Origin: Ulota crispa
Taxonomy: Eukaryota > Streptophyta > Bryopsida > Orthotrichales > Orthotrichaceae
Reading direction: 5' to 3'
Assembly: GCA_963920765.1 (NCBI GenBank)
Contig: OY987243.1
Span: forward strand, 23,989,419 to 24,053,418
Length of the DNA: 64,000 bases
In this document: positions 1 through 64,000 of the stretch, one piece after another
Layout of the letters: each line of letters starts with the position of its first letter
Position numbering within the stretch: position 1 is the first letter of the stretch
The notes under the pieces: model-generated
What the model was told of the DNA's origin: nothing
What the model saw: only the letters and a program-made list of their open reading frames with translations
Databases searched by the model: none
Position numbers and translations under genes: made by a program

Positions 1-1
1 G

Positions 2-3000
2 ATACGTGCCCTGCAATCTCCCCAAGACGGTGACGATGTGGTAATTGTTATCTCCTGCGCTCTTCTTTCGACTTTATTTGAGTTCTGTTCTTCATTTTCA
101 GTTCTTATGTCCTTTAGAAGCCACATACCGATGCGTGAAGAGAACGTTATGTGAATACGAGTCCCTTCTCCTTTGCAGGTTTTTGAGGCCAGTATGGAGT
201 TTTTGTCTGGGAAGGACATGAATGCGCAGATGACAGTTCAAATAGGGGGCATCAAGACCACCTTTTACGTCTCAAAACTATACATCAAGGGCACGGTTTG
301 TACCAGAAAATTTCTGATGCAGTCTCTCTGTAGTGTTTGTATGGTAGAATCTAGAGTCATAAATTCTTTATTGTGTTTTTGATGTCAGCAGCAATCTATC
401 GTTTCTGTTAACTCCCGCGTGCCTAAATGTCCAAAAGTGGCTGCTTTCATTTTTATACGGGGTGAAGAAATAAATAGTGTAAGTGGTTACAAGAGAGGTG
501 CAAAAGTGTCCTATTAAAGCAGAAATAATACTCTACTTTTTGAATAATTGAAATAAAATTTGAAATTTTTTATAATCAGCTATTAGCTTTCAAAATAAAG
601 CTTTTAGGAATTTATACCACTATTATTACGAGGAATTTGCAATATTAGTATCGTGTGTTCCTGCGTTCAACTCCTATGTTGACACTGCTGTCGGCCTTTA
701 GTGTTATGACCGCTAAGTGTATTCACTACCTCCTTGTATGTTGTTTCAGGTCAAGTTTTCGGTGAAGTTTGTGAAAAGATGGCCGGTTCTAGGGCGAGTG
801 CGCTTCAGTTTTGCAAACACACCCATTGTCGATATGACCGCCCGACCCAACTTTAAGAATGGTCTTGACATGAAGTACATCCCAGGAGCAACCAGCTGGC
901 TGGTATTTATTACTGATTCAGCCCCAGCTTTTTAATAATATCTGCCTGGTTCTATAGCATTAGTTTTCTTGAACCTTGAGTAGTTTACCAAGTCTAGTAA
1001 TCTGTTTAATCACTCTGGATCAGTCCATAATCGAGACCTTTGAAGTCTAAGCTTTTGGGTGATCTGATGATTCAGGAAGAAACATTGGGCACAGCGCTTG
1101 AGCAATCAGTAGTCGAGGTAACACCGTCCAAACAGTACTCAATTCGACTTAGGAAGTATTTGTTCTTTAAACGACTAGTATCCTCCACAAGTCTGTATGC
1201 AGCTTGATTAACACTAAGCTTACCGTTGATTGTTTGCAGTTTTGTTGTTTGCCCTCAATGAACTGATGTGTAACTCATGATTCTAGTAGACGGTGTCTTT
1301 GTTGTCGGAGTTGTGGAGGTGTCTTTTAAATTCTGAGTGAAATCTTACGGTATTTGTGCAGCCATACATGCTGGTCATAGATTTTGAGAAGCTTGTGAGC
1401 AACATGATGTTCTCTGACTTGAGGTCTCGACAAGGTAAGCTAGATGAAAATGGTTTAATCGCCTTGATGGAGGAATTGCTACAACATTGTTTTTTGTTTG
1501 CGTTTAATGACTGTTTTTCTAAAGGAACTAATAATATAATGTGGTAAATTGTGTGACAGGCTTGCACGATTTTTTTAATGTGGAATCCAAGTCGGGGTTC
1601 TCACAAACAGTGCTGGTGGAGATTTTGGAGGCTGGTGAGCTGAAGCCTGCAAATGGTGCTGGTAAAATTGAAACCTATTCTCTGTTCTGTTTTTATTCCT
1701 TTTTCCATCTTTTGTAGAATTTTATCATGCTTGTTTAACATTCAACGTTTTCCGAATTGGTTCTGTTTGTCAGTTTATACACATTGTGAGCATGACACGA
1801 GATCTTCTCATTCTGTTCTTTAGGTTTTGAATTCTGCTTCGTTACGATGTTTGCAGGTTTGCCTGATCCCATTGTAGAAGTGACACTAGGGACGCACAAA
1901 GAGAGGACAAAGAGTAAAACAAAGACACTCAATCCAGTTTGGGCAAATGAGGTGCAGCGTATTCCCATCGTGAACTGGGCATTGCCAAATCTGCTCACTT
2001 TGCGCGTGATATCGAAGAAAAATATGAAACAACGTGAGCTTGGGTATGTTTCTCGACTCCGTGCTAAACCCTTGCACAGCTTATGTCTAGAACATTCTCC
2101 ATTCCTTATTTTCAGATGAAGATGCTCCATCCAGTATTAGGAATTAAGATCTATCATTTCACCAATTGCCAAGTACATTCTCGTATTTCTGGTGAATCTA
2201 TTTATGCAGCCTAAGCCATATCAGTTCATTTTTTCGGACTACAGTCCGGGTAATACCTCTGAGTCGCAAAATGGGATGTTTTATGCGTGCTCAGGATATG
2301 CAGTATACCAGTCAAAGACTACCAGAACGGGGAGCGCCATGTACAGAGATTAAAGCTTGAGAATGTGTCAACGGGTTGGATACAAGTTGCCATTACTGTG
2401 GAAAGCTCTCAGGGCGTTGAGGAGCTACCTGCAAGTATTGGATCTCAGGTATTACACTTACTGGTTTGCTTACATTTATTCCGACAGGAAATTTCAACCA
2501 TATTTTAAGAATCCTTGCAATGCGATTGGTCAAAAGTCAGTGCATTTCATTTTGTCGGGACATTGTTAAGAATTTTGGCTATGGATGCGTACATGGCAAT
2601 GCTTTTTGTGAGTGGTCTCATCCGTTTGACCATTTTTTGCAGCGCTCCAAACACTGTTTACTGTCTTGCCATCTTGTCTTGTGGGTTCCAATTAGCTACG
2701 TCTGGCCTTGATTTTCTGATTGCCATAATAAATTTATCTGAAGTGTAACGTGACCCTAAGGTCAATCAGGTCCCACTTCTTGTTTATGCTTTACTCGTTT
2801 GTTCCAAGCGTGAGAATTGACTTTTTATCTCTGCATTGCAGCCTACAACCCGCGACATTCAAAATATCTCTCCACCCCAATCTGTTGCTGCCACCACATC
2901 GGACGCTTCCCCAAGCCATACTCAGAGTAGATCAACGGACGTTGGACAGGAGGAGGGTGGAAGCAGCGAGAAAATAAAAATGCCCTACGGTACGGACGGC

Positions 3001-3924
3001 GCCTTCACAATACAATGTCCGGCAGAGGGGGATTCCTTGTATTTCCCCGAGCCTCCCACCAGCACTGCACGGAAGCCCAAGAGCGAGAAGGGCGCAAGTG
3101 AATCCAAAGACAGGGATGCCAAAGTGAAGCGATCTATGATGAGCATCCTGGGAATGAAGAAGCGGAGCAGAAGCAAAGTTGCACACGAAATCTTGCCGTC
3201 AGAGAGAGAGATGACGTTGAGCGAGCAATTGGGGTACTCCAGCAGCTTGGACCGCTCCACAGAGCTGAAAGTTTACCATGGAGCCTTGAAGGTGAATTTG
3301 CTGTCCCCCGTGAAGCCTTCATCAAGAGAACCGCCGTGCGCGGACATCCACCCCCTGAAGCTGGAAAACGACATTAGCGAAAAGCCAGAGTCAATGAAGA
3401 CCCCGGACATGAGCAGTGGCCACAACAACACGCATTTGACCGAATCCCATTCTCATGGGGAGGTCAACGGTTCCAGTTTCTCCAGCGAGCTGAGATTCAG
3501 CTCGCGACGGGGACCAGAGCCTGAGAAGCAGAACTCCAAGAATTCATGGTGGAAGAGTTGGACCAAACGGCCCAGGAGACGGTCAACTCGTGGAAGTCGC
3601 AAGCCGGCAACCGTCTTGCAAAATGGCCAAATCCCTGAGTACGACTCTTTGGACGCGAGCGACACCTCAGCGTCGCAGTCCTTCAGGAAAGAGCCACAGG
3701 ACACATACAAGGAAATATGCCTCCACCAAGATTACACCGCTACTACCACCACCGACAACGGCCACAGCATTCTCCCGTGTGGTCGCAGCCAGTCGTGCCG
3801 CCATGACTCTAGTATCAAGAGGGTTGTCGGCAACGGAAGCTTGTCGCAGTCGATGCGGTTTGACAACCCGTCACTTCTCAACACCATTCATGAGAAGCAC
3901 GGCCTTGACAGACCCAGTCACTGA
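2..3924 (+). CDS. NTMC2T6: SMP-C2 membrane-tethering protein, NTMC2T6-like (5' end outside window)
   Basis: Plant synaptotagmin/tricalbin-like proteins of this type tether the ER to other membranes and move lipid through an SMP domain. I read nine exons joining in one frame (649 residues in the window): 2-40, 179-295, 750-902, 1076-1117, 1362-1434, 1560-1661, 1857-2043, 2295-2448 and 2842-3924, all GT-AG. The first five or six exons give the SMP domain, with motifs such as KRWPVLGRVRF, DMKYIPGATSWL and YMLVIDFEKLV. Exons 6-8 give one C2 domain (GLPDPIVEV, KTKTLNPVWANE, WIQVAITVE). The last exon is a long Ser/Lys-rich, probably disordered tail ending RPSH. The N-terminal membrane anchor must lie upstream. 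Several acidic Ca2+-binding positions of a classical C2 are not evident, so Ca2+ binding is uncertain. Subfamily assignment is from remembered family sequences. Confidence 0.88.
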
Positions 3925-3932
3925 GGTAAGTA
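3925..3932 (+). promoter_or_regulatory. Consensus splice donor one base after the stop codon (possible 3'UTR intron)
   Basis: The stop codon of the SMP-C2 gene (TGA, 3922-3924) is followed by G and then GTAAGTA, an ideal plant 5' splice site. It could start a 3'UTR intron. A junction this close to the stop would not be expected to trigger nonsense-mediated decay. No acceptor was assigned. The stretch 3933-4565 holds no recognisable coding sequence and probably includes the 3'UTR. Confidence 0.4.
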
Positions 3933-4565
3933 TGCTGTTTTGTATATACCATCACGGGTGGCACCTCCTTCCTCTGCCCTTATGGCACAGTTTGTAGAAA
4001 CGACCACCTCCCATCAGACTTTTTATTCTACGCCCACTTTTTCTTCTTGAAGTGTACCATAGACATTCAAAATCTATGCTTCTCAACTGTACATTCTGGC
4101 TAATATATTTACCAAGTATAGCACTACAGAAAAGCGGGTCAAATTATCACGGAGGAGACGTGCCCCGCTGCCTTTCGGTGGTAGCGGGTCTCCTAAAGCC
4201 ATTTGCTGACGCACTGTAAAGTTCAGATACATGATCCTTGAGACGCATAGGATGCAGCTGTCTTTCCTGGGTGTATCCCTTTAGAACATGAGCTGGTCCC
4301 TTTTCTTCTGTAACAACTTTATTTTATTTTACTCAACTGCCATTGCAGTTTAATTTCCATGTGCTCTGAGTGCTTCTTAGCATATGTGCAATAGTCGTAT
4401 GTGTAGTGCTGTCTATCATTGGTATAGCGTGTTGGTTCAAGTTTATCTTTCAGAATTTCGAGGTGGCTGTTGCTCTTGACACGACATCCTTCAGCAAGGC
4501 ACAGGGCCTCTTCGAATAAAAAAGAGGAGAGGAGAATATCCTGCAGTTTTAAGAGGTTCAAAATT

Positions 4566-4932
4566 CAGTCAGAAGAACGTCGGATGGGTAGCCGTGCCTG
4601 CCCTCTACAGTGGTTTCTATAGTGGTGTGGCAGGTGCCCACACATTAAAATTTTGTTTCTTAAAGTTGCAAAAGTCAACAATGCATGGTGCCTTCATGAA
4701 AAGTGTAAGATGGGCAGCATGGGACTTAACACTATGACTTTGAATCTTCTCACAATTTGAATTATCAAAAAATATGAGTGCATTTGCTGAAATCTTTTTT
4801 TCATTCCATGATGCACCATGTGTCTATGATCACTTCTACAAAAAAAATTACCTGAAAATCAAATTTTTTTTGTAGCTCAGCTTGTTTTTTGGCGGTCAGC
4901 AGACAATTTTTGTCTGTGTCGACGTTTAGGGG
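4566..4932 (-). mobile_element. 358-bp TTAA-family MITE, reverse copy
   Basis: This is a diverged reverse-orientation copy of the element at 5110-5467. The right end is CGTTTAGGGG followed by TTAA (4933-4936). The left end has decayed, with GAACGTCGGATGGG where the family has TTAAACGTCTGGTGGG. Shared internal blocks include the run around ACTTAACACTATGACT and the CATGATGCACCATG stretch. No ORF is present. Confidence 0.7.
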
Positions 4933-5109
4933 TTAATGTTCTTAGCGTTCTTTGCTTGTTGTTCTCTTTAGAGTTAATGAACGAATGGGTTTTTTGCATG
5001 AACCTCAAACCACTCTACTATTCAATTTGTTATTTGAATTTTGTTGTTGAAGTTTGGTCTTGTTGGATGAGTCGATTAAAATGCCATACCTGTGTGTCTA
5101 AAGCTTTAA

Positions 5110-5467
5110 CCCCTAAGCGTCCATGAGGACGATTATTGTCCTTTGACCCTGAAAATTCAGTTTGTACAACATATTTTTTTGTTTTTCATCTATTTTTTTT
5201 CCAAAGTGATTGTAAACACATGATCCATCATAAAAGGCAAATAACAATCTTATCAAATATATTCATATATTTAAGTAACCCAAATTGTGAGAAAATTCAA
5301 AATCATGGTGTTAGGTCCCAAGCTGCCCTTATTGCAATTTTCATGAGGTCAACATGCACTATTGACTTTTGAAACTTTTAGAAACAATACTATTGGTGCC
5401 CATCAATCAAAACATTGTTGAAGCTACAGTGTGGGCAGGCCATGGCCACCCACCAGACGTTTAAGGA
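5110..5467 (+). mobile_element. 358-bp TTAA-family MITE, forward copy
   Basis: The element starts CCCCTAAGCGTCC directly after TTAA (5106-5109) and ends GACGTTTAAGGA directly before TTAA (5468-5471). It is the same length and internally similar to the copy at 43899-44256. It lies head to head with the reverse copy at 4566-4932, separated by about 170 bp. It is non-coding. Confidence 0.8.
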
Positions 5468-5989
5468 TTAAACTATTGTTTAGTTGGTGGAGATGGAGGG
5501 AGTATGTGTGAGCATAAGAAATACAAGGAAATATGGATTGCAATAGTAATGTTGTGTTTATCCTATGTTGTGAAATCGACCTTGTGATATGACAACCACA
5601 TAATCTTAATAGATGATAATAAAATGTATCTCATATTGTTTGCACAATTTTTGAGAAAAGAAATTGTGTTGCATTATAGAGACAAAAGATGGCCAAGGGA
5701 TTGACAAGAATGCTAGTGTATGTTGGATGGGTTCATTGACTAATGCTTCTCATATTACAACATACTATGTTTGTGAGCTTTGAGACTTCTTTGATGAAAG
5801 ATAATTTGGAATTAAGTTTAGTTTTGATATATTGATGTTAATTTTGACATGTTGACTTGTTGTATGACCTAATGTCAATTTTGAGATTTAGTGTGATCCA
5901 ACATCAATTTAGACACGTAGAATGTGTTGGTACTCATCCTAAATCCGTATAAATAAGTTCTATTGGATGAAAAGCTTGTCATTAAGATA

Positions 5990-6986
5990 TAATGTTATGC
6001 TCATTGTCATATTGATTCGATTATATTCTCATTGTTCTCATAAATTGTACAAACTCTATTTTACTTGTTAATACAAGCTCTTGCATTAATATACCAACGT
6101 GATATCAAAGCAATAGTAGCATCAATCATCATTTGCTCAACCCTTAGACTTTGTTCTTGTAGCAAGGTAAAATTATCTAATCTATCCTTTTTTTTTTTGA
6201 TCCACTTGTTCATGAATGCAATCCAAGATGAGTGATGCTAACAATCACCAAAATTACACGCAATAGCTTATGTTGATTCAATTCATTCATACAAAGCAAG
6301 TCAATTTCCATTTCAAAATTATTTGTTAGTTTAGTGTCTTCTATATACAACTTTGTAGCAAAACTATGGCACAATTAAACAACTCACCTAAACTACCAAT
6401 GCCTTTGTAATCTATTCCACTTACATATTGTCACAAGATTACTAGTTATCCCTCAAGTTCAACCTCTTTATCAAGCATGTATCCAAGAGAAACAACATTG
6501 TTCTTTGATATCCATAGCCACTCACAGATATACAACAAGATTTCTCAAATTCATACATTTTAACTTTGCAAATCTCTTCTAACTAAGTTGTTTATAAGAT
6601 CAAGGTATGTTTTTTCATTACTTGACGATTTTTTAAATATTGAATACAACATATTCTATTCAATTAAAGGTGAAACATTTGACGTATTCAAGCAATTCAA
6701 AAAATAGTGGAGAAGTAGACATGAAAAAATTATTGTATTTACAAATAGACATGATGGAGAATATCTTGCTTGCAAATTTAATGCATACTACAAGCTTAAC
6801 AACATTAATCATCAATTGGCTATTGTTGATATGCATCACCAAAATAAGATAAAGGAGCATAAGAATTGCGAGTTCCTAGAAACTACATGCACTTTGCTAT
6901 TTGAAGTTAAAAGTTCCACAAACTTTTGGGAGGAGACAATACAAATAGCAAAGTATGTGGCAAACCAACCTTGGGGAGATCACTAG
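5990..6986 (+). pseudogene. Degenerate Ty1/copia retrotransposon (primer-binding site, gag start, integrase fragment)
   Basis: A primer-binding-site-like sequence GTGATATCAAAGC (6099-6111) resembles the plant copia consensus TGGTATCAGAGC. It is followed by an ATG at 6228 opening a gag-like MSDANNHQNYTQ that stops at once. From 6675 one frame reads an integrase remnant. It keeps a catalytic-core block FTNRHDGEYLACKF (family: RTDNGGEY) and then LLFEVKSSTNFWEETIQIA, matching the copia LFEAKLPTKFWGEA-type block. There is an in-frame stop after FKQFKK, and the frame closes at 6984-6986. Protease, reverse transcriptase and RNase H are missing, so a large internal deletion has occurred. Upstream sequence to about 5500 may be the 5' LTR, but its start was not defined. 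Confidence 0.72.
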
Positions 6987-8154
6987 CTTGTGTTTTAGGA
7001 ACCATGTGAGTTAAAAGATAGGGTCCATTTTATTCAAAGGACAAAAAAATTATACAATATGTAAACCTACTATAGGGTTCATGAAATACTATAGACTTTA
7101 GTATATACAAATTAGGGTATGTAAAAACATTAGGTAGTAGGATTTTTTTATTAATAGATTAGCCTTGACAAATAGGGGTTGTAAAAAAATTTAGTGTTGT
7201 TTTCTACTCTCCATGTTAAATTGTTTTAAATACATGCCATAGAATTGATAAATACTAAAGACTTGTTAATAAAAGTTTTCACTTGAACAATAGCCCTTTA
7301 ATTCATATGCTTGTTATTTATTTCATGGTGAATACCATGTGTGTATATGCAATAGAAAGTAAGATTTTTTTTTGATGAATAATGAAGATAGGATAAAATT
7401 GAATAAATAGAATTTATATATAAAATAGCCCCATTTAAAAACCAAGTGAATGAATTTATTAAAAAAAAATAGGGTACTAGAAATATGATCTGCGTAGGTT
7501 TTTTAAATACGGTCACTTTAATTACCATATTTTAGATAAACAACCCTACATCAAATACCCTCTTAACTCACGTGTATACCATAAAATCACAAGGAGTGAT
7601 CTCCCCAAGAAACCAACTTTCTGCCAAATCCTTGCATAAAACAACTTCTTTCAAAGGTGACACAAAAATTAAACCCAACATCTCTCATCCTAGATTATTT
7701 GGGTCAACAACTTATCCTCATGTACAATACATTACAATGAGCTCCAATATTATTGCATTAGGTGTGAAATTGAGAAATGACATGTTCAATGCCACCACTA
7801 CAATTTCTTGCAACTTTGCAAAATTATTAGTTTCACTGTTGTCTATATTTGAGACAAATCATCATTGCCAGTATCGATAATTTGGCTTCTTTAATTCTAT
7901 AAAGAGCTCTTGAGCAAACCTTCAACAACAAACCTTCAACAACAAACAAACTTGCTAAGTGATTTTATTCACCCAAAGTCAATCTATAGAAGCAGATTCA
8001 TACTAAAAAAGTGCACATAGCTTTATATGCATGGTAAGTGGTATTCACAAAATGACATGAATGTCTCAATTTGAAATATGAAACCACAAATCTATTACCA
8101 TGAGAAAACATAATAATCTTGGTATGTCATAATTATAAATTTAATAAACACATT
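6987..8154. other. AT-rich intergenic stretch without recognisable genes
   Basis: This stretch is rich in A/T runs and has no ORF with family-like motifs. It may include decayed 3' parts of the copia element at 5990-6986. The 102-residue open frame at 7572-7880 looks like chance translation. Confidence 0.5.
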
Positions 8155-8354
8155 NNNNNNNNNNNNNNNNNNNNNNNNNNNNNNNNNNNNNNNNNNNNNN
8201 NNNNNNNNNNNNNNNNNNNNNNNNNNNNNNNNNNNNNNNNNNNNNNNNNNNNNNNNNNNNNNNNNNNNNNNNNNNNNNNNNNNNNNNNNNNNNNNNNNNN
8301 NNNNNNNNNNNNNNNNNNNNNNNNNNNNNNNNNNNNNNNNNNNNNNNNNNNNNN
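8155..8354. other. Assembly gap (200 N)
   Basis: Exactly 200 N, a size usually used as a placeholder for unknown length. It interrupts the repeat that continues at 8355-8880. Confidence 0.99.
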
Positions 8355-8880
8355 AGATGTACTTACTACAATAAATATATCATTAATCCCCTATTTCCAC
8401 CCACCCTCTAAATTCAATGCAATCATGAAAATTATATTACTATGTTATCCCAATTGGACAAAACTATGGGTACAAATGTATAATAAGACCATAAATTCTA
8501 CTTCACTCTATTTGAATGGATGAGTGAAGTATTTGGATAATAACTAGTGAGTACATTTACATATTTTGTGGGTGCAATGCCTTTCTTATTGTTTTGAATT
8601 AACTACAAGAAATTGTGTCTCTCAAAATTGACTACATGTGTCCAAAATGACAAAAAAATTGTCAAATTGGACAATTTCTGTAGATTTAGCCATGTTGATT
8701 TGGACATATTTTTGTCATTTTGGATAGTTTTTCTTGTACTGATTGTGCATGTGGCTTAAGTCCTTCATACAAGGTAGCAATATGTATGAGTGCCTTTTTC
8801 TTGTACTCATGCTAGCCAAATAATAGCTTGGTTTGTCAAACCTTAGGGACTCTTGGAGGGCTCAAATTTCCCTAATGTTA
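8355..8880 (-). repeat. Copy of the 18.7-kb TIR repeat, truncated by the gap
   Basis: In reverse orientation this matches 18704-19546. Shared blocks include ACAAAACTATGGGTACAAATG, GTGGCTTAAGTCC, TTTGTCAAACCTTAGG and CTTGGAGGGCTCAAA. It lacks the 409-bp insertion present in the other copy and so serves as an empty-site reference. A small CACTA-like MITE (8601-8741) lies inside. Confidence 0.7.
8601..8741. mobile_element. CACTA-like MITE with 3-bp duplication ATT
   Basis: The termini are AACTACAAGAAA and TTTCTTGTACTG, one-base variants of CACTACAAGAAA...TTTCTTGTAGTG, flanked by ATT on both sides (8598-8600, 8742-8744). The interior is related to the element at 51458-51587, with repeated AATTTGGACA-type words. 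Confidence 0.65.
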
Positions 8881-9250
8881 TATGCGGTGGTTTAGATATG
8901 CGGTGTTCACATTAGAATTGGAATGTGTGAGGTGGGCCCAAGCTTTCTATTTGACGACCTCTATTTTTTTCTCTTCTTTCTACTCTTCTTGCTGCGGCGA
9001 CGTAGTCTCAGGCTTAGTTCAGACTAGGACGTCCAAAGCTAGCGGACAAAAGTCCTTGTCTAGTGCTTTATCTGATGGAGTTTAGAGGGAAAATTGCCAT
9101 GTTATCATGGATTTGTCCGTCGTCCAGTGAATGGTTTCACACCAAGCACCAAACGTCCAATAGATGTGTACTTTTATTCCTTCTATTCTTACTTGACATG
9201 ATTTTGTCTTTACTTCACATGAAGTGAGAGGAACTAAGGGAGTGTTTTGT

Positions 9251-9302
9251 CTAGTGGACAAGATTTAAGGTCACCTCCTAAGGTGACCTCATTGTCCACT
9301 AC
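9251..9302. repeat. Short hairpin
   Basis: Two nested complementary pairs, AGTGGACAA/TTGTCCACT and AGGTCACC/GGTGACCT, with small internal loops make a compact hairpin of about 52 bases. Function unknown; no gene is adjacent. Confidence 0.5.
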
Positions 9303-9891
9303 AAGTGAACTCCTCTCCAATTTTGGCAAGAGTGGTTGATGACATGGACTCATTTGTGGAGGTCTCTCTGGTGTGAATGGACTCATTCTCAAGTGGTCAA
9401 AACCTTGGGATAGACCAATGAAAATGCTTATCATTTTATCTAGGGGCTGTAGACGTCCTAATTTGAACATGGCCTTCTTTCAGTTTGCACAAGTTTTCGT
9501 AAGGTAGGCAAACCCATAACCGTCTGTTTAGGGAGATTGCTTACCAATAGGACTTGGAAAATATGAAAAAAGTATTCATAGTATTAGCCTTCTCATGGTC
9601 AGTGCAAGACTTTAAAAAGAAGAAAAGAAACACTCTAAATAATTCTATATTAAACCTCAAAATTGCAGCTTTTACAATTTGAAACTCATCTATACACCAG
9701 TAAGCAAGATGCTCAATGACTTCCTACATAACATTCAGTAGCACTAATAAAGGCTACCCTCCCTCCAAGAGAATGGTGTGAAATATTCCACATCCTTCTT
9801 TAGATATGGGGACACTTGGCTGAATTTGTTAGAGTTTATGAAAGGGAGGCTTAGTTCAATACACATGTCGAGGGGGCCAGACGTGTCAGAA

Positions 9892-9915
9892 AATAATAAT
9901 AATAATAATAATATT
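9892..9915. repeat. (AAT)n microsatellite
   Basis: About eight tandem AAT units. No gene was identified in the stretch from 8881 to 10384 apart from this and the hairpin at 9251-9302. Confidence 0.85.
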
Positions 9916-10384
9916 TTTATCAAGATGAAATTTGTGGATGATACCTGAAGAGAGGGAAAGGCAGCCTTCCTTCAGGCTACTGAATGTTATGTAAGATGGA
10001 AGCTTCTATGACCATTAACTGAACGTTACTAAACCCATAACCACATAACACCTAAGCCTATACAGACAGTCAATGACCGAAGTGTGGTCGTTAGACCATT
10101 GCTGACACACCCTGAGTGATTCTGAAACATGGTTGTTTTGTTTTCTAAAAGTGGTCGACAAGCATCTGTTCCACAGTAACAGAACACCGTGTGCTGTCCC
10201 CGAGGCATCGTTGACCTCAACAAAGCGGTCCTTGCAACACCAATGACAGAAGTTGAGCCGTGTCTGCCACATTGAGAACAAATGATGGGGTGCCTCAAAT
10301 AAATTGCTCAACATGCGGAAAAAGCACGGTCTGCACGGCTACTTGCATGTCTGCTTCACCTTAGTTATTGAACCTGATGGTGTG

Positions 10385-10850
10385 AAGCAGGGTTTTTATT
10401 TTTGGTTTTCTCACCAATGCTTGGGTGGCATGTTTTGAAAATGGGTTGTAGCGTGTTGGCTTCCTCCCTATTTTGGTTGGAGTGGAAAGTGGCCCCAATG
10501 CATGGATTTTTGGAGCATCATGGGATTTTTTTTGTAGATAAAAACTATTTATTGGTCATTTCTTGAAAACATCCAAATAATCATTGTCATTACTTAAGTA
10601 TTGCATTGAATTGAATTAGGCAACACCTCAAAAAAATTAGAATGCTCAAATACTTTTAAAATGATGGCATCAATTCTCAATTTGATAAGGATTTTATGAA
10701 AGCCTAGGCTGCAACGCAATTTTTATTATTGCAATCTGACATTTTTTGAAAAAAATTCCCCCTTTTTTTCCTATAGGCTTGAAGCTAGCCTTTTTTTTAG
10801 GCAATTGGGCCTTAAATTGCCCAAAAAAAAAAATCGGTTTGAAGTTACTG
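10385..10850 (+). repeat. Dispersed repeat shared with 60437-60835
   Basis: This matches 60437-60835 in opposite orientation. Shared blocks include TCTCAATTTGATAAG, TTATGAAAGCCTAGGCT, the CTATAGGCTTGAAGC region and GGCAATTGGGC. It is an interspersed, probably transposon-derived repeat with no coding content seen. Confidence 0.65.
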
Positions 10851-10904
10851 TTGATTGCGTCACTTAATTTGTGAAGTCCTTACTATATTGCTGACATTAG
10901 AATA

Positions 10905-11040
10905 AATTTTTGTTTAAGTCAACATAAATTACATGATGTATTTTTGCTTCTAAAGCAGAAATTTGCATTGAACAATGTAAATTTACTATGTTTAAAGCAA
11001 AAATACATCATGCAGTTTATGTTAACTTCAACAAAGTTTT
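10905..11040. repeat. Foldback repeat
   Basis: The arms share ACATGATGTATTTTTGCTT on the left and its near complement AAGCAAAAATACATCATG on the right, with AACATAAA/TTTATGTT outside. This is probably a small MITE; its termini and site duplication were not resolved. Confidence 0.5.
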
Positions 11041-11280
11041 CTTCAATCATTCATCAAATATTGCTCTTGTGAACCCATAGAAGAGGAGTATTGTGCGCCA
11101 AAGAGTCAAGTGCACAACCTTCACGTTTCGATTGTAGACGAGCAATTACAACTTCTTGATTGCATTGACATATAGGGGGACAAGAACCTAGGAATTTGCC
11201 CTTGTGTTCTCCAAAACGTGGAGGCACGTTTGACTTGATGTAGCAATAGAGGCTCTCTCCCGCTTTTGTCATGTTTTGAT

Positions 11281-11450
11281 CACTAGAAAAAACCTGTGTG
11301 TTTGTTAACACATTTTTTTGGACGTCCACCTTTTTTGCGTTAACAATGATATCAAATATAACATTAAGATGTTAGTTTAACATCAATTGTAACATAAAAA
11401 AATGGACATCCAAAAAAATGCGTTAAGAAAAACACGGGTTTTTTCTAATG
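11281..11450. mobile_element. CACTA-like MITE with duplication GAT
   Basis: The element begins CACTAGAAAAAACC and ends GGTTTTTTCTAATG, with GAT directly on both sides (11278-11280 and 11451-11453). The 170-bp body is a long imperfect inverted repeat. CACTA termini and a 3-bp duplication are the hallmarks of the CACTA superfamily. Confidence 0.72.
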
Positions 11451-11499
11451 GATTTTGACCACTAATCATTGAAGAGCTTGAGTGCAAATGCTTTCATAA

Positions 11500-11733
11500 T
11501 TTATTTTGTCTAATACATACTATGTATGCTGCTATATAACTGGCATTTGCTACCAATAAAAAATTTTAGTTTGGGTTCTTGATTACCTCACTAGAACATC
11601 ATTGATCTATTATTCTAACTTCTTTGCTGATCTCAAATATAATAAAAGTGTGAATGCGCTTCAAATACAAGAAAAATACTCCGTATTGTAGTGGTCGCAA
11701 AGAGCTGCTAGGTCGTTCGAGAGTTAGAGCGTT
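11500..11733 (+). mobile_element. Decayed copy of the 226-bp TTAA-family MITE
   Basis: It shares GGCATTTGCTACCAATAA, CATTGATCTATTATTCTAAC and TTCAAATACAAGAAAAATAC with 26938-27163. Both ends have decayed: the right end reads GGTCGTTCGAGAGTTAGA instead of GGTCGTTTAAGGGTTAA. Confidence 0.65.
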
Positions 11734-12177
11734 GTGACTTTGTTCGTTCTACTTCTTGTTTTTTTGGATTCTTTTCCCTTTCTTGCCTCTTCTTTTAATC
11801 GTGCTTTCTCCTTCATGGCTTCTAAATACGCAGCACTTGTCATTATTATAGACTTCAAATAATCGATAATAAGGTCTTTTCTTCGCTTATTTTGTGCAGG
11901 TCTGTGAATTTTTGGTAACTAAAAGAAGTTTCGTTGTCTCTGATAGGCTGCTGAGCTATTCCTGCTAGCACTGCTGGGAAAACCGGAGTTTCGAGGTCAA
12001 AATTTGAGGACATATCGTGGCCATTGGCTGTATCAGGCTAAATAAAAAAGTCGCCCAGCAATGATTGGGACTCCACAATCCGTTCCCCTAGAAGCTCTTG
12101 CAAGCCGGCGTCATAAGCCGGTATGTATTTGTCTTCATCTTCATTGTCGTTGTTGATACCAGAAGATGAGAAGACCA

Positions 12178-12495
12178 TAAGGTAGGAACACCCATAAGCG
12201 TTAGTTTAAGGGTTTTGAACATGATGACTATTAATAAATATTTAGTAAATTATAGGATCCTATTAGGAACAAAAAAATAATGAGTTTGCATTTTCGGATG
12301 TATTATTTGGATACTATGAGAATAAGTTGTGAATTTTTAAAAAGCAAACTACCATTGCATCCATAATCAATACTAAAATTTCATGTTCACATGTTGTACA
12401 TTCTTGTAATTACATCTCTTTATTTCCTTAGATTTTCCAAGATTTTAGAGGTGACAATTATGGGAACACTAACGCTTATGGGTATTCCTACCTTA
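12178..12495. mobile_element. TAAGGTAG-ended MITE (318 bp)
   Basis: The termini are TAAGGTAGGAACACCCATAA on the left and its near complement TTATGGGTATTCCTACCTTA on the right. It is one of five elements in the window with TAAGGTA ends. The interior is AT-rich and non-coding, and no clear flanking duplication is seen. Confidence 0.7.
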
Positions 12496-13171
12496 TGTGA
12501 ACACGGTCATTGACAAAGGTGTTATGTTTGTTGTTGTCTTCTCCATTAGATTGGTTCCTGTCACAATGTTGATCATATTGTTGGTTTTTGTTTTCTAGAA
12601 GTGCAGATAAATCTAGTGAATTTTGGTCCTCCTCATGCGTTACAAGGTTAACCCCTGAGCTCCCAGCACAAGTTTGCGCAAACCCAAACCCTGTGGAGTT
12701 CATTCCTATCAAACTTTCACCTAAAGAAAATCCATAGAAATTGATTGTACCGATTGGTAGGGACATATGCTTGGAGCTCCACCGAAAAGGACATGTCCTT
12801 ACACCATACCATTGAAAAGATTATAATGGTCAAACCCGAGAGGCCATATCCTCGCCGCTTGGACGCTCATGGGTTAAAAACTGAAAGGAATTGTTGACTA
12901 AGGCCCATTTTTCTTTCTAAAGCTTGTGGATTGTAAAGCCAAATTTCAGGGCCTCGAAATCCACTTTCAAATTTTGATTTAGAGAGAGCTCTTTTGATGG
13001 TAAATCGAACCATTGCGCTAAGTTTTCCTTTTAAGTGTTTTTTCTCTAATTTGAAGTGTCCACGCATCTCTGTAATCGCGGAAAGCACATTCAAAAAGTC
13101 TAAACACACTAACATCTGGTTAGAGGTGGTGACTACAGTAGTATGTGATGGTAAAATTAAAACATTTCACC

Positions 13172-14092
13172 AGTAAAGGCTCAAGTGTCCCCTCAAGGGA
13201 TAAATGGACCTTGGGCATGTACCTATTACTAAACCAATTTTTTAAATTTTTGAAACTTTTGAGGATGGTGGGGAATTCAAAAATGTACATGCATATCTAA
13301 TTTTTTCTTCATTTCCATATTTATTGAAGAAGTTATGCATGAATTTTAGAACAACAGAGGAGGGCAGGTAGTCCGAGCAGCCCAAAAAACTTTTTTCAAA
13401 TTTGCATTTTTTAAAAACAAAAATCTGAAATTGGATCTTTAGATTTACATATATGTGGGAAGTTTTGAATCATTCAAATTTGATTGATGAGTGAGAAGTT
13501 TTGGTTTGCGGGTAGGTATTGGACTCCCAAACCTCCATTTCTTTTGCCCCTTGTAAAATTTGGTGCTTTAGTTTTTTTTTACTTTTTTCCCAAGTTGTAG
13601 TAGACTAAGATTCCTTAGTTTTCACCTTTTGGATTAAAGTAATTCAGATTTCTCAATTTTACATAAATCCTCTAATTTTGACTAGTATATATGCAAATTT
13701 CAAGGCCTTGCAGCATTGCAAGATTTTACAAAGTATGATATACACCTCCAATTCATTTGAAAATTCTCCCACACTTACCTACTAGTTCTGCTACTCGGAA
13801 AAGATAAACCTCGACTTTCTGTAGAGCAATTTTTTTTGATATAGGAGCTGTCAAAGGCTTTTGAAATTTTTGGGCAGCAAGGAAAAAACTTTAGTTTTCA
13901 CTTTAGATGTCAATATCTCACTCCTCTTTACCTAGAGTGAGCTAATTTTTTTTCTACTAGTACCTCCCATAGTCTAGAGCAGGATCCTACATATGGATTT
14001 CCTAAAAAAAATCTCCTCCTTTTCTACTCATTCCCCCAAAAATGGCCGTTTTCAGTGACTTTCATAGTAAAAAGGGCTTGGGCCTCTAAGGG
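13172..14092 (-). mobile_element. 915-bp TTAA-family element, reverse copy
   Basis: The right end GGCCTCTAAGG is followed by GTTAA (TTAA at 14093-14096). Internally it matches the reverse of 49400-50316, for example the GGGCATGTACCTA block and the CACACTTACCTACTAG block. The left end is eroded. It is non-coding and related to 32441-33351. Confidence 0.65.
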
Positions 14093-14096
14093 TTAA

Positions 14097-15430
14097 ACTT
14101 ATAAAAAATGTTTTTTGCACAACATTTAGAATTACATGTAATTTATGACCATCTAAAATCAACAAGTGTCTGTTAGTAATTGAAACGCCTCCATGACTTT
14201 CAAGTGCCTACAAAATGAGAAATCCACAATAAAAATAAATGACCAATTATTCAAGCTTTAACTTGCATAACCATGGTTGAATTTGCTTTGCACTTTTCAA
14301 TATAGTTCTTTGCACATGTTTTCTTTGAAAGACATAAAAATGTGGAATGCACTCACCCGTAGCATTCACACATGCAAGAACATTCAACCATTTGTGCTGG
14401 TCTTGAATGATATTGTGGACAAATCACGAGCCCTGCTTCGTAAATACCAAGATCCCACCACCATTTCTATCAACTTGCACTCCCGTCATGTTATAATTTC
14501 AAATGTGCTTCTCATCATATTTATGTTGTACGTATAAAGTGTGCAGGTTACGATAGAAGGAAATGTTGTCTTTTTCACATAGTCTTTGTGCTTTATTACT
14601 CTCTAAACCATGAATACATCTCATAACTAAAGTTGGATGCCGTTGTCCTGATGGAAAGTATTTTGTCATGTAGATTTTTATAGCTTTATTAAATATGTTT
14701 GAATTTCAATATGTGATATGTTTTGTTTTTGAATTAGATAAAATTGCTAAAAAAATGGATTGGATTTAGAAAACGGGAGAGGATAAGATGATAAGAATCT
14801 TGAGTGAAGGTTAAACATGGGTTAGAGGATGAACTAATGTGCACCTTATTTTAGAAAAAATAGAAAAGTAAAAGAAAGTTTCTTTTTAGCAAGTGGGAGT
14901 TGAGTGTGAGTGGCAGTTAACTAATAGTAGAGAAAGTCAAACCTTAGAGGGAGGATAGCTTCTGGGTTAAGTATCTTTTATCTATTGTCTATTGTATCTT
15001 TTGTCTATGAAATTTTGAGAGCTTGTTTTTGGTGAGAAGAAGTTTTCAAATTGTATTTGCAAGTTTGATTTGAAGCTAGGATGCAAAAGTTATGATTGCT
15101 CAAATTTGAGAATAGCCAAGCCATATGAGGTAGAAAAGGTTGAGACTTTGACAAGCCATAGCTGACGTTCAATCCATTATTTTGCAACAAGATTGGAGAG
15201 TGTGTTGTTTTTTGTCTTAGCTTTCTAGGAAGCTATTGGAATTGAAATTTGAAACTTTGAGAAAAAAGTTATGAAGGAGTAAATGTGTAGAGGTTGGCTG
15301 TCTTTTGTGAGAGGGAGGTTGCAACTTTGGAGAGCCATAATTTTTGATGGGATTGATATTTTCTTTTAAAAATTTTATGGGTGATAATTTGTTGGATTAG
15401 TTTTTCAGATTGTTATCACTAATTGTATTT
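14097..15430. other. No recognisable gene
   Basis: This is AT-rich sequence with scattered short open frames (for example 86 codons at 14277-14537) that lack family motifs, splice structure or compositional support. No repeat was matched elsewhere in the window. Confidence 0.45.
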
Positions 15431-15439
15431 GGAGGATTT

Positions 15440-15745
15440 TTGAAAGAGTTATGTTGTTTGAAAGTTTGAGAGATTTTTGGAGTTTTTCAAAGATTTTGGG
15501 AAGTTCATAGATTTTGGGAGTTTTTCATAGATTTTGGAGTTTGATAGATTATAGGTCTTGAGACTTTTGGAGGGATTAGGGGAATTGAAGAGGATTTCAT
15601 TGTAACTGTTCTGTAGAATTTTCCTTTTTGAGTCTATAAAGGAAGAATCTCATTTTGGAGAGTAATTGCTCTCTAGAATTCTCCTTTTGAGTTGGTAGTA
15701 GAAGATGTCCATTCTGCAGAATAGGTGCTCTGTAGAATTTTATTA
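15440..15745. repeat. Short degenerate tandem repeats
   Basis: At 15470-15550 a unit like AGATTTTGGGAGTTTTTCAT recurs about four times. At 15605-15745 a unit with CTCTGTAGAATTTTCCTTTT and GAGTC recurs about three times. The second block could be part of an LTR leader, but no retrotransposon coding region follows. Confidence 0.5.
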
Positions 15746-15890
15746 GAGTCTGCGTAAAGATTCACCAAGTATACACATAGTTGCAGCCAAACATCCCAAG
15801 TATTCCCAAGGTGCGCTCCTCTCAATCCAACACTGTAATTGCCACCAACACAACCAAATGGCCTTAAGTACGCCATCTTTAAAATGATTA

Positions 15891-16316
15891 TTACGGATTT
15901 GAACTTTGAACCACTTTGGCTACTTTCAATTGAAATTGCAAAATAGTTAGAAGATACCCTAAATCTTGCATTTGCAAAAGATAATGTTTTAAATTCTTCT
16001 CTTCTTCAATGGTGATAATACATTGCCTTCCTTGCTTTCTAGAAAGAGTTCGTCCAAAAAAATGGTTTTTTAATAATGATGCTGGAATGTCAAAATGGCT
16101 TGCAATAATTTGAATTTGACTTCCTCTCTCAATAGTTTCAAATGCTAGTTTCAACATTTTACTTGACCACGCTCCTTGTGGTTTTTTTTGAACTAGTATA
16201 GAATGTTCCTCATTGCTGCAATCATCAATTACATAGTGCTGTTGAACACTATTAGGTCTTTGAATTGTTTGTTCAAATAATGGCGTTTCATTTGGTAGAA
16301 CTAATTGTAAAGTCAA
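15891..16316 (-). pseudogene. Pogo-like (HTH_psq / CENP-B-type) transposase N-terminal fragment
   Basis: This 141-codon frame carries WSSKMLKLAFETIERGSQ, then IIASHFDIPASLLKNHFFGR and a linker to TIEEEKNLKHYLLQMQDLGY. That matches the Pipsqueak-type helix-turn-helix followed by the start of a CENP-B-like DNA-binding domain of Tc1/mariner-pogo transposases. In complete proteins a DDE catalytic domain follows; here the frame ends soon after the second domain begins. A Thr/Ser-rich minus-strand frame at 16583-16804 could be a detached N-terminal piece, but the interval contains stops. It is interpreted as a truncated transposon relic. The motifs are seen directly; the family is recalled from memory. 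Confidence 0.6.
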
Positions 16317-16934
16317 GATTGCACTAAATTCAACTTTGTCACCATCCTAAGACTCTTGATGTTCAAAACAATTTTGCATTTGTTCATTGAGATAGTTTAA
16401 AAATGGGTTCAATTGTAAAAAAGCTGCAACCACAACAAATTCTTGTCAAGACATTTGCATATGAATTCTCTGTGTATCAGCAAAGAAATATAAGAGACTG
16501 TAAAATCATAGAAGAAATAGACAAAAATGTCAAACAATTCACATGGAAAAGATCAAGAGCTCTTGAAATGATACAAGAAAATTTACAAAAGTTTGTTGGG
16601 AACTTCAAGCATTAATGCACCTAGCTCATGTTGTTGATGTACTGGAAGAGGTGCCACACTCGCATGAGTTTGGGTACGTGTAATTGCTCTAGTCGTTGTA
16701 ATCGATGATGTTGTGATTGGTGATGTTCTTGTATTGATCAATGCTGTTGTTGATGGTGTGGCCGCTACAATGGAGACACCAACTCCATAGTTCAAAGTTG
16801 GCAAGAAAGGGAGAGTGTGGAATGCAGAGGGTCAATTATATAACTCCATGTTCTTCAACTCCAATGTGGTGCAAAATTTCAACCTCTAGATAGGCAAATG
16901 GTCTTTGCAAAGATTGTGCTTGCTTCCCTAATAG

Positions 16935-17150
16935 GAAGTTATTCATTGAATTGGGAAAAAACTTACATATTGGGACTTTTGAACTTTTCATATTTAAGAG
17001 TTTTTAGGTAATTTAGAGTAAATATTATGATGATTTTTTCAAAACCTTACATCAATGATGAAACACCTAACATGAATTATAAAAAAACCTCACTTCAAAT
17101 CACCAAAATATTCTCACAAATGCAAAATTCAGTTTCCAACGCTGCCACTT
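16935..17150 (+). mobile_element. Partial copy of the ATTTGGGAAAA-ended MITE family
   Basis: The left end TTATTCATTGAATTGGGAAA and the interior (ACTTACA, ATTGGGACTTTT, GAGTTTTTAGGT, AAAACCTTACATCA, CTCACTTCAAATCA) match 50932-51212. The right terminus is missing. Confidence 0.6.
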
Positions 17151-17291
17151 ACATTACAAACTCCGGATCAAGAAGGTGCTCCATGCAGACTTTTATGGTT
17201 GCAATTTATTCTGCCACCCCGAAAGTGCACCTGAGGCAGTTGCAAGTGGTGATCTATTTCTGGATTTGGTTGTCGTGATCGGCTGAAGTTA

Positions 17292-17827
17292 GGGCATCTG
17301 TAATGGCACCGGGAAAAACCCCGGCAACAGTCCCGGCAATTCAGTTTGATCTTTTAATAGACAGTGAATTTGACCATAAATTTTTAGTGATTTGAAGGGT
17401 ATTGAAAATATTATTGTGAAAATGTAATAATATTTGGGTTTGGACATTGACTAACTTAAATATATCCCATCAAATGTTAGCTAACTTTCAAAAAACTTAA
17501 AGGCCCTTCCAAATCAAGCCTAAATAAGGAAATTTAAGTAAAGGGGTTGGCAAATTGCCAACCATTTGCCAACCCCTTTACTTAAATTTCCTTATTTAGG
17601 CTTAATTTGGAGGGGCCTCTAAGTTTTTTGGAAGTTAGCTAACATTTGATGGGATGTATCTAAGTTAGTCAATGTCCAAACCCAAATATTATTACATTTT
17701 CACAATAATATTTTCAATACCCTTCAAATCACTAAAAATTTATGGTCAAATTCACTATCTATTAAAAGATCAAACTGAATTGCCGAGACTGTTGCCGGGG
17801 TTTTTCCCGGTGCCATTACAAATGCCC
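17292..17827. mobile_element. Tourist-like (PIF/Harbinger) MITE, near-perfect 536-bp hairpin
   Basis: The element starts GGGCATCTGTAATGGCACC, ends GGTGCCATTACAAATGCCC, and is flanked by TTA on both sides (17289-17291, 17828-17830). Almost the whole element is one inverted repeat: arms of about 260 bp (17292-17555 and 17565-17827) meet at a short loop near TTGCCAACCA. TTA duplication and GGGCATC ends are typical of Tourist elements moved by PIF/Harbinger transposases, a relative of which lies at 22900-24216. Confidence 0.85.
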
Positions 17828-17977
17828 TTAGATGGCATGCTGATATGTAGGGCCGGAACCCGTATACGGGGAGAGCCAAAAAAGCAAAAGAAAGTCAAAC
17901 AAATGAAATGTGGAAAAAACCAACTGAAAACTAAATCAACTGGCTAAAAGTTGACTAAATTTTTGAAAATTTTATAA

Positions 17978-18388
17978 GGGGATTGATATGTGTACCACAC
18001 CCTTTTAGCTATTCTACCACACCCCAAGGGTAAATTTTAGATTTCTACCATCAAATAGTTGAATTTGACAATTTGGAATTTAGATTTGGACTTAAAGACC
18101 TTGATTTTGTCTAGAACCATAAAAAAGGTTGTAATTGAACAACAACCAAAGAAAAAGCTTAGCTTGGGGAAAATTATTACTTTTAGTTTTGTTTATAGAA
18201 AAAGATAAGCCTTTTCATTTGGTGTAGTTCAATTACAACCTTTTTTTGATTCTAGACTAAATCACGGTCTCTAAGTCCAAATGTGAATTCCAAATTCTCA
18301 AATTCAACTATTTGATGGTAGAAATCTAAAATCTACCCTAGGGGTGTGGTAGAATAGCTGAAAGGGTGTGGTACACATATCAATCCCC
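17978..18388. mobile_element. Mutator-like MITE with 9-bp duplication
   Basis: The 411-bp element begins GGGGATTGATATGTGTACCAC, ends with its complement, and is flanked by a perfect 9-bp duplication ATTTTATAA (17969-17977, 18389-18397). The inverted repeats are long (roughly 150 bp or more). A 9-bp duplication with long TIRs points to the Mutator superfamily. Confidence 0.85.
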
Positions 18389-18703
18389 ATTTTATAATTA
18401 TAGTGTAACTATGCAAGGAATAGCCGATGCATGTACTAAAAATACCGGATGAAAATGAGAAATATAAATTTTTTTGTCCTCAAAAAACTCCCCGCACACT
18501 GGGCCGGATAGAATACTTCAGCTTATTCACCAGCTAGAATGTGTGAGTGTTCAGTGTTTTAACATTAGAAGATTGAACTTGCAAATTTTGAATTAAGATT
18601 CAGATTCAGCGACCCCAATTTAATCTAAAATCTTGTAGGAGGATACCATTCAATAATACAAAAATAAGGGACAAATTATTACTCTTACCTTAGTTATTAG
18701 TAG

Positions 18704-19546
18704 AGTTTTGAGCCCTCCAAAAGTCCTCTAAGGTTTGACAAACCAAGTTATTAATTGGCTAGCGTGAATACAAGAAAAGGGCACTCATTCCCATTATTAC
18801 TTTGTATAAAGGACCTAAGCCACATGTACAACATAAAACAATAAAAAAGCATTGTATTCATGAAATGTGTAACTGTATTCATTACTCACTATCTAAGTAC
18901 TTCACTCATTTATTCAATAGAGTAATTAAAAGTAGAATTTATGGTCCTATTGTACATTTGTACCCATAGTTTTATCCAATAAGGATAACATAATAATAGG
19001 GAATTACTACAGCAACACCCTAAATTACTAACGGGACACTCCCTCTTAGCATGAAAATGTGATTTTTAATGCTGATTTTGCTGATTTTTTTATTTGGATC
19101 AATAGATTTTCTTCACTTTTATCATTCTAAGGCTATATTGAAAAAAAAAAGGTGTGTTTAAATTTCAAACTAAAATATAAGACTTTTGAGTTACTTTAAG
19201 CAAAAATGTATCAAAAACTAGTATTGGTGCAATAATATTTCATTTTTTTTTGTTGTATTTGTCATGATTTCTTTCAAGGAGGTGATAATGTTGTGATTGA
19301 ATGATTGATGGACCACTTAATAAATCAAAAATAGCACTAAATTATCAAATTTCATGCTCAGAGGGGGTGTCACATTAGCAATTTAGGGTGTTGCTGTAGT
19401 AACTCCCTAATAATATAGTTTTCATGATTGCATTGAATTCAAAGGGTGAGCAAAAATAGGCAATTAGTGATTTGTTTGTTGTAATAAGTACATGTTGTAA
19501 GACCCCTTTAGAGACTTTGTAGGGGGCTCTTGGAGGGCTCAAAACT
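18704..19546 (+). mobile_element. TIR repeat carrying a nested hAT-like MITE
   Basis: The termini include TTTTGAGCCCTCCAA on the left and TTGGAGGGCTCAAAA on the right. A reverse copy lies at 8355-8880. The body is interrupted at 18999-19407 by a younger insertion. No coding region was found. Confidence 0.65.
18999..19407. mobile_element. hAT-like MITE with 8-bp duplication, nested
   Basis: The element starts GGGAATTACTACAGCAACAC and ends with the complement-like TGTTGCTGTAGTAACTCCC. It is flanked by a perfect 8-bp duplication TAATAATA (18991-18998, 19408-19415). The reverse copy of the host repeat near 8430-8445 lacks the insertion and gives the empty site. An 8-bp duplication fits the hAT superfamily. 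It carries no ORF. Confidence 0.82.
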
Positions 19547-19787
19547 TTGCTAAGGGCATCTCCACCAATGGCTCAAACTCTCTCAAAGTGGATGAAAGCT
19601 GTTGAGGCCCCTCTCAAAACCCTCTCAAGACACTTTGTCCTACCGTGCCTAACAAGGGCCCTTCAAGCCACTATTCATTCACTATATATCCTAAATTTAG
19701 TGAGCTTTATCCTTTACTTTCCTTGATAAGTGGTCAAGTGCTTATTTATGGGGCATGTTGGAGTGTATGGCCACCTTTTTGAAGAGC

Positions 19788-20053
19788 ATGGAACGCATTA
19801 TTTGTTAAATTGGGAAAAACAAAGGTACCATTTTGTACTCTGCCTTAAATCCAAAAAGTCACCTTAAACTAGATTCAAAGGTATCAAATTTAGTTTGAGC
19901 CACTAATATTTTTTCCCTCGCAAATTCCTCCTCTCAGGTGAGGGCACGTGTACCAAAAAAACGTTATGAGCTTGATTTCAGGTGGTCAATTGAAACCTTC
20001 GAAAATCCCAAAATGTAATAATTTTCCCAATTTAACAAAGAACGTGTTATGGG
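19788..20053. mobile_element. ATTTGGGAAAA-ended MITE
   Basis: The left end is GAACGCATTATTTGTTAAAT with TGGGAAAA; the right end CCCAATTTAACAAAGAACG is complementary. The interior GTACCATTTTGTACTC matches 40059-40419 and 61961-62242. From 20054 to about 21100 no gene or clear element was seen. Confidence 0.65.
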
Positions 20054-21099
20054 TGAAGATCAAGGTTTTAATATTTGTATTTTCCAAGGTAAAGCGACTT
20101 GCATCCTGGAATGCAAGCAGGTAAGGACATTTTGGCTAAAATCGGAAAGAAAGAATGACAAATAAAAGTTCATCCAAAAATCTAATAATATAAGAAACTT
20201 TCATCCAACATATGGCAAACTAGGATTTCACTCATGTAAAGATCTAGCTATTTCATCTAGTTTTTCATGGAAATTTCTTAGTGTATCAGTTGCCAGCCTA
20301 CCGTCAAGGTAAGATTTAGGTGAAAATTCACCAAGAAATTAAACACTGAATCTAAAAATCAAGGGGCTTGAGGATTGGCCAAATTAGATGAGAAACTTTG
20401 AAAGTGCCCGGATAGGTGGAGATCAGTGTTATTATTTTCATTTTTTGTTTTTAGCTTTACCTACCAAAGACGTGGGTTGTAGGTTGGATTTTTTGCAAAC
20501 TACTTTGAATTTTAGTAGTAGGCAAGTTGCAATAGTTTCTTGTTTAGTTTAGTATTTTGTCTACTAGTTTTTTCTTGCCTAAGAACTTTTAGCTACATGC
20601 ATGGTAGCTTATGAGGTTATAAATGGAAAATTGTAATTTTGGTTCATATATTCTTCAATTATGTGAATTGGTGATGTCTAACATCAATCTTCCATAGTTG
20701 TTTTAGGGTTTAGGGATAATGCTAAACTTGGACATTTGCAAAGTGTACCTTAACAATTTTATCAAGAAGCCACTAAAAGACTATTTAGTACATTTGTACA
20801 AAAGCCAAACCTTGTCATGACTAAATAACTACAAGTAATTGATTGAGGGAGGGCAAGTGAATAAAAAGCACATTTACACTTTGCATTATAGTTAGGTGGG
20901 GGGAATCAAATATGATTGATGGCTACTCAAGTTGTCTTAATCTGAGGTCCCATCAGCAACATGGGAGCATGTCAAATCGCACCTCACCTCAAAGATAATT
21001 TTGCATCTTGAAATTGAAATTTTGATTACTTTTTAAAATTTCCTCTTTACTTTTACAATAAAATTTTAGTGCAACTAAACTTTAGATAGAAATTTTGTT

Positions 21100-21850
21100 A
21101 AATTTAACCAAATTTGGAGATGTTCTTCTGTTGTAAAAACAATGAGATTTTACCTCTCAGGTCCCACCATTTGGCATGTCATCTAACCTCAGCCGCCATA
21201 ATCTTAACCCCAGCCGCCATGATCTTCGCCGTGCAAGCACCGAAAATCAATCAGCTACAGTACACCCAAAAAGGCACCCTCATGATCGCATGTATATCTT
21301 TCACCAACTTCACAAGTTCACACCGCCAATTGCTGTTCCTAAAATCGTCCACGGCCTAAATCTGTCGATGTTTCTCCCGAAAGCAACGTCTACTGCCTCT
21401 CTCCCACGCGATCCACATCCAAATCATCGTGTTCACATCATCGCCAATCTGTCCATTTTCTTTCCGAAACTCGCGTCCACTTGCTCTCATCGGTGCGTTC
21501 TACTCTCAAAATCTCGCGTTTAATTAGTTCATTGTCACGCGGTTTAAGGGTTGCTTTTTGAGAGGTGCGGTGCGTCTACCTTTGCAGTTTACTGCCTCGT
21601 CCTTTTTGCAAGACTATTGTGAGATTTGTGACGCAATTGACTATGACTTCGACTGTTTGCTTGCTGTGGAATGTGTTGGGGCTCTTGTTTGTTCATGAAC
21701 GCTGCACTGCACGCGTGAAGGGTTGATTGATTACGCGGGGTTTGGATATGGTCAATTGGGTTCCAACCTGTCGAATTTAGAAGCGCTTCACTCACTTTGC
21801 GACGACGGTGGCGCCATTTTCGAGCAGAAGGGTTTTCTGCACCTCGCAAG
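21100..21850 (+). other. Possible 5' non-coding exon of the Harbinger-like gene
   Basis: GC is higher than in the surroundings. A good donor, CTCGCAAG|GTAATG, follows at 21851, and the next strong acceptor is at 22838-22839 before the transposase reading frame. No long conserved protein is encoded. At 21143-21190 a block (CTCAGGTCCCACCATTTGGC, then CTAACCTCAGCC) resembles the right end of the Mutator-like MITE at 25398-25681. Confidence 0.35.
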
Positions 21851-22125
21851 GTAATGCTCTGACACCAGCATTATTTTGAAATTCTTACTAATCTTACTAA
21901 TCTATCGCTGTAGAGTGAGTTCCTGAATTTGCTAATCACATATTCACAGTGACAGGTCACTTCAGTACGGCAGTGGGGGTGGGTAGTGTTGTGAGGAATT
22001 AGTGTTCCGAAGTGCAACATTGTCAAACGCGTGCACAAGTTTGCAGCATTGTCGGTCACAATTTCTGAGGACACTTTTGGCTGCAACTCAGAGGGTTAAG
22101 TAAGTACTCCCTGCCTTTTAAAAAT

Positions 22126-22453
22126 AGGGAAAATTTCATGGATACCCCTGAAGTTTGCAATATTTTCATAGATACCCCTGTTTTTTCAGAAATTTCACAA
22201 ATACCCTTACACCAAAAAATTTCAGGCATTTGTTTTGTTGTGCATGACACTTCCCTTCGTTCTTTGTGCGCGAGTTGTTTCTTTTTTGTTTCATTACATT
22301 CCCTTCTTCAACATTGGTCAAGAAGAAAGTACGAGTACAACAAATAAATGCCTAATTTTTTTGGGTCCAGGGGTATCTGTGAAATTTCTGAAAAAGCAGG
22401 GGTATCTATGAAAATATGGCAGACTTCAGGGGTATTATCCATGAAATTTTCTC
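22126..22453. mobile_element. MITE with 8-bp duplication TTAAAAAT
   Basis: The inverted ends read AGGGAAAATTTCATGGATAC and GTATTATCCATGAAATTTTC and continue with repeated GATACCCCTG / CAGGGGTATC words over about 80 bp. Flanks are TTAAAAAT on both sides (22118-22125, 22454-22461). It lies in the probable 5' intron upstream of the transposase. Confidence 0.75.
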
Positions 22454-22899
22454 TTAAAAATTTCTGTTTTCAACTATTGCATTGCGTTGTTCATTTTTAC
22501 CCTTCGTGTGCTACTGTTTATAATTTGTGAATTCAATTGCATTTTGTTGTTTAGTATGTTCTACAGAATTTCGAAACGTCTTTTCATCTTCAATCCTATG
22601 TGCAATGTATGTGTTCTCATGGTTTGGAGGGACAAGAGGTCATGTGCAGTACCGTATGCCAGTAGTAATTTGTCATTGCACTTGGCAAGTATATGTTTAC
22701 AAAAGTTGTGTAGTATGAAAGAACGGCAGATTTGACATTGATTTAAGGTATTGATATCACCGCTCTACTGCATCAGGTTTAGGGTTCCGACGCCTTCAAA
22801 TTAAAAGGAGTCCTTGTTCTTTTTCTCTTTTTTATGCAGCTCTTGAAGAAACTGCAGCGACCACCTTTGCCCTGTGCAACGGAAACATACGGACTTACC

Positions 22900-24216
22900 A
22901 TGAGTCCAAACTGTCTTGCAGCTTTAGGATCCTTCACCATGTTGCAGCTGCGTCATGCTCAACTAATTGCGGACGCACTTGCATATTACGAAGAGGAGGA
23001 ATATGAAGAGGAGGAGGAATATGAAGAGGAGGGGGAAGATGACAATGAGCTTGCCTTATCTACAGATTCCTGCATCTCTGATGCTTCAATGCTGGATGTG
23101 CAAGCTGCCTTCACTGCTTTAGGAGATGACTTGGGCTTCTGGGTGAAACGTTGCTCCACGGATTGGTTCTCTGGATTCCTCCTCCATAATGACAACAAGC
23201 GATGGGTGCGGATGTTCCGGATGACCAAAGAAGCTGTGTTTATGCTGACTGATACGCTGAAGCCGCATATTGAGAAGAAGAACACTTCCTAGAGACAAGC
23301 AATACCCGTTTTAGTACGAGTAGCTTGCACCCTGTTTAAGCTGGCGCACGGTGCTAACCTCGTATTGTGCAGCTACATGTTTGGTGTGGACAAGAGCACG
23401 GTTCCTTTAATGCTTCGTGAGGTTGTTCACTCAATCAATGAAGCATTGCGTCATGAGATTGGCTGGCCAACAGGTGATCAAATGGGAGAGATCGAAGCGA
23501 AGTTCTTTCAGTTTTGCGGCTTACCAGGGGTAACAGGTGCCATTGATAATATGCGGGTACCTATCTCGAAGCCTCAATACTGTCCTATGGATTATCGTCG
23601 TCATTACAATACTGGTGGATATAGCTTGAATTGCCAAGCGGTAGTGGATAGTGAAAACAGGTTTTTGAACTTATGCGTGGGAATGCCTGGTTCCACTAGT
23701 GACTCCCGAACGCTTCGTCGATCTTCGCTATACAACTTAGCTTCGCATGGACGCACCCTAGACCCTGCAACAAAGTTGCATGGATTTGCTCCCTACCTTT
23801 TGGGGGACCGGAGTTACCCCCTCTTGCCTTGGTTGATGGTCCCACATCGTTGTCGGAGACCGATTTCAGTGGCGGAGCTGACCTTCAACCGTCGTCTCAG
23901 GAAGGGCCACAGTGCTGTTGAGGATGCCTTTGGAATTCTGAAACACACATTCCGTGAACTCCTCGTGGAAACTGAACTGAGTGTAGTATTTCTACCTGAT
24001 GTCATCCTTTGTTGTGCCATATTGCACAACATTTTGCTTGGCCAGTCCCACGATGAAGTCGAGCAGTTACTATCTCTGCTTCGTGAGGAGGGGTTAGATG
24101 ATGAGCGTGCAGGTGTTGAAGACTTTGGAGGCATTGTTCCCGAGAGAGAGGCCAAAGCAGAAGCTGTGGAGAAACGTGCTGCTTTGGGCGTTTTTGCCGT
24201 AACTCAACGCCCATGA
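22900..24216 (+). pseudogene. HARBI1/PIF-Harbinger transposase-like gene with one in-frame stop
   Basis: One frame from the ATG at 22900 to the stop at 24214-24216 gives a 438-codon HARBI1/ALP1-like protein, broken only by TAG at 23290-23292 (PHIEKKNTS*RQAIPV). This block is continuous in relatives, so an intron there is unlikely. Order: an acidic Glu-rich stretch near residues 29-50; the N-terminal region (FRMTKEAVFMLTDTLKPHI); RVACTLFKLAHGANL; FGVDKSTV; then DDE_Tnp_4 with TGAIDNMRVPIS (first D), MPGSTSDSR, LLGDRSYPLLPWLM (second D) and GHSAVEDAFGILK (E). All three catalytic acids appear retained. A pyrimidine-rich tract and CAG at 22837-22839 suggest a spliced 5' leader. It may be a domesticated gene or a nearly intact transposon. 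The stop could be a recent mutation or a sequencing error. Confidence 0.82.
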
Positions 24217-25397
24217 GAAATTCAGGTCCACCTTTCTAGCATCCTGAACTCTTGTTCAAATTTTGTGACTTCTGCAATATTGCAGGTGGTTTTCATGTGA
24301 CTTAGAAATTTAAATTTCAGGTTTTCACGTATATGATGTGTGGCAACAAAATCCGGAATAAATGTAGGTCGCTGAATTGTTCCATTTTCATGCTCTTTTG
24401 CAGTTGCTCCCTTTCGCTTGCATCTACGCTGGAGTTCGGGGCTGCTGCTGCTGCACCTGTTTTAGTTCCTCTACTGAAGAAAATAGGGCAGTGTTCGGGG
24501 AGAAAGATAGGGCAGTGCTCGGGGAGAAGTTTTAGCTTCACTGGGCTGAAATCCGGCATTTCCCATTTCCAACCGGATTTTTAGTAGCATGTACCAACTA
24601 TTTCCTGTAAAACTTCTACATTCTACTGTCATATACTATAATTAGGGTTTTTTTGGAGAGAAACAACCGTTGTTTTATCCGGTAGTTTTCAAGTTTCGAT
24701 CGGCTTTTTTTTGCAATATCAATCGGCTGACAATACACTAACTAACCGCTGGTTTTTCCCCGAACCCTATCTGATAGGGTCATGGCTGCCTCAAGATGAA
24801 TTCAATGTGAAGGTGGGAGTTTTCTAACCAGAGTAGTTTATGTAACTGATCTTACTGTGTAACGTGATTTCTTGTCTCTTTGTTGTTTTCGGTAAGAATT
24901 GTTTCAGGTATTTATAATCTTGCATACACCTGGTTTTGCTGATCCGCTGTTGTGACTTTCAGGTTTTGCCCACAATCGTCAAGCTGTTTGCGTCAACTGA
25001 TAGGGCCGTTCAGGTTGGATATTGCAATATATTCACTCTTTTGGTGGGGCTGGTCTGTCCACTCAAGTGGGTTGATGAGCAGGTTCGCAAACATACTTAA
25101 GCCTGTGATTTTTCTGGCTGTGCTTTCCTTCGAGAAGTCACCTTGAAGTCAATGCTTTTACTTGCTCCTAAGGTAAAGTTTGTGAATCTCTGTTCTTGTA
25201 CAAATGCGTTTGTTCTAGATGCTCTAATCTCTTAGTGAGGTTGTGCTCAATAAGTCAGAAGTTATGAAGCTCGTTGATATAGCTGCCGAGAGGTGTTTGT
25301 TTGATTTTAGATCGTTTAAAAAATATTTCAGGGTGTAGAAACTGTTTGTAATTGACCACGTTCTAATTGTCACTGAAGTGGTACGCTCATATATTGT

Positions 25398-25681
25398 GGC
25401 TGAGGTTAGATGGCATGCCGTTATGTATGGCCAGGGTAGAAAATTCTAGCTTTTTCACCTGCCAAAAAATGTGAGCGTTTAGATATATACCACTAGGAGA
25501 TTGAATTTGGGAATTCTGAATTCTGAATTCTGAATTCAGATTCAGAGACCTTAGGCTAGAACCCATATCATTGAACAATACCAAAATAGGGGGCAACTTA
25601 GTACTCTTACCCTGGTTTGTAAAAAGGATGGGATTTTGCCTGTCTAGTCCCACCATACGGCATCTCATCTAAACCCCAGCC
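25398..25681. mobile_element. Mutator-like MITE with 9-bp duplication ATATATTGT
   Basis: The 284-bp element begins GGCTGAGGTTAGATGGCATG and ends with CATCTCATCTAAACCCCAGCC-like complement. It is flanked by a perfect 9-bp duplication (25389-25397, 25682-25690). It lies in the SCYL1-like pseudogene intron between 25172 and 25834. Related sequence without clear ends occurs around 18530-18700. Confidence 0.85.
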
Positions 25682-26054
25682 ATATATTGTGCTCTGCTAC
25701 TAACATCTTTTAGTGTTTCCAGTTGCTTTTTTGTAAGGTAAATATGTTCACTCTGGCACTCGGTAGGCGTCATTGTTGAAATATCACATTGTGTACCAGC
25801 TAATCATTAGTCTGGGTTTCTTTTTTTTTGCAGCTAAGCCAACGCACCATCACAGGTTCGCTCTTGAAGCATCTCTCAAAACTGGAGGTTTGTGCTCCCT
25901 TTAGTCAACCTTTTCGGTAACTTCCCATTCACAAATCGTCCCTTGTGAATGATAGAATTTGTTATATATGATTAATTGGACTCTTCACTTCACTCTTGTA
26001 TCCTGCATAACATATATGGTTAAATGTCGTCGGTAAACACCCCACAGGGTGGAC

Positions 26055-26451
26055 TAAGGTAGGTAGCTTGAATTGCGTGCCGTCTCAAATGAAGTGTCTC
26101 ATAAGTAGCTCAAGAATGGATATGGGGGTGATTCTTGAATGGACTCTCCTTAGTCATAAAAGAAAAGGTGTATTCTATTGCAAGATCCAATCATACTCCT
26201 TGATTTCACCTCATCTCTTTATAAGTTGTAGGGGAACGATTTATGAGAGATCTAGAATTACAAATAGGTGTCTACTATAACAAAAAACTTTGAAATTTCA
26301 TCAACAACTCAATAATGCTTCCAAAAATACGAAAAAATTGTGTTACATTTGGCATCCATTTCTCTTTGTCTGAAAATTAGATAAGAAAACTCTCTTGTCT
26401 AAAATGCCCATGAAAAAGCAGATCAGCGTCGCCTTTTGAGCTACCTACCTT
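26055..26451. mobile_element. TAAGGTAG-ended MITE with flanking GAC
   Basis: The ends TAAGGTAGGTAGCTTGA and TGAGCTACCTACCTTA are inverted. GAC flanks both sides (26052-26054, 26452-26454), a possible 3-bp duplication. It sits in the pseudogene intron between 25887 and 26570. Confidence 0.7.
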
Positions 26452-26937
26452 AGACATGCATCTGATTGCACGGTTGCGAGTTCAGGTGTTTTCAGTTGTG
26501 TACCTTTGGTGTTATCGATGGTTACTTAGCAGCACACATCATATTGAAATTATGCGTCCACGCTTGCAGGAATTATGGCTCTCATATAACTGCTGAGTAT
26601 TACGATGTAACAGAAAATGCCAATTGTTCCTACCACATCTTCTGGTTCTCACAGTTCATGCAGGTGGGTACAACCCCTCATCTGCGTATTTTCCACGTCA
26701 ATTGTTTTTTATGCTGTACTGTGACTTAGCTCTTCTTTTGTAACTTGTAGCATTTTGGAGGTATTACTGCTCATCTTATTCTCATTCAAGTTCTATAGTT
26801 CACGGTGATTGAGCCTAATAACAGAGGAGACTGTGTGCAGAGATGTTTAGAATAGGGCTTTTGAGGCCACAGAGCAGTTTGTGCAAACTGAGAATACTTT
26901 TTACGCCAAGGTATAGCATTATAGATATGCTCTTTAA

Positions 26938-27163
26938 CCCTTAAATGACCATAGGACATAGTATGTACGCTGACGTGTAATTGTCATTTGCTACCAATAA
27001 GAAATCTTCATTTGGGATCTCAAGTAGCTCACTAGAACTGCATTGATCTATTGTCTAACTTCTTTGTTCGTCTCAATTGTTATAGAGATGTGAATCCATT
27101 CCAAATACAAGAAAAATACCCTATATTGTATTGGTCGCAAAGGGCCTTTCGGTCGTTTAAGGG
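26938..27163 (+). mobile_element. 226-bp TTAA-family MITE
   Basis: The element starts CCCTTAAATGACC after TTAA (26934-26937) and ends GGTCGTTTAAGG-G before TTAA (27164-27167). Copies lie at 44368-44591 and, decayed, at 11500-11733. It sits in the pseudogene intron between 26910 and 27318. Confidence 0.82.
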
Positions 27164-27503
27164 TTAATCTAAACAAATATGTGCTGTTTGTGGTTGAGTC
27201 ATGTGGTTCTGAGTGTCAAAGTGGCAGTGGTCAATAAGATTGGAACATTTTCCACTTGGCCCTCTGTAATATTTCGATGCCATTATTTGTATAATCAGTT
27301 TTCTGAAATCTTTTTAGTGTTCCCTTTCGTGGACTAACAATTGGTGCACATAGCAGCGGCAATAATCAAGAGATTTTACTGGAGAGCAGAAATGAGCACA
27401 AAGAACCGAGCATTCCTCAACTGACTACAACATATTCAAGCGAAAGAGAAAGAGGCGTTTCAACTGTCCACAACAATGTCCCTAGATTTCCTAAACCCAT
27501 TAG

Positions 27504-28324
27504 GTAAACTGCAACCATTCCCGATGCTATGCTCTTCACGGTACACATTCTACATAAAAAAACTTGAAATGAAATCACGAAGGCATTAACTCCTACACTT
27601 TGAAATGCAGTTGTCTTGAGGTTTGAGGGTATTCACTTATCGTCGCTAAACAACACCAAATGGACGTGGTCCTCTATGCTTACACACATATGCGCATTAA
27701 CGAAAAAAAATCAGAAATCCAAGATTGGTGACCAATACTTGATCGTTGCTAAACCTTAAAATGGAGAAAACCAACAATCTTCACTAATGCAAGGACGTGC
27801 AATGCAGGTACAACAAAAAAGGAATGGTTAGTGGACGGTGAACTCACTATGCAATGCTAGGACAGTCAAAGAATGCAACAACATTATTTGCAATTATTGT
27901 AGAAGTGAGGCTAGATATCTTCACTCTCTCTTGGGTGGACACCTATGACCAAAACAATGCAGGAATTGAAGTTGAAACTCAAGGCGCTATTTTTAGCTAG
28001 TTCTTATCAACCAAAAACGATACAAAACATTGCACTCCAAAATTGCAAATGAACGTTTTCTTTAGATTTGATTATGTAGTATCGGGTACTTCTACACTTT
28101 CATAACTACAGCTCTTTGTTTGGACTTAACACTCTGCTAGCATCGCTCTTATTGCCGCCTCCACGTAGACTCGGGAGCAAAACTATGTGTTAGTGTGAAT
28201 ACTCCACCGGAGAAAGTCACCTACCATTGCTCCTTTTTCTTTGTAAGGCTAAGTGCAAACATACTTTAAGTCTTTTTAGCAAAGGACCACCATTGGTACA
28301 ACGAGTACCTAAACTTGTTTTTAA
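27504..28324. other. No recognisable gene
   Basis: This is sequence downstream of the last pseudogene exon. It shows neither family-like ORFs nor clear repeat termini. It may contain further decayed 3' exons of the SCYL1-like gene; a weak acceptor occurs near 27609. Confidence 0.4.
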
Positions 28325-30811
28325 TCCTTAAACATTTGATGGGTGGCCGTGGCCTATCCATATTGTAACTTCAATAATATTTATATTGTAGCTTCAGTAG
28401 TGTTTATACTATAGCTGTTGACCTCATGAAAATTGCAATAAAGGTAACTTAGGTTCTAAGATTGTGATTTTGAATTTTCTCACAATTTGGGTTACCTAAA
28501 AATATGAGTATACATTAGAGGAAAAATGAGCTCAAGAGAAGGCCCCTACACCTTGACAAACCACCCTATTTATTGAGGTAGGAGAAGCATAGGTAAGGTA
28601 CCTACACAAGGGTCTTTACACGGGGAGTGCACTCCCTTTTCTTTTATTGTACATGTGCAATCAAATGAAGGGTTATTATAATTGCCTTGGTCCTAAATTT
28701 TTGACATGGCTTTATAAAAAGTAAGCATCATTGAAATGGGTGTGGGCTCTTTATAAATAATGAAGGGTAGGGCATAATCATGAGAATTATAAAAAATTTA
28801 GTTGTACAATAGCCTTGCCAATATTCAAAAAACAAAGCCTACACTTTTATTGGATATATTTTAGTTATTTAATGGTTGGTTGAAGTATCCCATGTTTTGA
28901 GTATGACAAAGTATTCCATGTTTGATCTCTATCCAAGTATCCAATGCCAATTGTATTTAGCAATAGCTTAGGGTCGTAAGGTTAATAAATGATGTACAAG
29001 TAATGATACAAGATTGGATACATAGATGAAGCTTTTGTTGATGTTCATTTACGGACTTATGGCTTGGGCTTAGGATTAGCGTGGGGTTTGAGGGTTGGAT
29101 CGTGCTTTAGCAACTCATGCTTGCACGCTTGAATGTATTGTGGTTTTGATTGCACAGTTTATTTCAGATTTGTCAACAACGCTTTTTGTTTGCGTACGGT
29201 TTTTGGACTTTGTACGGGTTTAAATGCAACACTATCTTTGCGCTTGGGTTCTTTTCCCACGCTTTCTTTGATTTCTTTGTGTGCTCAACTTAAAAGGGGT
29301 TTGTGGTTGAAGTGGAATGGGTTTCACTACTTTTTGCTTCATCCTATATCGAATTTACAAATTAGGTTTTAGGTATACTATATGCTTTTCCATGCTTTAT
29401 GTTTTCTCTCAAGTTCTTGTTTGAAGAATTGTGTGATTGGTTAAAATTTATGTTTTGAAGTGTTTGGTCTTTGATTACATGTGTGTAATTTTGTTCATGT
29501 CATTATGTATTTATAAGGAACATGGGGTATACAAAAATATCACAAGAACTTAATTCAAATGAAGCCTAGGGTACATGAATTTGTCAAAATTTAGAAATTT
29601 AGGTAAATATAGCCCTATGGAAATAAAAAAATATTACCTACATAGCCCCCATCTTATAGGGGCTTGAACGCCCATTACTAACAAACAACATGTATAGTGC
29701 ACTCCCCATGGGTTTTTACCTTGAGTGAAATACTCAAATGTACCATGCTATGCAAAGCAATATTATAACATGACAAGTACTAATGCAAGGACCTCCAATG
29801 GATCATTGTTGATTAAAAAATTCACTCTTTATTTTTAATAAACTCAAAAGTGTTGTATACACGGTATGCATGGTAAACTCGGGTACAAGACTAATTTACC
29901 CCTAGAATCCACCTACTCCCATCCATGATCACTGCTTACAAGACACAAGGCTGGCATGTGGCACTTTAGTTGTATATTTCTGTAGTGGTAGCAAGAGGTG
30001 GAGCTTCCATGACTCATTTATTATTACCTTTTTTGAATCAAATGCCTCATATTATCTTCAAGTTTAGCCACGTTGTTTGCTTCATGTGCAAAAAAATTGT
30101 TTACAAGCAACAATGATGATGAATTTGCCATTTTGTAATGGATTGAATGTAAACCAAGTATTTTTTTTTTTTGCTAGAATCATGTTTCTATAATCCAAAA
30201 TCCTATCTTTTGATTAAAAACAAGATTTTTGGGGAACTTCAATGACATTCACTTGGCAAGCTAGTCACTCAACTCCTGCAAGGAAACCTTGTCTCTTTAT
30301 TAAAAAGAGCATTTTTGGGGAACTTTGATGATGTTCACTTCACAAGCTTGTCACTCCACCCCTCTTGTCACAATCAATGTAATAGTTAAATGTACATGTA
30401 ATAAACAAACACTACACTTTGTAACTAGGACACATGAATAAACTACAATAAGAATTCCCAATCAAAGAAGGACACTCATCAAACAAAGAGAATAATATAT
30501 TGTAAAAAGAAATCATCCTCATGAAGTACTACGTCATAATTTGTGAGCAGATATAGGGTATTAGTCTCTTTTTATTTGAAAAAGGACATTCAATTTAAAT
30601 ACTTTTGACCCCTCCAACCACTTCCCATACGGGCCTTCTCTTGAGCTCATTTTTCCTCTAATGTTTGATAAGAGTGTTATTTGCCTTCTATGATGGATCA
30701 TGTGTTTACAGTCACTTTGGAGAAAAAAACAAATGAAAAACAACTTTTTTTGTTGTACAAAATGTTTTTTAGTGCCAAAGGACAAAAAATGTCCTCATGG
30801 GCGTTTAGGGG
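28325..30811 (-). mobile_element. 358-bp TTAA-family MITE split by a 2.15-kb insertion
   Basis: The left part 28325-28512 (after TTAA 28321-28324) and the right part 30664-30811 (before TTAA 30812-30815) together rebuild one reverse-orientation copy of the family at 5110-5467. The right end reads GGGCGTTTAGGGG. The interruption falls within the AATATGA...TTTGATAAG region. Confidence 0.78.
28513..30663. mobile_element. 2.15-kb non-autonomous transposon with 33-bp perfect TIRs
   Basis: The ends are perfect 33-bp inverted repeats, beginning CATTAGAGGAAAAATGAGCT at 28513 and mirrored at the right end (30631-30663). It is inserted inside a 358-bp TTAA-family MITE. The interior has no transposase-like ORF; the 79-codon frame at 29133-29372 is unconvincing. 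Superfamily unclear: if the true ends are GAGGAAAAATG, the flanking dinucleotide is TA; if CATTAGAGG, no duplication is visible. Confidence 0.72.
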
Positions 30812-31107
30812 TTAATAGTAAAATTCTATGAAACATCACTTATGCAGTGAAGGGGCTCTAAAGCACAATTAATTGTTATGTGATTAATCCTAATATATTT
30901 TCATAACAATATCCAAAAATGTAAGAAGTTAATATGTAGAATTCATATTGAAAACATATTCTTAATATCCTAAAAGCAGTGTAAGTGAATAGTAAAGTTG
31001 CCAAAACCTATTTAAAAACAAGTGGTAAAACCATTGAAGAATTAACAAAATATATGTATACATATACTAGTTTACTCACCTGCTGTACCAATGGGTTGAT
31101 CATTATA

Positions 31108-31208
31108 GAAAATGCAAAAGGTGCAACTATAAAAAATGTAAAAGGTGCAATTATAAAAAACGTAAAAGGTGCAACTTCTTAAAAAAAGAAAATGTAAAAG
31201 GCGCAACT
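31108..31208. repeat. 24-bp tandem repeat, about four units
   Basis: Units close to TATAAAAAATGTAAAAGGTG with CAAC recur about four times with small changes. The neighbouring sequence to 31970 is AT-rich with no recognised gene. Confidence 0.7.
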
Positions 31209-31977
31209 TACATGCATGGAATGCAACTCATAGTTGCACTCAAACTCTTTACTTTTCATCCAAAACAGCCCATGGGATTCTTTTATAGATATAGATATAT
31301 ACTACTAAGCGGGAGCCTAACTCTCATTGACTCTGTGTCCTTTTTCAGAACCTTCTAGAATTTTTAAATGAAAGTTGAAGTGATAAAAGATGCCCTAGAT
31401 ATATACAACCAAGCACTCTCCAACCATCATGTCTTTTTCTAAAATCTTTTAGAAGTTTTTTATGGAAGTTGTAACAACAAAGGATGCCTCAAATCAAGAT
31501 CATCAAATGCCCTCTATCCATATCTTAATAAACCAACAAAACACCAATCACTTCCTAGCAAAGTATTAAAAAGCAGCATTGTTATGAAGACAATTATGAT
31601 TTTTGGTTTTAAGAAAGGACCAAAATGACAATGCATGAGATATTGATTTTCTATGACGTACATTAGGATTAGATTCTAGATCAATTGTTTTGTGAAATAT
31701 CTTTTTGTATAGTTGAATGTTGCATTATGCATACATGTCCAACTCACGCAATGCTTGTGTGTGTATACTAGTACATATGTGTGTCTATATACAGTACAAA
31801 GGAAAACAAGGGTCTTAATAAAACCTATACTGACCTGAATTTTTGGGAATATTAATTATTTGTTTGGATGTACTGAAGTTCCTATCCACTAGTAATATTT
31901 ATGGATATTTGGAAAACAAAATCTCAAGTTCAAGTTTTAATGTCATTTTTAAAAACCTTAGATCCCTCAAACTTTAA

Positions 31978-32342
31978 TCCTTGAACACCTAGCTAGTCCC
32001 TATGATTGCCCCCACTAAAGTTGCTCTACAATGGTGTGGCATGTGCTCAGATAATATAATATTGTTCCCAAAAGTTGCAAAAGTCAATAGTGCATGCTGT
32101 CCTCACAAAAATTAAAAGAATGGCGCCATGGGACCTAACACTGTGCTTGTGAATTTTCTCACAAATTGGAATTCAAAAAAATATTTGGACATGTCATGAG
32201 GCTATTTTTAGCATTCCATGATGGAGCACATCTCCATTACCATTTCTGAAAATAGATTGGATGAAAAAGACTTTTTTGTCATCTTACAAGGAATTTTTTG
32301 GGCAATGAGGGGACGATTTTAGTCACCTTGGGCGTTTAGGGG
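31978..32342 (-). mobile_element. 358-bp TTAA-family MITE, reverse copy
   Basis: The left flank is TTAA (31974-31977) followed by TCCTTGAACACC. The right end is GGGCGTTTAGGGG with TTGA (32343-32346). The interior matches the other copies (TTGCAAAAGTCAATAGTGCA, CATTCCATGATGGA). Confidence 0.72.
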
Positions 32343-32440
32343 TTGAAGATCAAAAGTTCTACTCTATTTTCTCTTGGTCATTTGATTGTTGTACCACCTT
32401 CTCATAAAATTCTCTTCATCATTCCAACAGCTCTATTTAA

Positions 32441-33351
32441 CCCCTAAAGGACCAAGCAAAGTTTTCACCAAAAACTCTTCAAAACTACCATTTTTAGAGC
32501 ATCAACCAAATTTGAAAATAAAAACATTTTTAAGCATATGTGATTGTAGGATCTTGTAGAAGAATGGTTTTAGAAGATATGGAAAAAATTTCAGAGTTTT
32601 CCACCGCGTGGATTGGAAGTTAGAATGGTTTGAATATTCAAAAACATCTTGTGAAAAATCGGGCAGCTACCCTTTAGAAGGTGAAATTCCTAGGGGGAAA
32701 AGGCCATGTGGGTGGTGCTTCTCTAAATTCCTTATTCTGCCTAAGTAAGTACATGTCAAAAAAGTTTCAAATCATTTGGAGTTGTATAACATATGGAAAA
32801 AAAATTAGTAAGTGAAAAGAAGTAGAGAATGATTTAAAACACAAAATTGTTAAGAATTGAATTATGGAAATTAAAAATGCCAATCCCAATGGTCATAATG
32901 TTGTCATAAACAATATTCATCCTTTGGTTTTGTTTTTTTTTCTAGAATTTTGAAAATTGAGTAAAATAAAGGACTTCAAAGTTTATTTTGGAGTAGAGAA
33001 TCCATAACTACCCACAAACAAGAAATCCTCATAACTTTCATCTTGTTAATCCAAACGGAATGATTCAAAGCTTCCTACAATCACATAAATCTCCTAAACC
33101 AATTAAAATTTTTTTTTTGAAAAAAGTGATTTTTAAAAATCTGCCCAGGCTGCCCAACAAATGTAAAAAAAACATATTAGGCCATAACTTTTTACTCATA
33201 ATTCCAAATATCATGAATTTAGTGCATATGAAAGATAAACCTCGTACGCATATTCTATTTAAATTTCAACCTAAAATATGAAAAGCTCCAATCACAAGTA
33301 CTTGCCCAAAATTGCTATGTTTCTAAAAAAGGGGGTCTGGTCCTTTAGGGG
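32441..33351 (+). mobile_element. 915-bp TTAA-family element
   Basis: The element starts CCCCTAAAGGACCAAGC after TTAA (32437-32440) and ends GGTCCTTTAGGGG before TTAA (33352-33355). Related copies lie at 49400-50316 and, reversed, at 13172-14092. Only short spurious frames occur in it, so it looks non-autonomous. Confidence 0.8.
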
Positions 33352-33780
33352 TTAAGCATGTATCATTTCTTCCAAAAGGATGGGCTTCCGAATGTTTTGA
33401 GAAAATTATACGAGAGTATAATGTACTGACGAAGAATGTGATATTATAGAAGGTTATATTAAAGAGGTCGGGGTACACAATAAGCTGTAGTTCACACTTT
33501 GACCCCACCCTCTCCTGTCGCGCCTTTCTTCGTTCCTCTTTTTAAAAGCCAGCCCTTCTTAGCTTCTTCCCCGTGAACTCTCCGCTTAGGATTTCATCAC
33601 CGGTAGACGTCAATCAACAACCGACACAATTCAGAAAGTCCTCGTTAATTCAAGTCAATTGTTTTTTCAAAAAGATACACTATCGCCAGAATTAGGGTTT
33701 CCCAGCACCAAACCTCAGAAGCTGCAAGCGATCCATCACTTGGAGCAACATATCGCAAGGGGTTGTGATCGCCCGCCGGG

Positions 33781-34034
33781 ATGGCGCTCTCCCGGCTTCA
33801 ATCCGCGTCTGTGGTTGCCGGATTCTCTGCCATATCAGCGTGGTAACTCTCTCCTCCATTGTTGCTTTATCAGGCTTCATTTCAGAGTTTCCTTGCGTGG
33901 CGCTGACAGCGGCATTGCCTTTATTCAGGTATGGCTTCATGTTTGGCAAGGAATCAGCGCGCAAGGAGCTTTCGGAGAAGATTATCGAACTGAGAGCTAC
34001 AATCCAAAAGCTTGAGAGCCACGATAGTGTGTGA
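33781..34034 (+). CDS. Small two-exon protein, 55 residues
   Basis: Exon 1 33781-33842 and exon 2 33929-34034 join in frame (donor TG|GTAACT, acceptor TTATTCAG|G) into a 55-residue protein. It starts MALSRLQSASVVAGFSAIS, continues AWYGFMFGKESARKELSEK, and ends in a charged helix (IIELRATIQKLESHDSV). The first part is amphipathic with no acidic residues, which could be a mitochondrial targeting segment or a short membrane segment; the second half may be a coiled coil. A well-placed ATG, a GC-rich leader (33500-33780) and the clean join argue for a real gene. I do not recognise the family, though the YGxMFGxESARKEL motif looks conserved. Reading through the intron gives a longer alternative frame from 33765. 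Confidence 0.7.
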
Positions 34035-34800
34035 GCGATTTGCGAATTCAGATAGTCGATAACCCAATTGAAGCAGAAGATTTAACGATTTTCTAATTTT
34101 GGAGAGTGAATGGACATGATCATGTGAGAAAGTGGCTCCTCTTTTAGGAATTTGAACCTGGTCAGATTGGCCATGAATTTCATGTGCCTCGGCGATTTCA
34201 CGCCTAAGCCCTAGAGTGAACAAGACTTGTTCTGGGAGATAACATACCTTGTCGTTGGGAGGGCTTTGAAGAATGCGATATCCTTCCCCAGTTTAGTTTG
34301 CAAGTCTTGATTTTGGTGTTGTTCCTTTCTTTGCGTTGTCATGTAGTCCCTGCACATGTATGTTCCGAATCTGAGGCCTTCGAAAACCTAATTTTTCATG
34401 AGTTCTAATCAGTGGTTTCAGAGCAGTTCATGAGGCCAATGGTTCAACGTTGAGTACCTCCAACGTTGATGAACCGGAAAGATTCACAGTAGGAAGGGCA
34501 TTAGTGGTGGGTAGCTTGAAACCCTATCTTCGTTCAATTTTCAAATTAGAGCGAGATGAATCTCCAATCACAAAGCATGCTTTTTCAATGTTGAAAATTA
34601 GTAGCAACCTGAATCGAAGAGTCGGTGGAATATGATGGAATTTCCCAAGGCACTCACATGATCGTTGAAATACATTATCCCGCAGTTAGTATGGGACCTA
34701 AGTTAGTAGCTCCCAATAACAACTAAATTGGTCTGAAATTATGAAGGATTACTCTGGAACGTTTGGTACTCATGCAAATATCTCTGGTGTTGAGACCTTG
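34035..34800. other. 3' flank of the small gene; no gene recognised
   Basis: The first 200-300 bp are probably the 3'UTR. A TGGTTTCAGAGCAG at 34411 resembles a copia primer-binding site, but no LTR or gag follows. The 61-codon frame at 34450-34635 has no recognised motif. Confidence 0.4.
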
Positions 34801-34816
34801 CTAGAGATCATGGAGT

Positions 34817-36420
34817 CTAGTGCTGTATTCTTGGCACAGCAGAAGAAGCAGAGGCAAGCAAAAATACTAACGCCTTCAGCCAGATGTATTGCCCATCATG
34901 TATATCTAATTCTGTTGAGCATTGAAGTTTCTGGAGCAACTTCTCAGTGATGCTGTCTAGCACAATCATGAGTTGTGATGTCCAGACCACAGGTCTTCCT
35001 TCGAGTATGGTCTTGCATTGAAAGTGGCATGTGACCCATGCTTCTAGGATACCTGGCAAGCCAATCCATAAGTAATGGTCACAAATATGAAGGTTCAAGG
35101 AAGAGTTCGTAACACAATGGTTGTCAATCGTAATAAGCAATAGGCAAATGTAAATGTTCTACCTTGGTTGAGGTTATTTTCTTCCTTCCAGGACATCATG
35201 TAGGCAGCTACAAGTGATTCAACCAGCTGAAGCCTGCATTTATAGAATTTGGAGTTCATTATTTTCCTCGAAGCGATTGGATTAATCGTAGTAGATCTTT
35301 AGGTGCTGAGCAGTATGCTTCTACAAAATCGAGGTCTTGAAGAGAAAATGCAGAAGTCTCATGTATTGTCCTACGCAGGTGAAGGCTATGCGTGTTGGAG
35401 TACCGAGATCATGGGTTAGGTCTTACACAAAGAATAGGTTTTCGTATATTTGGGAGAATCCCTCGTCGAATGGATCCATACACTGGAGCCTCTCCAGCAC
35501 CATCGCTATCTGTTGTGACGCAGTTAACAGCATGCGATGGCCTATGTATGCGTATTCCGAAAGTCCCAGCATGACGACAATAATCTTTTCATTGTCATCT
35601 AATTCATTTTCTTCTGATGGATCTGCAATGACAAACATATTGTCAGTGAGCTCGAGGTATATACCACGCAGGAATTGCCAGGAGGTTCCTGTGTCAATTG
35701 AAACTACCTTGGGCAGGTGTGAAGTGGAGCAACTTCTTCACCATATCCAACACGAGTTTCGCTACAAGGTTGTCGACAAGTACACGCTTCTCCTCGTTTC
35801 CTCGAAGTAACAAGGGTATGGTGTCTGTATGGCAGAAGATTGGGGCGCAGTAAGTTATCTGGATGATCCAAGACCCGAATAACAAGTCTGGCGAATCGTC
35901 TGTAGAATGCTGGGTAAATGTAGGTTGATCTCCACCGTAAATCGGAACCGAAACTGAGAATGGTAGATGCCGCCAATTTTGGTGAAAATCTTATATCATA
36001 CCAAACCAAATTTGGCACAGGATCAGAGAGGCTTGACCTTTAATGAATTCCACAGCGTGGTGCAAATAAGCCTCAGCGTGCTGAAGCTGACAACAAACAA
36101 TTCGATAGCTTGTTATGGATGGAAATGGAATGTGCGTACAACATTACAAAAACATGGGCTAACGAATGCAAGCTGCAAATGCATACTTTCCAACGTTGTC
36201 GTCATGCCAAGAATATGTCCACTTACACGATTAGAAAGCATACTCACATACTGTAGCAAGCTTTGTTCTGGAATAGCACTCACCAGTTTCGTCTGGCAGC
36301 TCAGCTCTATTACGAAATCAACCACCATACCCAGATGTTTTTGTACTTCATCTGCATCTTATTCACCAAGCCCCCGTAAATTCCAAGCGTAATGTCCATG
36401 CACATCTCTTCACATATAAG
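34817..36420 (-). pseudogene. Decayed multi-exon gene on the minus strand (possibly VPS35L-like)
   Basis: Several minus-strand blocks look like former exons, in different frames and broken by stops: 36328-36113 (VVDFVIELSCQTKLVSAIPE); the 36100-36010 region (HAEAYLHHAVEFIKGQASL in one frame); 35885-35694 (LVDNLVAKLVLDMVKKLL); 35690-35423 (FLRGIYLELTDNMFVIADPS, then LLTASQQIAMVLERLQ); and 35140-34817 (SQLMIVLDSITEKLLQKLQ). The composition suggests an all-helical solenoid protein. By memory, the order and some words are reminiscent of the retriever subunit VPS35L, but this is weak. Stops and frame changes argue for a pseudogene. A minus-strand frame at 36822-36535 may belong to the same relic. 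Confidence 0.35.
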
Positions 36421-36899
36421 CTGCTTCAAATTATTCATTTTTAGAAATGTCACGAGTCGTTACCAGATTTGTCGCCTGTCCTTTGCAGCGTCAATCTTCT
36501 CAAAAGTCGTACTGCTCCCAACAATCCCACATCATCATAACAGAATGTCATGAGCAAGCTCAGTTGGAGAGATCATGTCATGATGATCCGTACTTGGAAG
36601 ATTCAGCTGGAAAATGAACTTCGATTCAACTTGAAAATCACCATTTCTCAGAAAGATTTTAACCGAGTTCTGGTTAATGTAGTCATTATAGGTGCTTCGA
36701 TTCTCATTTTGTGTTTCGGTGAGCAGGTCGTTATCTTTGGACTTGAAAAAGTGGCACTTGCATGGGGCAAGCAATGGGAGTCGATCCGGCACGACTGCAC
36801 CTGCCGTGCGCATCCCATCCAACTATGTCAGCGACATGTTCGACGAACTGAAATGACCTTTTACAACACTCGCGCAAAATTCGCCAAAAAAAAAACACC

Positions 36900-37551
36900 T
36901 TAAGTCCGCGACTGAACGACCAAACCTCGTAATTCCTGCAGCTGCTCGGTCACTATGGAGCACTTTTCTTCTAATACTTTGGCCTGCAACATGCAGAAAA
37001 AATCATACTTAGATGACTAATCAGATTGCGCACTCGAAGGCTAATTACTTCGCCCGGTCATCAAAGGCTCCTAACATTGCACAGTCACGAAGGCTAATTA
37101 TTACTTAGCACAGTCACGAAAATCTAATTACTTAGCAGAGTCACCAAATGCTAGTTGCACTGGACAATGACCAAAGACTACTAACATCGCAAAGTCACGA
37201 AAGCCTAATTCTACTACTTTCTGCAATGCTACTTCATCACATCGCAGGAAGAACGGGATCTAGACAGGAATTGCATAAATCGTTCGCTAAATTCAGTACA
37301 CAATGATCTACGCATTTCACTTATCCAAGAAACAGAACGTCATTTAGTGTTCAAGCAATCAGTAAAAAAAATTAAGCTATACTTTCCTGAGTTAATTAAT
37401 AGATTTTCACAGAGAGTAACAGAAGTAAATAAACATAAAGTACAATAACCGGAACTACTTTATTTTGAATCCAAACCTTTTTCCGCCACTGATTGTCCTC
37501 TGCTCCACTCCTCAACCTCATCGCATCATCTCCTTCTTTCACGCTCTCCAT
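36900..37551 (-). CDS. Short coiled-coil protein, two exons, about 52 residues
   Basis: Exon 1 37551-37477 encodes MESVKEGDDAMRLRSGAEDN then QWRKK and ends at a donor GTTTGG. Exon 2 36983-36900 starts after TTGCAG and encodes AKVLEEKCSIVTEQLQELRG then LVVQSRT and a stop. The frames join in phase 0. The second exon has heptad spacing (V, L, C, V, L, L, V) typical of a coiled coil. The gene is divergent from ndhS, with 235 bp between start codons. The donor is weak, and the gene may be longer or differently spliced, possibly continuing into the relic at 34817-36420. No family was recognised. Confidence 0.5.
37078..37215. repeat. Degenerate tandem repeat in the coiled-coil gene intron
   Basis: A unit of about 28-35 bp containing GCACAGTCACGAAGGCTAAT recurs about four to five times with variation (CAGTCACGAAAATCTAATTA, AGAGTCACCAAATGCTAG, AAAGTCACGAAAGCCTAAT). 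It lies between the two proposed exons of the minus-strand gene. Confidence 0.65.
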
Positions 37552-37786
37552 CGCCACCAAGCGACTCACAATTGCGCTGAAACAAACAAGAAGAGCAGGA
37601 GTTGCGCGAGAAATCCTCCTGAAGAAGGCGACGCTGATGTTTGGATGAGAAAGTAACGATGAAAACTTATATCATCCGATCGTCGTTGGGAAGCGGGCTG
37701 AATTTCTATGGCCGAGATGACTCGACAGCGACAGGACGTGGATGAGAATCGTTCATATGAACGAATGAAGTTCAGAGTTTATTTGT
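37552..37786. promoter_or_regulatory. Shared bidirectional promoter between coiled-coil gene and ndhS
   Basis: Only 235 bp separate the minus-strand ATG (37551) from the plus-strand ATG of ndhS (37787; 289 bp if 37841 is the start). GC is higher than in intergenic DNA and there is no obvious TATA box. Both 5' leaders must lie within this interval or overlap. Confidence 0.5.
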
Positions 37787-38554
37787 ATGAAGCTATCCGT
37801 AGTCGAAGCTGGCTATGGCGGTTCGTCGCTTGAAGCAGCCATGGCGGGACTCTCCATTTTGCCGCTGACGCTCGGCGAGTCTTCATTCTTCGGTAGAAAT
37901 TTGAGCGCGCAGCAGAAGTGTACCAATTCGAGCACCGCAACTGGTCGTGTGACGATCCGAGCGGAGGGATTCAACTTGTGGCAGATACTGGGAGGGCGGG
38001 GATTGAAAGGAGGCGAGGACGGATTGAGGCAAGAGAAAACCGAGAGGATTCTGCAAGCGGCGAAGACGAATCTCGTGCTGGAGAAGAAGAAGAAATCAAG
38101 CGTGGAGGGGAACGTAGACGCATTGGAAAAGCTTCCGGGGACGTTCAATAAGGAGCTCGGAGGATTGACCGGCGGTTTCCCTGGAGGCGAGAATGGATTG
38201 CGTCAATTCTTGGCGGAGAATGCACCTCCAGTGAAAATCTCTGTTGAACTGCAGAAGCTGCGGGATAGCGTTGCCTCTCCGGTGAAGGCGAAGGCGATTG
38301 CGCCTCCGTTGCTGATGCCGGGAATGACTGTGATTGTGAAGTCGGCGAAGAATCCTTACAACGATTTCTCAGGCATTGTGCAGAGGGTTACGGATGGCAG
38401 AGCGGGCGTTCTGTTCGAGGGAGGTAATTGGGACAAGCTAGTGTCGTTTAGGTTGACTGAGTTAGAGCGCACGTCGCAAGGCCCGCCTATGAGTAATCCG
38501 AAGTCCGCAATTCTTGAAAGAATGGCGGTTCCTGAGGGAAGTTCTTCAAGTTGA
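37787..38554 (+). CDS. ndhS: Chloroplast NAD(P)H dehydrogenase-like complex subunit S
   Basis: NdhS (CRR31) is the nuclear-encoded subunit that forms the ferredoxin-binding site of the thylakoid NDH complex, used for cyclic electron flow around photosystem I. The single exon encodes 255 residues. An N-terminal Ser/Ala-rich transit peptide runs to about residue 60, followed by [20 protein letters not shown], then [20 protein letters not shown], a Pro-poor linker, and the SH3-like domain ([51 protein letters not shown]). The conserved tail [13 protein letters not shown] is present. Either ATG 37787 or ATG 37841 (residue 19, MAGLSIL) could be the start; the second gives a more usual transit peptide. 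No lesion is seen. The gene is convergent with the TLC gene. Confidence 0.93.
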
Positions 38555-39669
38555 TCGTTCTTTGATTTTTGTATATCATTCAATAATGGCGAAGAGCACT
38601 TCAGTACGTTTTGCAATTCTGTGCTTTGTAGCAGGAAGTCCTACAGTTTGAGTGCATTTGACTGTTTTTTATGTCGTCATGCTGAGTGCTTTGAGAGATT
38701 ATCGTTCCAGAATCTCGCTTTCTTCTGCTACATTGTCCTCAGCTTTTCTCCTATCAATCGAGGAGCTTGATTCTAGATTCAAACACGAATTCCGGAACAT
38801 GGACAGGCCTTCCGTATCCCTCACTTTCTAAAGCTACCTCATATTCTAGTAGTCGAAATCACTAAGTGTATTTGGTATTGCTTGCGATCTCTAGTATAAT
38901 CGCCCGATCAATCGGCCTGTAGTTACGGTTGTTGAAAGTTATCGACTTGTCTATCAATTAGGTTATAATCAGCCATGGCCGTTCGCAAATACGGAACTGA
39001 ATACGGATCGTAAGTAAACAATATTCAAGTTTTAGTGACCAAGAGCTGGATCAGGAATGACCGAGTAATGTACAAAGATCGGAAATCCATCATGCGCTGG
39101 GTACTTTCACTGTACCTCTATTATTAAATATCTACATGCAGCGCTTCTTCAACTGAAATGTTCAGAAGAAAGCTTTGACACTAGCTAGATTGAGATAGGT
39201 GGCGATGCACCCTAATTGTGTGGATGTTACCTAGATGGAGGTAGTTACCGCAGTACACAAGTGACGATGAAGTACTTCAGCAGCAAACCTGTTCAATATC
39301 TAAGTAGGGCACTCAGAAGGGAAATAGTGTACATACTGATAGGCCCTGAATTGTTCGAAAAACGATAGAACGTATCCGTCCCTAGAGATACACACAATTG
39401 CCACTAAGTCTGAATTCAAAATTTTTCTAATAGGGAAAACATTTCAACAATGGTGTACAAACTTAACCAAGACGTACCAAATTCTGATCATGGAACAAGC
39501 ACACTTCATGAAGAACGACGTCAATTGGTCGATAGAGTGCAAAGTAAACAGAAAAAGGACAAAGAACCTTGATACGCGGCATAAGAATGTTTACAGGCAA
39601 CACCGCAAAGCAGGCAAAAGGAGTAAATTTCAGGCATTAAAAAAAATGCACAATGCCATAACTGTGCAG
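38555..39669. other. Convergent intergenic region between ndhS and the TLC gene
   Basis: It holds both 3' ends. No further ORF with family motifs is seen. The plus-strand 70-codon frame at 39490-39702 overlaps the TLC gene 3' end and is probably spurious. Confidence 0.5.
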
Positions 39670-42232
39670 TTAGGCAGCTTTTCTCGTCTTTGGTTTAGTT
39701 AGCTTGTAAAGTACCATCCGTACAATCTTATAGAACCACAATATGCTAACCACTTGGATTCCAACGGCTCCTATCTGCAATAGGGGTGCAAAATACGGAG
39801 ATCTCCTGTTAGAAGTTCATTTGTAAGACCGGTACTGATAACTAAGAATGTGATGCAAAAATTTAAAGAAAAAAACAAAGAGAAGATGATTACATCACAG
39901 ATTGGAAGTGAAAATGACGAACCTTAACGGTGACGGGGCTGGTGGGTGACACCACACACTTGTACACAACTACTGGCCCAATAATTATCCTAGCGACGGT
40001 GAAAACTAAAGAGAAAATAACCTGCACAGAAGCCAAATATTACAGGGGTAAAAACAATGAACGCGTTATTCGTTAATTTGGGAAAAAGCGTACAAAGTGG
40101 GATTTCTGGTTTTTTTTCTGGTTTTTTTTCTTTTTTTTCTTCTTTTTTTTCTTTTTTTTTTTCTTTTTTTTTCTTCCAGAGAACGCCATCTTCATTGGAT
40201 TGGGAATTTGTTGTCTGTTTTCCTATGAAATGAGATATATATCATCCAGAAATATGCTCTTTTTGGACAGAAAGTGCATTAACTTCTGAAATTTTGGACC
40301 GAAGTTCATTAACTAGGTTTCAGGTGACCTCCTTAATTTGAATTCAGGTGGCAATTTTGGAGTAACGTGAGGTACAAAATGGTACCCATCGTTTTCCCAA
40401 ATTAATGAATAACACGTTAATGGCACATTTTTACAAGAGCATAAGTTAGATGTCATAGCCTTCAAGACATCGCACATAGACAGGGTGCTAATTATGAGTG
40501 AATGCTTACATCATTAGCAAGGCTTATTGGTGAGTCTTTCAGCTTCAGTTCCTTAAGAATCTCCCGGCCGTGCATGAAGGGGTTTGACACCTCCATCAAC
40601 ATCAAACACGCCACCAGCTCTGTCCCGCTCTGTTCAGTAAAATGGAATAGCCAATGTATATCAAGCATGCGGCAGTTAGAAAATATAAACACGAGAGATT
40701 CATCACGAAAGAAGCTTGAACGATGAAACTTCAAATGCAAACAATGAGAAATCGCAGCATGAGGAGAGTGAACGTACAACTTCACGCAAGTATCCAAACG
40801 CCAGTCCTAAAAGAGTGAGAAAATGGTGCACTAGAAACTCCACGCTGAAAGGAAGCTCCACAGCGCAACAAACGGTGTCGTAAATGAAGTAAGCGAAACT
40901 AACTGTTAAAGCCAGCATCTGTGACATTCAAATAGGATCACATTAGCGATTTACAACAGCGGATTTAACAAAGAATTTTGAGATATCGATATTCCATTAA
41001 AAAACGCGCTATAAATATTATATATCAAATTTCTCAGAGATAACAGAACTACAAAAGACATGCTGAACATCTTTCTGAACGTATTTCCAACAACGCATTG
41101 CAACGCAAATGTAGAATACAAGTACTATCAAAATTACTCAAGGACGAGTTTCAAAAATTTACTCAAGCGAGTTATTCCGAGGCTTGAACAGCTAACGTGG
41201 ACAAGGAAACTTGAGTATAAGCAATCCTTACATAGCGACGAGTATACACTCTTAACCTAAACTCTCTGTAACAGAGCTCACGGAGCTAGACTCCCGTAGC
41301 GGCATCAAAACTACAAAAGACATGCTAAACATCCTTCTGAACGCATTCCCGCATTCCAGCGCAAATGTATAATACAAGTACTATCAAAAGTACTCAACAT
41401 CGAGGTTCAAAATTTACTCAAGCGAGTTATTCCGAGGTTTGAACAGCTAACGCGGACAAGGAAACTTGAATATAAGTAATCCTCAAATAGCAACGAATAT
41501 ACACTCTAACCTAAACTCTTTGTAACAGAGCTCACGGAGATAGACTCCCGTAGCTACAAAGGAAATGATGAACATCCTTCTGAACGCATTCCCGCAATGC
41601 AACGCAGATGTATAATACAAGTACTATCAAAAGTACTCAATATCGAGGTTCAAAATTTACTCAATGTGCATGATAAGCGACTTATTCCGAGGCTCGGACA
41701 GCTAACGTGGACCAGGAAACTCTAACCTAAACTCTCTGTAACAGAGCTCACGGAGATAGACTCCCGCAGCGGCATCAAAACTACAAAGAAAATGTCACAA
41801 ATCCTTCTGAACGCACACCTCACAACACACCGCTATGCCAATGAGGAACACAAGTATTATAAAAAAAAGTTATCAATGTCGAGGTTCATCAATTTATTTC
41901 TTGTGCATTGTACGTGAATTCATTCGGAGGCTTGGACCAGAATAAGTAATCGTCGCATTGCACTCACTCTGACCTAGAGTATGACGAAATTTGACCTGAG
42001 AGTAGGTGGAAGCGGCGCCAACACCGTCCAGAGGGCGAGACCAATCGGAAACCGATTTCGTGCAGAAATACAAGGACAACACCACGTGAACGAGTGAGAC
42101 GCAGCGGTTGCAGAAATCCTTGGAGCGGCCGGGGAAGGCGAGGCGCGTAAGCACGTAGGTGAGCCCCCATGCTGCAGTCATGGCCGACAGTGTCGTCGGC
42201 CCGAGCTCCAATTCCCCGGAGGAGACTCCCAT
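39670..42232 (-). CDS. TLC-domain (TRAM/LAG1/CLN8) membrane protein
   Basis: Five exons join in phase 0 into a 233-residue protein: 42232-41996, 40918-40778, 40629-40510, 40021-39923 and 39774-39670. TLC proteins are multi-pass ER or plasma-membrane proteins that handle or sense lipids. Visible blocks: CNRCVSLVHVVLSLYFC (exon 1), LALTVSFAYFIYDTVCC and FLVHHFLTLLGLAFGYLREV (exon 2, with the conserved HH), SGTELVACLMLMEVSNPFMH (exon 3), VIFSLVFTVARIIIGPVVV (exon 4), and IQVVSILWFYKIVRMVLYKL then TKPKTRKAA (exon 5). A basic C-terminal tail without aromatic ER signals is evident. An upstream in-frame ATG at 42379 would add 49 residues including poly-Thr. The plant TMEM56/TLCD4-like subgroup is most likely. 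Introns carry a satellite array and a MITE. Confidence 0.88.
40059..40419. mobile_element. ATTTGGGAAAA-ended MITE inside a TLC-gene intron
   Basis: Inverted ends AACGCGTTATTCGTTAATTT and AAATTAATGAATAACACGTT lie at the two sides of the segment. Internal GTACAAAATGGTACC is shared with 61961-62242 and 19788-20053. A pyrimidine-rich T/C tract (about 40108-40175) lies inside. It is within the intron between exons 40629-40510 and 40021-39923. Confidence 0.72.
41047..41900. repeat. Satellite-like tandem array in TLC-gene intron 1
   Basis: A unit of about 225-260 bp is repeated roughly 3.4 times, with starts near 41047, 41308, 41550 and 41776. Each unit holds ACTACAAAAGACATGCT-like, ACATCCTTCTGAACGCATT, ATACAAGTACTATCAAAA and AACAGAGCTCACGGAGATAG blocks. 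Units differ by internal deletions. Confidence 0.85.
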
Positions 42233-42354
42233 TGTGGCAACGTCGGTAGCTCTGATGCGCGCTCGCGCGCTCGAGCTAAAAAGCTTGAGCTGCGGGAGCA
42301 GCACTCTGTCCTCCTCACAGGAACGAGAGAAAGGCTCCAAAAGCCAAAAGTGCT

Positions 42355-42375
42355 TCGTCGTCGTCGTCGTCGCTT
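42355..42375. repeat. (CGT)n microsatellite upstream of the TLC gene
   Basis: About six CGT units lie in the 5' leader of the TLC gene, or in its coding region if the upstream ATG at 42379 is used (poly-Thr). Confidence 0.8.
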
Positions 42376-42490
42376 CCACGATGAACCCACTCGCCGTGGT
42401 CTCGGTCTTGGGTCGGATGCTTTCAGTCTAATCACCTATGACCGAGAACATTTCCATGTCAGCTGTGCGGTCTGGTTTTTGAACCCTTAA

Positions 42491-43137
42491 CCCCTAAATG
42501 CCGAAGGCACCCAATTTGGGTGTTTGCAAAAAGTTGGAAGATGAATACAACCTTATCAAATCACTATTTTTTGTATTTTCTTTTGAACAAAAGTTTTTTT
42601 TGAAGTCTATTTTCAGTATCAAAAATCTGATTTTGAAAATGAATGTTCATGATTTTTCTATCCAAGATTTTGTACAAGGGTCTCCACTGCAATCTTGAGT
42701 TTTCTAGTGTTGGAAGATCTTGATAATGAGTCTCAAATACACTAGAGCTTGGAGAAAAATCTGCATTAGAAATCCATTTAAAAAAAATATTGGAGTAGAT
42801 TTTGAAAGTCGTAAATTGGTTGAGGTTAAACATGTAATGACCTTAAGCTTCATATTTTTTTGATAACCAAATTTTTTTAGATTTGACACGTGAAATGAGG
42901 ATTAGAAAACTTCAAGTTCTTTTTGCAGTTTTAACACCCTCATGTTCAAACATTATAATCTTTCAAACTATAAGTGATATTGTTGTGTTTTCTTTTTCCA
43001 TGTAATCTCTAACATGTCAAGTTTAAATTTATATGGTTACCATTTAAAAAAACTTGATAAGATTTATGAAAAGGTTGGTTGATTGTTCACTTCCCTAAAA
43101 ATGCCAAGAAGCTCAGAAAGGCCTTGGGCATTTAGGA
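42491..43137 (+). mobile_element. 646-bp TTAA-family element (chain member 1)
   Basis: The element starts CCCCTAAATGCCGAAGGC after TTAA (42487-42490) and ends CCTTGGGCATTTAGGA before TTTA (43138-43141). It matches 46623-47267 in reverse. It is non-coding. Confidence 0.8.
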
Positions 43138-43141
43138 TTTA

Positions 43142-43894
43142 GCCCTTGAGCGCCCCAGTGCCTCATGTATAGCTTCCCATGATTTGTAAGCCTTGTTTGA
43201 GGCACTGGATTTAACTTTTTGATCTTGCTATAAACTACAATTATGAAGGCATTCAAGTTGTCCATGCCAATGGAGTAATGGCAAGGAAAGCCAAATGTTG
43301 TACAAGTGTTGCAAGAGATTTGATTGGGTGAAACACTGTACGGGGCGTGGTAGCAAGCAACATTTTTACAGGCTGCAACCGGTCAAAATCCCTTGCAAGC
43401 TTTCTTGTGTAAGCTTTGTGGTAGAGGCAAAGTTGTTGGCAACAATTCAAGCATGTTCTAGACCCTCATTATGGCAACCATCACCAACTGTGCCGGTCAT
43501 TGTTTTCCGTGCAATAGCGATTTGAAGCCCTAAAACTTGACATAAAAAGAAGTGCAATATTCAATAATTTACAAGTGTGTGCATTCACATCTAATCTTGT
43601 TGCTCACAAAATTTCAGATGAATGAAGGGCTTATAATTTTGTAAAAATCATCAAATAGCAACTACCTACCAAAAAATGAGATTTTGTCATTACATGTTGT
43701 TTGATCAAATGTTATAATCTCCCATCTACCACGGTCAATTGTTCCCAAAATTTGCAAGCCATTTTCTAAGTAGGTGCTCTACTATTTTAATGGTCACTTT
43801 TTGTAGATCACTTGATTGACTAAGATATGATGCATCAAAGTTGTTGGTCACTAGAAACCTTGATTTTGGTGAAAACGGCTTGGACGCTCAGAGG
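43142..43894 (+). mobile_element. 753-bp TTAA-family element (chain member 2)
   Basis: The element starts GCCCTTGAGCGCCCC directly after TTTA (43138-43141) and ends GGCTTGGACGCTCAGAGG directly before TTAA (43895-43898). A similar right end, GCTTGGACGCTCATGGG with TTAA, occurs near 12859-12878. No transposase motif was seen. Confidence 0.7.
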
Positions 43895-43898
43895 TTAA

Positions 43899-44256
43899 CC
43901 CTTAAACGCCGAGGAGGAATTTTTATGTCCTTTGGCCTGAAAAAAGCATTTTGTATGATAGGATAAAGCAATTTTTCATCTAATTTTTTTAGAAGTGATC
44001 ATAAACACATGGTCCATTGTAGAAGGTAGAAAAAAACCTCACCAAGTGCACTCATATTTTTTGATAACTCAAATTGTAAGAAATTCTAGAGTCATGGTGT
44101 TAAGTCCCAAGTTGCCCTTATTGCAATTTTCATGAGGTCAGCAAGCACAATTGACTTTTGCAACCTTTAGAAGCAATATTATTGGTACCCACCTACAAAA
44201 CCATTGTAGAAGCTACAGACAAAGTAGGCCACGGTCACCCGTCCATTGCTTAAGGG
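43899..44256 (+). mobile_element. 358-bp TTAA-family MITE (chain member 3)
   Basis: The element starts CCCTTAAACGCCGAGG after TTAA (43895-43898) and ends GCTTAAGGG before TTAA (44257-44260). It has the same length as 5110-5467 and shares long internal blocks with it (TTGCAATTTTCATGAGGTCA). Confidence 0.83.
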
Positions 44257-44367
44257 TTAAACTAGGGAATGCCACTTTGGCACATCTCAATCCGGTCTAG
44301 CCATAGGCAATTTAGTAAATGAAGTTTGTGAAAATGGTCAACTTAAAGTAATGGTTTAATACTTCAA

Positions 44368-44591
44368 CCTTTAAACGACCACATGTCATAGTATATACGC
44401 TACCATATAATTGGCATTTGCTACCAATAAGAAGTTTTAATTTGAGATCTCAAATAGCTCATTGGAATTGTATTGATATGTTTTGTAACTTTTTTGTTGA
44501 TCCAAAATGTAATAAAGGTGTGATTTCATTTCAAACATTTAAAAAAAATTGTATTGTACTGGTCATAGTAGCACGCTCAAACATTTAAGGG
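44368..44591 (+). mobile_element. 226-bp TTAA-family MITE
   Basis: It runs CTTTAAACGACC to AACATTTAAGGG with flanks TCAA and TTGA. It shares GGCATTTGCTACCAATAAGA with 26938-27163. Confidence 0.72.
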
Positions 44592-45699
44592 TTGATCTGT
44601 AAATGGCCATTGTCCTTGCAAGGGACAAAATGTATTTTGGGTAGGCTTACATGATTGGGATTTTTGATTGATTTGTTTGATTTATTTCTTTTGAAATAGA
44701 ATTTTGCAAGGCCTACGTGGGGTACAAATTTCATTGAAATTTGATTTGTAGTTCAAAAGTTATGAGGAGTTTTAGTGAAATGTTAGTTGGATGGACAACT
44801 TGGGCATGCCATTTGTTATTGACTTCTCCCAAGAGAAAGCAATGAAGGCATGACCCTTCACTTGAGTATGTCCAAAGCAATAGTGTACTAGATAAATATA
44901 TTTAATTGTATTAAGTAAGTACATCAACATTTGGATTGCAATAACTACTAGACATTTGGTTATACTTCTAATTCTTTCTTATATTGTTGTCAATAAAGCT
45001 AGAATCTTCCAATTTGCTACTTGGATTTTTGTTCCGTACAACACCTTCCATATTTCAACATAAAGAATTTCTTAATCCGTGAAAACAAAATTCACCAACT
45101 TTGGCTCCCTTTTCTTTACAAATTTGGTCAATTTGTCCATCATGTTTTTGTCATGTCTAACTAAACAATGTTGCAAAAAATCACTCACCAATGGATTGTT
45201 CATTTTAGAAAACCAATAGCAGACATCTTTGTGATTCAAGAGCAGTTGCTCATGCTGTCTTGGGTATAATTTTTTAGAAATCTTTTACCCCATAATCTAT
45301 TAGCCTCCAAATTCCTAGATTTCAAATGAAAAATACGTTGGTAGGTCAGAAGAGTTTTTGGAATTACAAATAAATGTTCAACATCTTCCTGTACCATATG
45401 ATTATTTATTGTTGTTGCCACCTCCAACCCAACCGTGGTTTCCTGCAATGCTCACAAAACATCAACCTAGGGCTTCCGAGCTTCACTTCACAGCTGCAAC
45501 AAAAAAATTGGAACCTTGTGAAGCCTCCTCCACCACATGATTTTCAATTTTTGAATCCTTTGCCATCACTTGATAAATGAAATGTACAACAAAATAAGAA
45601 CAAAACATTGCCATGAACATGTAAATAAATAAATAAATTCATAACTACAAGAATATAAGTTTGAAAATTGATCAAATGAGTTTTTTTTTTTTTAATTAT

Positions 45700-46190
45700 G
45701 AATTTTAATTAGGTTTTATATATACTTGTAGAGTTGAATCAAAGTTTTCAACTCCCTTAATAAACTCAATCCTCATTTTGTCACCCACATCTTCCATGCA
45801 CTCAATCTTTGATACTAGCCTCTTTCCCTTTAATGTTTTCTTCTTTGATACCTTTTTCAAGACTTTCCCTTTTTTTCCATTGTTCCAACCATATTATCTA
45901 TTCTCTCTTCTTCAAATATGGCATCCCCTTCCTCCAGGCTCTCTAATCCTCTCTTTTCCACAAATATTACAACCTCTCCCTTGTTCATTTCTAATTGTTC
46001 TTGTGTTTTTTTAGTTCTCTTCTTCATTTTTTCTTATGTAGTATCAAGGTTTGGAATTCCCATTTGAAGAAGCACACTGGCATTTTTCTTGATGTTTGCT
46101 GCTTGCATTTCTTCATATTCTGTTCAATTATCCTCACTTCTCTCTTGAACCAAGCAATGCATTTTTTTTGTCAAGTCTTCCTCTATTGAT
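45700..46190 (-). pseudogene. Degenerate charged-protein reading frame
   Basis: The minus strand reads coding-like, Lys/Glu-rich sequence with words such as YEEMQAANIKKNASVLLQMG, KKRTKKTQEQLEMNK and GLESLEEGDAIFEEERIDNM. It is interrupted by stops and a frameshift near 45880. The first word resembles a motif common in plant transposon-associated proteins of unknown function. A separate minus-strand frame at 45448-45236 may be a downstream piece. No domain was recognised. Confidence 0.35.
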
Positions 46191-46622
46191 CTAAATAAGA
46201 GGAGCTCTACCTTTGTTCACTACCTTCTTGTGTTTCATTGACACTCTAGGTCCACAAATGTCATTTGTGTTGATATTCGTGTTTTCTGTGCTTGATTGAA
46301 GTTCACAAATGCTTTGTCATTTTGTATTTTCCTATGAAGAAGCAATGATGTTGTTTTCTTCATCTCCAATAAAAGTCTCCTTACAACAACTTCCCTACAT
46401 TGTATAGACAAAAAACAATTAAAACAAACACACTAAAAGAAACCATTGAAGGCTCCTTTTTCAACCCAAAAAACCAACACATCAAGAAGAAAACTCATCA
46501 TACGCTTCATGTTGTTGTTCAAAATTGTCCACGTACAAGCAATGATAATGTTAAAAATAAATCCTGGCAAGTCAAAACTTCTCAAAGTGAGCATGAGAAG
46601 TTCACATGTTAAGCCTTGTTAA

Positions 46623-47267
46623 CCCCTAAATGCCCAAGGCCTTTTTTAAGCTTCTAGGAATTTGCTTTAAACAGAAAAAAAGCTACCATTTTGATAAGTT
46701 GTATCAATTTTAAAAAAATTGTAACCATACAAATTCAAATTAGATATATTAAACATCACATATGAAAAGAAAACACAACAATATCACTTATGGATTGAAA
46801 GATTATAATCTTTGATCAAGAGGGTGTTAAATTTGCAAAAATGACTTCAAGTCTTTTAATCCTCTTTTGACATGATAAATCTAAAATTTTGGTCACCAAA
46901 AAAATACGAGGTTAAAGGACATAACATACATAACTCCAATCCATTTACAGTTTTTCAAAATTTCTTTTACAATTTTTTAAAAAGAGTTTTTAGTGTAAAT
47001 TTTTCTCCAAGATCTAGTGTATTTGAGGCTCATTTTCATGAGCTCTCAACATTAAAAAGGTCAAGATTGCAATGGTTACCCTTGCACAAAATCTTGAATA
47101 GAAAATTCACAATTAATTATTTTCAAAATTGGATTTTGATTGCTAAAACTAAACTTCAAAAAGAATAATTCTAAAATATTAAATATTAAAAATAGTAGCT
47201 TAGTTAGGTTTTATTGAATTTCAAAATATTGTTGGCACCAAAATGTAATGCCTTGGGCATTTAGGGG
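46623..47267 (-). mobile_element. 646-bp TTAA-family element, reverse copy
   Basis: TTAA (46619-46622), then CCCCTAAATGCCCAAGGC at the left and GCCTTGGGCATTTAGGGG at the right, then TTAA (47268-47271). The TIRs are nearly perfect, and the interior matches 42491-43137. Confidence 0.85.
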
Positions 47268-47271
47268 TTAA

Positions 47272-48957
47272 TACCTAATATTCATAAAAGTAATGTCCAC
47301 ATGACAATGACAAATTTATGCACTTTGTTTCCCAATCTACTAGCAAGGAGAATGTCTCCTTTCCAAAAGAAAGATACCCAATTTTTTAAAGAGGCAACAC
47401 AGATAGGCAATTTAAGTATGAAGCATGTTCCATCAAAACACTAATTAATTTGTTCACAAACACCCCATAAACTAAAAAAACAAAGATTACGTCTTCAGAA
47501 GTTACAAAAACACTTCATGTCCATATCTTCAAGTCACTCTCCTGACTAGATATCTCACAATTGGAAGTACTTGTTGGCTATAGAGAATAAATAAAAAATT
47601 AGCATTAGCCAATTGACCACCTTTTCATATAAGCAAATGTAAAGAAGAAATATTTATCACACAATATTTTTTGAAAATCCTAAATTGCACCATGAGTATT
47701 ACGCACACTGTACATGATTGAAACTAGTGCAAATTAAGTACTTAAAGGAATGTACACACCATTGCTTGCATATGGAACCTTTATTTAAATTGACGATGGC
47801 CAAAATTGAATTTAACCACTCAAGGTGTAAGGCTGAATATTTGCCCATCTCTTCTTGTAGCATTGCCTTTGTAAAGACGTTGCTAGGTGAACCACTAAAG
47901 TTGGCTCTTCCTCCTTGCTACTGCATGTTGCAATTATGCATCAACCGCTGATGTGGGTTCCAAACGTGAGCAGCAGCGCCTCTTGCACAGGCGCTCAAAA
48001 CTCAAGCTCCATTGGTATTGCATGCACTGGTCTAAGGTCAAGTTGACTCTTGCATTTCAAGCTATGTAACAAAGATTTCAGGAACGGCAAACACTTGTTG
48101 TGCATAGCGGTAAGAATTTGGTTGGGGTATCACTTTCTGGACACACTATATAGGTTATTTTTGTTTAAAACCTCCAAGGTTTGTCTAATTTGTTCATTTT
48201 GATCAAGTAAAAAGACTCTAAAATGAGAAAAAGTAAATTGTGCACCTTAATGGAATCAAGATTTTTATGTCTAAAGAATTTTTATTAAATTTGTTAAATT
48301 TTTTGGATCCATTCATAGGTGTCAAAAAAAATCCTTACTTTTGGGATTTGCAGGCATTATAGAGCACAATTTATTAAAATTTTATTGATAAAATAAATTA
48401 TTTTGTACTCTACACAATTACTTGTAGGTCATATGCAAAAATGATATTAAAATAAAATTGTTTGATATTCCAAATGCTCAATTTTGGGGATTCTAGGTAA
48501 GTGTGACAAAACTTATTTTTTCAACTAAAAAATCAAATAAAATTACTTAAAAATCTTTGGTTGTAATCAAACTTTTTTTCTTGATACATTATAAGTGTAG
48601 AAAACTAAAACCACATTTGGTGAAGTCTTACTTTATTCTAATTAAAAACTGGATGTATTCGACACACCAATACATAGTGAAATTGTAAGTTGGACAGTTT
48701 TTTTGGGTACCCCAACCAGACACTTCCCCCATAGACAAAGCAAGGTCCAAGCCCAAAATTGCGGCAAAAATTGATCCTAATAGCAACATTGCTTTCTAAT
48801 CCTTCAAAATTTGCCCTTCCTCATCAAGATTGTGTGCTGATATGCTTTACAATCGTTGCTAAGGGTTGAAACAACATTACAATAGCATAGTGGCTTTATC
48901 ATCCTTTAAAGTCAGCCTTGAATTTATCATCCTTCAAAGTTGGACAAGCATTTTCCT
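47272..48957. other. No recognisable gene
   Basis: AT-rich with a slightly GC-richer patch at 47820-48130. No family-like frame, splice structure or clear repeat end was found. Confidence 0.4.
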
Positions 48958-49185
48958 CATACGCATTGCCAGTGGCCATACACTATTGGTCAAAGTGCAT
49001 GGCCTGGCTTGCTTGTGCCATTCACTGCGGCTAGCAGTATATGGCCCTTGTAGCAATTGCCATACAATATCATCAACATTGTATGGCAATTGCTGCAAGG
49101 GCTATATATTGTTGGCCGCAATACGTGTATGGCACAAGCTGGCTAGGTCATGCACTTTGACTAGCATTGTATGGCCGCCAGCCTT
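48958..49185. repeat. Long imperfect hairpin (miRNA-precursor-like or MITE)
   Basis: Two arms of about 100 bases, starting GGCCATACACTATTGGTCAA and mirrored by CTAGCATTGTATGGCC, pair with scattered mismatches and bulges around a 9-base loop (ATCATCAAC) bounded by ATTGCCATACAAT/ATTGTATGGCAAT. Pairing over the arms is about 80 percent by eye. Confidence 0.6.
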
Positions 49186-49399
49186 CATTTTTTTTTTCAA
49201 AGTTTCCTAATTCGAAGTCAAGTTCTGTGGAGACTTGATGTAGTTATGAGTACAACTAGGCGTGATCAATAATTGCTCCTCCCAATTTTTATGGACCTCC
49301 ACAGGCTCACTTGATGCCGCAAGACGTGCGGCGCTTTATTATACTAGCCGCTGGACCCTATCTCTGGGTGATCAGATTCCAAGGTGGGTGGGCCATTAA

Positions 49400-50316
49400 T
49401 CCCTAAAGGACCAAGCTATTTTTTCTGAGAAAAACACAGAAAACTTCCACTTTTGGGGAAGCAAGTACAATGGTAAGAAAAAAAGTTTTTACATGAATTC
49501 AACCATAAGATCTTATAGTAGACTATAAGAGGTACATGTGGTAAAAAAATCAGCTCAATCTACACAAAAATGAGTGAGATATTTACATCTGAATTGGGGA
49601 AAAAAGTTTTTTTTGGTGCTGCCCAGAAATTTCAGAAGGCTTTGACCACTTATAGAGCAAAAAATTACTCTACACAAAGTTGAGGTTTATTTTTCCCATG
49701 TAGGAGACCAAGTTAGGTATGTGTGGGAGAATTTTCAAATCAATTGGAACTATACAACACATGGGAAAAATAGTAAGTAAAAAGAAGTAGAGATTGAGTC
49801 AAAACACTAAATTGTTAAGAATTTAATTATTAAAATGAAAAATAAAAATCCCCAAGGGTCAATGTTGTGATAAACAATCTACATCCTTTGGTTTTGTTTT
49901 TTTTCCAAAATATTGAAAATTGAGTAAAATAAAGGACTTCAAAGTTTATTTTAGAGTAGAGAATCTAAAACTGCCCATAAACAAAAACTCCTCATAACTT
50001 TCATCTCTTTTAATAGAATTAAATGCTTCAAAGATCCCCACATCTATATAAGTCTAAAGAACCTATTTCAGATTTTTATTTGAAATAAATGAAATTTTTA
50101 AAGAAGTTTTTGGCTGCCCAGGGAGCAGCATTTTCCAGATTTTCATGCATAACTTCTTCAATAAATGCTAGAATGAAGAAAATTTACATTCCCATGTAGA
50201 TTTTTGAATTCCTCATCTTCAATAAAAATTTCAGAAAATCACACTAAGTAATTTAGCCATAGGTACATGCCCAAAATCCCATTTGTCCCTCGAAAGGAAC
50301 AATGGTTCTTTAGGGA
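49400..50316 (+). mobile_element. 915-bp TTAA-family element
   Basis: TTAA (49396-49399), then TCCCTAAAGGACCAAGC; right end GGTTCTTTAGGGA before TTAA (50317-50320). It shares extended internal sequence with 32441-33351 (TCCTTTGGTTTTGTTTTTTT, GAGTAAAATAAAGGACTTCA). Confidence 0.8.
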
Positions 50317-50931
50317 TTAAAAAGAAAAGAAAACTTTTCCAGGGGTCCTTGCCGATGTCTTGGGATTCGGCTGCGTTGCCGTCAGCTGCCACTACCTGGT
50401 TTGGGATCCGATCTCCTTTTAATGCACGACGCGCATTGCACCCTTGACACAGGATTGCCCCATCTCTTAGGGTTGACTAACACATGTTTAATTGCTGTAT
50501 ACATAGAGCAGAAACTCGGACATTGCCTTTGCTAGGTGTGTCATAAAGAGAGAAAGAAGTAAAAAGTCTTTGGACTAGAGCAAGGCTCTTTGAGCAAGAG
50601 TCGTTGTGATGGGATTCCAACATTTTTTTGATCAAAGCAGCAGCAGAGACACTAGTCTTTGTATTTCTCAGGTATGTGTATGCCATTCCGGCTCATTTCA
50701 GGGAATTAGTTTTGATGGAGGCCTCTTGTTTAACAATTGAAACTCAAGTAGGTTTGTGCTCCTTCGTTTAAATCTGTAAAATTTTGAATTTATGCTTGTT
50801 GCTTCAAACATATTTGTTCTTCTTCATATTAGGGGTTTCAAACTTACAGGTTGTTATCAGTAAAGACATGCGTGATTTGGCACATGTTAAACAAAACTTT
50901 ATTTTGGAAGTAAATTTGCACAATATAGTTA

Positions 50932-51212
50932 ATTAATGTGTTATTCATTAACTTGGAAAAAAACTTACACATTGGGACTTTTAAATTTTTTCGTTTTTAA
51001 GAGTTTTTAGGTGATTTAGAAAATTAGAATGAATGTTATAATAGTTTTTTCAAGACCTTACATCAGTGGTGAAATACCTTACATGGATTATCATGGATTA
51101 TCAAGAAACTCACTTCAAATCATCAAATATTCTCACAAATGTAATATTTAGCATTCTCAAAACATATTTTGGAAAAGTGATTTTTCCCAATTAAATAGAT
51201 AACACGTTTTAG
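50932..51212. mobile_element. ATTTGGGAAAA-ended MITE
   Basis: Left end TGTGTTATTCATTAACTTGG and right end CCCAATTAAATAGATAACAC are inverted. The interior matches 16935-17150. The stretch 50321-50931 shows no supported gene. Confidence 0.65.
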
Positions 51213-51309
51213 CATAGATTTTCAAAAATACACTAATGACATAAGTAGAGTGCTTTATAAATATAAAAAATTGCATACAAATAATAATAAGTACTCTAAA
51301 CTTGAAGTA

Positions 51310-52393
51310 CGTATGCCTACCTTTTGTCCTTTCCTTTTCCCTTTCCTTTGTTTGGAGGTTTAGATTTAGATTTAACCTTCCCTTTTTGTGTGCTTGTAGG
51401 TGTAGATGAAGTCTTACCAATTTCTAACCTTGCTAGAGGTTCTTCCTCTTCATCATTCACTACAAAAAGCAATGTCAATTTGGTCATTTTTTGTAAATTT
51501 GGACGTGTTAATTCAGATATTTTTTGTCAATTTGGACAAATATGGTCAATTTGGATGTGTCAATTTGGACACTGTTTTCTTGTAGTGATTGATTCATTGT
51601 TGTCATCCAAAGCCCTTTTTTTGATACATTTGCATTTCTTTAGTTCTGAGAGGGTATAAAGCTTCCACCTTTCCATGAGTTTGGCTTTCCAATCTTCTTT
51701 CCACTGTGTCTCATTTTCCTACAAAGACTTTGCTTAATAGAAGTTGTTAGCTTGAAGTAAATGGACAAGATGGGTTGCTCTTGATATTTGTGTTTATTCC
51801 AATCCTCATCTACACATTTCATGCCAAAAATTAAATTAAATTAAAATGAAATTAAAAAGGATTCATGGTAAAATTAGGCAAAGCATGTATAGTGAATACT
51901 TTTCAAAAAACAAACACATAAAGTAACATGAATTTCAATGATCAAACCCTATTATAACAAAAGAAACATAATGAGCTTAGAATTTACCTTCAACGTAACC
52001 AATTATTATTTCTGCCCTTATTTTCTCCAATTCATCACTTGCTAATTGCTATGGAATCAAGATATCCATGCCATGCCCGCAAGATGTATGAAACATACAT
52101 GTTGGAAGACTTGAGCAGAGTTGGCACAATAAATTTATGATGTTTAAAATGAAATTGTTTCAAATTGTCAAGAAAACCTTGTTCCATTGCCTTCACTAAT
52201 GAAGAAGATTTCACATACTCACTCATTGGAACATATTGATTCTTTCTATTTTTCATACGTTGCGTGAACACTGTTTCCTATCCTTCTCTTAGCATTAACC
52301 TCCGCTTTATTTTTGTTCTCTTTTTCCCTTCTTGCCCATCTTGTTTCCCTGGCGCTTTCATCACGTTCCCAAGTCCTCTTCCTTTTGGGAGCC
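51310..52393 (-). pseudogene. Degenerate charged-protein gene interrupted by a CACTA MITE
   Basis: From the ATG at 52393 the minus strand reads MAPKRKRTWERDESARETRW and further basic sequence. Later blocks are AKLMERWKLYTLSELKKCKC (about 51700) and, beyond a MITE insertion, EEEEPLARLEIGKTSSTPTS with a Lys/Gly-rich end and stop near 51326. Frames change between blocks, so it is broken. It is probably a transposon-associated protein. No domain was recognised. Confidence 0.4.
51458..51587. mobile_element. CACTA-type MITE with duplication ATT
   Basis: It begins CACTACAAAAAGCAATGTC, ends GACACTGTTTTCTTGTAGTG, and is flanked by ATT on both sides (51455-51457, 51588-51590). At 130 bp it is related to 8601-8741. 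It sits inside the degenerate frame at 51310-52393. Confidence 0.85.
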
Positions 52394-53624
52394 ATGATTA
52401 CTTAGATGAAACCTAAACATCAAAAATTAATACACCAATTATGGAAAAAACTATAAAATTACTCTAATTGTTTTCAAGAATAAATTATTTTAAAATCCAA
52501 CAAATTAATTTCACTCAAATCTAATAATTTTGACTTCAAATACTTTAGTAGTCCAATTCCAAATAAATATGGAATCATAACTTACGTAGTGCCTACATCA
52601 TAATTTCATACTAATTGAACACTAAAATCATTTTGCTTTTATAAACTCTAATTTCAAAATCTTAATGAAGAAAAACTCTTTAATGTCAAACAATTTTTAC
52701 ATGTCCTCCATAATTTATTTGTGTTTTAATCCTTACAAGCTTATGGTCTTCTAATATTTATTTATAAGCTTTGCTATATTGCCTAATAACATATATTATC
52801 TCACAGTGTGATTCCCACATAATTTGAATAGCATTATTAAGGATTGTTATCTAATCTTGAATACCTATACTTTTACAACTACAATTTGTTTTTGCATACT
52901 TTATTTTCAAATATCTATCACCATTTAGGATGCATATGTTACTTCAATACTCATTCATCCTATTGTCTTGATTACATCCAAGGGCTAACTTTCTTTTTCA
53001 ACATTTAGTCAACCTTAACATTTAATTTTTTAAAAAAATCTAAAAAAAAGATTAGTTGTGTATTGATCATCAATCTTTAAACTGGCCAAATTTTGCAAGA
53101 TTGTTACCAAAATAATTATGCAGCTAACAAACCCTTCAATTTTACAATATAAAATTTGATAATTTCAGCTTTTTAGCAGTGTTTTTAGCCAAGCTAAAAT
53201 TGAAAATCATATTTTTCATCACTGATACTAGTTATAAAAATATGAAATATTTAATGAGAACTTTCTAGGGAATTACATTAATTGAAAACACTAAAATCAT
53301 AATCTATAACAATATATACCACAGTAAAAAAAAGCATGCATAGGAATGCAACAATCAACCACTTTTGGATAAACAACTAAGGAATTTAAGTTTCCAAGTT
53401 ACCAACGCTTTTAGGAACAAGAGAGAACTTTCAAGAATTAGTAAAATCCTTGTCTTCTCTGAGGGCCACAAAAATGTTTCCATGATACACGAGATATTAA
53501 CTTATGCACCTCACAAAAGAATTCTCAAAAGGAGCATTGATTACCATAGATTGATTTTGCTAAAAACAATACTTGTTGGTAAATAAGAAATAAATGAACA
53601 AGTAGGAAATTAGAGGGTTTATTA
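52394..53624. other. Very AT-rich stretch, no gene seen
   Basis: Dominated by A/T runs. The short open frame 53365-53586 has no recognised motif. Confidence 0.45.
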
Positions 53625-54367
53625 GGGTGATTGCAAGAAACATTTGTATTAAATTCTGTCCCCTCCCCCTAGGCGGGAGGTAATAGGCTTGTATCTTTTA
53701 CATAACAAGTTCTTTATTTTTGACTTGAAATTTTAGAGTAAAGTGAACATCAAAGTTATCGAGTTTCAAAAAAATTTTGGTGTTTTTTAAAATTATTTTT
53801 CTATTTATAAGGGGGCCCCAATTGCATGTCTACCTTTGTGGTTTTGGGAGTTTTTAGTACTACATTGGGTCCAAAAAGCAAATTTGCTGCCACAAATCAA
53901 GGTAGTGGTTTAGGAAGCATCATTACATAGATCTGTAAACCAGTTTTACAAAACTCAAAAATCTCTGCCCTGCACATTGTCTCAAAGTGGGCATCCTTTC
54001 TCCCTCCATTGGTGAAAGACAAAAACATTCCTCCAAAAAGTACTTGCATTAGTTCAAGCTAATAAAGGAAATCAAAATGGTCATTTTTTGTTTTATTTTT
54101 TTGAATTTTTTAACTATTTTCTAAAAAGCAAAAAGGTAATTATATTCCTTTTGGTAATTTATGTCCCTCTATTTTTGTGCATAACTTTTAGAATAGCTTT
54201 TTTCTAGGTCTAAATTCTCATGGTTATGCTATTTTAAGTGCTTTATAAATTTTCCATATTTTATTTTATTTTTAAAGAATTTATTTCAAAAGCTCGTAGT
54301 ACTACCTAGTACTACCAATTTTAAGGGTGTTTGAGACAAAACTGTGAAGTGTTTCTTGCAACTCCCC
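53625..54367 (+). mobile_element. GGGTGATTGCAAGAA-family element (copy A, 743 bp)
   Basis: It starts GGGTGATTGCAAGAAAC after ATTA (53621-53624) and ends GTTTCTTGCAACTCCCC before ATTA (54368-54371). Inside, TCTGTCCCCTCCCCC near the start and GGTGTTTGAGACAAAAC near the end are family marks. Taking all copies together, a 3-bp TTA/TAA/CTA duplication with right terminus CCCA fits best, suggesting a PIF/Harbinger relative. Confidence 0.75.
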
Positions 54368-54683
54368 ATTACAAGTAGAACATGCATTACTTGAAGGGAA
54401 TATGATGCTTGAAGGAGGTTGAAGTTGAAAAAAATATCCTTGACAACAACTCAAGTAGGTCTGGATAAACTATTTATGTAGAACATTGTCAATTGGTACT
54501 TGTCGTATTTAGATAATTAAACAAGATGTAACTCTTCATGCTCCAAGTTTTTGGTTTGTTGAATGTCCAAAAACAAGTTGGTAAGTGCAGTTTTCAAAAT
54601 GTCAACTATCACTTCCAATATGCTAAAAATATCAAAATCTTTTTGTTCCAAAAAAATAAGTAGCTCATTTTTATTGCATGCTA

Positions 54684-56178
54684 GGGTAGTTGCAAGAAAC
54701 ACTTCACAGTTTTGTGTCAAACACCCTTAAAACTAGTAGTATTAGGTAGTACTACGAGCTTTTGAAATATATATTTTTTAAGTAAAATAAAATATGGAAA
54801 ATTTGTAAAGCACTTAAAATAGCAAACTTGTGAAAATTCAAACCTAGAATTTTTTTATTCTAAAAGTTATGCACAAAAATAGAGGGACAGAAATTACCAA
54901 CAAAAAGACAATTTCCTTTTTGTTTTTTAGAAAATAGTAAAAAATGTCAAAAAATTAAAACAAAAAAAAACCATTTTGGTCCATTGTGAGGGGTATTAAC
55001 TAATGCAAATAAGTTTTCAAGAATTTTAGTTTCCAAACCCTAATGCCTGTCCAATGAATGCCCACTTTGAAGGAAAGTGGAGGGCATATAAGGGTGATTG
55101 CAAGAATGACCTTTACTACATTGTGTCCCCCTCACCTGTTGCGGCTTGTTTTTTCCTTGTAACTTTTGCAAAAGAAGTCATATTGACTTGTCCTTTTAGG
55201 GTAATGTGAACATGCAAGTTATTGACGTTCAATGATGTTTTAGTGTTTTTTTAAATTATTTTGCTATTTTTAAGTAGCCCTAAAATAGGTATATACTCTG
55301 ACCATTTTGGAGGTTTTTAGTACTATTTTGGGTCCAAAAAGCTTTTCTAGGGTTATAAATTAGGGATATTGTTTATGAAGCATGCTTACATGCATTCATA
55401 GAAGGGTTTTGCAAAATTATAAATTCCATGGCATCTACATTGTCTCAAAGTGGGCATCCTATCTCCCTTCATTGGCAAAATACAAAGAAATTCCTTAGTA
55501 AGCAATTGTACCATGTGAATGTGTTTAATGGGTTCTCAAATGTTTATTTTTTATTTTATTTTATTGAATTATTTTACTATTTTCTAAAATGCAAGAAAGA
55601 AATTGGCCTTTTAATGGTAATTTCTGTCCCTCTACTTTTGTGCATAACTTTTAGAATAACATTTTGCTAGATTTGAATTTTCACAAGTATGCTATTTTAA
55701 GTGCTTTACACATTGTCCGTATTTTATTTTATTTAAAAAAAAATTATTTCAAAAGCTCATAGTACTACATAGTACTACTAGTCTTATGGGTGTTTGAGAC
55801 AAAACTGGCAGGTCATTCTTGCAACTACCCATAATTTACATTTTTCTAAAACCCCTTGGCATATTTGTATAATGTTCAATGATGACCAACTCCCCAAATT
55901 TGTGGCATCAAGTTCCTTTTTTTTGCCTTAATGCAGTATTGAAAACCCCCAAAACAGCCAAAGTAGACATCTTATTGGAATCCATTTAAAACTAGTGAAT
56001 GATTTTTAAAAAAACCTAAAAAAACACAATAGGTCAATAACTTTAGTGTGAACCTTCCTCTAAATTTTCATGTGAAAAGAAGTCAATAAGCAAAAGATAA
56101 ACCTCTAAAACCACACACCGTGTAGCAAGGGGACAGAAAGCAGGGTAGGTGTTTCTTGCAACTACCCACTAGTGTGGC
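54684..56178 (-). mobile_element. Same family, reverse copy B, split by copy C
   Basis: The left part 54684-55087 begins GGGTAGTTGCAAGAAACAC and the right part 55835-56167 ends GTTTCTTGCAACTACCC; together they match the reverse of copy A. CTA lies on both sides (left GCTA, right ACTA). The interruption at 55092-55830 is a complete forward copy of the same family. Confidence 0.75.
55092..55830 (+). mobile_element. Same family, copy C (739 bp), inserted into copy B
   Basis: It starts GGGTGATTGCAAGAATGAC and ends GTCATTCTTGCAACTACCC, flanked by ATAA (55088-55091, 55831-55834). Sequences on both sides join into copy B. Confidence 0.8.
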
Positions 56179-57296
56179 CCTTTGCTGTTGGCCCAGTCTT
56201 TACTTCCTCCAGATTCACTCTAGAACCCCATGTGTCCTCTGAAACAATCACAATGTAGTAGTATTTTAGAAAGGTTATTGCAAAGATAACAAAAAGGAAT
56301 AAAAAAAAATTCAACTTCACATAACTTAAATAAATTTAAACTACGCTAGATACTAATACCTTTTCAATTTGACTCTTGACGTCATATACTCTTGAAAAAA
56401 ATATCTATATAACCAAAGCGTTTGAAACATCAATGGACTTGTTTGCATGGATAAACCTCCTACATCCAACAAAACAATGCAACTAATTGTGCACAAGACA
56501 ATTTTTAAACTATTTGATGTCCTAATGATCTCTAATTTCAAATTTTAAGTTCAAACTTCTTAGATGTATCACAAGCTTACACAATTAGAGTCTCACAACC
56601 CTAAATGCACAAAAGAATTGCAAGAAAATAAATCTAAGTAAGAGATTGAGGTGGAGAGGAAAAGTTAAAACACCAAGAACTTTAAACACTGCTCCACTAT
56701 GAGAGTCATTTTAACCTCAACCTCACAACAATGCCAAGAACAAACATAAAAACTCCACCACCAAGATAACCGGTAGAAGGCTTGCTCAAAAAAAGAAATC
56801 AATTATATTACAAGAAGTCACTATGAGTAAAAATAGAGTTGAATTGACATACCTTCTTGCATCAACAGCAACTTGACTTCTCCATGCGGCTGTCACTTCA
56901 CTTGATTCATTGGCAAGGGGCTTACTAGAATATTCAGTAGACAGTCCAACATTCCCAATATTATAGCATTTGATTGGTTAATACCTTGAAAATGGTCTCA
57001 AGGTTTTTACATAAGGAATCACAACTAATTTATCAAAATAAGTTATAATACTTAAAAGACACGATTTGACACAATCTCAATTTCAAAAATTGAGTCCTCC
57101 AAAAATGTGAGGCCAATTAGAAAAAACAATATTATGAGATAATCAACATCATGGGATACATTAAATACATCCACTCCTCTCCTTACATTTTTTTTTAATC
57201 CCTTTTCCCTTTAAATTTTTAAAGTTTGCTCTAGTGACCTCCATTTTTTGGCCTTACGGCCAGAGAATTGGCCCAATTGTACTTGTATTTGTGTTG
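56179..57296. other. No recognisable gene
   Basis: AT-rich intergenic sequence. No supported frame or clear element ends. Confidence 0.4.
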
Positions 57297-57709
57297 TAAG
57301 GTAGTACGCTCAAAACCGCCCATCTAAGGGCTCATCCCTCTTTTTCATGGTCTTTCGTGGATGGAAGGAATTTTAGTTCATTTTTTAGACAAAGGGAAAT
57401 AGATGTTGAATGCAACACAAGTCGTTTCATATTTTTTGAAGCATTTTTGAGTTACTTATGAATTCTCAAAGTACATGTTTCATAGGTACCCATTATTAAC
57501 CTTAGACCTTCCAAGAACCGTTCACTTGCAAGTTGTGAAGAGATTTGAGGAAGCAAGGAGAATGATTGGCTCTTGCAATTAAAAACAAATTTTCTTCCAT
57601 GCATTCAATGAGTTGTAAGGGGCTAATGTAAGAGCCACCAATGCACCATTTCACAACAAGTTACTGCATGGTTCAAAATGAGCGTACGGTTTTTGAGCGT
57701 ACTACCTTA
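57297..57709. mobile_element. TAAGGTAG-ended MITE (413 bp)
   Basis: The left end TAAGGTAGTACGCTCAAAA and the right end TTTTTGAGCGTACTACCTTA form terminal inverted repeats. The interior is non-coding. Confidence 0.72.
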
Positions 57710-57874
57710 ATGGGCGTTTGGGGCTGTTCTTGAGGCCATTTGGGGCTGAAATTTTGATAAAAACGGCCCCAGTTTTCATGGCTTTGACCCCTATTGCAAA
57801 GTGGCCCTAACTCAGGATTTCAAAATTTTAGCACGCTTGATCCAAAGCATTCCTTGCAAAGCCCAATGTCCAAG

Positions 57875-58108
57875 TAAGGTAAAGGGCTCTAAAATGGAGC
57901 AGGCTCTATAATGGTGCACTTCTAGGAATAACTGACATGTTCTTCTCACATATCTACTACTGTCATTGATGAGTTAGGTGGGACTAGCTTTATAGCTAGT
58001 CCCACTTAACTCATCAATGACAATAATAGATATGTGAGAGGAACATGTCAGCCATTCCTAGAAGTGCACCATTATAAAGCCCGCTCCATTTTAGAGCCCT
58101 CTACCTTA
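57875..58108. mobile_element. TAAGGTA-ended foldback MITE (234-bp hairpin)
   Basis: Near-perfect inverted arms of about 115 bp start TAAGGTAAAGGGCTCTAAAA and end with its complement TTTTAGAGCCCTCTACCTTA. The centre is GGGACTAGCTTTATAGCTAG. A strong hairpin if transcribed. Confidence 0.78.
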
Positions 58109-58128
58109 ATGCAGGCTTGCCTCGTACG

Positions 58129-58178
58129 TGACTTGGCCATGACCAATTCATACCGACTTGGCCATGACCAATTCATAG
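58129..58178. repeat. 25-bp tandem duplication
   Basis: GACTTGGCCATGACCAATTC is repeated twice, 26 bp apart. No gene is evident from 58179 to 59194, though GC rises after 58640, perhaps reflecting the 3' flank of the cysteine-rich gene. Confidence 0.75.
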
Positions 58179-60253
58179 GAGCTATCGTCACCATGGTTGT
58201 CACATTGGATTGCTCATTTGTACACTTGTCAGTATGCCCAAAGTGTCCAATTGAGCTCATGGTTAGTTTGATATAGTCAACTCATAATTGATTTCAAAAA
58301 ATGATAAAAAATGACATTGTTTTTTTTACTTGAATGTTGGGGATATTCAATGTTGCCAACATGAAGTCAAAACATGAATTTAAAGCCATATCGAGTACTG
58401 AAATTAAAAAATAATAATATTGATTTCTCCTATTTTAGGTCAAAAATCCTCAAACTACCCTAAAGGCTGTCACATCCGACAGTGTTGTGTGTTTTGTGAC
58501 AACCAAATCTTGTCCGAAGTAACAACCATTGTTGTCACATCTCCTCCAAATGAGGAGAAACTGCAGCACGTTCCGCATGATCCCGTTCCTACTTTCAAAA
58601 TGCGGGTTGCAAATCATAAACTTGCGCAGATTTCTCAGTTCTAACAATGTCAAGAGCGAAATCTACTTCCAGTCTGAGCGGAAAAGCGGGTACCGAGATA
58701 GACTCCTAAAAAGTTAGTTCTGAAGAGGGAATTTTATCTTAGCACCGAGTCTGGCTATCCCTGCTTCGTTACTGCAATCGGATTTGCGGAGATATGATTA
58801 CGCGTACAAGGCGATCTGCCGCGATCAGGCTACGTGAACTTTGAAAAGCAAATGGATTTCATTGTCGAAACTGGGAAGCATCAATGTTCGACCTCGTTGA
58901 CAACCAGACCGAAACATGTATTCAACAGTAAGCAAACGCCTCGACTCAAAAAGCTGCACCAATGAATCATTTTTTGCAAAGCAATTCGCTTCCACCTCAA
59001 ATGGTCAAAACCAGCAATAAGTTTGAGCAACTGTGGAAACAACGACCTGATCACTTTCTTGAACTGAGGTCAAACTACATCCACTTTACTAATCAATTCG
59101 TCGGACCTCGAAGCATCATTCTAGACTATTATGCTTGCTAGGCTGCTTCGTTCCTCTACACCTCAGCAATTTGGTTTCATCGACAGGCCTTATGTCATGA
59201 TGACCTACAAACTAACCCAGAGCAATGCTCATACGGTCTACATAGCAAACCGCATTGACCGCAGTTGTTTCGGTCATTGGAAACATAGACGCACTGTCCA
59301 TTGCAGGTATTCATATTCATACTAGCACAATCCGGCACACAACTACCATTGTCGCACTTGAAAGGGATGCTCGCTGAAGTGTTACAAGCAGTCCCAATGT
59401 CACCGCAGTTCAAGTTATCGTTCGAAAAATCGTAGCAATTGCCATCAGCTGCTGCAGTGAACCCGATGTCGCATTCCGGCACGCACACACCAGCAACACA
59501 AGATGAACTCAAGCTATACGCCGGAGCTGGGCACCCGTAATCGCAGCTCCCGCAGTTGTTCACGTCGATCTTCAAATCGTAGCAGATGCCATCGCTGAAG
59601 CAATCCTCAAACCCAACATAGCATGTCGATGTGCAAACCCCAGCAACACACGAAGCCGTGCCGTTCGCCGGCGCGGAGCACCCGTTGTTGCAGCTCCCAC
59701 AATTCTCCACGTTGGTCTTCAAATCGTAGCATTTGCCATTGCAATCCTCGAATCCGACGTGGCATGTCGGTTTGCAAACCCCACCGACACATGAAGCCGT
59801 GCCGTTCGCCGGCGCGGAGCACGCGTTTCCGCACAGACCGCAGTTCTTGACGTCCTACATGAAGTCGGAGCACTGGCCCTTGCATTTGCTGAACCCGTAT
59901 TTGCATTGCACGGAGCACGAGCCACCGACGCACCAGGGCCTGGCGTGTGACGCCGAGGGGCAACATTTCCCGCACCGTCCGCAGTTTTCCGCATCGGTTG
60001 CCACATTCACGCACGATTCGCCGCATGTACCCGTATTTGCAAGCGTCGGTGCATGTGCCGTCCTTGCATTTGCCTACGGCGTGAGGTCCGCCCTCCCATT
60101 TCGTCCCGCACTTGCCGCAGTGGTTCACGTTGCTCCTGAGGTTCGTCTCGCACAAGCGCCCGCTGCTGCTGCAAGTTGCCCATCCCGCCGGACACTTGTG
60201 TGCATCTGCCGTCAACCGTTGCCACATCTAGTCAGCCCATATCAGTGAAACCA

Positions 60254-60393
60254 TAAGGTAAGAGGCTCATAAACCGTCCATCTAAGCCTACCTAACTCAT
60301 CAACCATAGTATTAGATATTTCACCTCAAATGTCAATAATTCTTATAGTCGAATGGAACTAGAGCCTAAATGGAATTTGAGCCTCCTACCTTA
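60254..60393. mobile_element. TAAGGTA-ended MITE in the cysteine-rich gene intron
   Basis: The ends TAAGGTAAGAGGCTCATAAA and TTTGAGCCTCCTACCTTA are inverted. At 140 bp it lies within the intron, about 30 bp upstream of the exon 2 acceptor on the minus strand. Confidence 0.65.
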
Positions 60394-60436
60394 CACACAT
60401 GCCGGCTTGGTGCTCATCAAATGCGCTAGAAACACT

Positions 60437-60835
60437 AAATTAGGGTTTTTTTTGGGCAATTAAATGCCCAACTGCCTCAAAACAAAAAAGTGAGCTTCAA
60501 GTCTATAGAAAAAAAAAAGGGGAAAAAAATTCTACAACTGCCCAATTGCAATAATGAAAGTTACATTGTAGCCTAGGCTTTCATAAAATTCTTATCAAAT
60601 TGAGAATTGATGTCTTCATTTTATGGTTAGACATATTCAAAAGCACTATCGAAAAAGTGGATTGTACCAGTTTCTCCTAAATTTCATTGTTAATAACCAT
60701 GATGTTGCAAAAATCCAAGCATAGGGGTCACCTTCAACTCTAACCAAAAATAGGGATGGAGCCAACAAACTATAAACCATTTTCAAAGAATGCCACATAG
60801 CCATAGGTCAGAAAACCAAAAATAAACCTACGCTG
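60437..60835 (-). repeat. Dispersed repeat shared with 10385-10850
   Basis: Reverse copy of 10385-10850, with common blocks including AGCCTAGGCTTTCATAAAAT, CTTATCAAATTGAGAATTGA and CAAGCATAGG. It lies in the intron of the cysteine-rich gene. Confidence 0.65.
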
Positions 60836-61059
60836 GAATGTTGGCGCTTGGATGCGTTTCGTCTGGGGAGTTGCAGCATCCATGTGCAGTGGACAAATGC
60901 ACGTGAGTGCCGATCTAGCTTGCTCTCCCACTTCCGCAGTCGGTACTTTGCATGATCACCTGGTATTTAAACGTAAGATCGATTGAGACTAGCGCATTCT
61001 AGCTGCGCGGACTCTCACTATGCTAATACGAAGTTGACAATACTACAACATAATGCAAC

Positions 61060-61440
61060 ATTTGCAATAGTTTTTGCAATAGTTTTGCAATATTCACAAA
61101 ATATGTTTCAACGGTTTTGCAATGGTTTGGATACACTTTTGCACTATGATTGAATTGGTACTACAATTATAAAGCTAAATTAGCATTTGCAATAGTTTTG
61201 TTACAATATTGCATTGTATTTGCACTAAAACAATAATGATTTTGAAATTACTTTGCAGTTGTAAATCAACAGATTTGCAACAATTTTGAAACACAATAAC
61301 ATGGATTCAGTAGTCAACACTTTTGCATTTGATTAACAACACTTTTGCAATGTATTAGTAATATAGTGAGATTGAAACCAAGTTCTGTTCCACATCAATG
61401 CATTGCAAAACCATTGCAAAAGTGTACCTCTTCTCTTGCA
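61060..61440. repeat. Degenerate array of TTTTGCAAT words
   Basis: TTTGCAATAG, TTTTGCAATG, TTTTGCAAC or the complement ATTGCAAAA recurs about fifteen times at irregular 15-40 bp spacing. It is within the intron of the cysteine-rich gene; single words recur near 62380. Confidence 0.6.
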
Positions 61441-61734
61441 ATGGATGAATTTTGTAGTAGTACACGCAACTGATAGTACATCCAGGAATTAATAGGAACA
61501 GGTTGCGAGACATCAGGTTGGGATCGACGAGCGTGGGCAGAGAAGCTTACCAACTCGGCTGCAGCTGTGCAGATCACGAACACAACGAAGAGCAGGATGG
61601 GACGAGATGCCATGGCCACGGACGCTGGTAGAACGCAGTGATGTGAGTGTGTGATCTTCAAAGCTCAATCTCAGCAACAACGGCCCGTGTATTCGTGGTG
61701 TGAGGGTGAGGCATTGGTGTTGCAACGCAGTGCA

Positions 61735-61741
61735 TTTTATA
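61735..61741 (-). promoter_or_regulatory. TATA box of the cysteine-rich gene
   Basis: The minus strand reads GGTATAAAATGC, a strong TATA box 122 bp upstream of the signal-peptide ATG (61613), suitable for a short leader. Confidence 0.55.
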
Positions 61742-61960
61742 CCAAGGCCGGTCCGTGGTGCATGCAGCCAGCATTCGAATTTGGGGAGGCCTGGTTCGTT
61801 TGGCTTTGGCGCTCACCACAAGTTGCAACGCTGGAAATGAATTGTTAAAATAAATATTCGATCTGGCCACGTTTCACTGTTTGTCATGTGGGGCGCCAAT
61901 TCTCGTCGCCGAGCTGGCCAGCTGGTTTGAACACGTGAGGAATAGCAGATCTGAGTATTC

Positions 61961-62242
61961 CAATGAACACCATATTCGTTAATTTGGGAAGAACGATACA
62001 TTTTGGGATTTTCAGGAAGTTTGAGGTGATCATCTCAAACCAAGCTCAACTTTTCTTTTTTTTGTACACACGCCCTCACCTGAGAGGAGGGATTTCCAAG
62101 GGAAAAAATCTTAGTGGCTCAATTTGAATCTAAAACCTTCGAATCTCATTTCAAATCTAATTTAAGATATTTTTTTGGGTTTGAGGTGGAGTACAAAATG
62201 GTACCTCCATTTTTCCCAAATTAACGAATATGGTGTTAATGG
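61961..62242. mobile_element. ATTTGGGAAAA-ended MITE
   Basis: The ends AACACCATATTCGTTAATTT and AAATTAACGAATATGGTGTT are perfect complements. The interior GTACAAAATGGTACC matches 40059-40419, and the flanks CAATG and TAATGG are similar in both copies. Confidence 0.75.
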
Positions 62243-62604
62243 TAGACTTTGTCATTGCTGTGTAATGCACTAGTGCACTACCAATAGTCGAGTAGTGCAA
62301 TTTTGGTGCAGGTATTTTGCAAAGCTCTAACTTGCTTTCCATGCACTTGCTAGTATGGTCTTAGAATAGTTTCGGTTGTTTTGCAATGCGTGTACAGTAA
62401 TTCTGTGATGATGAATTTGCAGGAGCATTGCTTTTTATCTGAGTTTTTTGCAAATTGGATTACAAAAGGTTTTGTTAAGTGCTGGAGTAAGTTTCTTTGA
62501 ACAAATTTGCATCGTCTTTTCGAGCTCCTAGTAACTTGCAACTGCGGTACTAAATGTAGAGCGCTCCTTTGTTGAGTACTATTCTTGCGCCCCCTTATTG
62601 AGTA

Positions 62605-64000
62605 CTCCCTCTGTCCCTCTAAAAAGCTCCAAATCAGACACTTTTCTTGTACCACTAAAAAGTCCCTTTTGCTGATTTCTGCTGATTTCGAATGCTGAGA
62701 AAGCATTTGCCCATGTTCAATGATCTCATGGGGGCAAGTTGAGCAATTAGAGAGCATTCCTCTCCTAGCAAGCTTGGCCTTGCCTATATACCCATATAAG
62801 GTATCATTGTTGCTACTAATTTTTAAATGAGTTGGCAACATGCACAAATATGGTATTTTTTGCATGGAAGTTGGGTGCCCAAACAACAACATTAAAACTG
62901 AAGATTTTGCAAACAATTGATAGATTATGTATTGATTCTAGATTGTATGTGTCACTAACACAAAGACTAAAACACTAAGAAGCTAGTAGCATTCACAAAC
63001 TATGCACAAATATGGTACTTTTTGCATGGAATTTGGGTGCCTAAATGGCGACATCAAAACTCAAGATTTTGCATACATTAGGTAGATGTATTAGGGTGAT
63101 GGCACAATCAAGGTACCCCTGAAAGGGCTTGCCAGACCTCCGGAAAGGACTCTTTCTTGAGGAGTCCAGATTATTTTTGTTTAGGTAAAAGTTTGAACTT
63201 GCAAGTGATGAAACATTTTTCTTAAGCTTTCCTTACGTTAAGACGTTCATTTAGAAAGTGTTCCTTCCATCAAAAGGAATTTTTGGATTTTTTTTCTCAC
63301 CATAAAAGTGATTAGAACCCAAATGTCTTGATTCAGACTTTTTTTGACTTGTAATTTGTAAAGGCTCTCTAAAATGAATTATTAACATTTTAATAATTTT
63401 GACCTTATGTGCACCTAGAAACAAGTATATGTGCATGCTTTTGCTACTTTAAAAAAAATTACAAATTTTTAATGTTCTTTATTGGACAAGGAAAAACTTG
63501 CATGAAAGTATCCCTAAAAGAATTCATAACTACTAATTTTAATAATGTATGGACTAGTACACTTTAAATTCATGTACCATAGAAGCTTGCACAACTATAA
63601 ATGCATTAACTTAATTCCTACTAACCAAATTTGTAGTCTGAATGAGTCCTTTACTTCATTTTTATGAAATGAGACAGTTCCGGAACTTCTCACATAATCG
63701 CTCATTTAGACATGATAACATTCATCATTTGAAAAAATGTATTTTTTTTCTACTAATTTACAAGTATAAGCAACTTCTTGCCAAAAAATAAATAGCAAAG
63801 CACTATCTAGTAAGACGTAATAAATAGCAAAAGTATCATGGGTATGACCAAATCAAAGTTAAGCAGTCCTTTTTGGGTCCCCTAATCGTGCCATTGCCCA
63901 TTATTGATTCTAGAATACATGTGTCACTAACACAAAGACTAAAAGCATAGTTAATCCTTTGCAAGGAAGTTTTTTGGACGTTTTTAGAGGGACCGAGGGA
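62605..64000. mobile_element. Stowaway/Tc1-mariner-like element reaching the window edge
   Basis: It starts CTCCCTCTGTCCCTCTAAAA directly after TA (62603-62604). The last bases of the window read TTTTAGAGGGACCGAGGGA, the complementary terminus, so the right end lies within a few bases of 64000. CTCCCTCYGTCCC is the classic plant Stowaway/mariner terminus. Internal direct repeats (TTTTTGCATGGAA, TGTGTCACTAACACAAAGAC) and a nested insertion at 63094-63899 explain the 1.4-kb length. No transposase was seen. Confidence 0.7.
63094..63899. mobile_element. GGGTGATGGCACAA element nested in the mariner-like element
   Basis: It starts GGGTGATGGCACAATCAAGG after ATTA (63090-63093) and ends CTAATCGTGCCATTGCCC before ATTA (63900-63903). 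Sequence on both sides resumes the host's GATTCTAGA...TGTGTCACTAACAC block. Termini resemble the GGGTGATTGCAAGAA family at 53625-56178. Confidence 0.72.

Follow-up and report, generated by a model that had tools for sequence, protein, structure and literature searches.

The repeats that recur across 64,000 nucleotides of moss DNA (positions 23989419-24053418 of contig C2, in an assembly of 274.8 Mb and 157 contigs; this whole stretch is called the window below) appear to be non-autonomous MITEs of the piggyBac superfamily, residing in the nuclear genome and moved by the transposases of larger elements, a reading to which we give a probability of about 0.94. It is carried by a 4-bp target duplication, by inverted ends, by transposase homology together with the catalytic triad, by transposases bounded by TTAA and by the resemblance of the ends of two MITE families to those of transposase-bearing elements. 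A first-pass annotation of the window had already suspected piggyBac behind these repeats, and the duplication, the PF13843 transposases and the transposase elements with TTAA-CCCC ends bear this out. PiggyBac is a genome-engineering workhorse known chiefly in animals, and a large swarm in a land plant is unexpected.

Using eight representatives from the window as BLAST queries to set the borders, we delimited 14 piggyBac-type pieces amounting to 6,540 bp, or 10.2% of the window. Two of these pieces (13193-13519 and 13747-14096) are the halves of one degraded copy and share a line below; L-numbers denote loci fetched from the genome.

4576..4936, minus strand: 358-type element with one recognisable end, an exact TTTAGGGG-TTAA on the right; degraded on the left
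5106..5471, plus strand: 358-type element, flanked left and right by TTAA on visual inspection
11515..11726, plus strand: 230-like piece with degraded ends
13193..14096, minus strand: degraded 915-like copy in two matched pieces
26934..27167, plus strand: 230-bp element (one TTAA counted) with CCCTTAAA ends; a script found the ends to match and TTAA to flank both
28321..28548, minus strand: 358-type fragment, from BLAST
30590..30815, minus strand: 226-bp piece with one exact end, about 155 bp in common with the 358 type
31974..32346, minus strand: 358-type element, TTAA on the left and TTGA on the right
32437..33355, plus strand: 915-bp element (one TTAA counted), TIRs identical over their first 14 bases; a script found the ends to match and TTAA to flank both
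42487..43141, minus strand: 646-type element, one TTAA exact and the other tetramer changed; left end similar to the left end of the L022 element
43895..44602, plus strand: 708-bp composite, a 358-like left part of about 346 bp and a 230-like right part of about 200 bp
46619..47271, plus strand: 646-type element (649 bp, one TTAA counted), TIRs identical over their first 14 bases; a script found the ends to match and TTAA to flank both
49396..50320, plus strand: 915-type element (921 bp, one TTAA counted); a script found the ends to match and TTAA to flank both, left end similar to the right end of the L021 element

The first-pass annotation had described at least five families (about 226, 358, 646, 753 and 915 bp) in roughly a dozen copies, with unrelated interiors and, in all but the 753-bp family, shared ends, most of them with TTAA on both sides. 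The core of this description is real: the outermost tip is indeed shared, the TIRs of the window elements starting with CCCC or CCCT (CCCCT/CCCTT, i.e. CCC[C/T]T) and matching across the first 14 bases in the best two, and the 915 type (32437-33355, 49396-50320) and the 646 type (46619-47271, 42487-43141) are the clearest families. A 753-bp family was not recovered in the window; the nearest to it is the 708-bp composite, which has an exact TTAA at one end and an altered tetramer at the other. The interiors are not all unrelated either, since the 226 piece and the 358 family have about 155 bp in common, and the composite again departs from that description. About half of the elements do have TTAA at each end, the remainder having a changed tetramer or only one recognisable end. 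As the same annotation had it, no transposase accompanies the repeats here: none is encoded in the 14 window pieces, which contain no stop-to-stop open reading frame of at least 120 amino acids apart from a 4-base overlap at 42487-42490.

The termini are strongly enriched, in the window as in the genome. Within the window, CCCCTAAA occurs 8 times against a mean of 1.88 in 100 shuffles, TTAACCCCTAAA 7 times against 0.01 and TTAACCCYTNANNGNC 11 times against 0.00. Genome-wide, we counted 30,972 occurrences of TTAACCCCTAAA (15,477 and 15,495 on the two strands) and 77 of its reversed control (41 and 36), 42,149 of a looser 16-base terminus pattern (21,051 and 21,098; control 92, from 43 and 49), and 2,742 and 3,038 of two 20-base tips characteristic of the 646 and the 915 type, for which the controls gave 0. 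The 16-base pattern has a similar density in the window (11 per 64 kb, 172/Mb) and in the genome (42,149 per 274.8 Mb, 153/Mb), and the window can thus be taken as typical; together with its 10.2% share, this would put piggyBac-type elements at about 10% of the genome by extrapolation from a typical-looking window. Abutting elements with one common TTAA (TTTAGGGGTTAACCCCTAAA, both tips exact) were found at 335 places in the genome, a modest excess of about twofold over a rough expectation of about 140 from the window TTAA density of 6.1 per kb, possibly reflecting insertion into element ends.

Searches with the 646 and 915 types returned 4,765 and 4,593 first-look candidates respectively, which are not confirmed copies; the 40 scored for each were, besides the query, 88-91% identical and nearly full length. 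In a sample skewed to copies resembling those of the window (11 sequences per family, the window copy plus ten), sequences lie 0.04-0.07 K2P from their own majority, with mean pairwise K2P distances of 0.102 (646) and 0.095 (915), a pattern that looks as after a burst of copying. Absent coding capacity and many copies of uniform length are features of piggyBac-derived MITEs, and both were found here.

For each of these two families ten high-ranking copies were fetched, in all 20 of the 78 non-query copies with a score, leaving out three near-top copies whose match started at base 2 or 3. TTAA lies on both sides in 17 of the 20, and in the other three on one side, with a one-base change at the other. 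Empty sites then allowed the duplication itself to be read. The element at L027:514-1452, 935 bp long and with CCCCTAAAGGACC ends, lies inside an older repeat, and its joined flanks yielded 247 first-look candidates, of which 40 were scored, two of these being its own flanks; 20 of the top 21 others served as the empty-site set. All 20 have a single tetramer at the junction and none has two copies: TCAA in 14, TTAA in two and TTTA, TTAC, TTAT and TAAA in one each, with an adjacent deletion in one. As the older repeat mostly reads TCAA at this point, the copy hit by the L027 element presumably carried TTAA; a further uninserted copy at L019 has one TTAA. Exactly one TTAA is also present at the empty site of the 646-type insertion in L043 when compared with L025, and the 646-type insertion in L040 was compared with six uninserted places, which show varied tetramers and, in one, a 4-base gap. 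Two uninserted homologues of the L040 site lie in the window:

22120..22205, plus strand: single tetramer TGAA
22372-22451: second uninserted homologue

The length of the insertion L003:1501-2455 agrees with a 4-bp duplication, its homologues reading CCAA, and the nested element L033:8562-9478 was dropped as a case, three homologues being gapped at the junction. The insertions at L027, L043 and L040 thus display a 4-bp duplication of the TTAA type, as suggested for these repeats at the outset and as is characteristic of the piggyBac superfamily.

The genome also contains the corresponding enzyme. The piggyBac transposase domain (PF13843, DDE_Tnp_1_7) gave at least 120 matches, with a best E-value of 1.3e-73 and 116 of 528 candidates scored; 110 of the 120 are interrupted by stops and 10 are stop-free. 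One stop-free domain (L032) matches the solved structures of piggyBac (6x67, E 1.9e-19) and piggyBat (9c0f, E 6.1e-16). In 20 transposase loci, fetched mostly from the best matches, aspartate fills the columns of the catalytic triad in 17, 14 and 17 cases and all three of them in 12, two gaps in these columns being due to partial matches; after the domain, 16 of the 20 have a loosely defined Cys-rich pattern, at least one instance of which (L038) is spurious by eye. The 20 domains fall into at least three groups with support of 0.999-1.000.

The borders of the larger elements are best seen where independent copies can be compared. L019 and L028 represent one 5.0-kb transposase-bearing element, 90.5% identical over 5,029 columns: their alignment starts at the TTAA of L019 (TTCA in L028) and ends one base past the right TTAA, with none extending beyond the TTAA bounds, and hence a transposase gene lies inside an element with TTAA-CCCC ends. 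L022 and L037 agree at the right end up to a point no more than three bases from TTAA; no left end was found for L037, where it is degraded, and a candidate at 1065 was rejected as the end of a nested 915-type MITE. We set aside matched end pairs alone as proof of borders in favour of such alignments, given that they surround 7 of the 20 transposase loci, one of the seven (L037) spuriously, and that in the window chance pairs surround 29 of 212 control centres. Elements with paired ends around the transposase measure 5.0-7.5 kb. The genome search that the first-pass annotation had proposed was therefore productive, returning many DDE_Tnp_1_7 proteins with the DDD triad in larger elements, some of them bounded by TTAA-CCCC ends.

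TTAA duplication is not unique to piggyBac, as Kolobok and Sola3 elements also duplicate TTAA, and by itself it is not diagnostic. It is nonetheless very improbable that the repeats belong to one of these superfamilies with the piggyBac genes as mere bystanders, since piggyBac transposases lie within elements having identical TTAA-CCCC ends and a 646-type end agrees with the end of one of them at 92% over 37 bp. Still further from plausible is a telomere-like, otherwise tandem or chance origin of the motif, which is suggested by the likeness between CCCCTAAA and CCCTAAA, the common telomere unit of plants: the motif comes after TTAA and forms the inverted ends of homologous interiors, and the empty sites demonstrate insertion, which refutes this explanation.

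Within the piggyBac reading, the first-pass annotation had favoured cross-mobilisation of all families by one transposase, the common CCCCTAAA tip being enough for recognition. The tip is indeed common to several families, and cross-mobilisation of this kind is proposed for corals in passages of PMC2872659; even so, we regard a single transposase as unlikely here. The transposases form at least three well-supported groups, some of the MITE interiors are related, and the 646 and 915 families differ in the transposase-bearing elements that their ends resemble: the ends of L022 (CCCCTAAATGCCTAA) and L037 (CCCCTAAATGCCCAAG) are like the 646 type, and those of L021 (CCCCTAAAGGCCCAAG) are near the 915 type. 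With the first 20 bases set aside, 0 of 2000 shuffles equalled the similarity of the 42487 end to L022, and 1 and 0 of 2000 equalled that of two 915-type ends to L021, values that overstate the certainty because the pairs were picked once the end ranking was known. The two swapped pairings tested showed no such similarity, 294 and 1749 of 2000 shuffles doing equally well, and the other 646-type end tested, at 47271, was not significantly similar to L022 either (181 of 2000). We read this as several transposase lineages, each probably with its own MITEs, and the proposal of one enzyme for all families is left unsupported. As L021 may be a cousin of L022 and L037, with which it groups at a support of only 0.234, partial cross-recognition is possible. 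For the 226, 358, 230 and 708 pieces no partner was found among the transposase-bearing element ends compared, and a palindrome common to the 226 piece and L038 was discarded for lack of significance, 1087 of 2000 shuffles doing equally well.

In the model that we favour, non-autonomous piggyBac MITEs served by several transposases, elements of at least 5 kb elsewhere in the genome would produce a piggyBac transposase (DDE_Tnp_1_7, DDD) that recognises the MITE tips, excises the element and reinserts it into a TTAA elsewhere. A number of diverged transposase lineages would act side by side, the outermost tip being common and the bases inward differing, so that the 646 and 915 families would be paired with different transposase-bearing elements. 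Mobilisation of MITEs in trans by these transposases would be part of this picture, excision may be footprint-free and any copy might be active at present. In comparison with piggyBac from Trichoplusia ni (6x67/6x68) and piggyBat from Myotis (9c0f), the moss transposases are homologous with an aligned DDD triad, the TTAA duplication is alike and a C-terminal Cys-rich motif is present in most loci examined, whereas the host is a plant and most moss copies contain stops. The delimited moss elements, at 5.0-7.5 kb, are also longer than the animal piggyBac and piggyBat elements.

PiggyBac-derived MITEs (CMITEs) are described from corals in passages of PMC2872659, which give piggyBac TIRs as 12-19 bp with a CC[C/T]T tip; the moss tip CCC[C/T]T has one C more than this motif. 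As those passages present them, the coral elements share with ours TTAA, CC[C/T]T tips, a composite element and the resemblance of one family's ends to an element with a transposase, yet their interiors are conserved and their TIRs vary. In the moss the tip is common and the interior varies between several of the elements; here a plant is the host, and copy numbers are much higher. For plants, sections of PMC8086355 and PMC10813416 mention piggyBac-like elements in passing, part of PMC4438587 counts PiggyBac among the superfamilies in all groups studied, land plants apparently included, and an excerpt of PMC6890710 lists 1,230 annotated PiggyBac copies (0.00%) in a fern. No plant piggyBac case appears in the corresponding passages of PMC9499001, PMC11707139 and PMC10954464, and a moss paper was rejected as a source because the matching portion of PMC10619864 contains only the word "piggybacking". 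No described moss piggyBac was present among the open-access literature matches listed, a scope outside which most subscription papers fall.

The kind of element is thus already known, and what is new is the host, the scale and the coexistence of lineages. We consider evenly balanced the broader proposal that long-diverged piggyBac lineages radiated in parallel, each with MITE families of its own, and jointly came to form about one tenth of the nuclear genome. If true, this would be the first described land plant with piggyBac as a leading transposon class and a possible source for plant-adapted piggyBac systems. The presence of many transposase copies and tens of thousands of derived ends in a land plant raises the testable questions of how piggyBac arrived in plants, how the host restrains it and whether tip and subterminal sequence separate the lineages in one genome, and it puts a name to a repeat class that moss genome annotation might leave unclassified.

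Among the proteins encoded in the window are NdhS (E 7.6e-27) and one resembling STIG1 (E 9.7e-14). The PsaB protein of plastid contig C157 scored best with 8htu (1714 bits), 6l35 (1712) and 7ksq (1710), which we take to be from Physcomitrium, followed by 9lut (1676) and then 7wfd (1632), presumably Arabidopsis; the closeness of the plastid PsaB to the first three indicates that the host is a land plant, likely a moss. Of 48 PsaA/PsaB matches, 46 lie off contig C157, as fragments on the large nuclear contigs C1-C10, suggestive of DNA transfer from plastid to nucleus.

The window has several other features. Two same-frame open reading frames split by a stop (22783-24216), when joined, match DDE_Tnp_4 (E 4.2e-26) and Plant_tran, and are predicted to represent a Harbinger-type transposase or a gene derived from one. 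An inverted repeat with 94-nt arms (22142-22435, 87%) belongs to a dispersed repeat, the target of the 646-type insertion in L040. Long fold-backs are formed by a near-perfect inverted repeat at 17291-17828 (two 265-nt arms, 97% complementary, 8 nt spacer), and a further fold-back lies at 57875-58108 (115-nt arms, 92% complementary, 4 nt spacer). A unit of about 295 bp recurs in direct and inverted copies at 54073-55832 (83-86%), unrelated to the piggyBac pieces; the region of the STIG1-like Cys-rich protein (59195-59883) contains repeats of 141-147 bp, and 41154-41815 holds a tandem-like array with a repeat spacing of about 216-255 bp.
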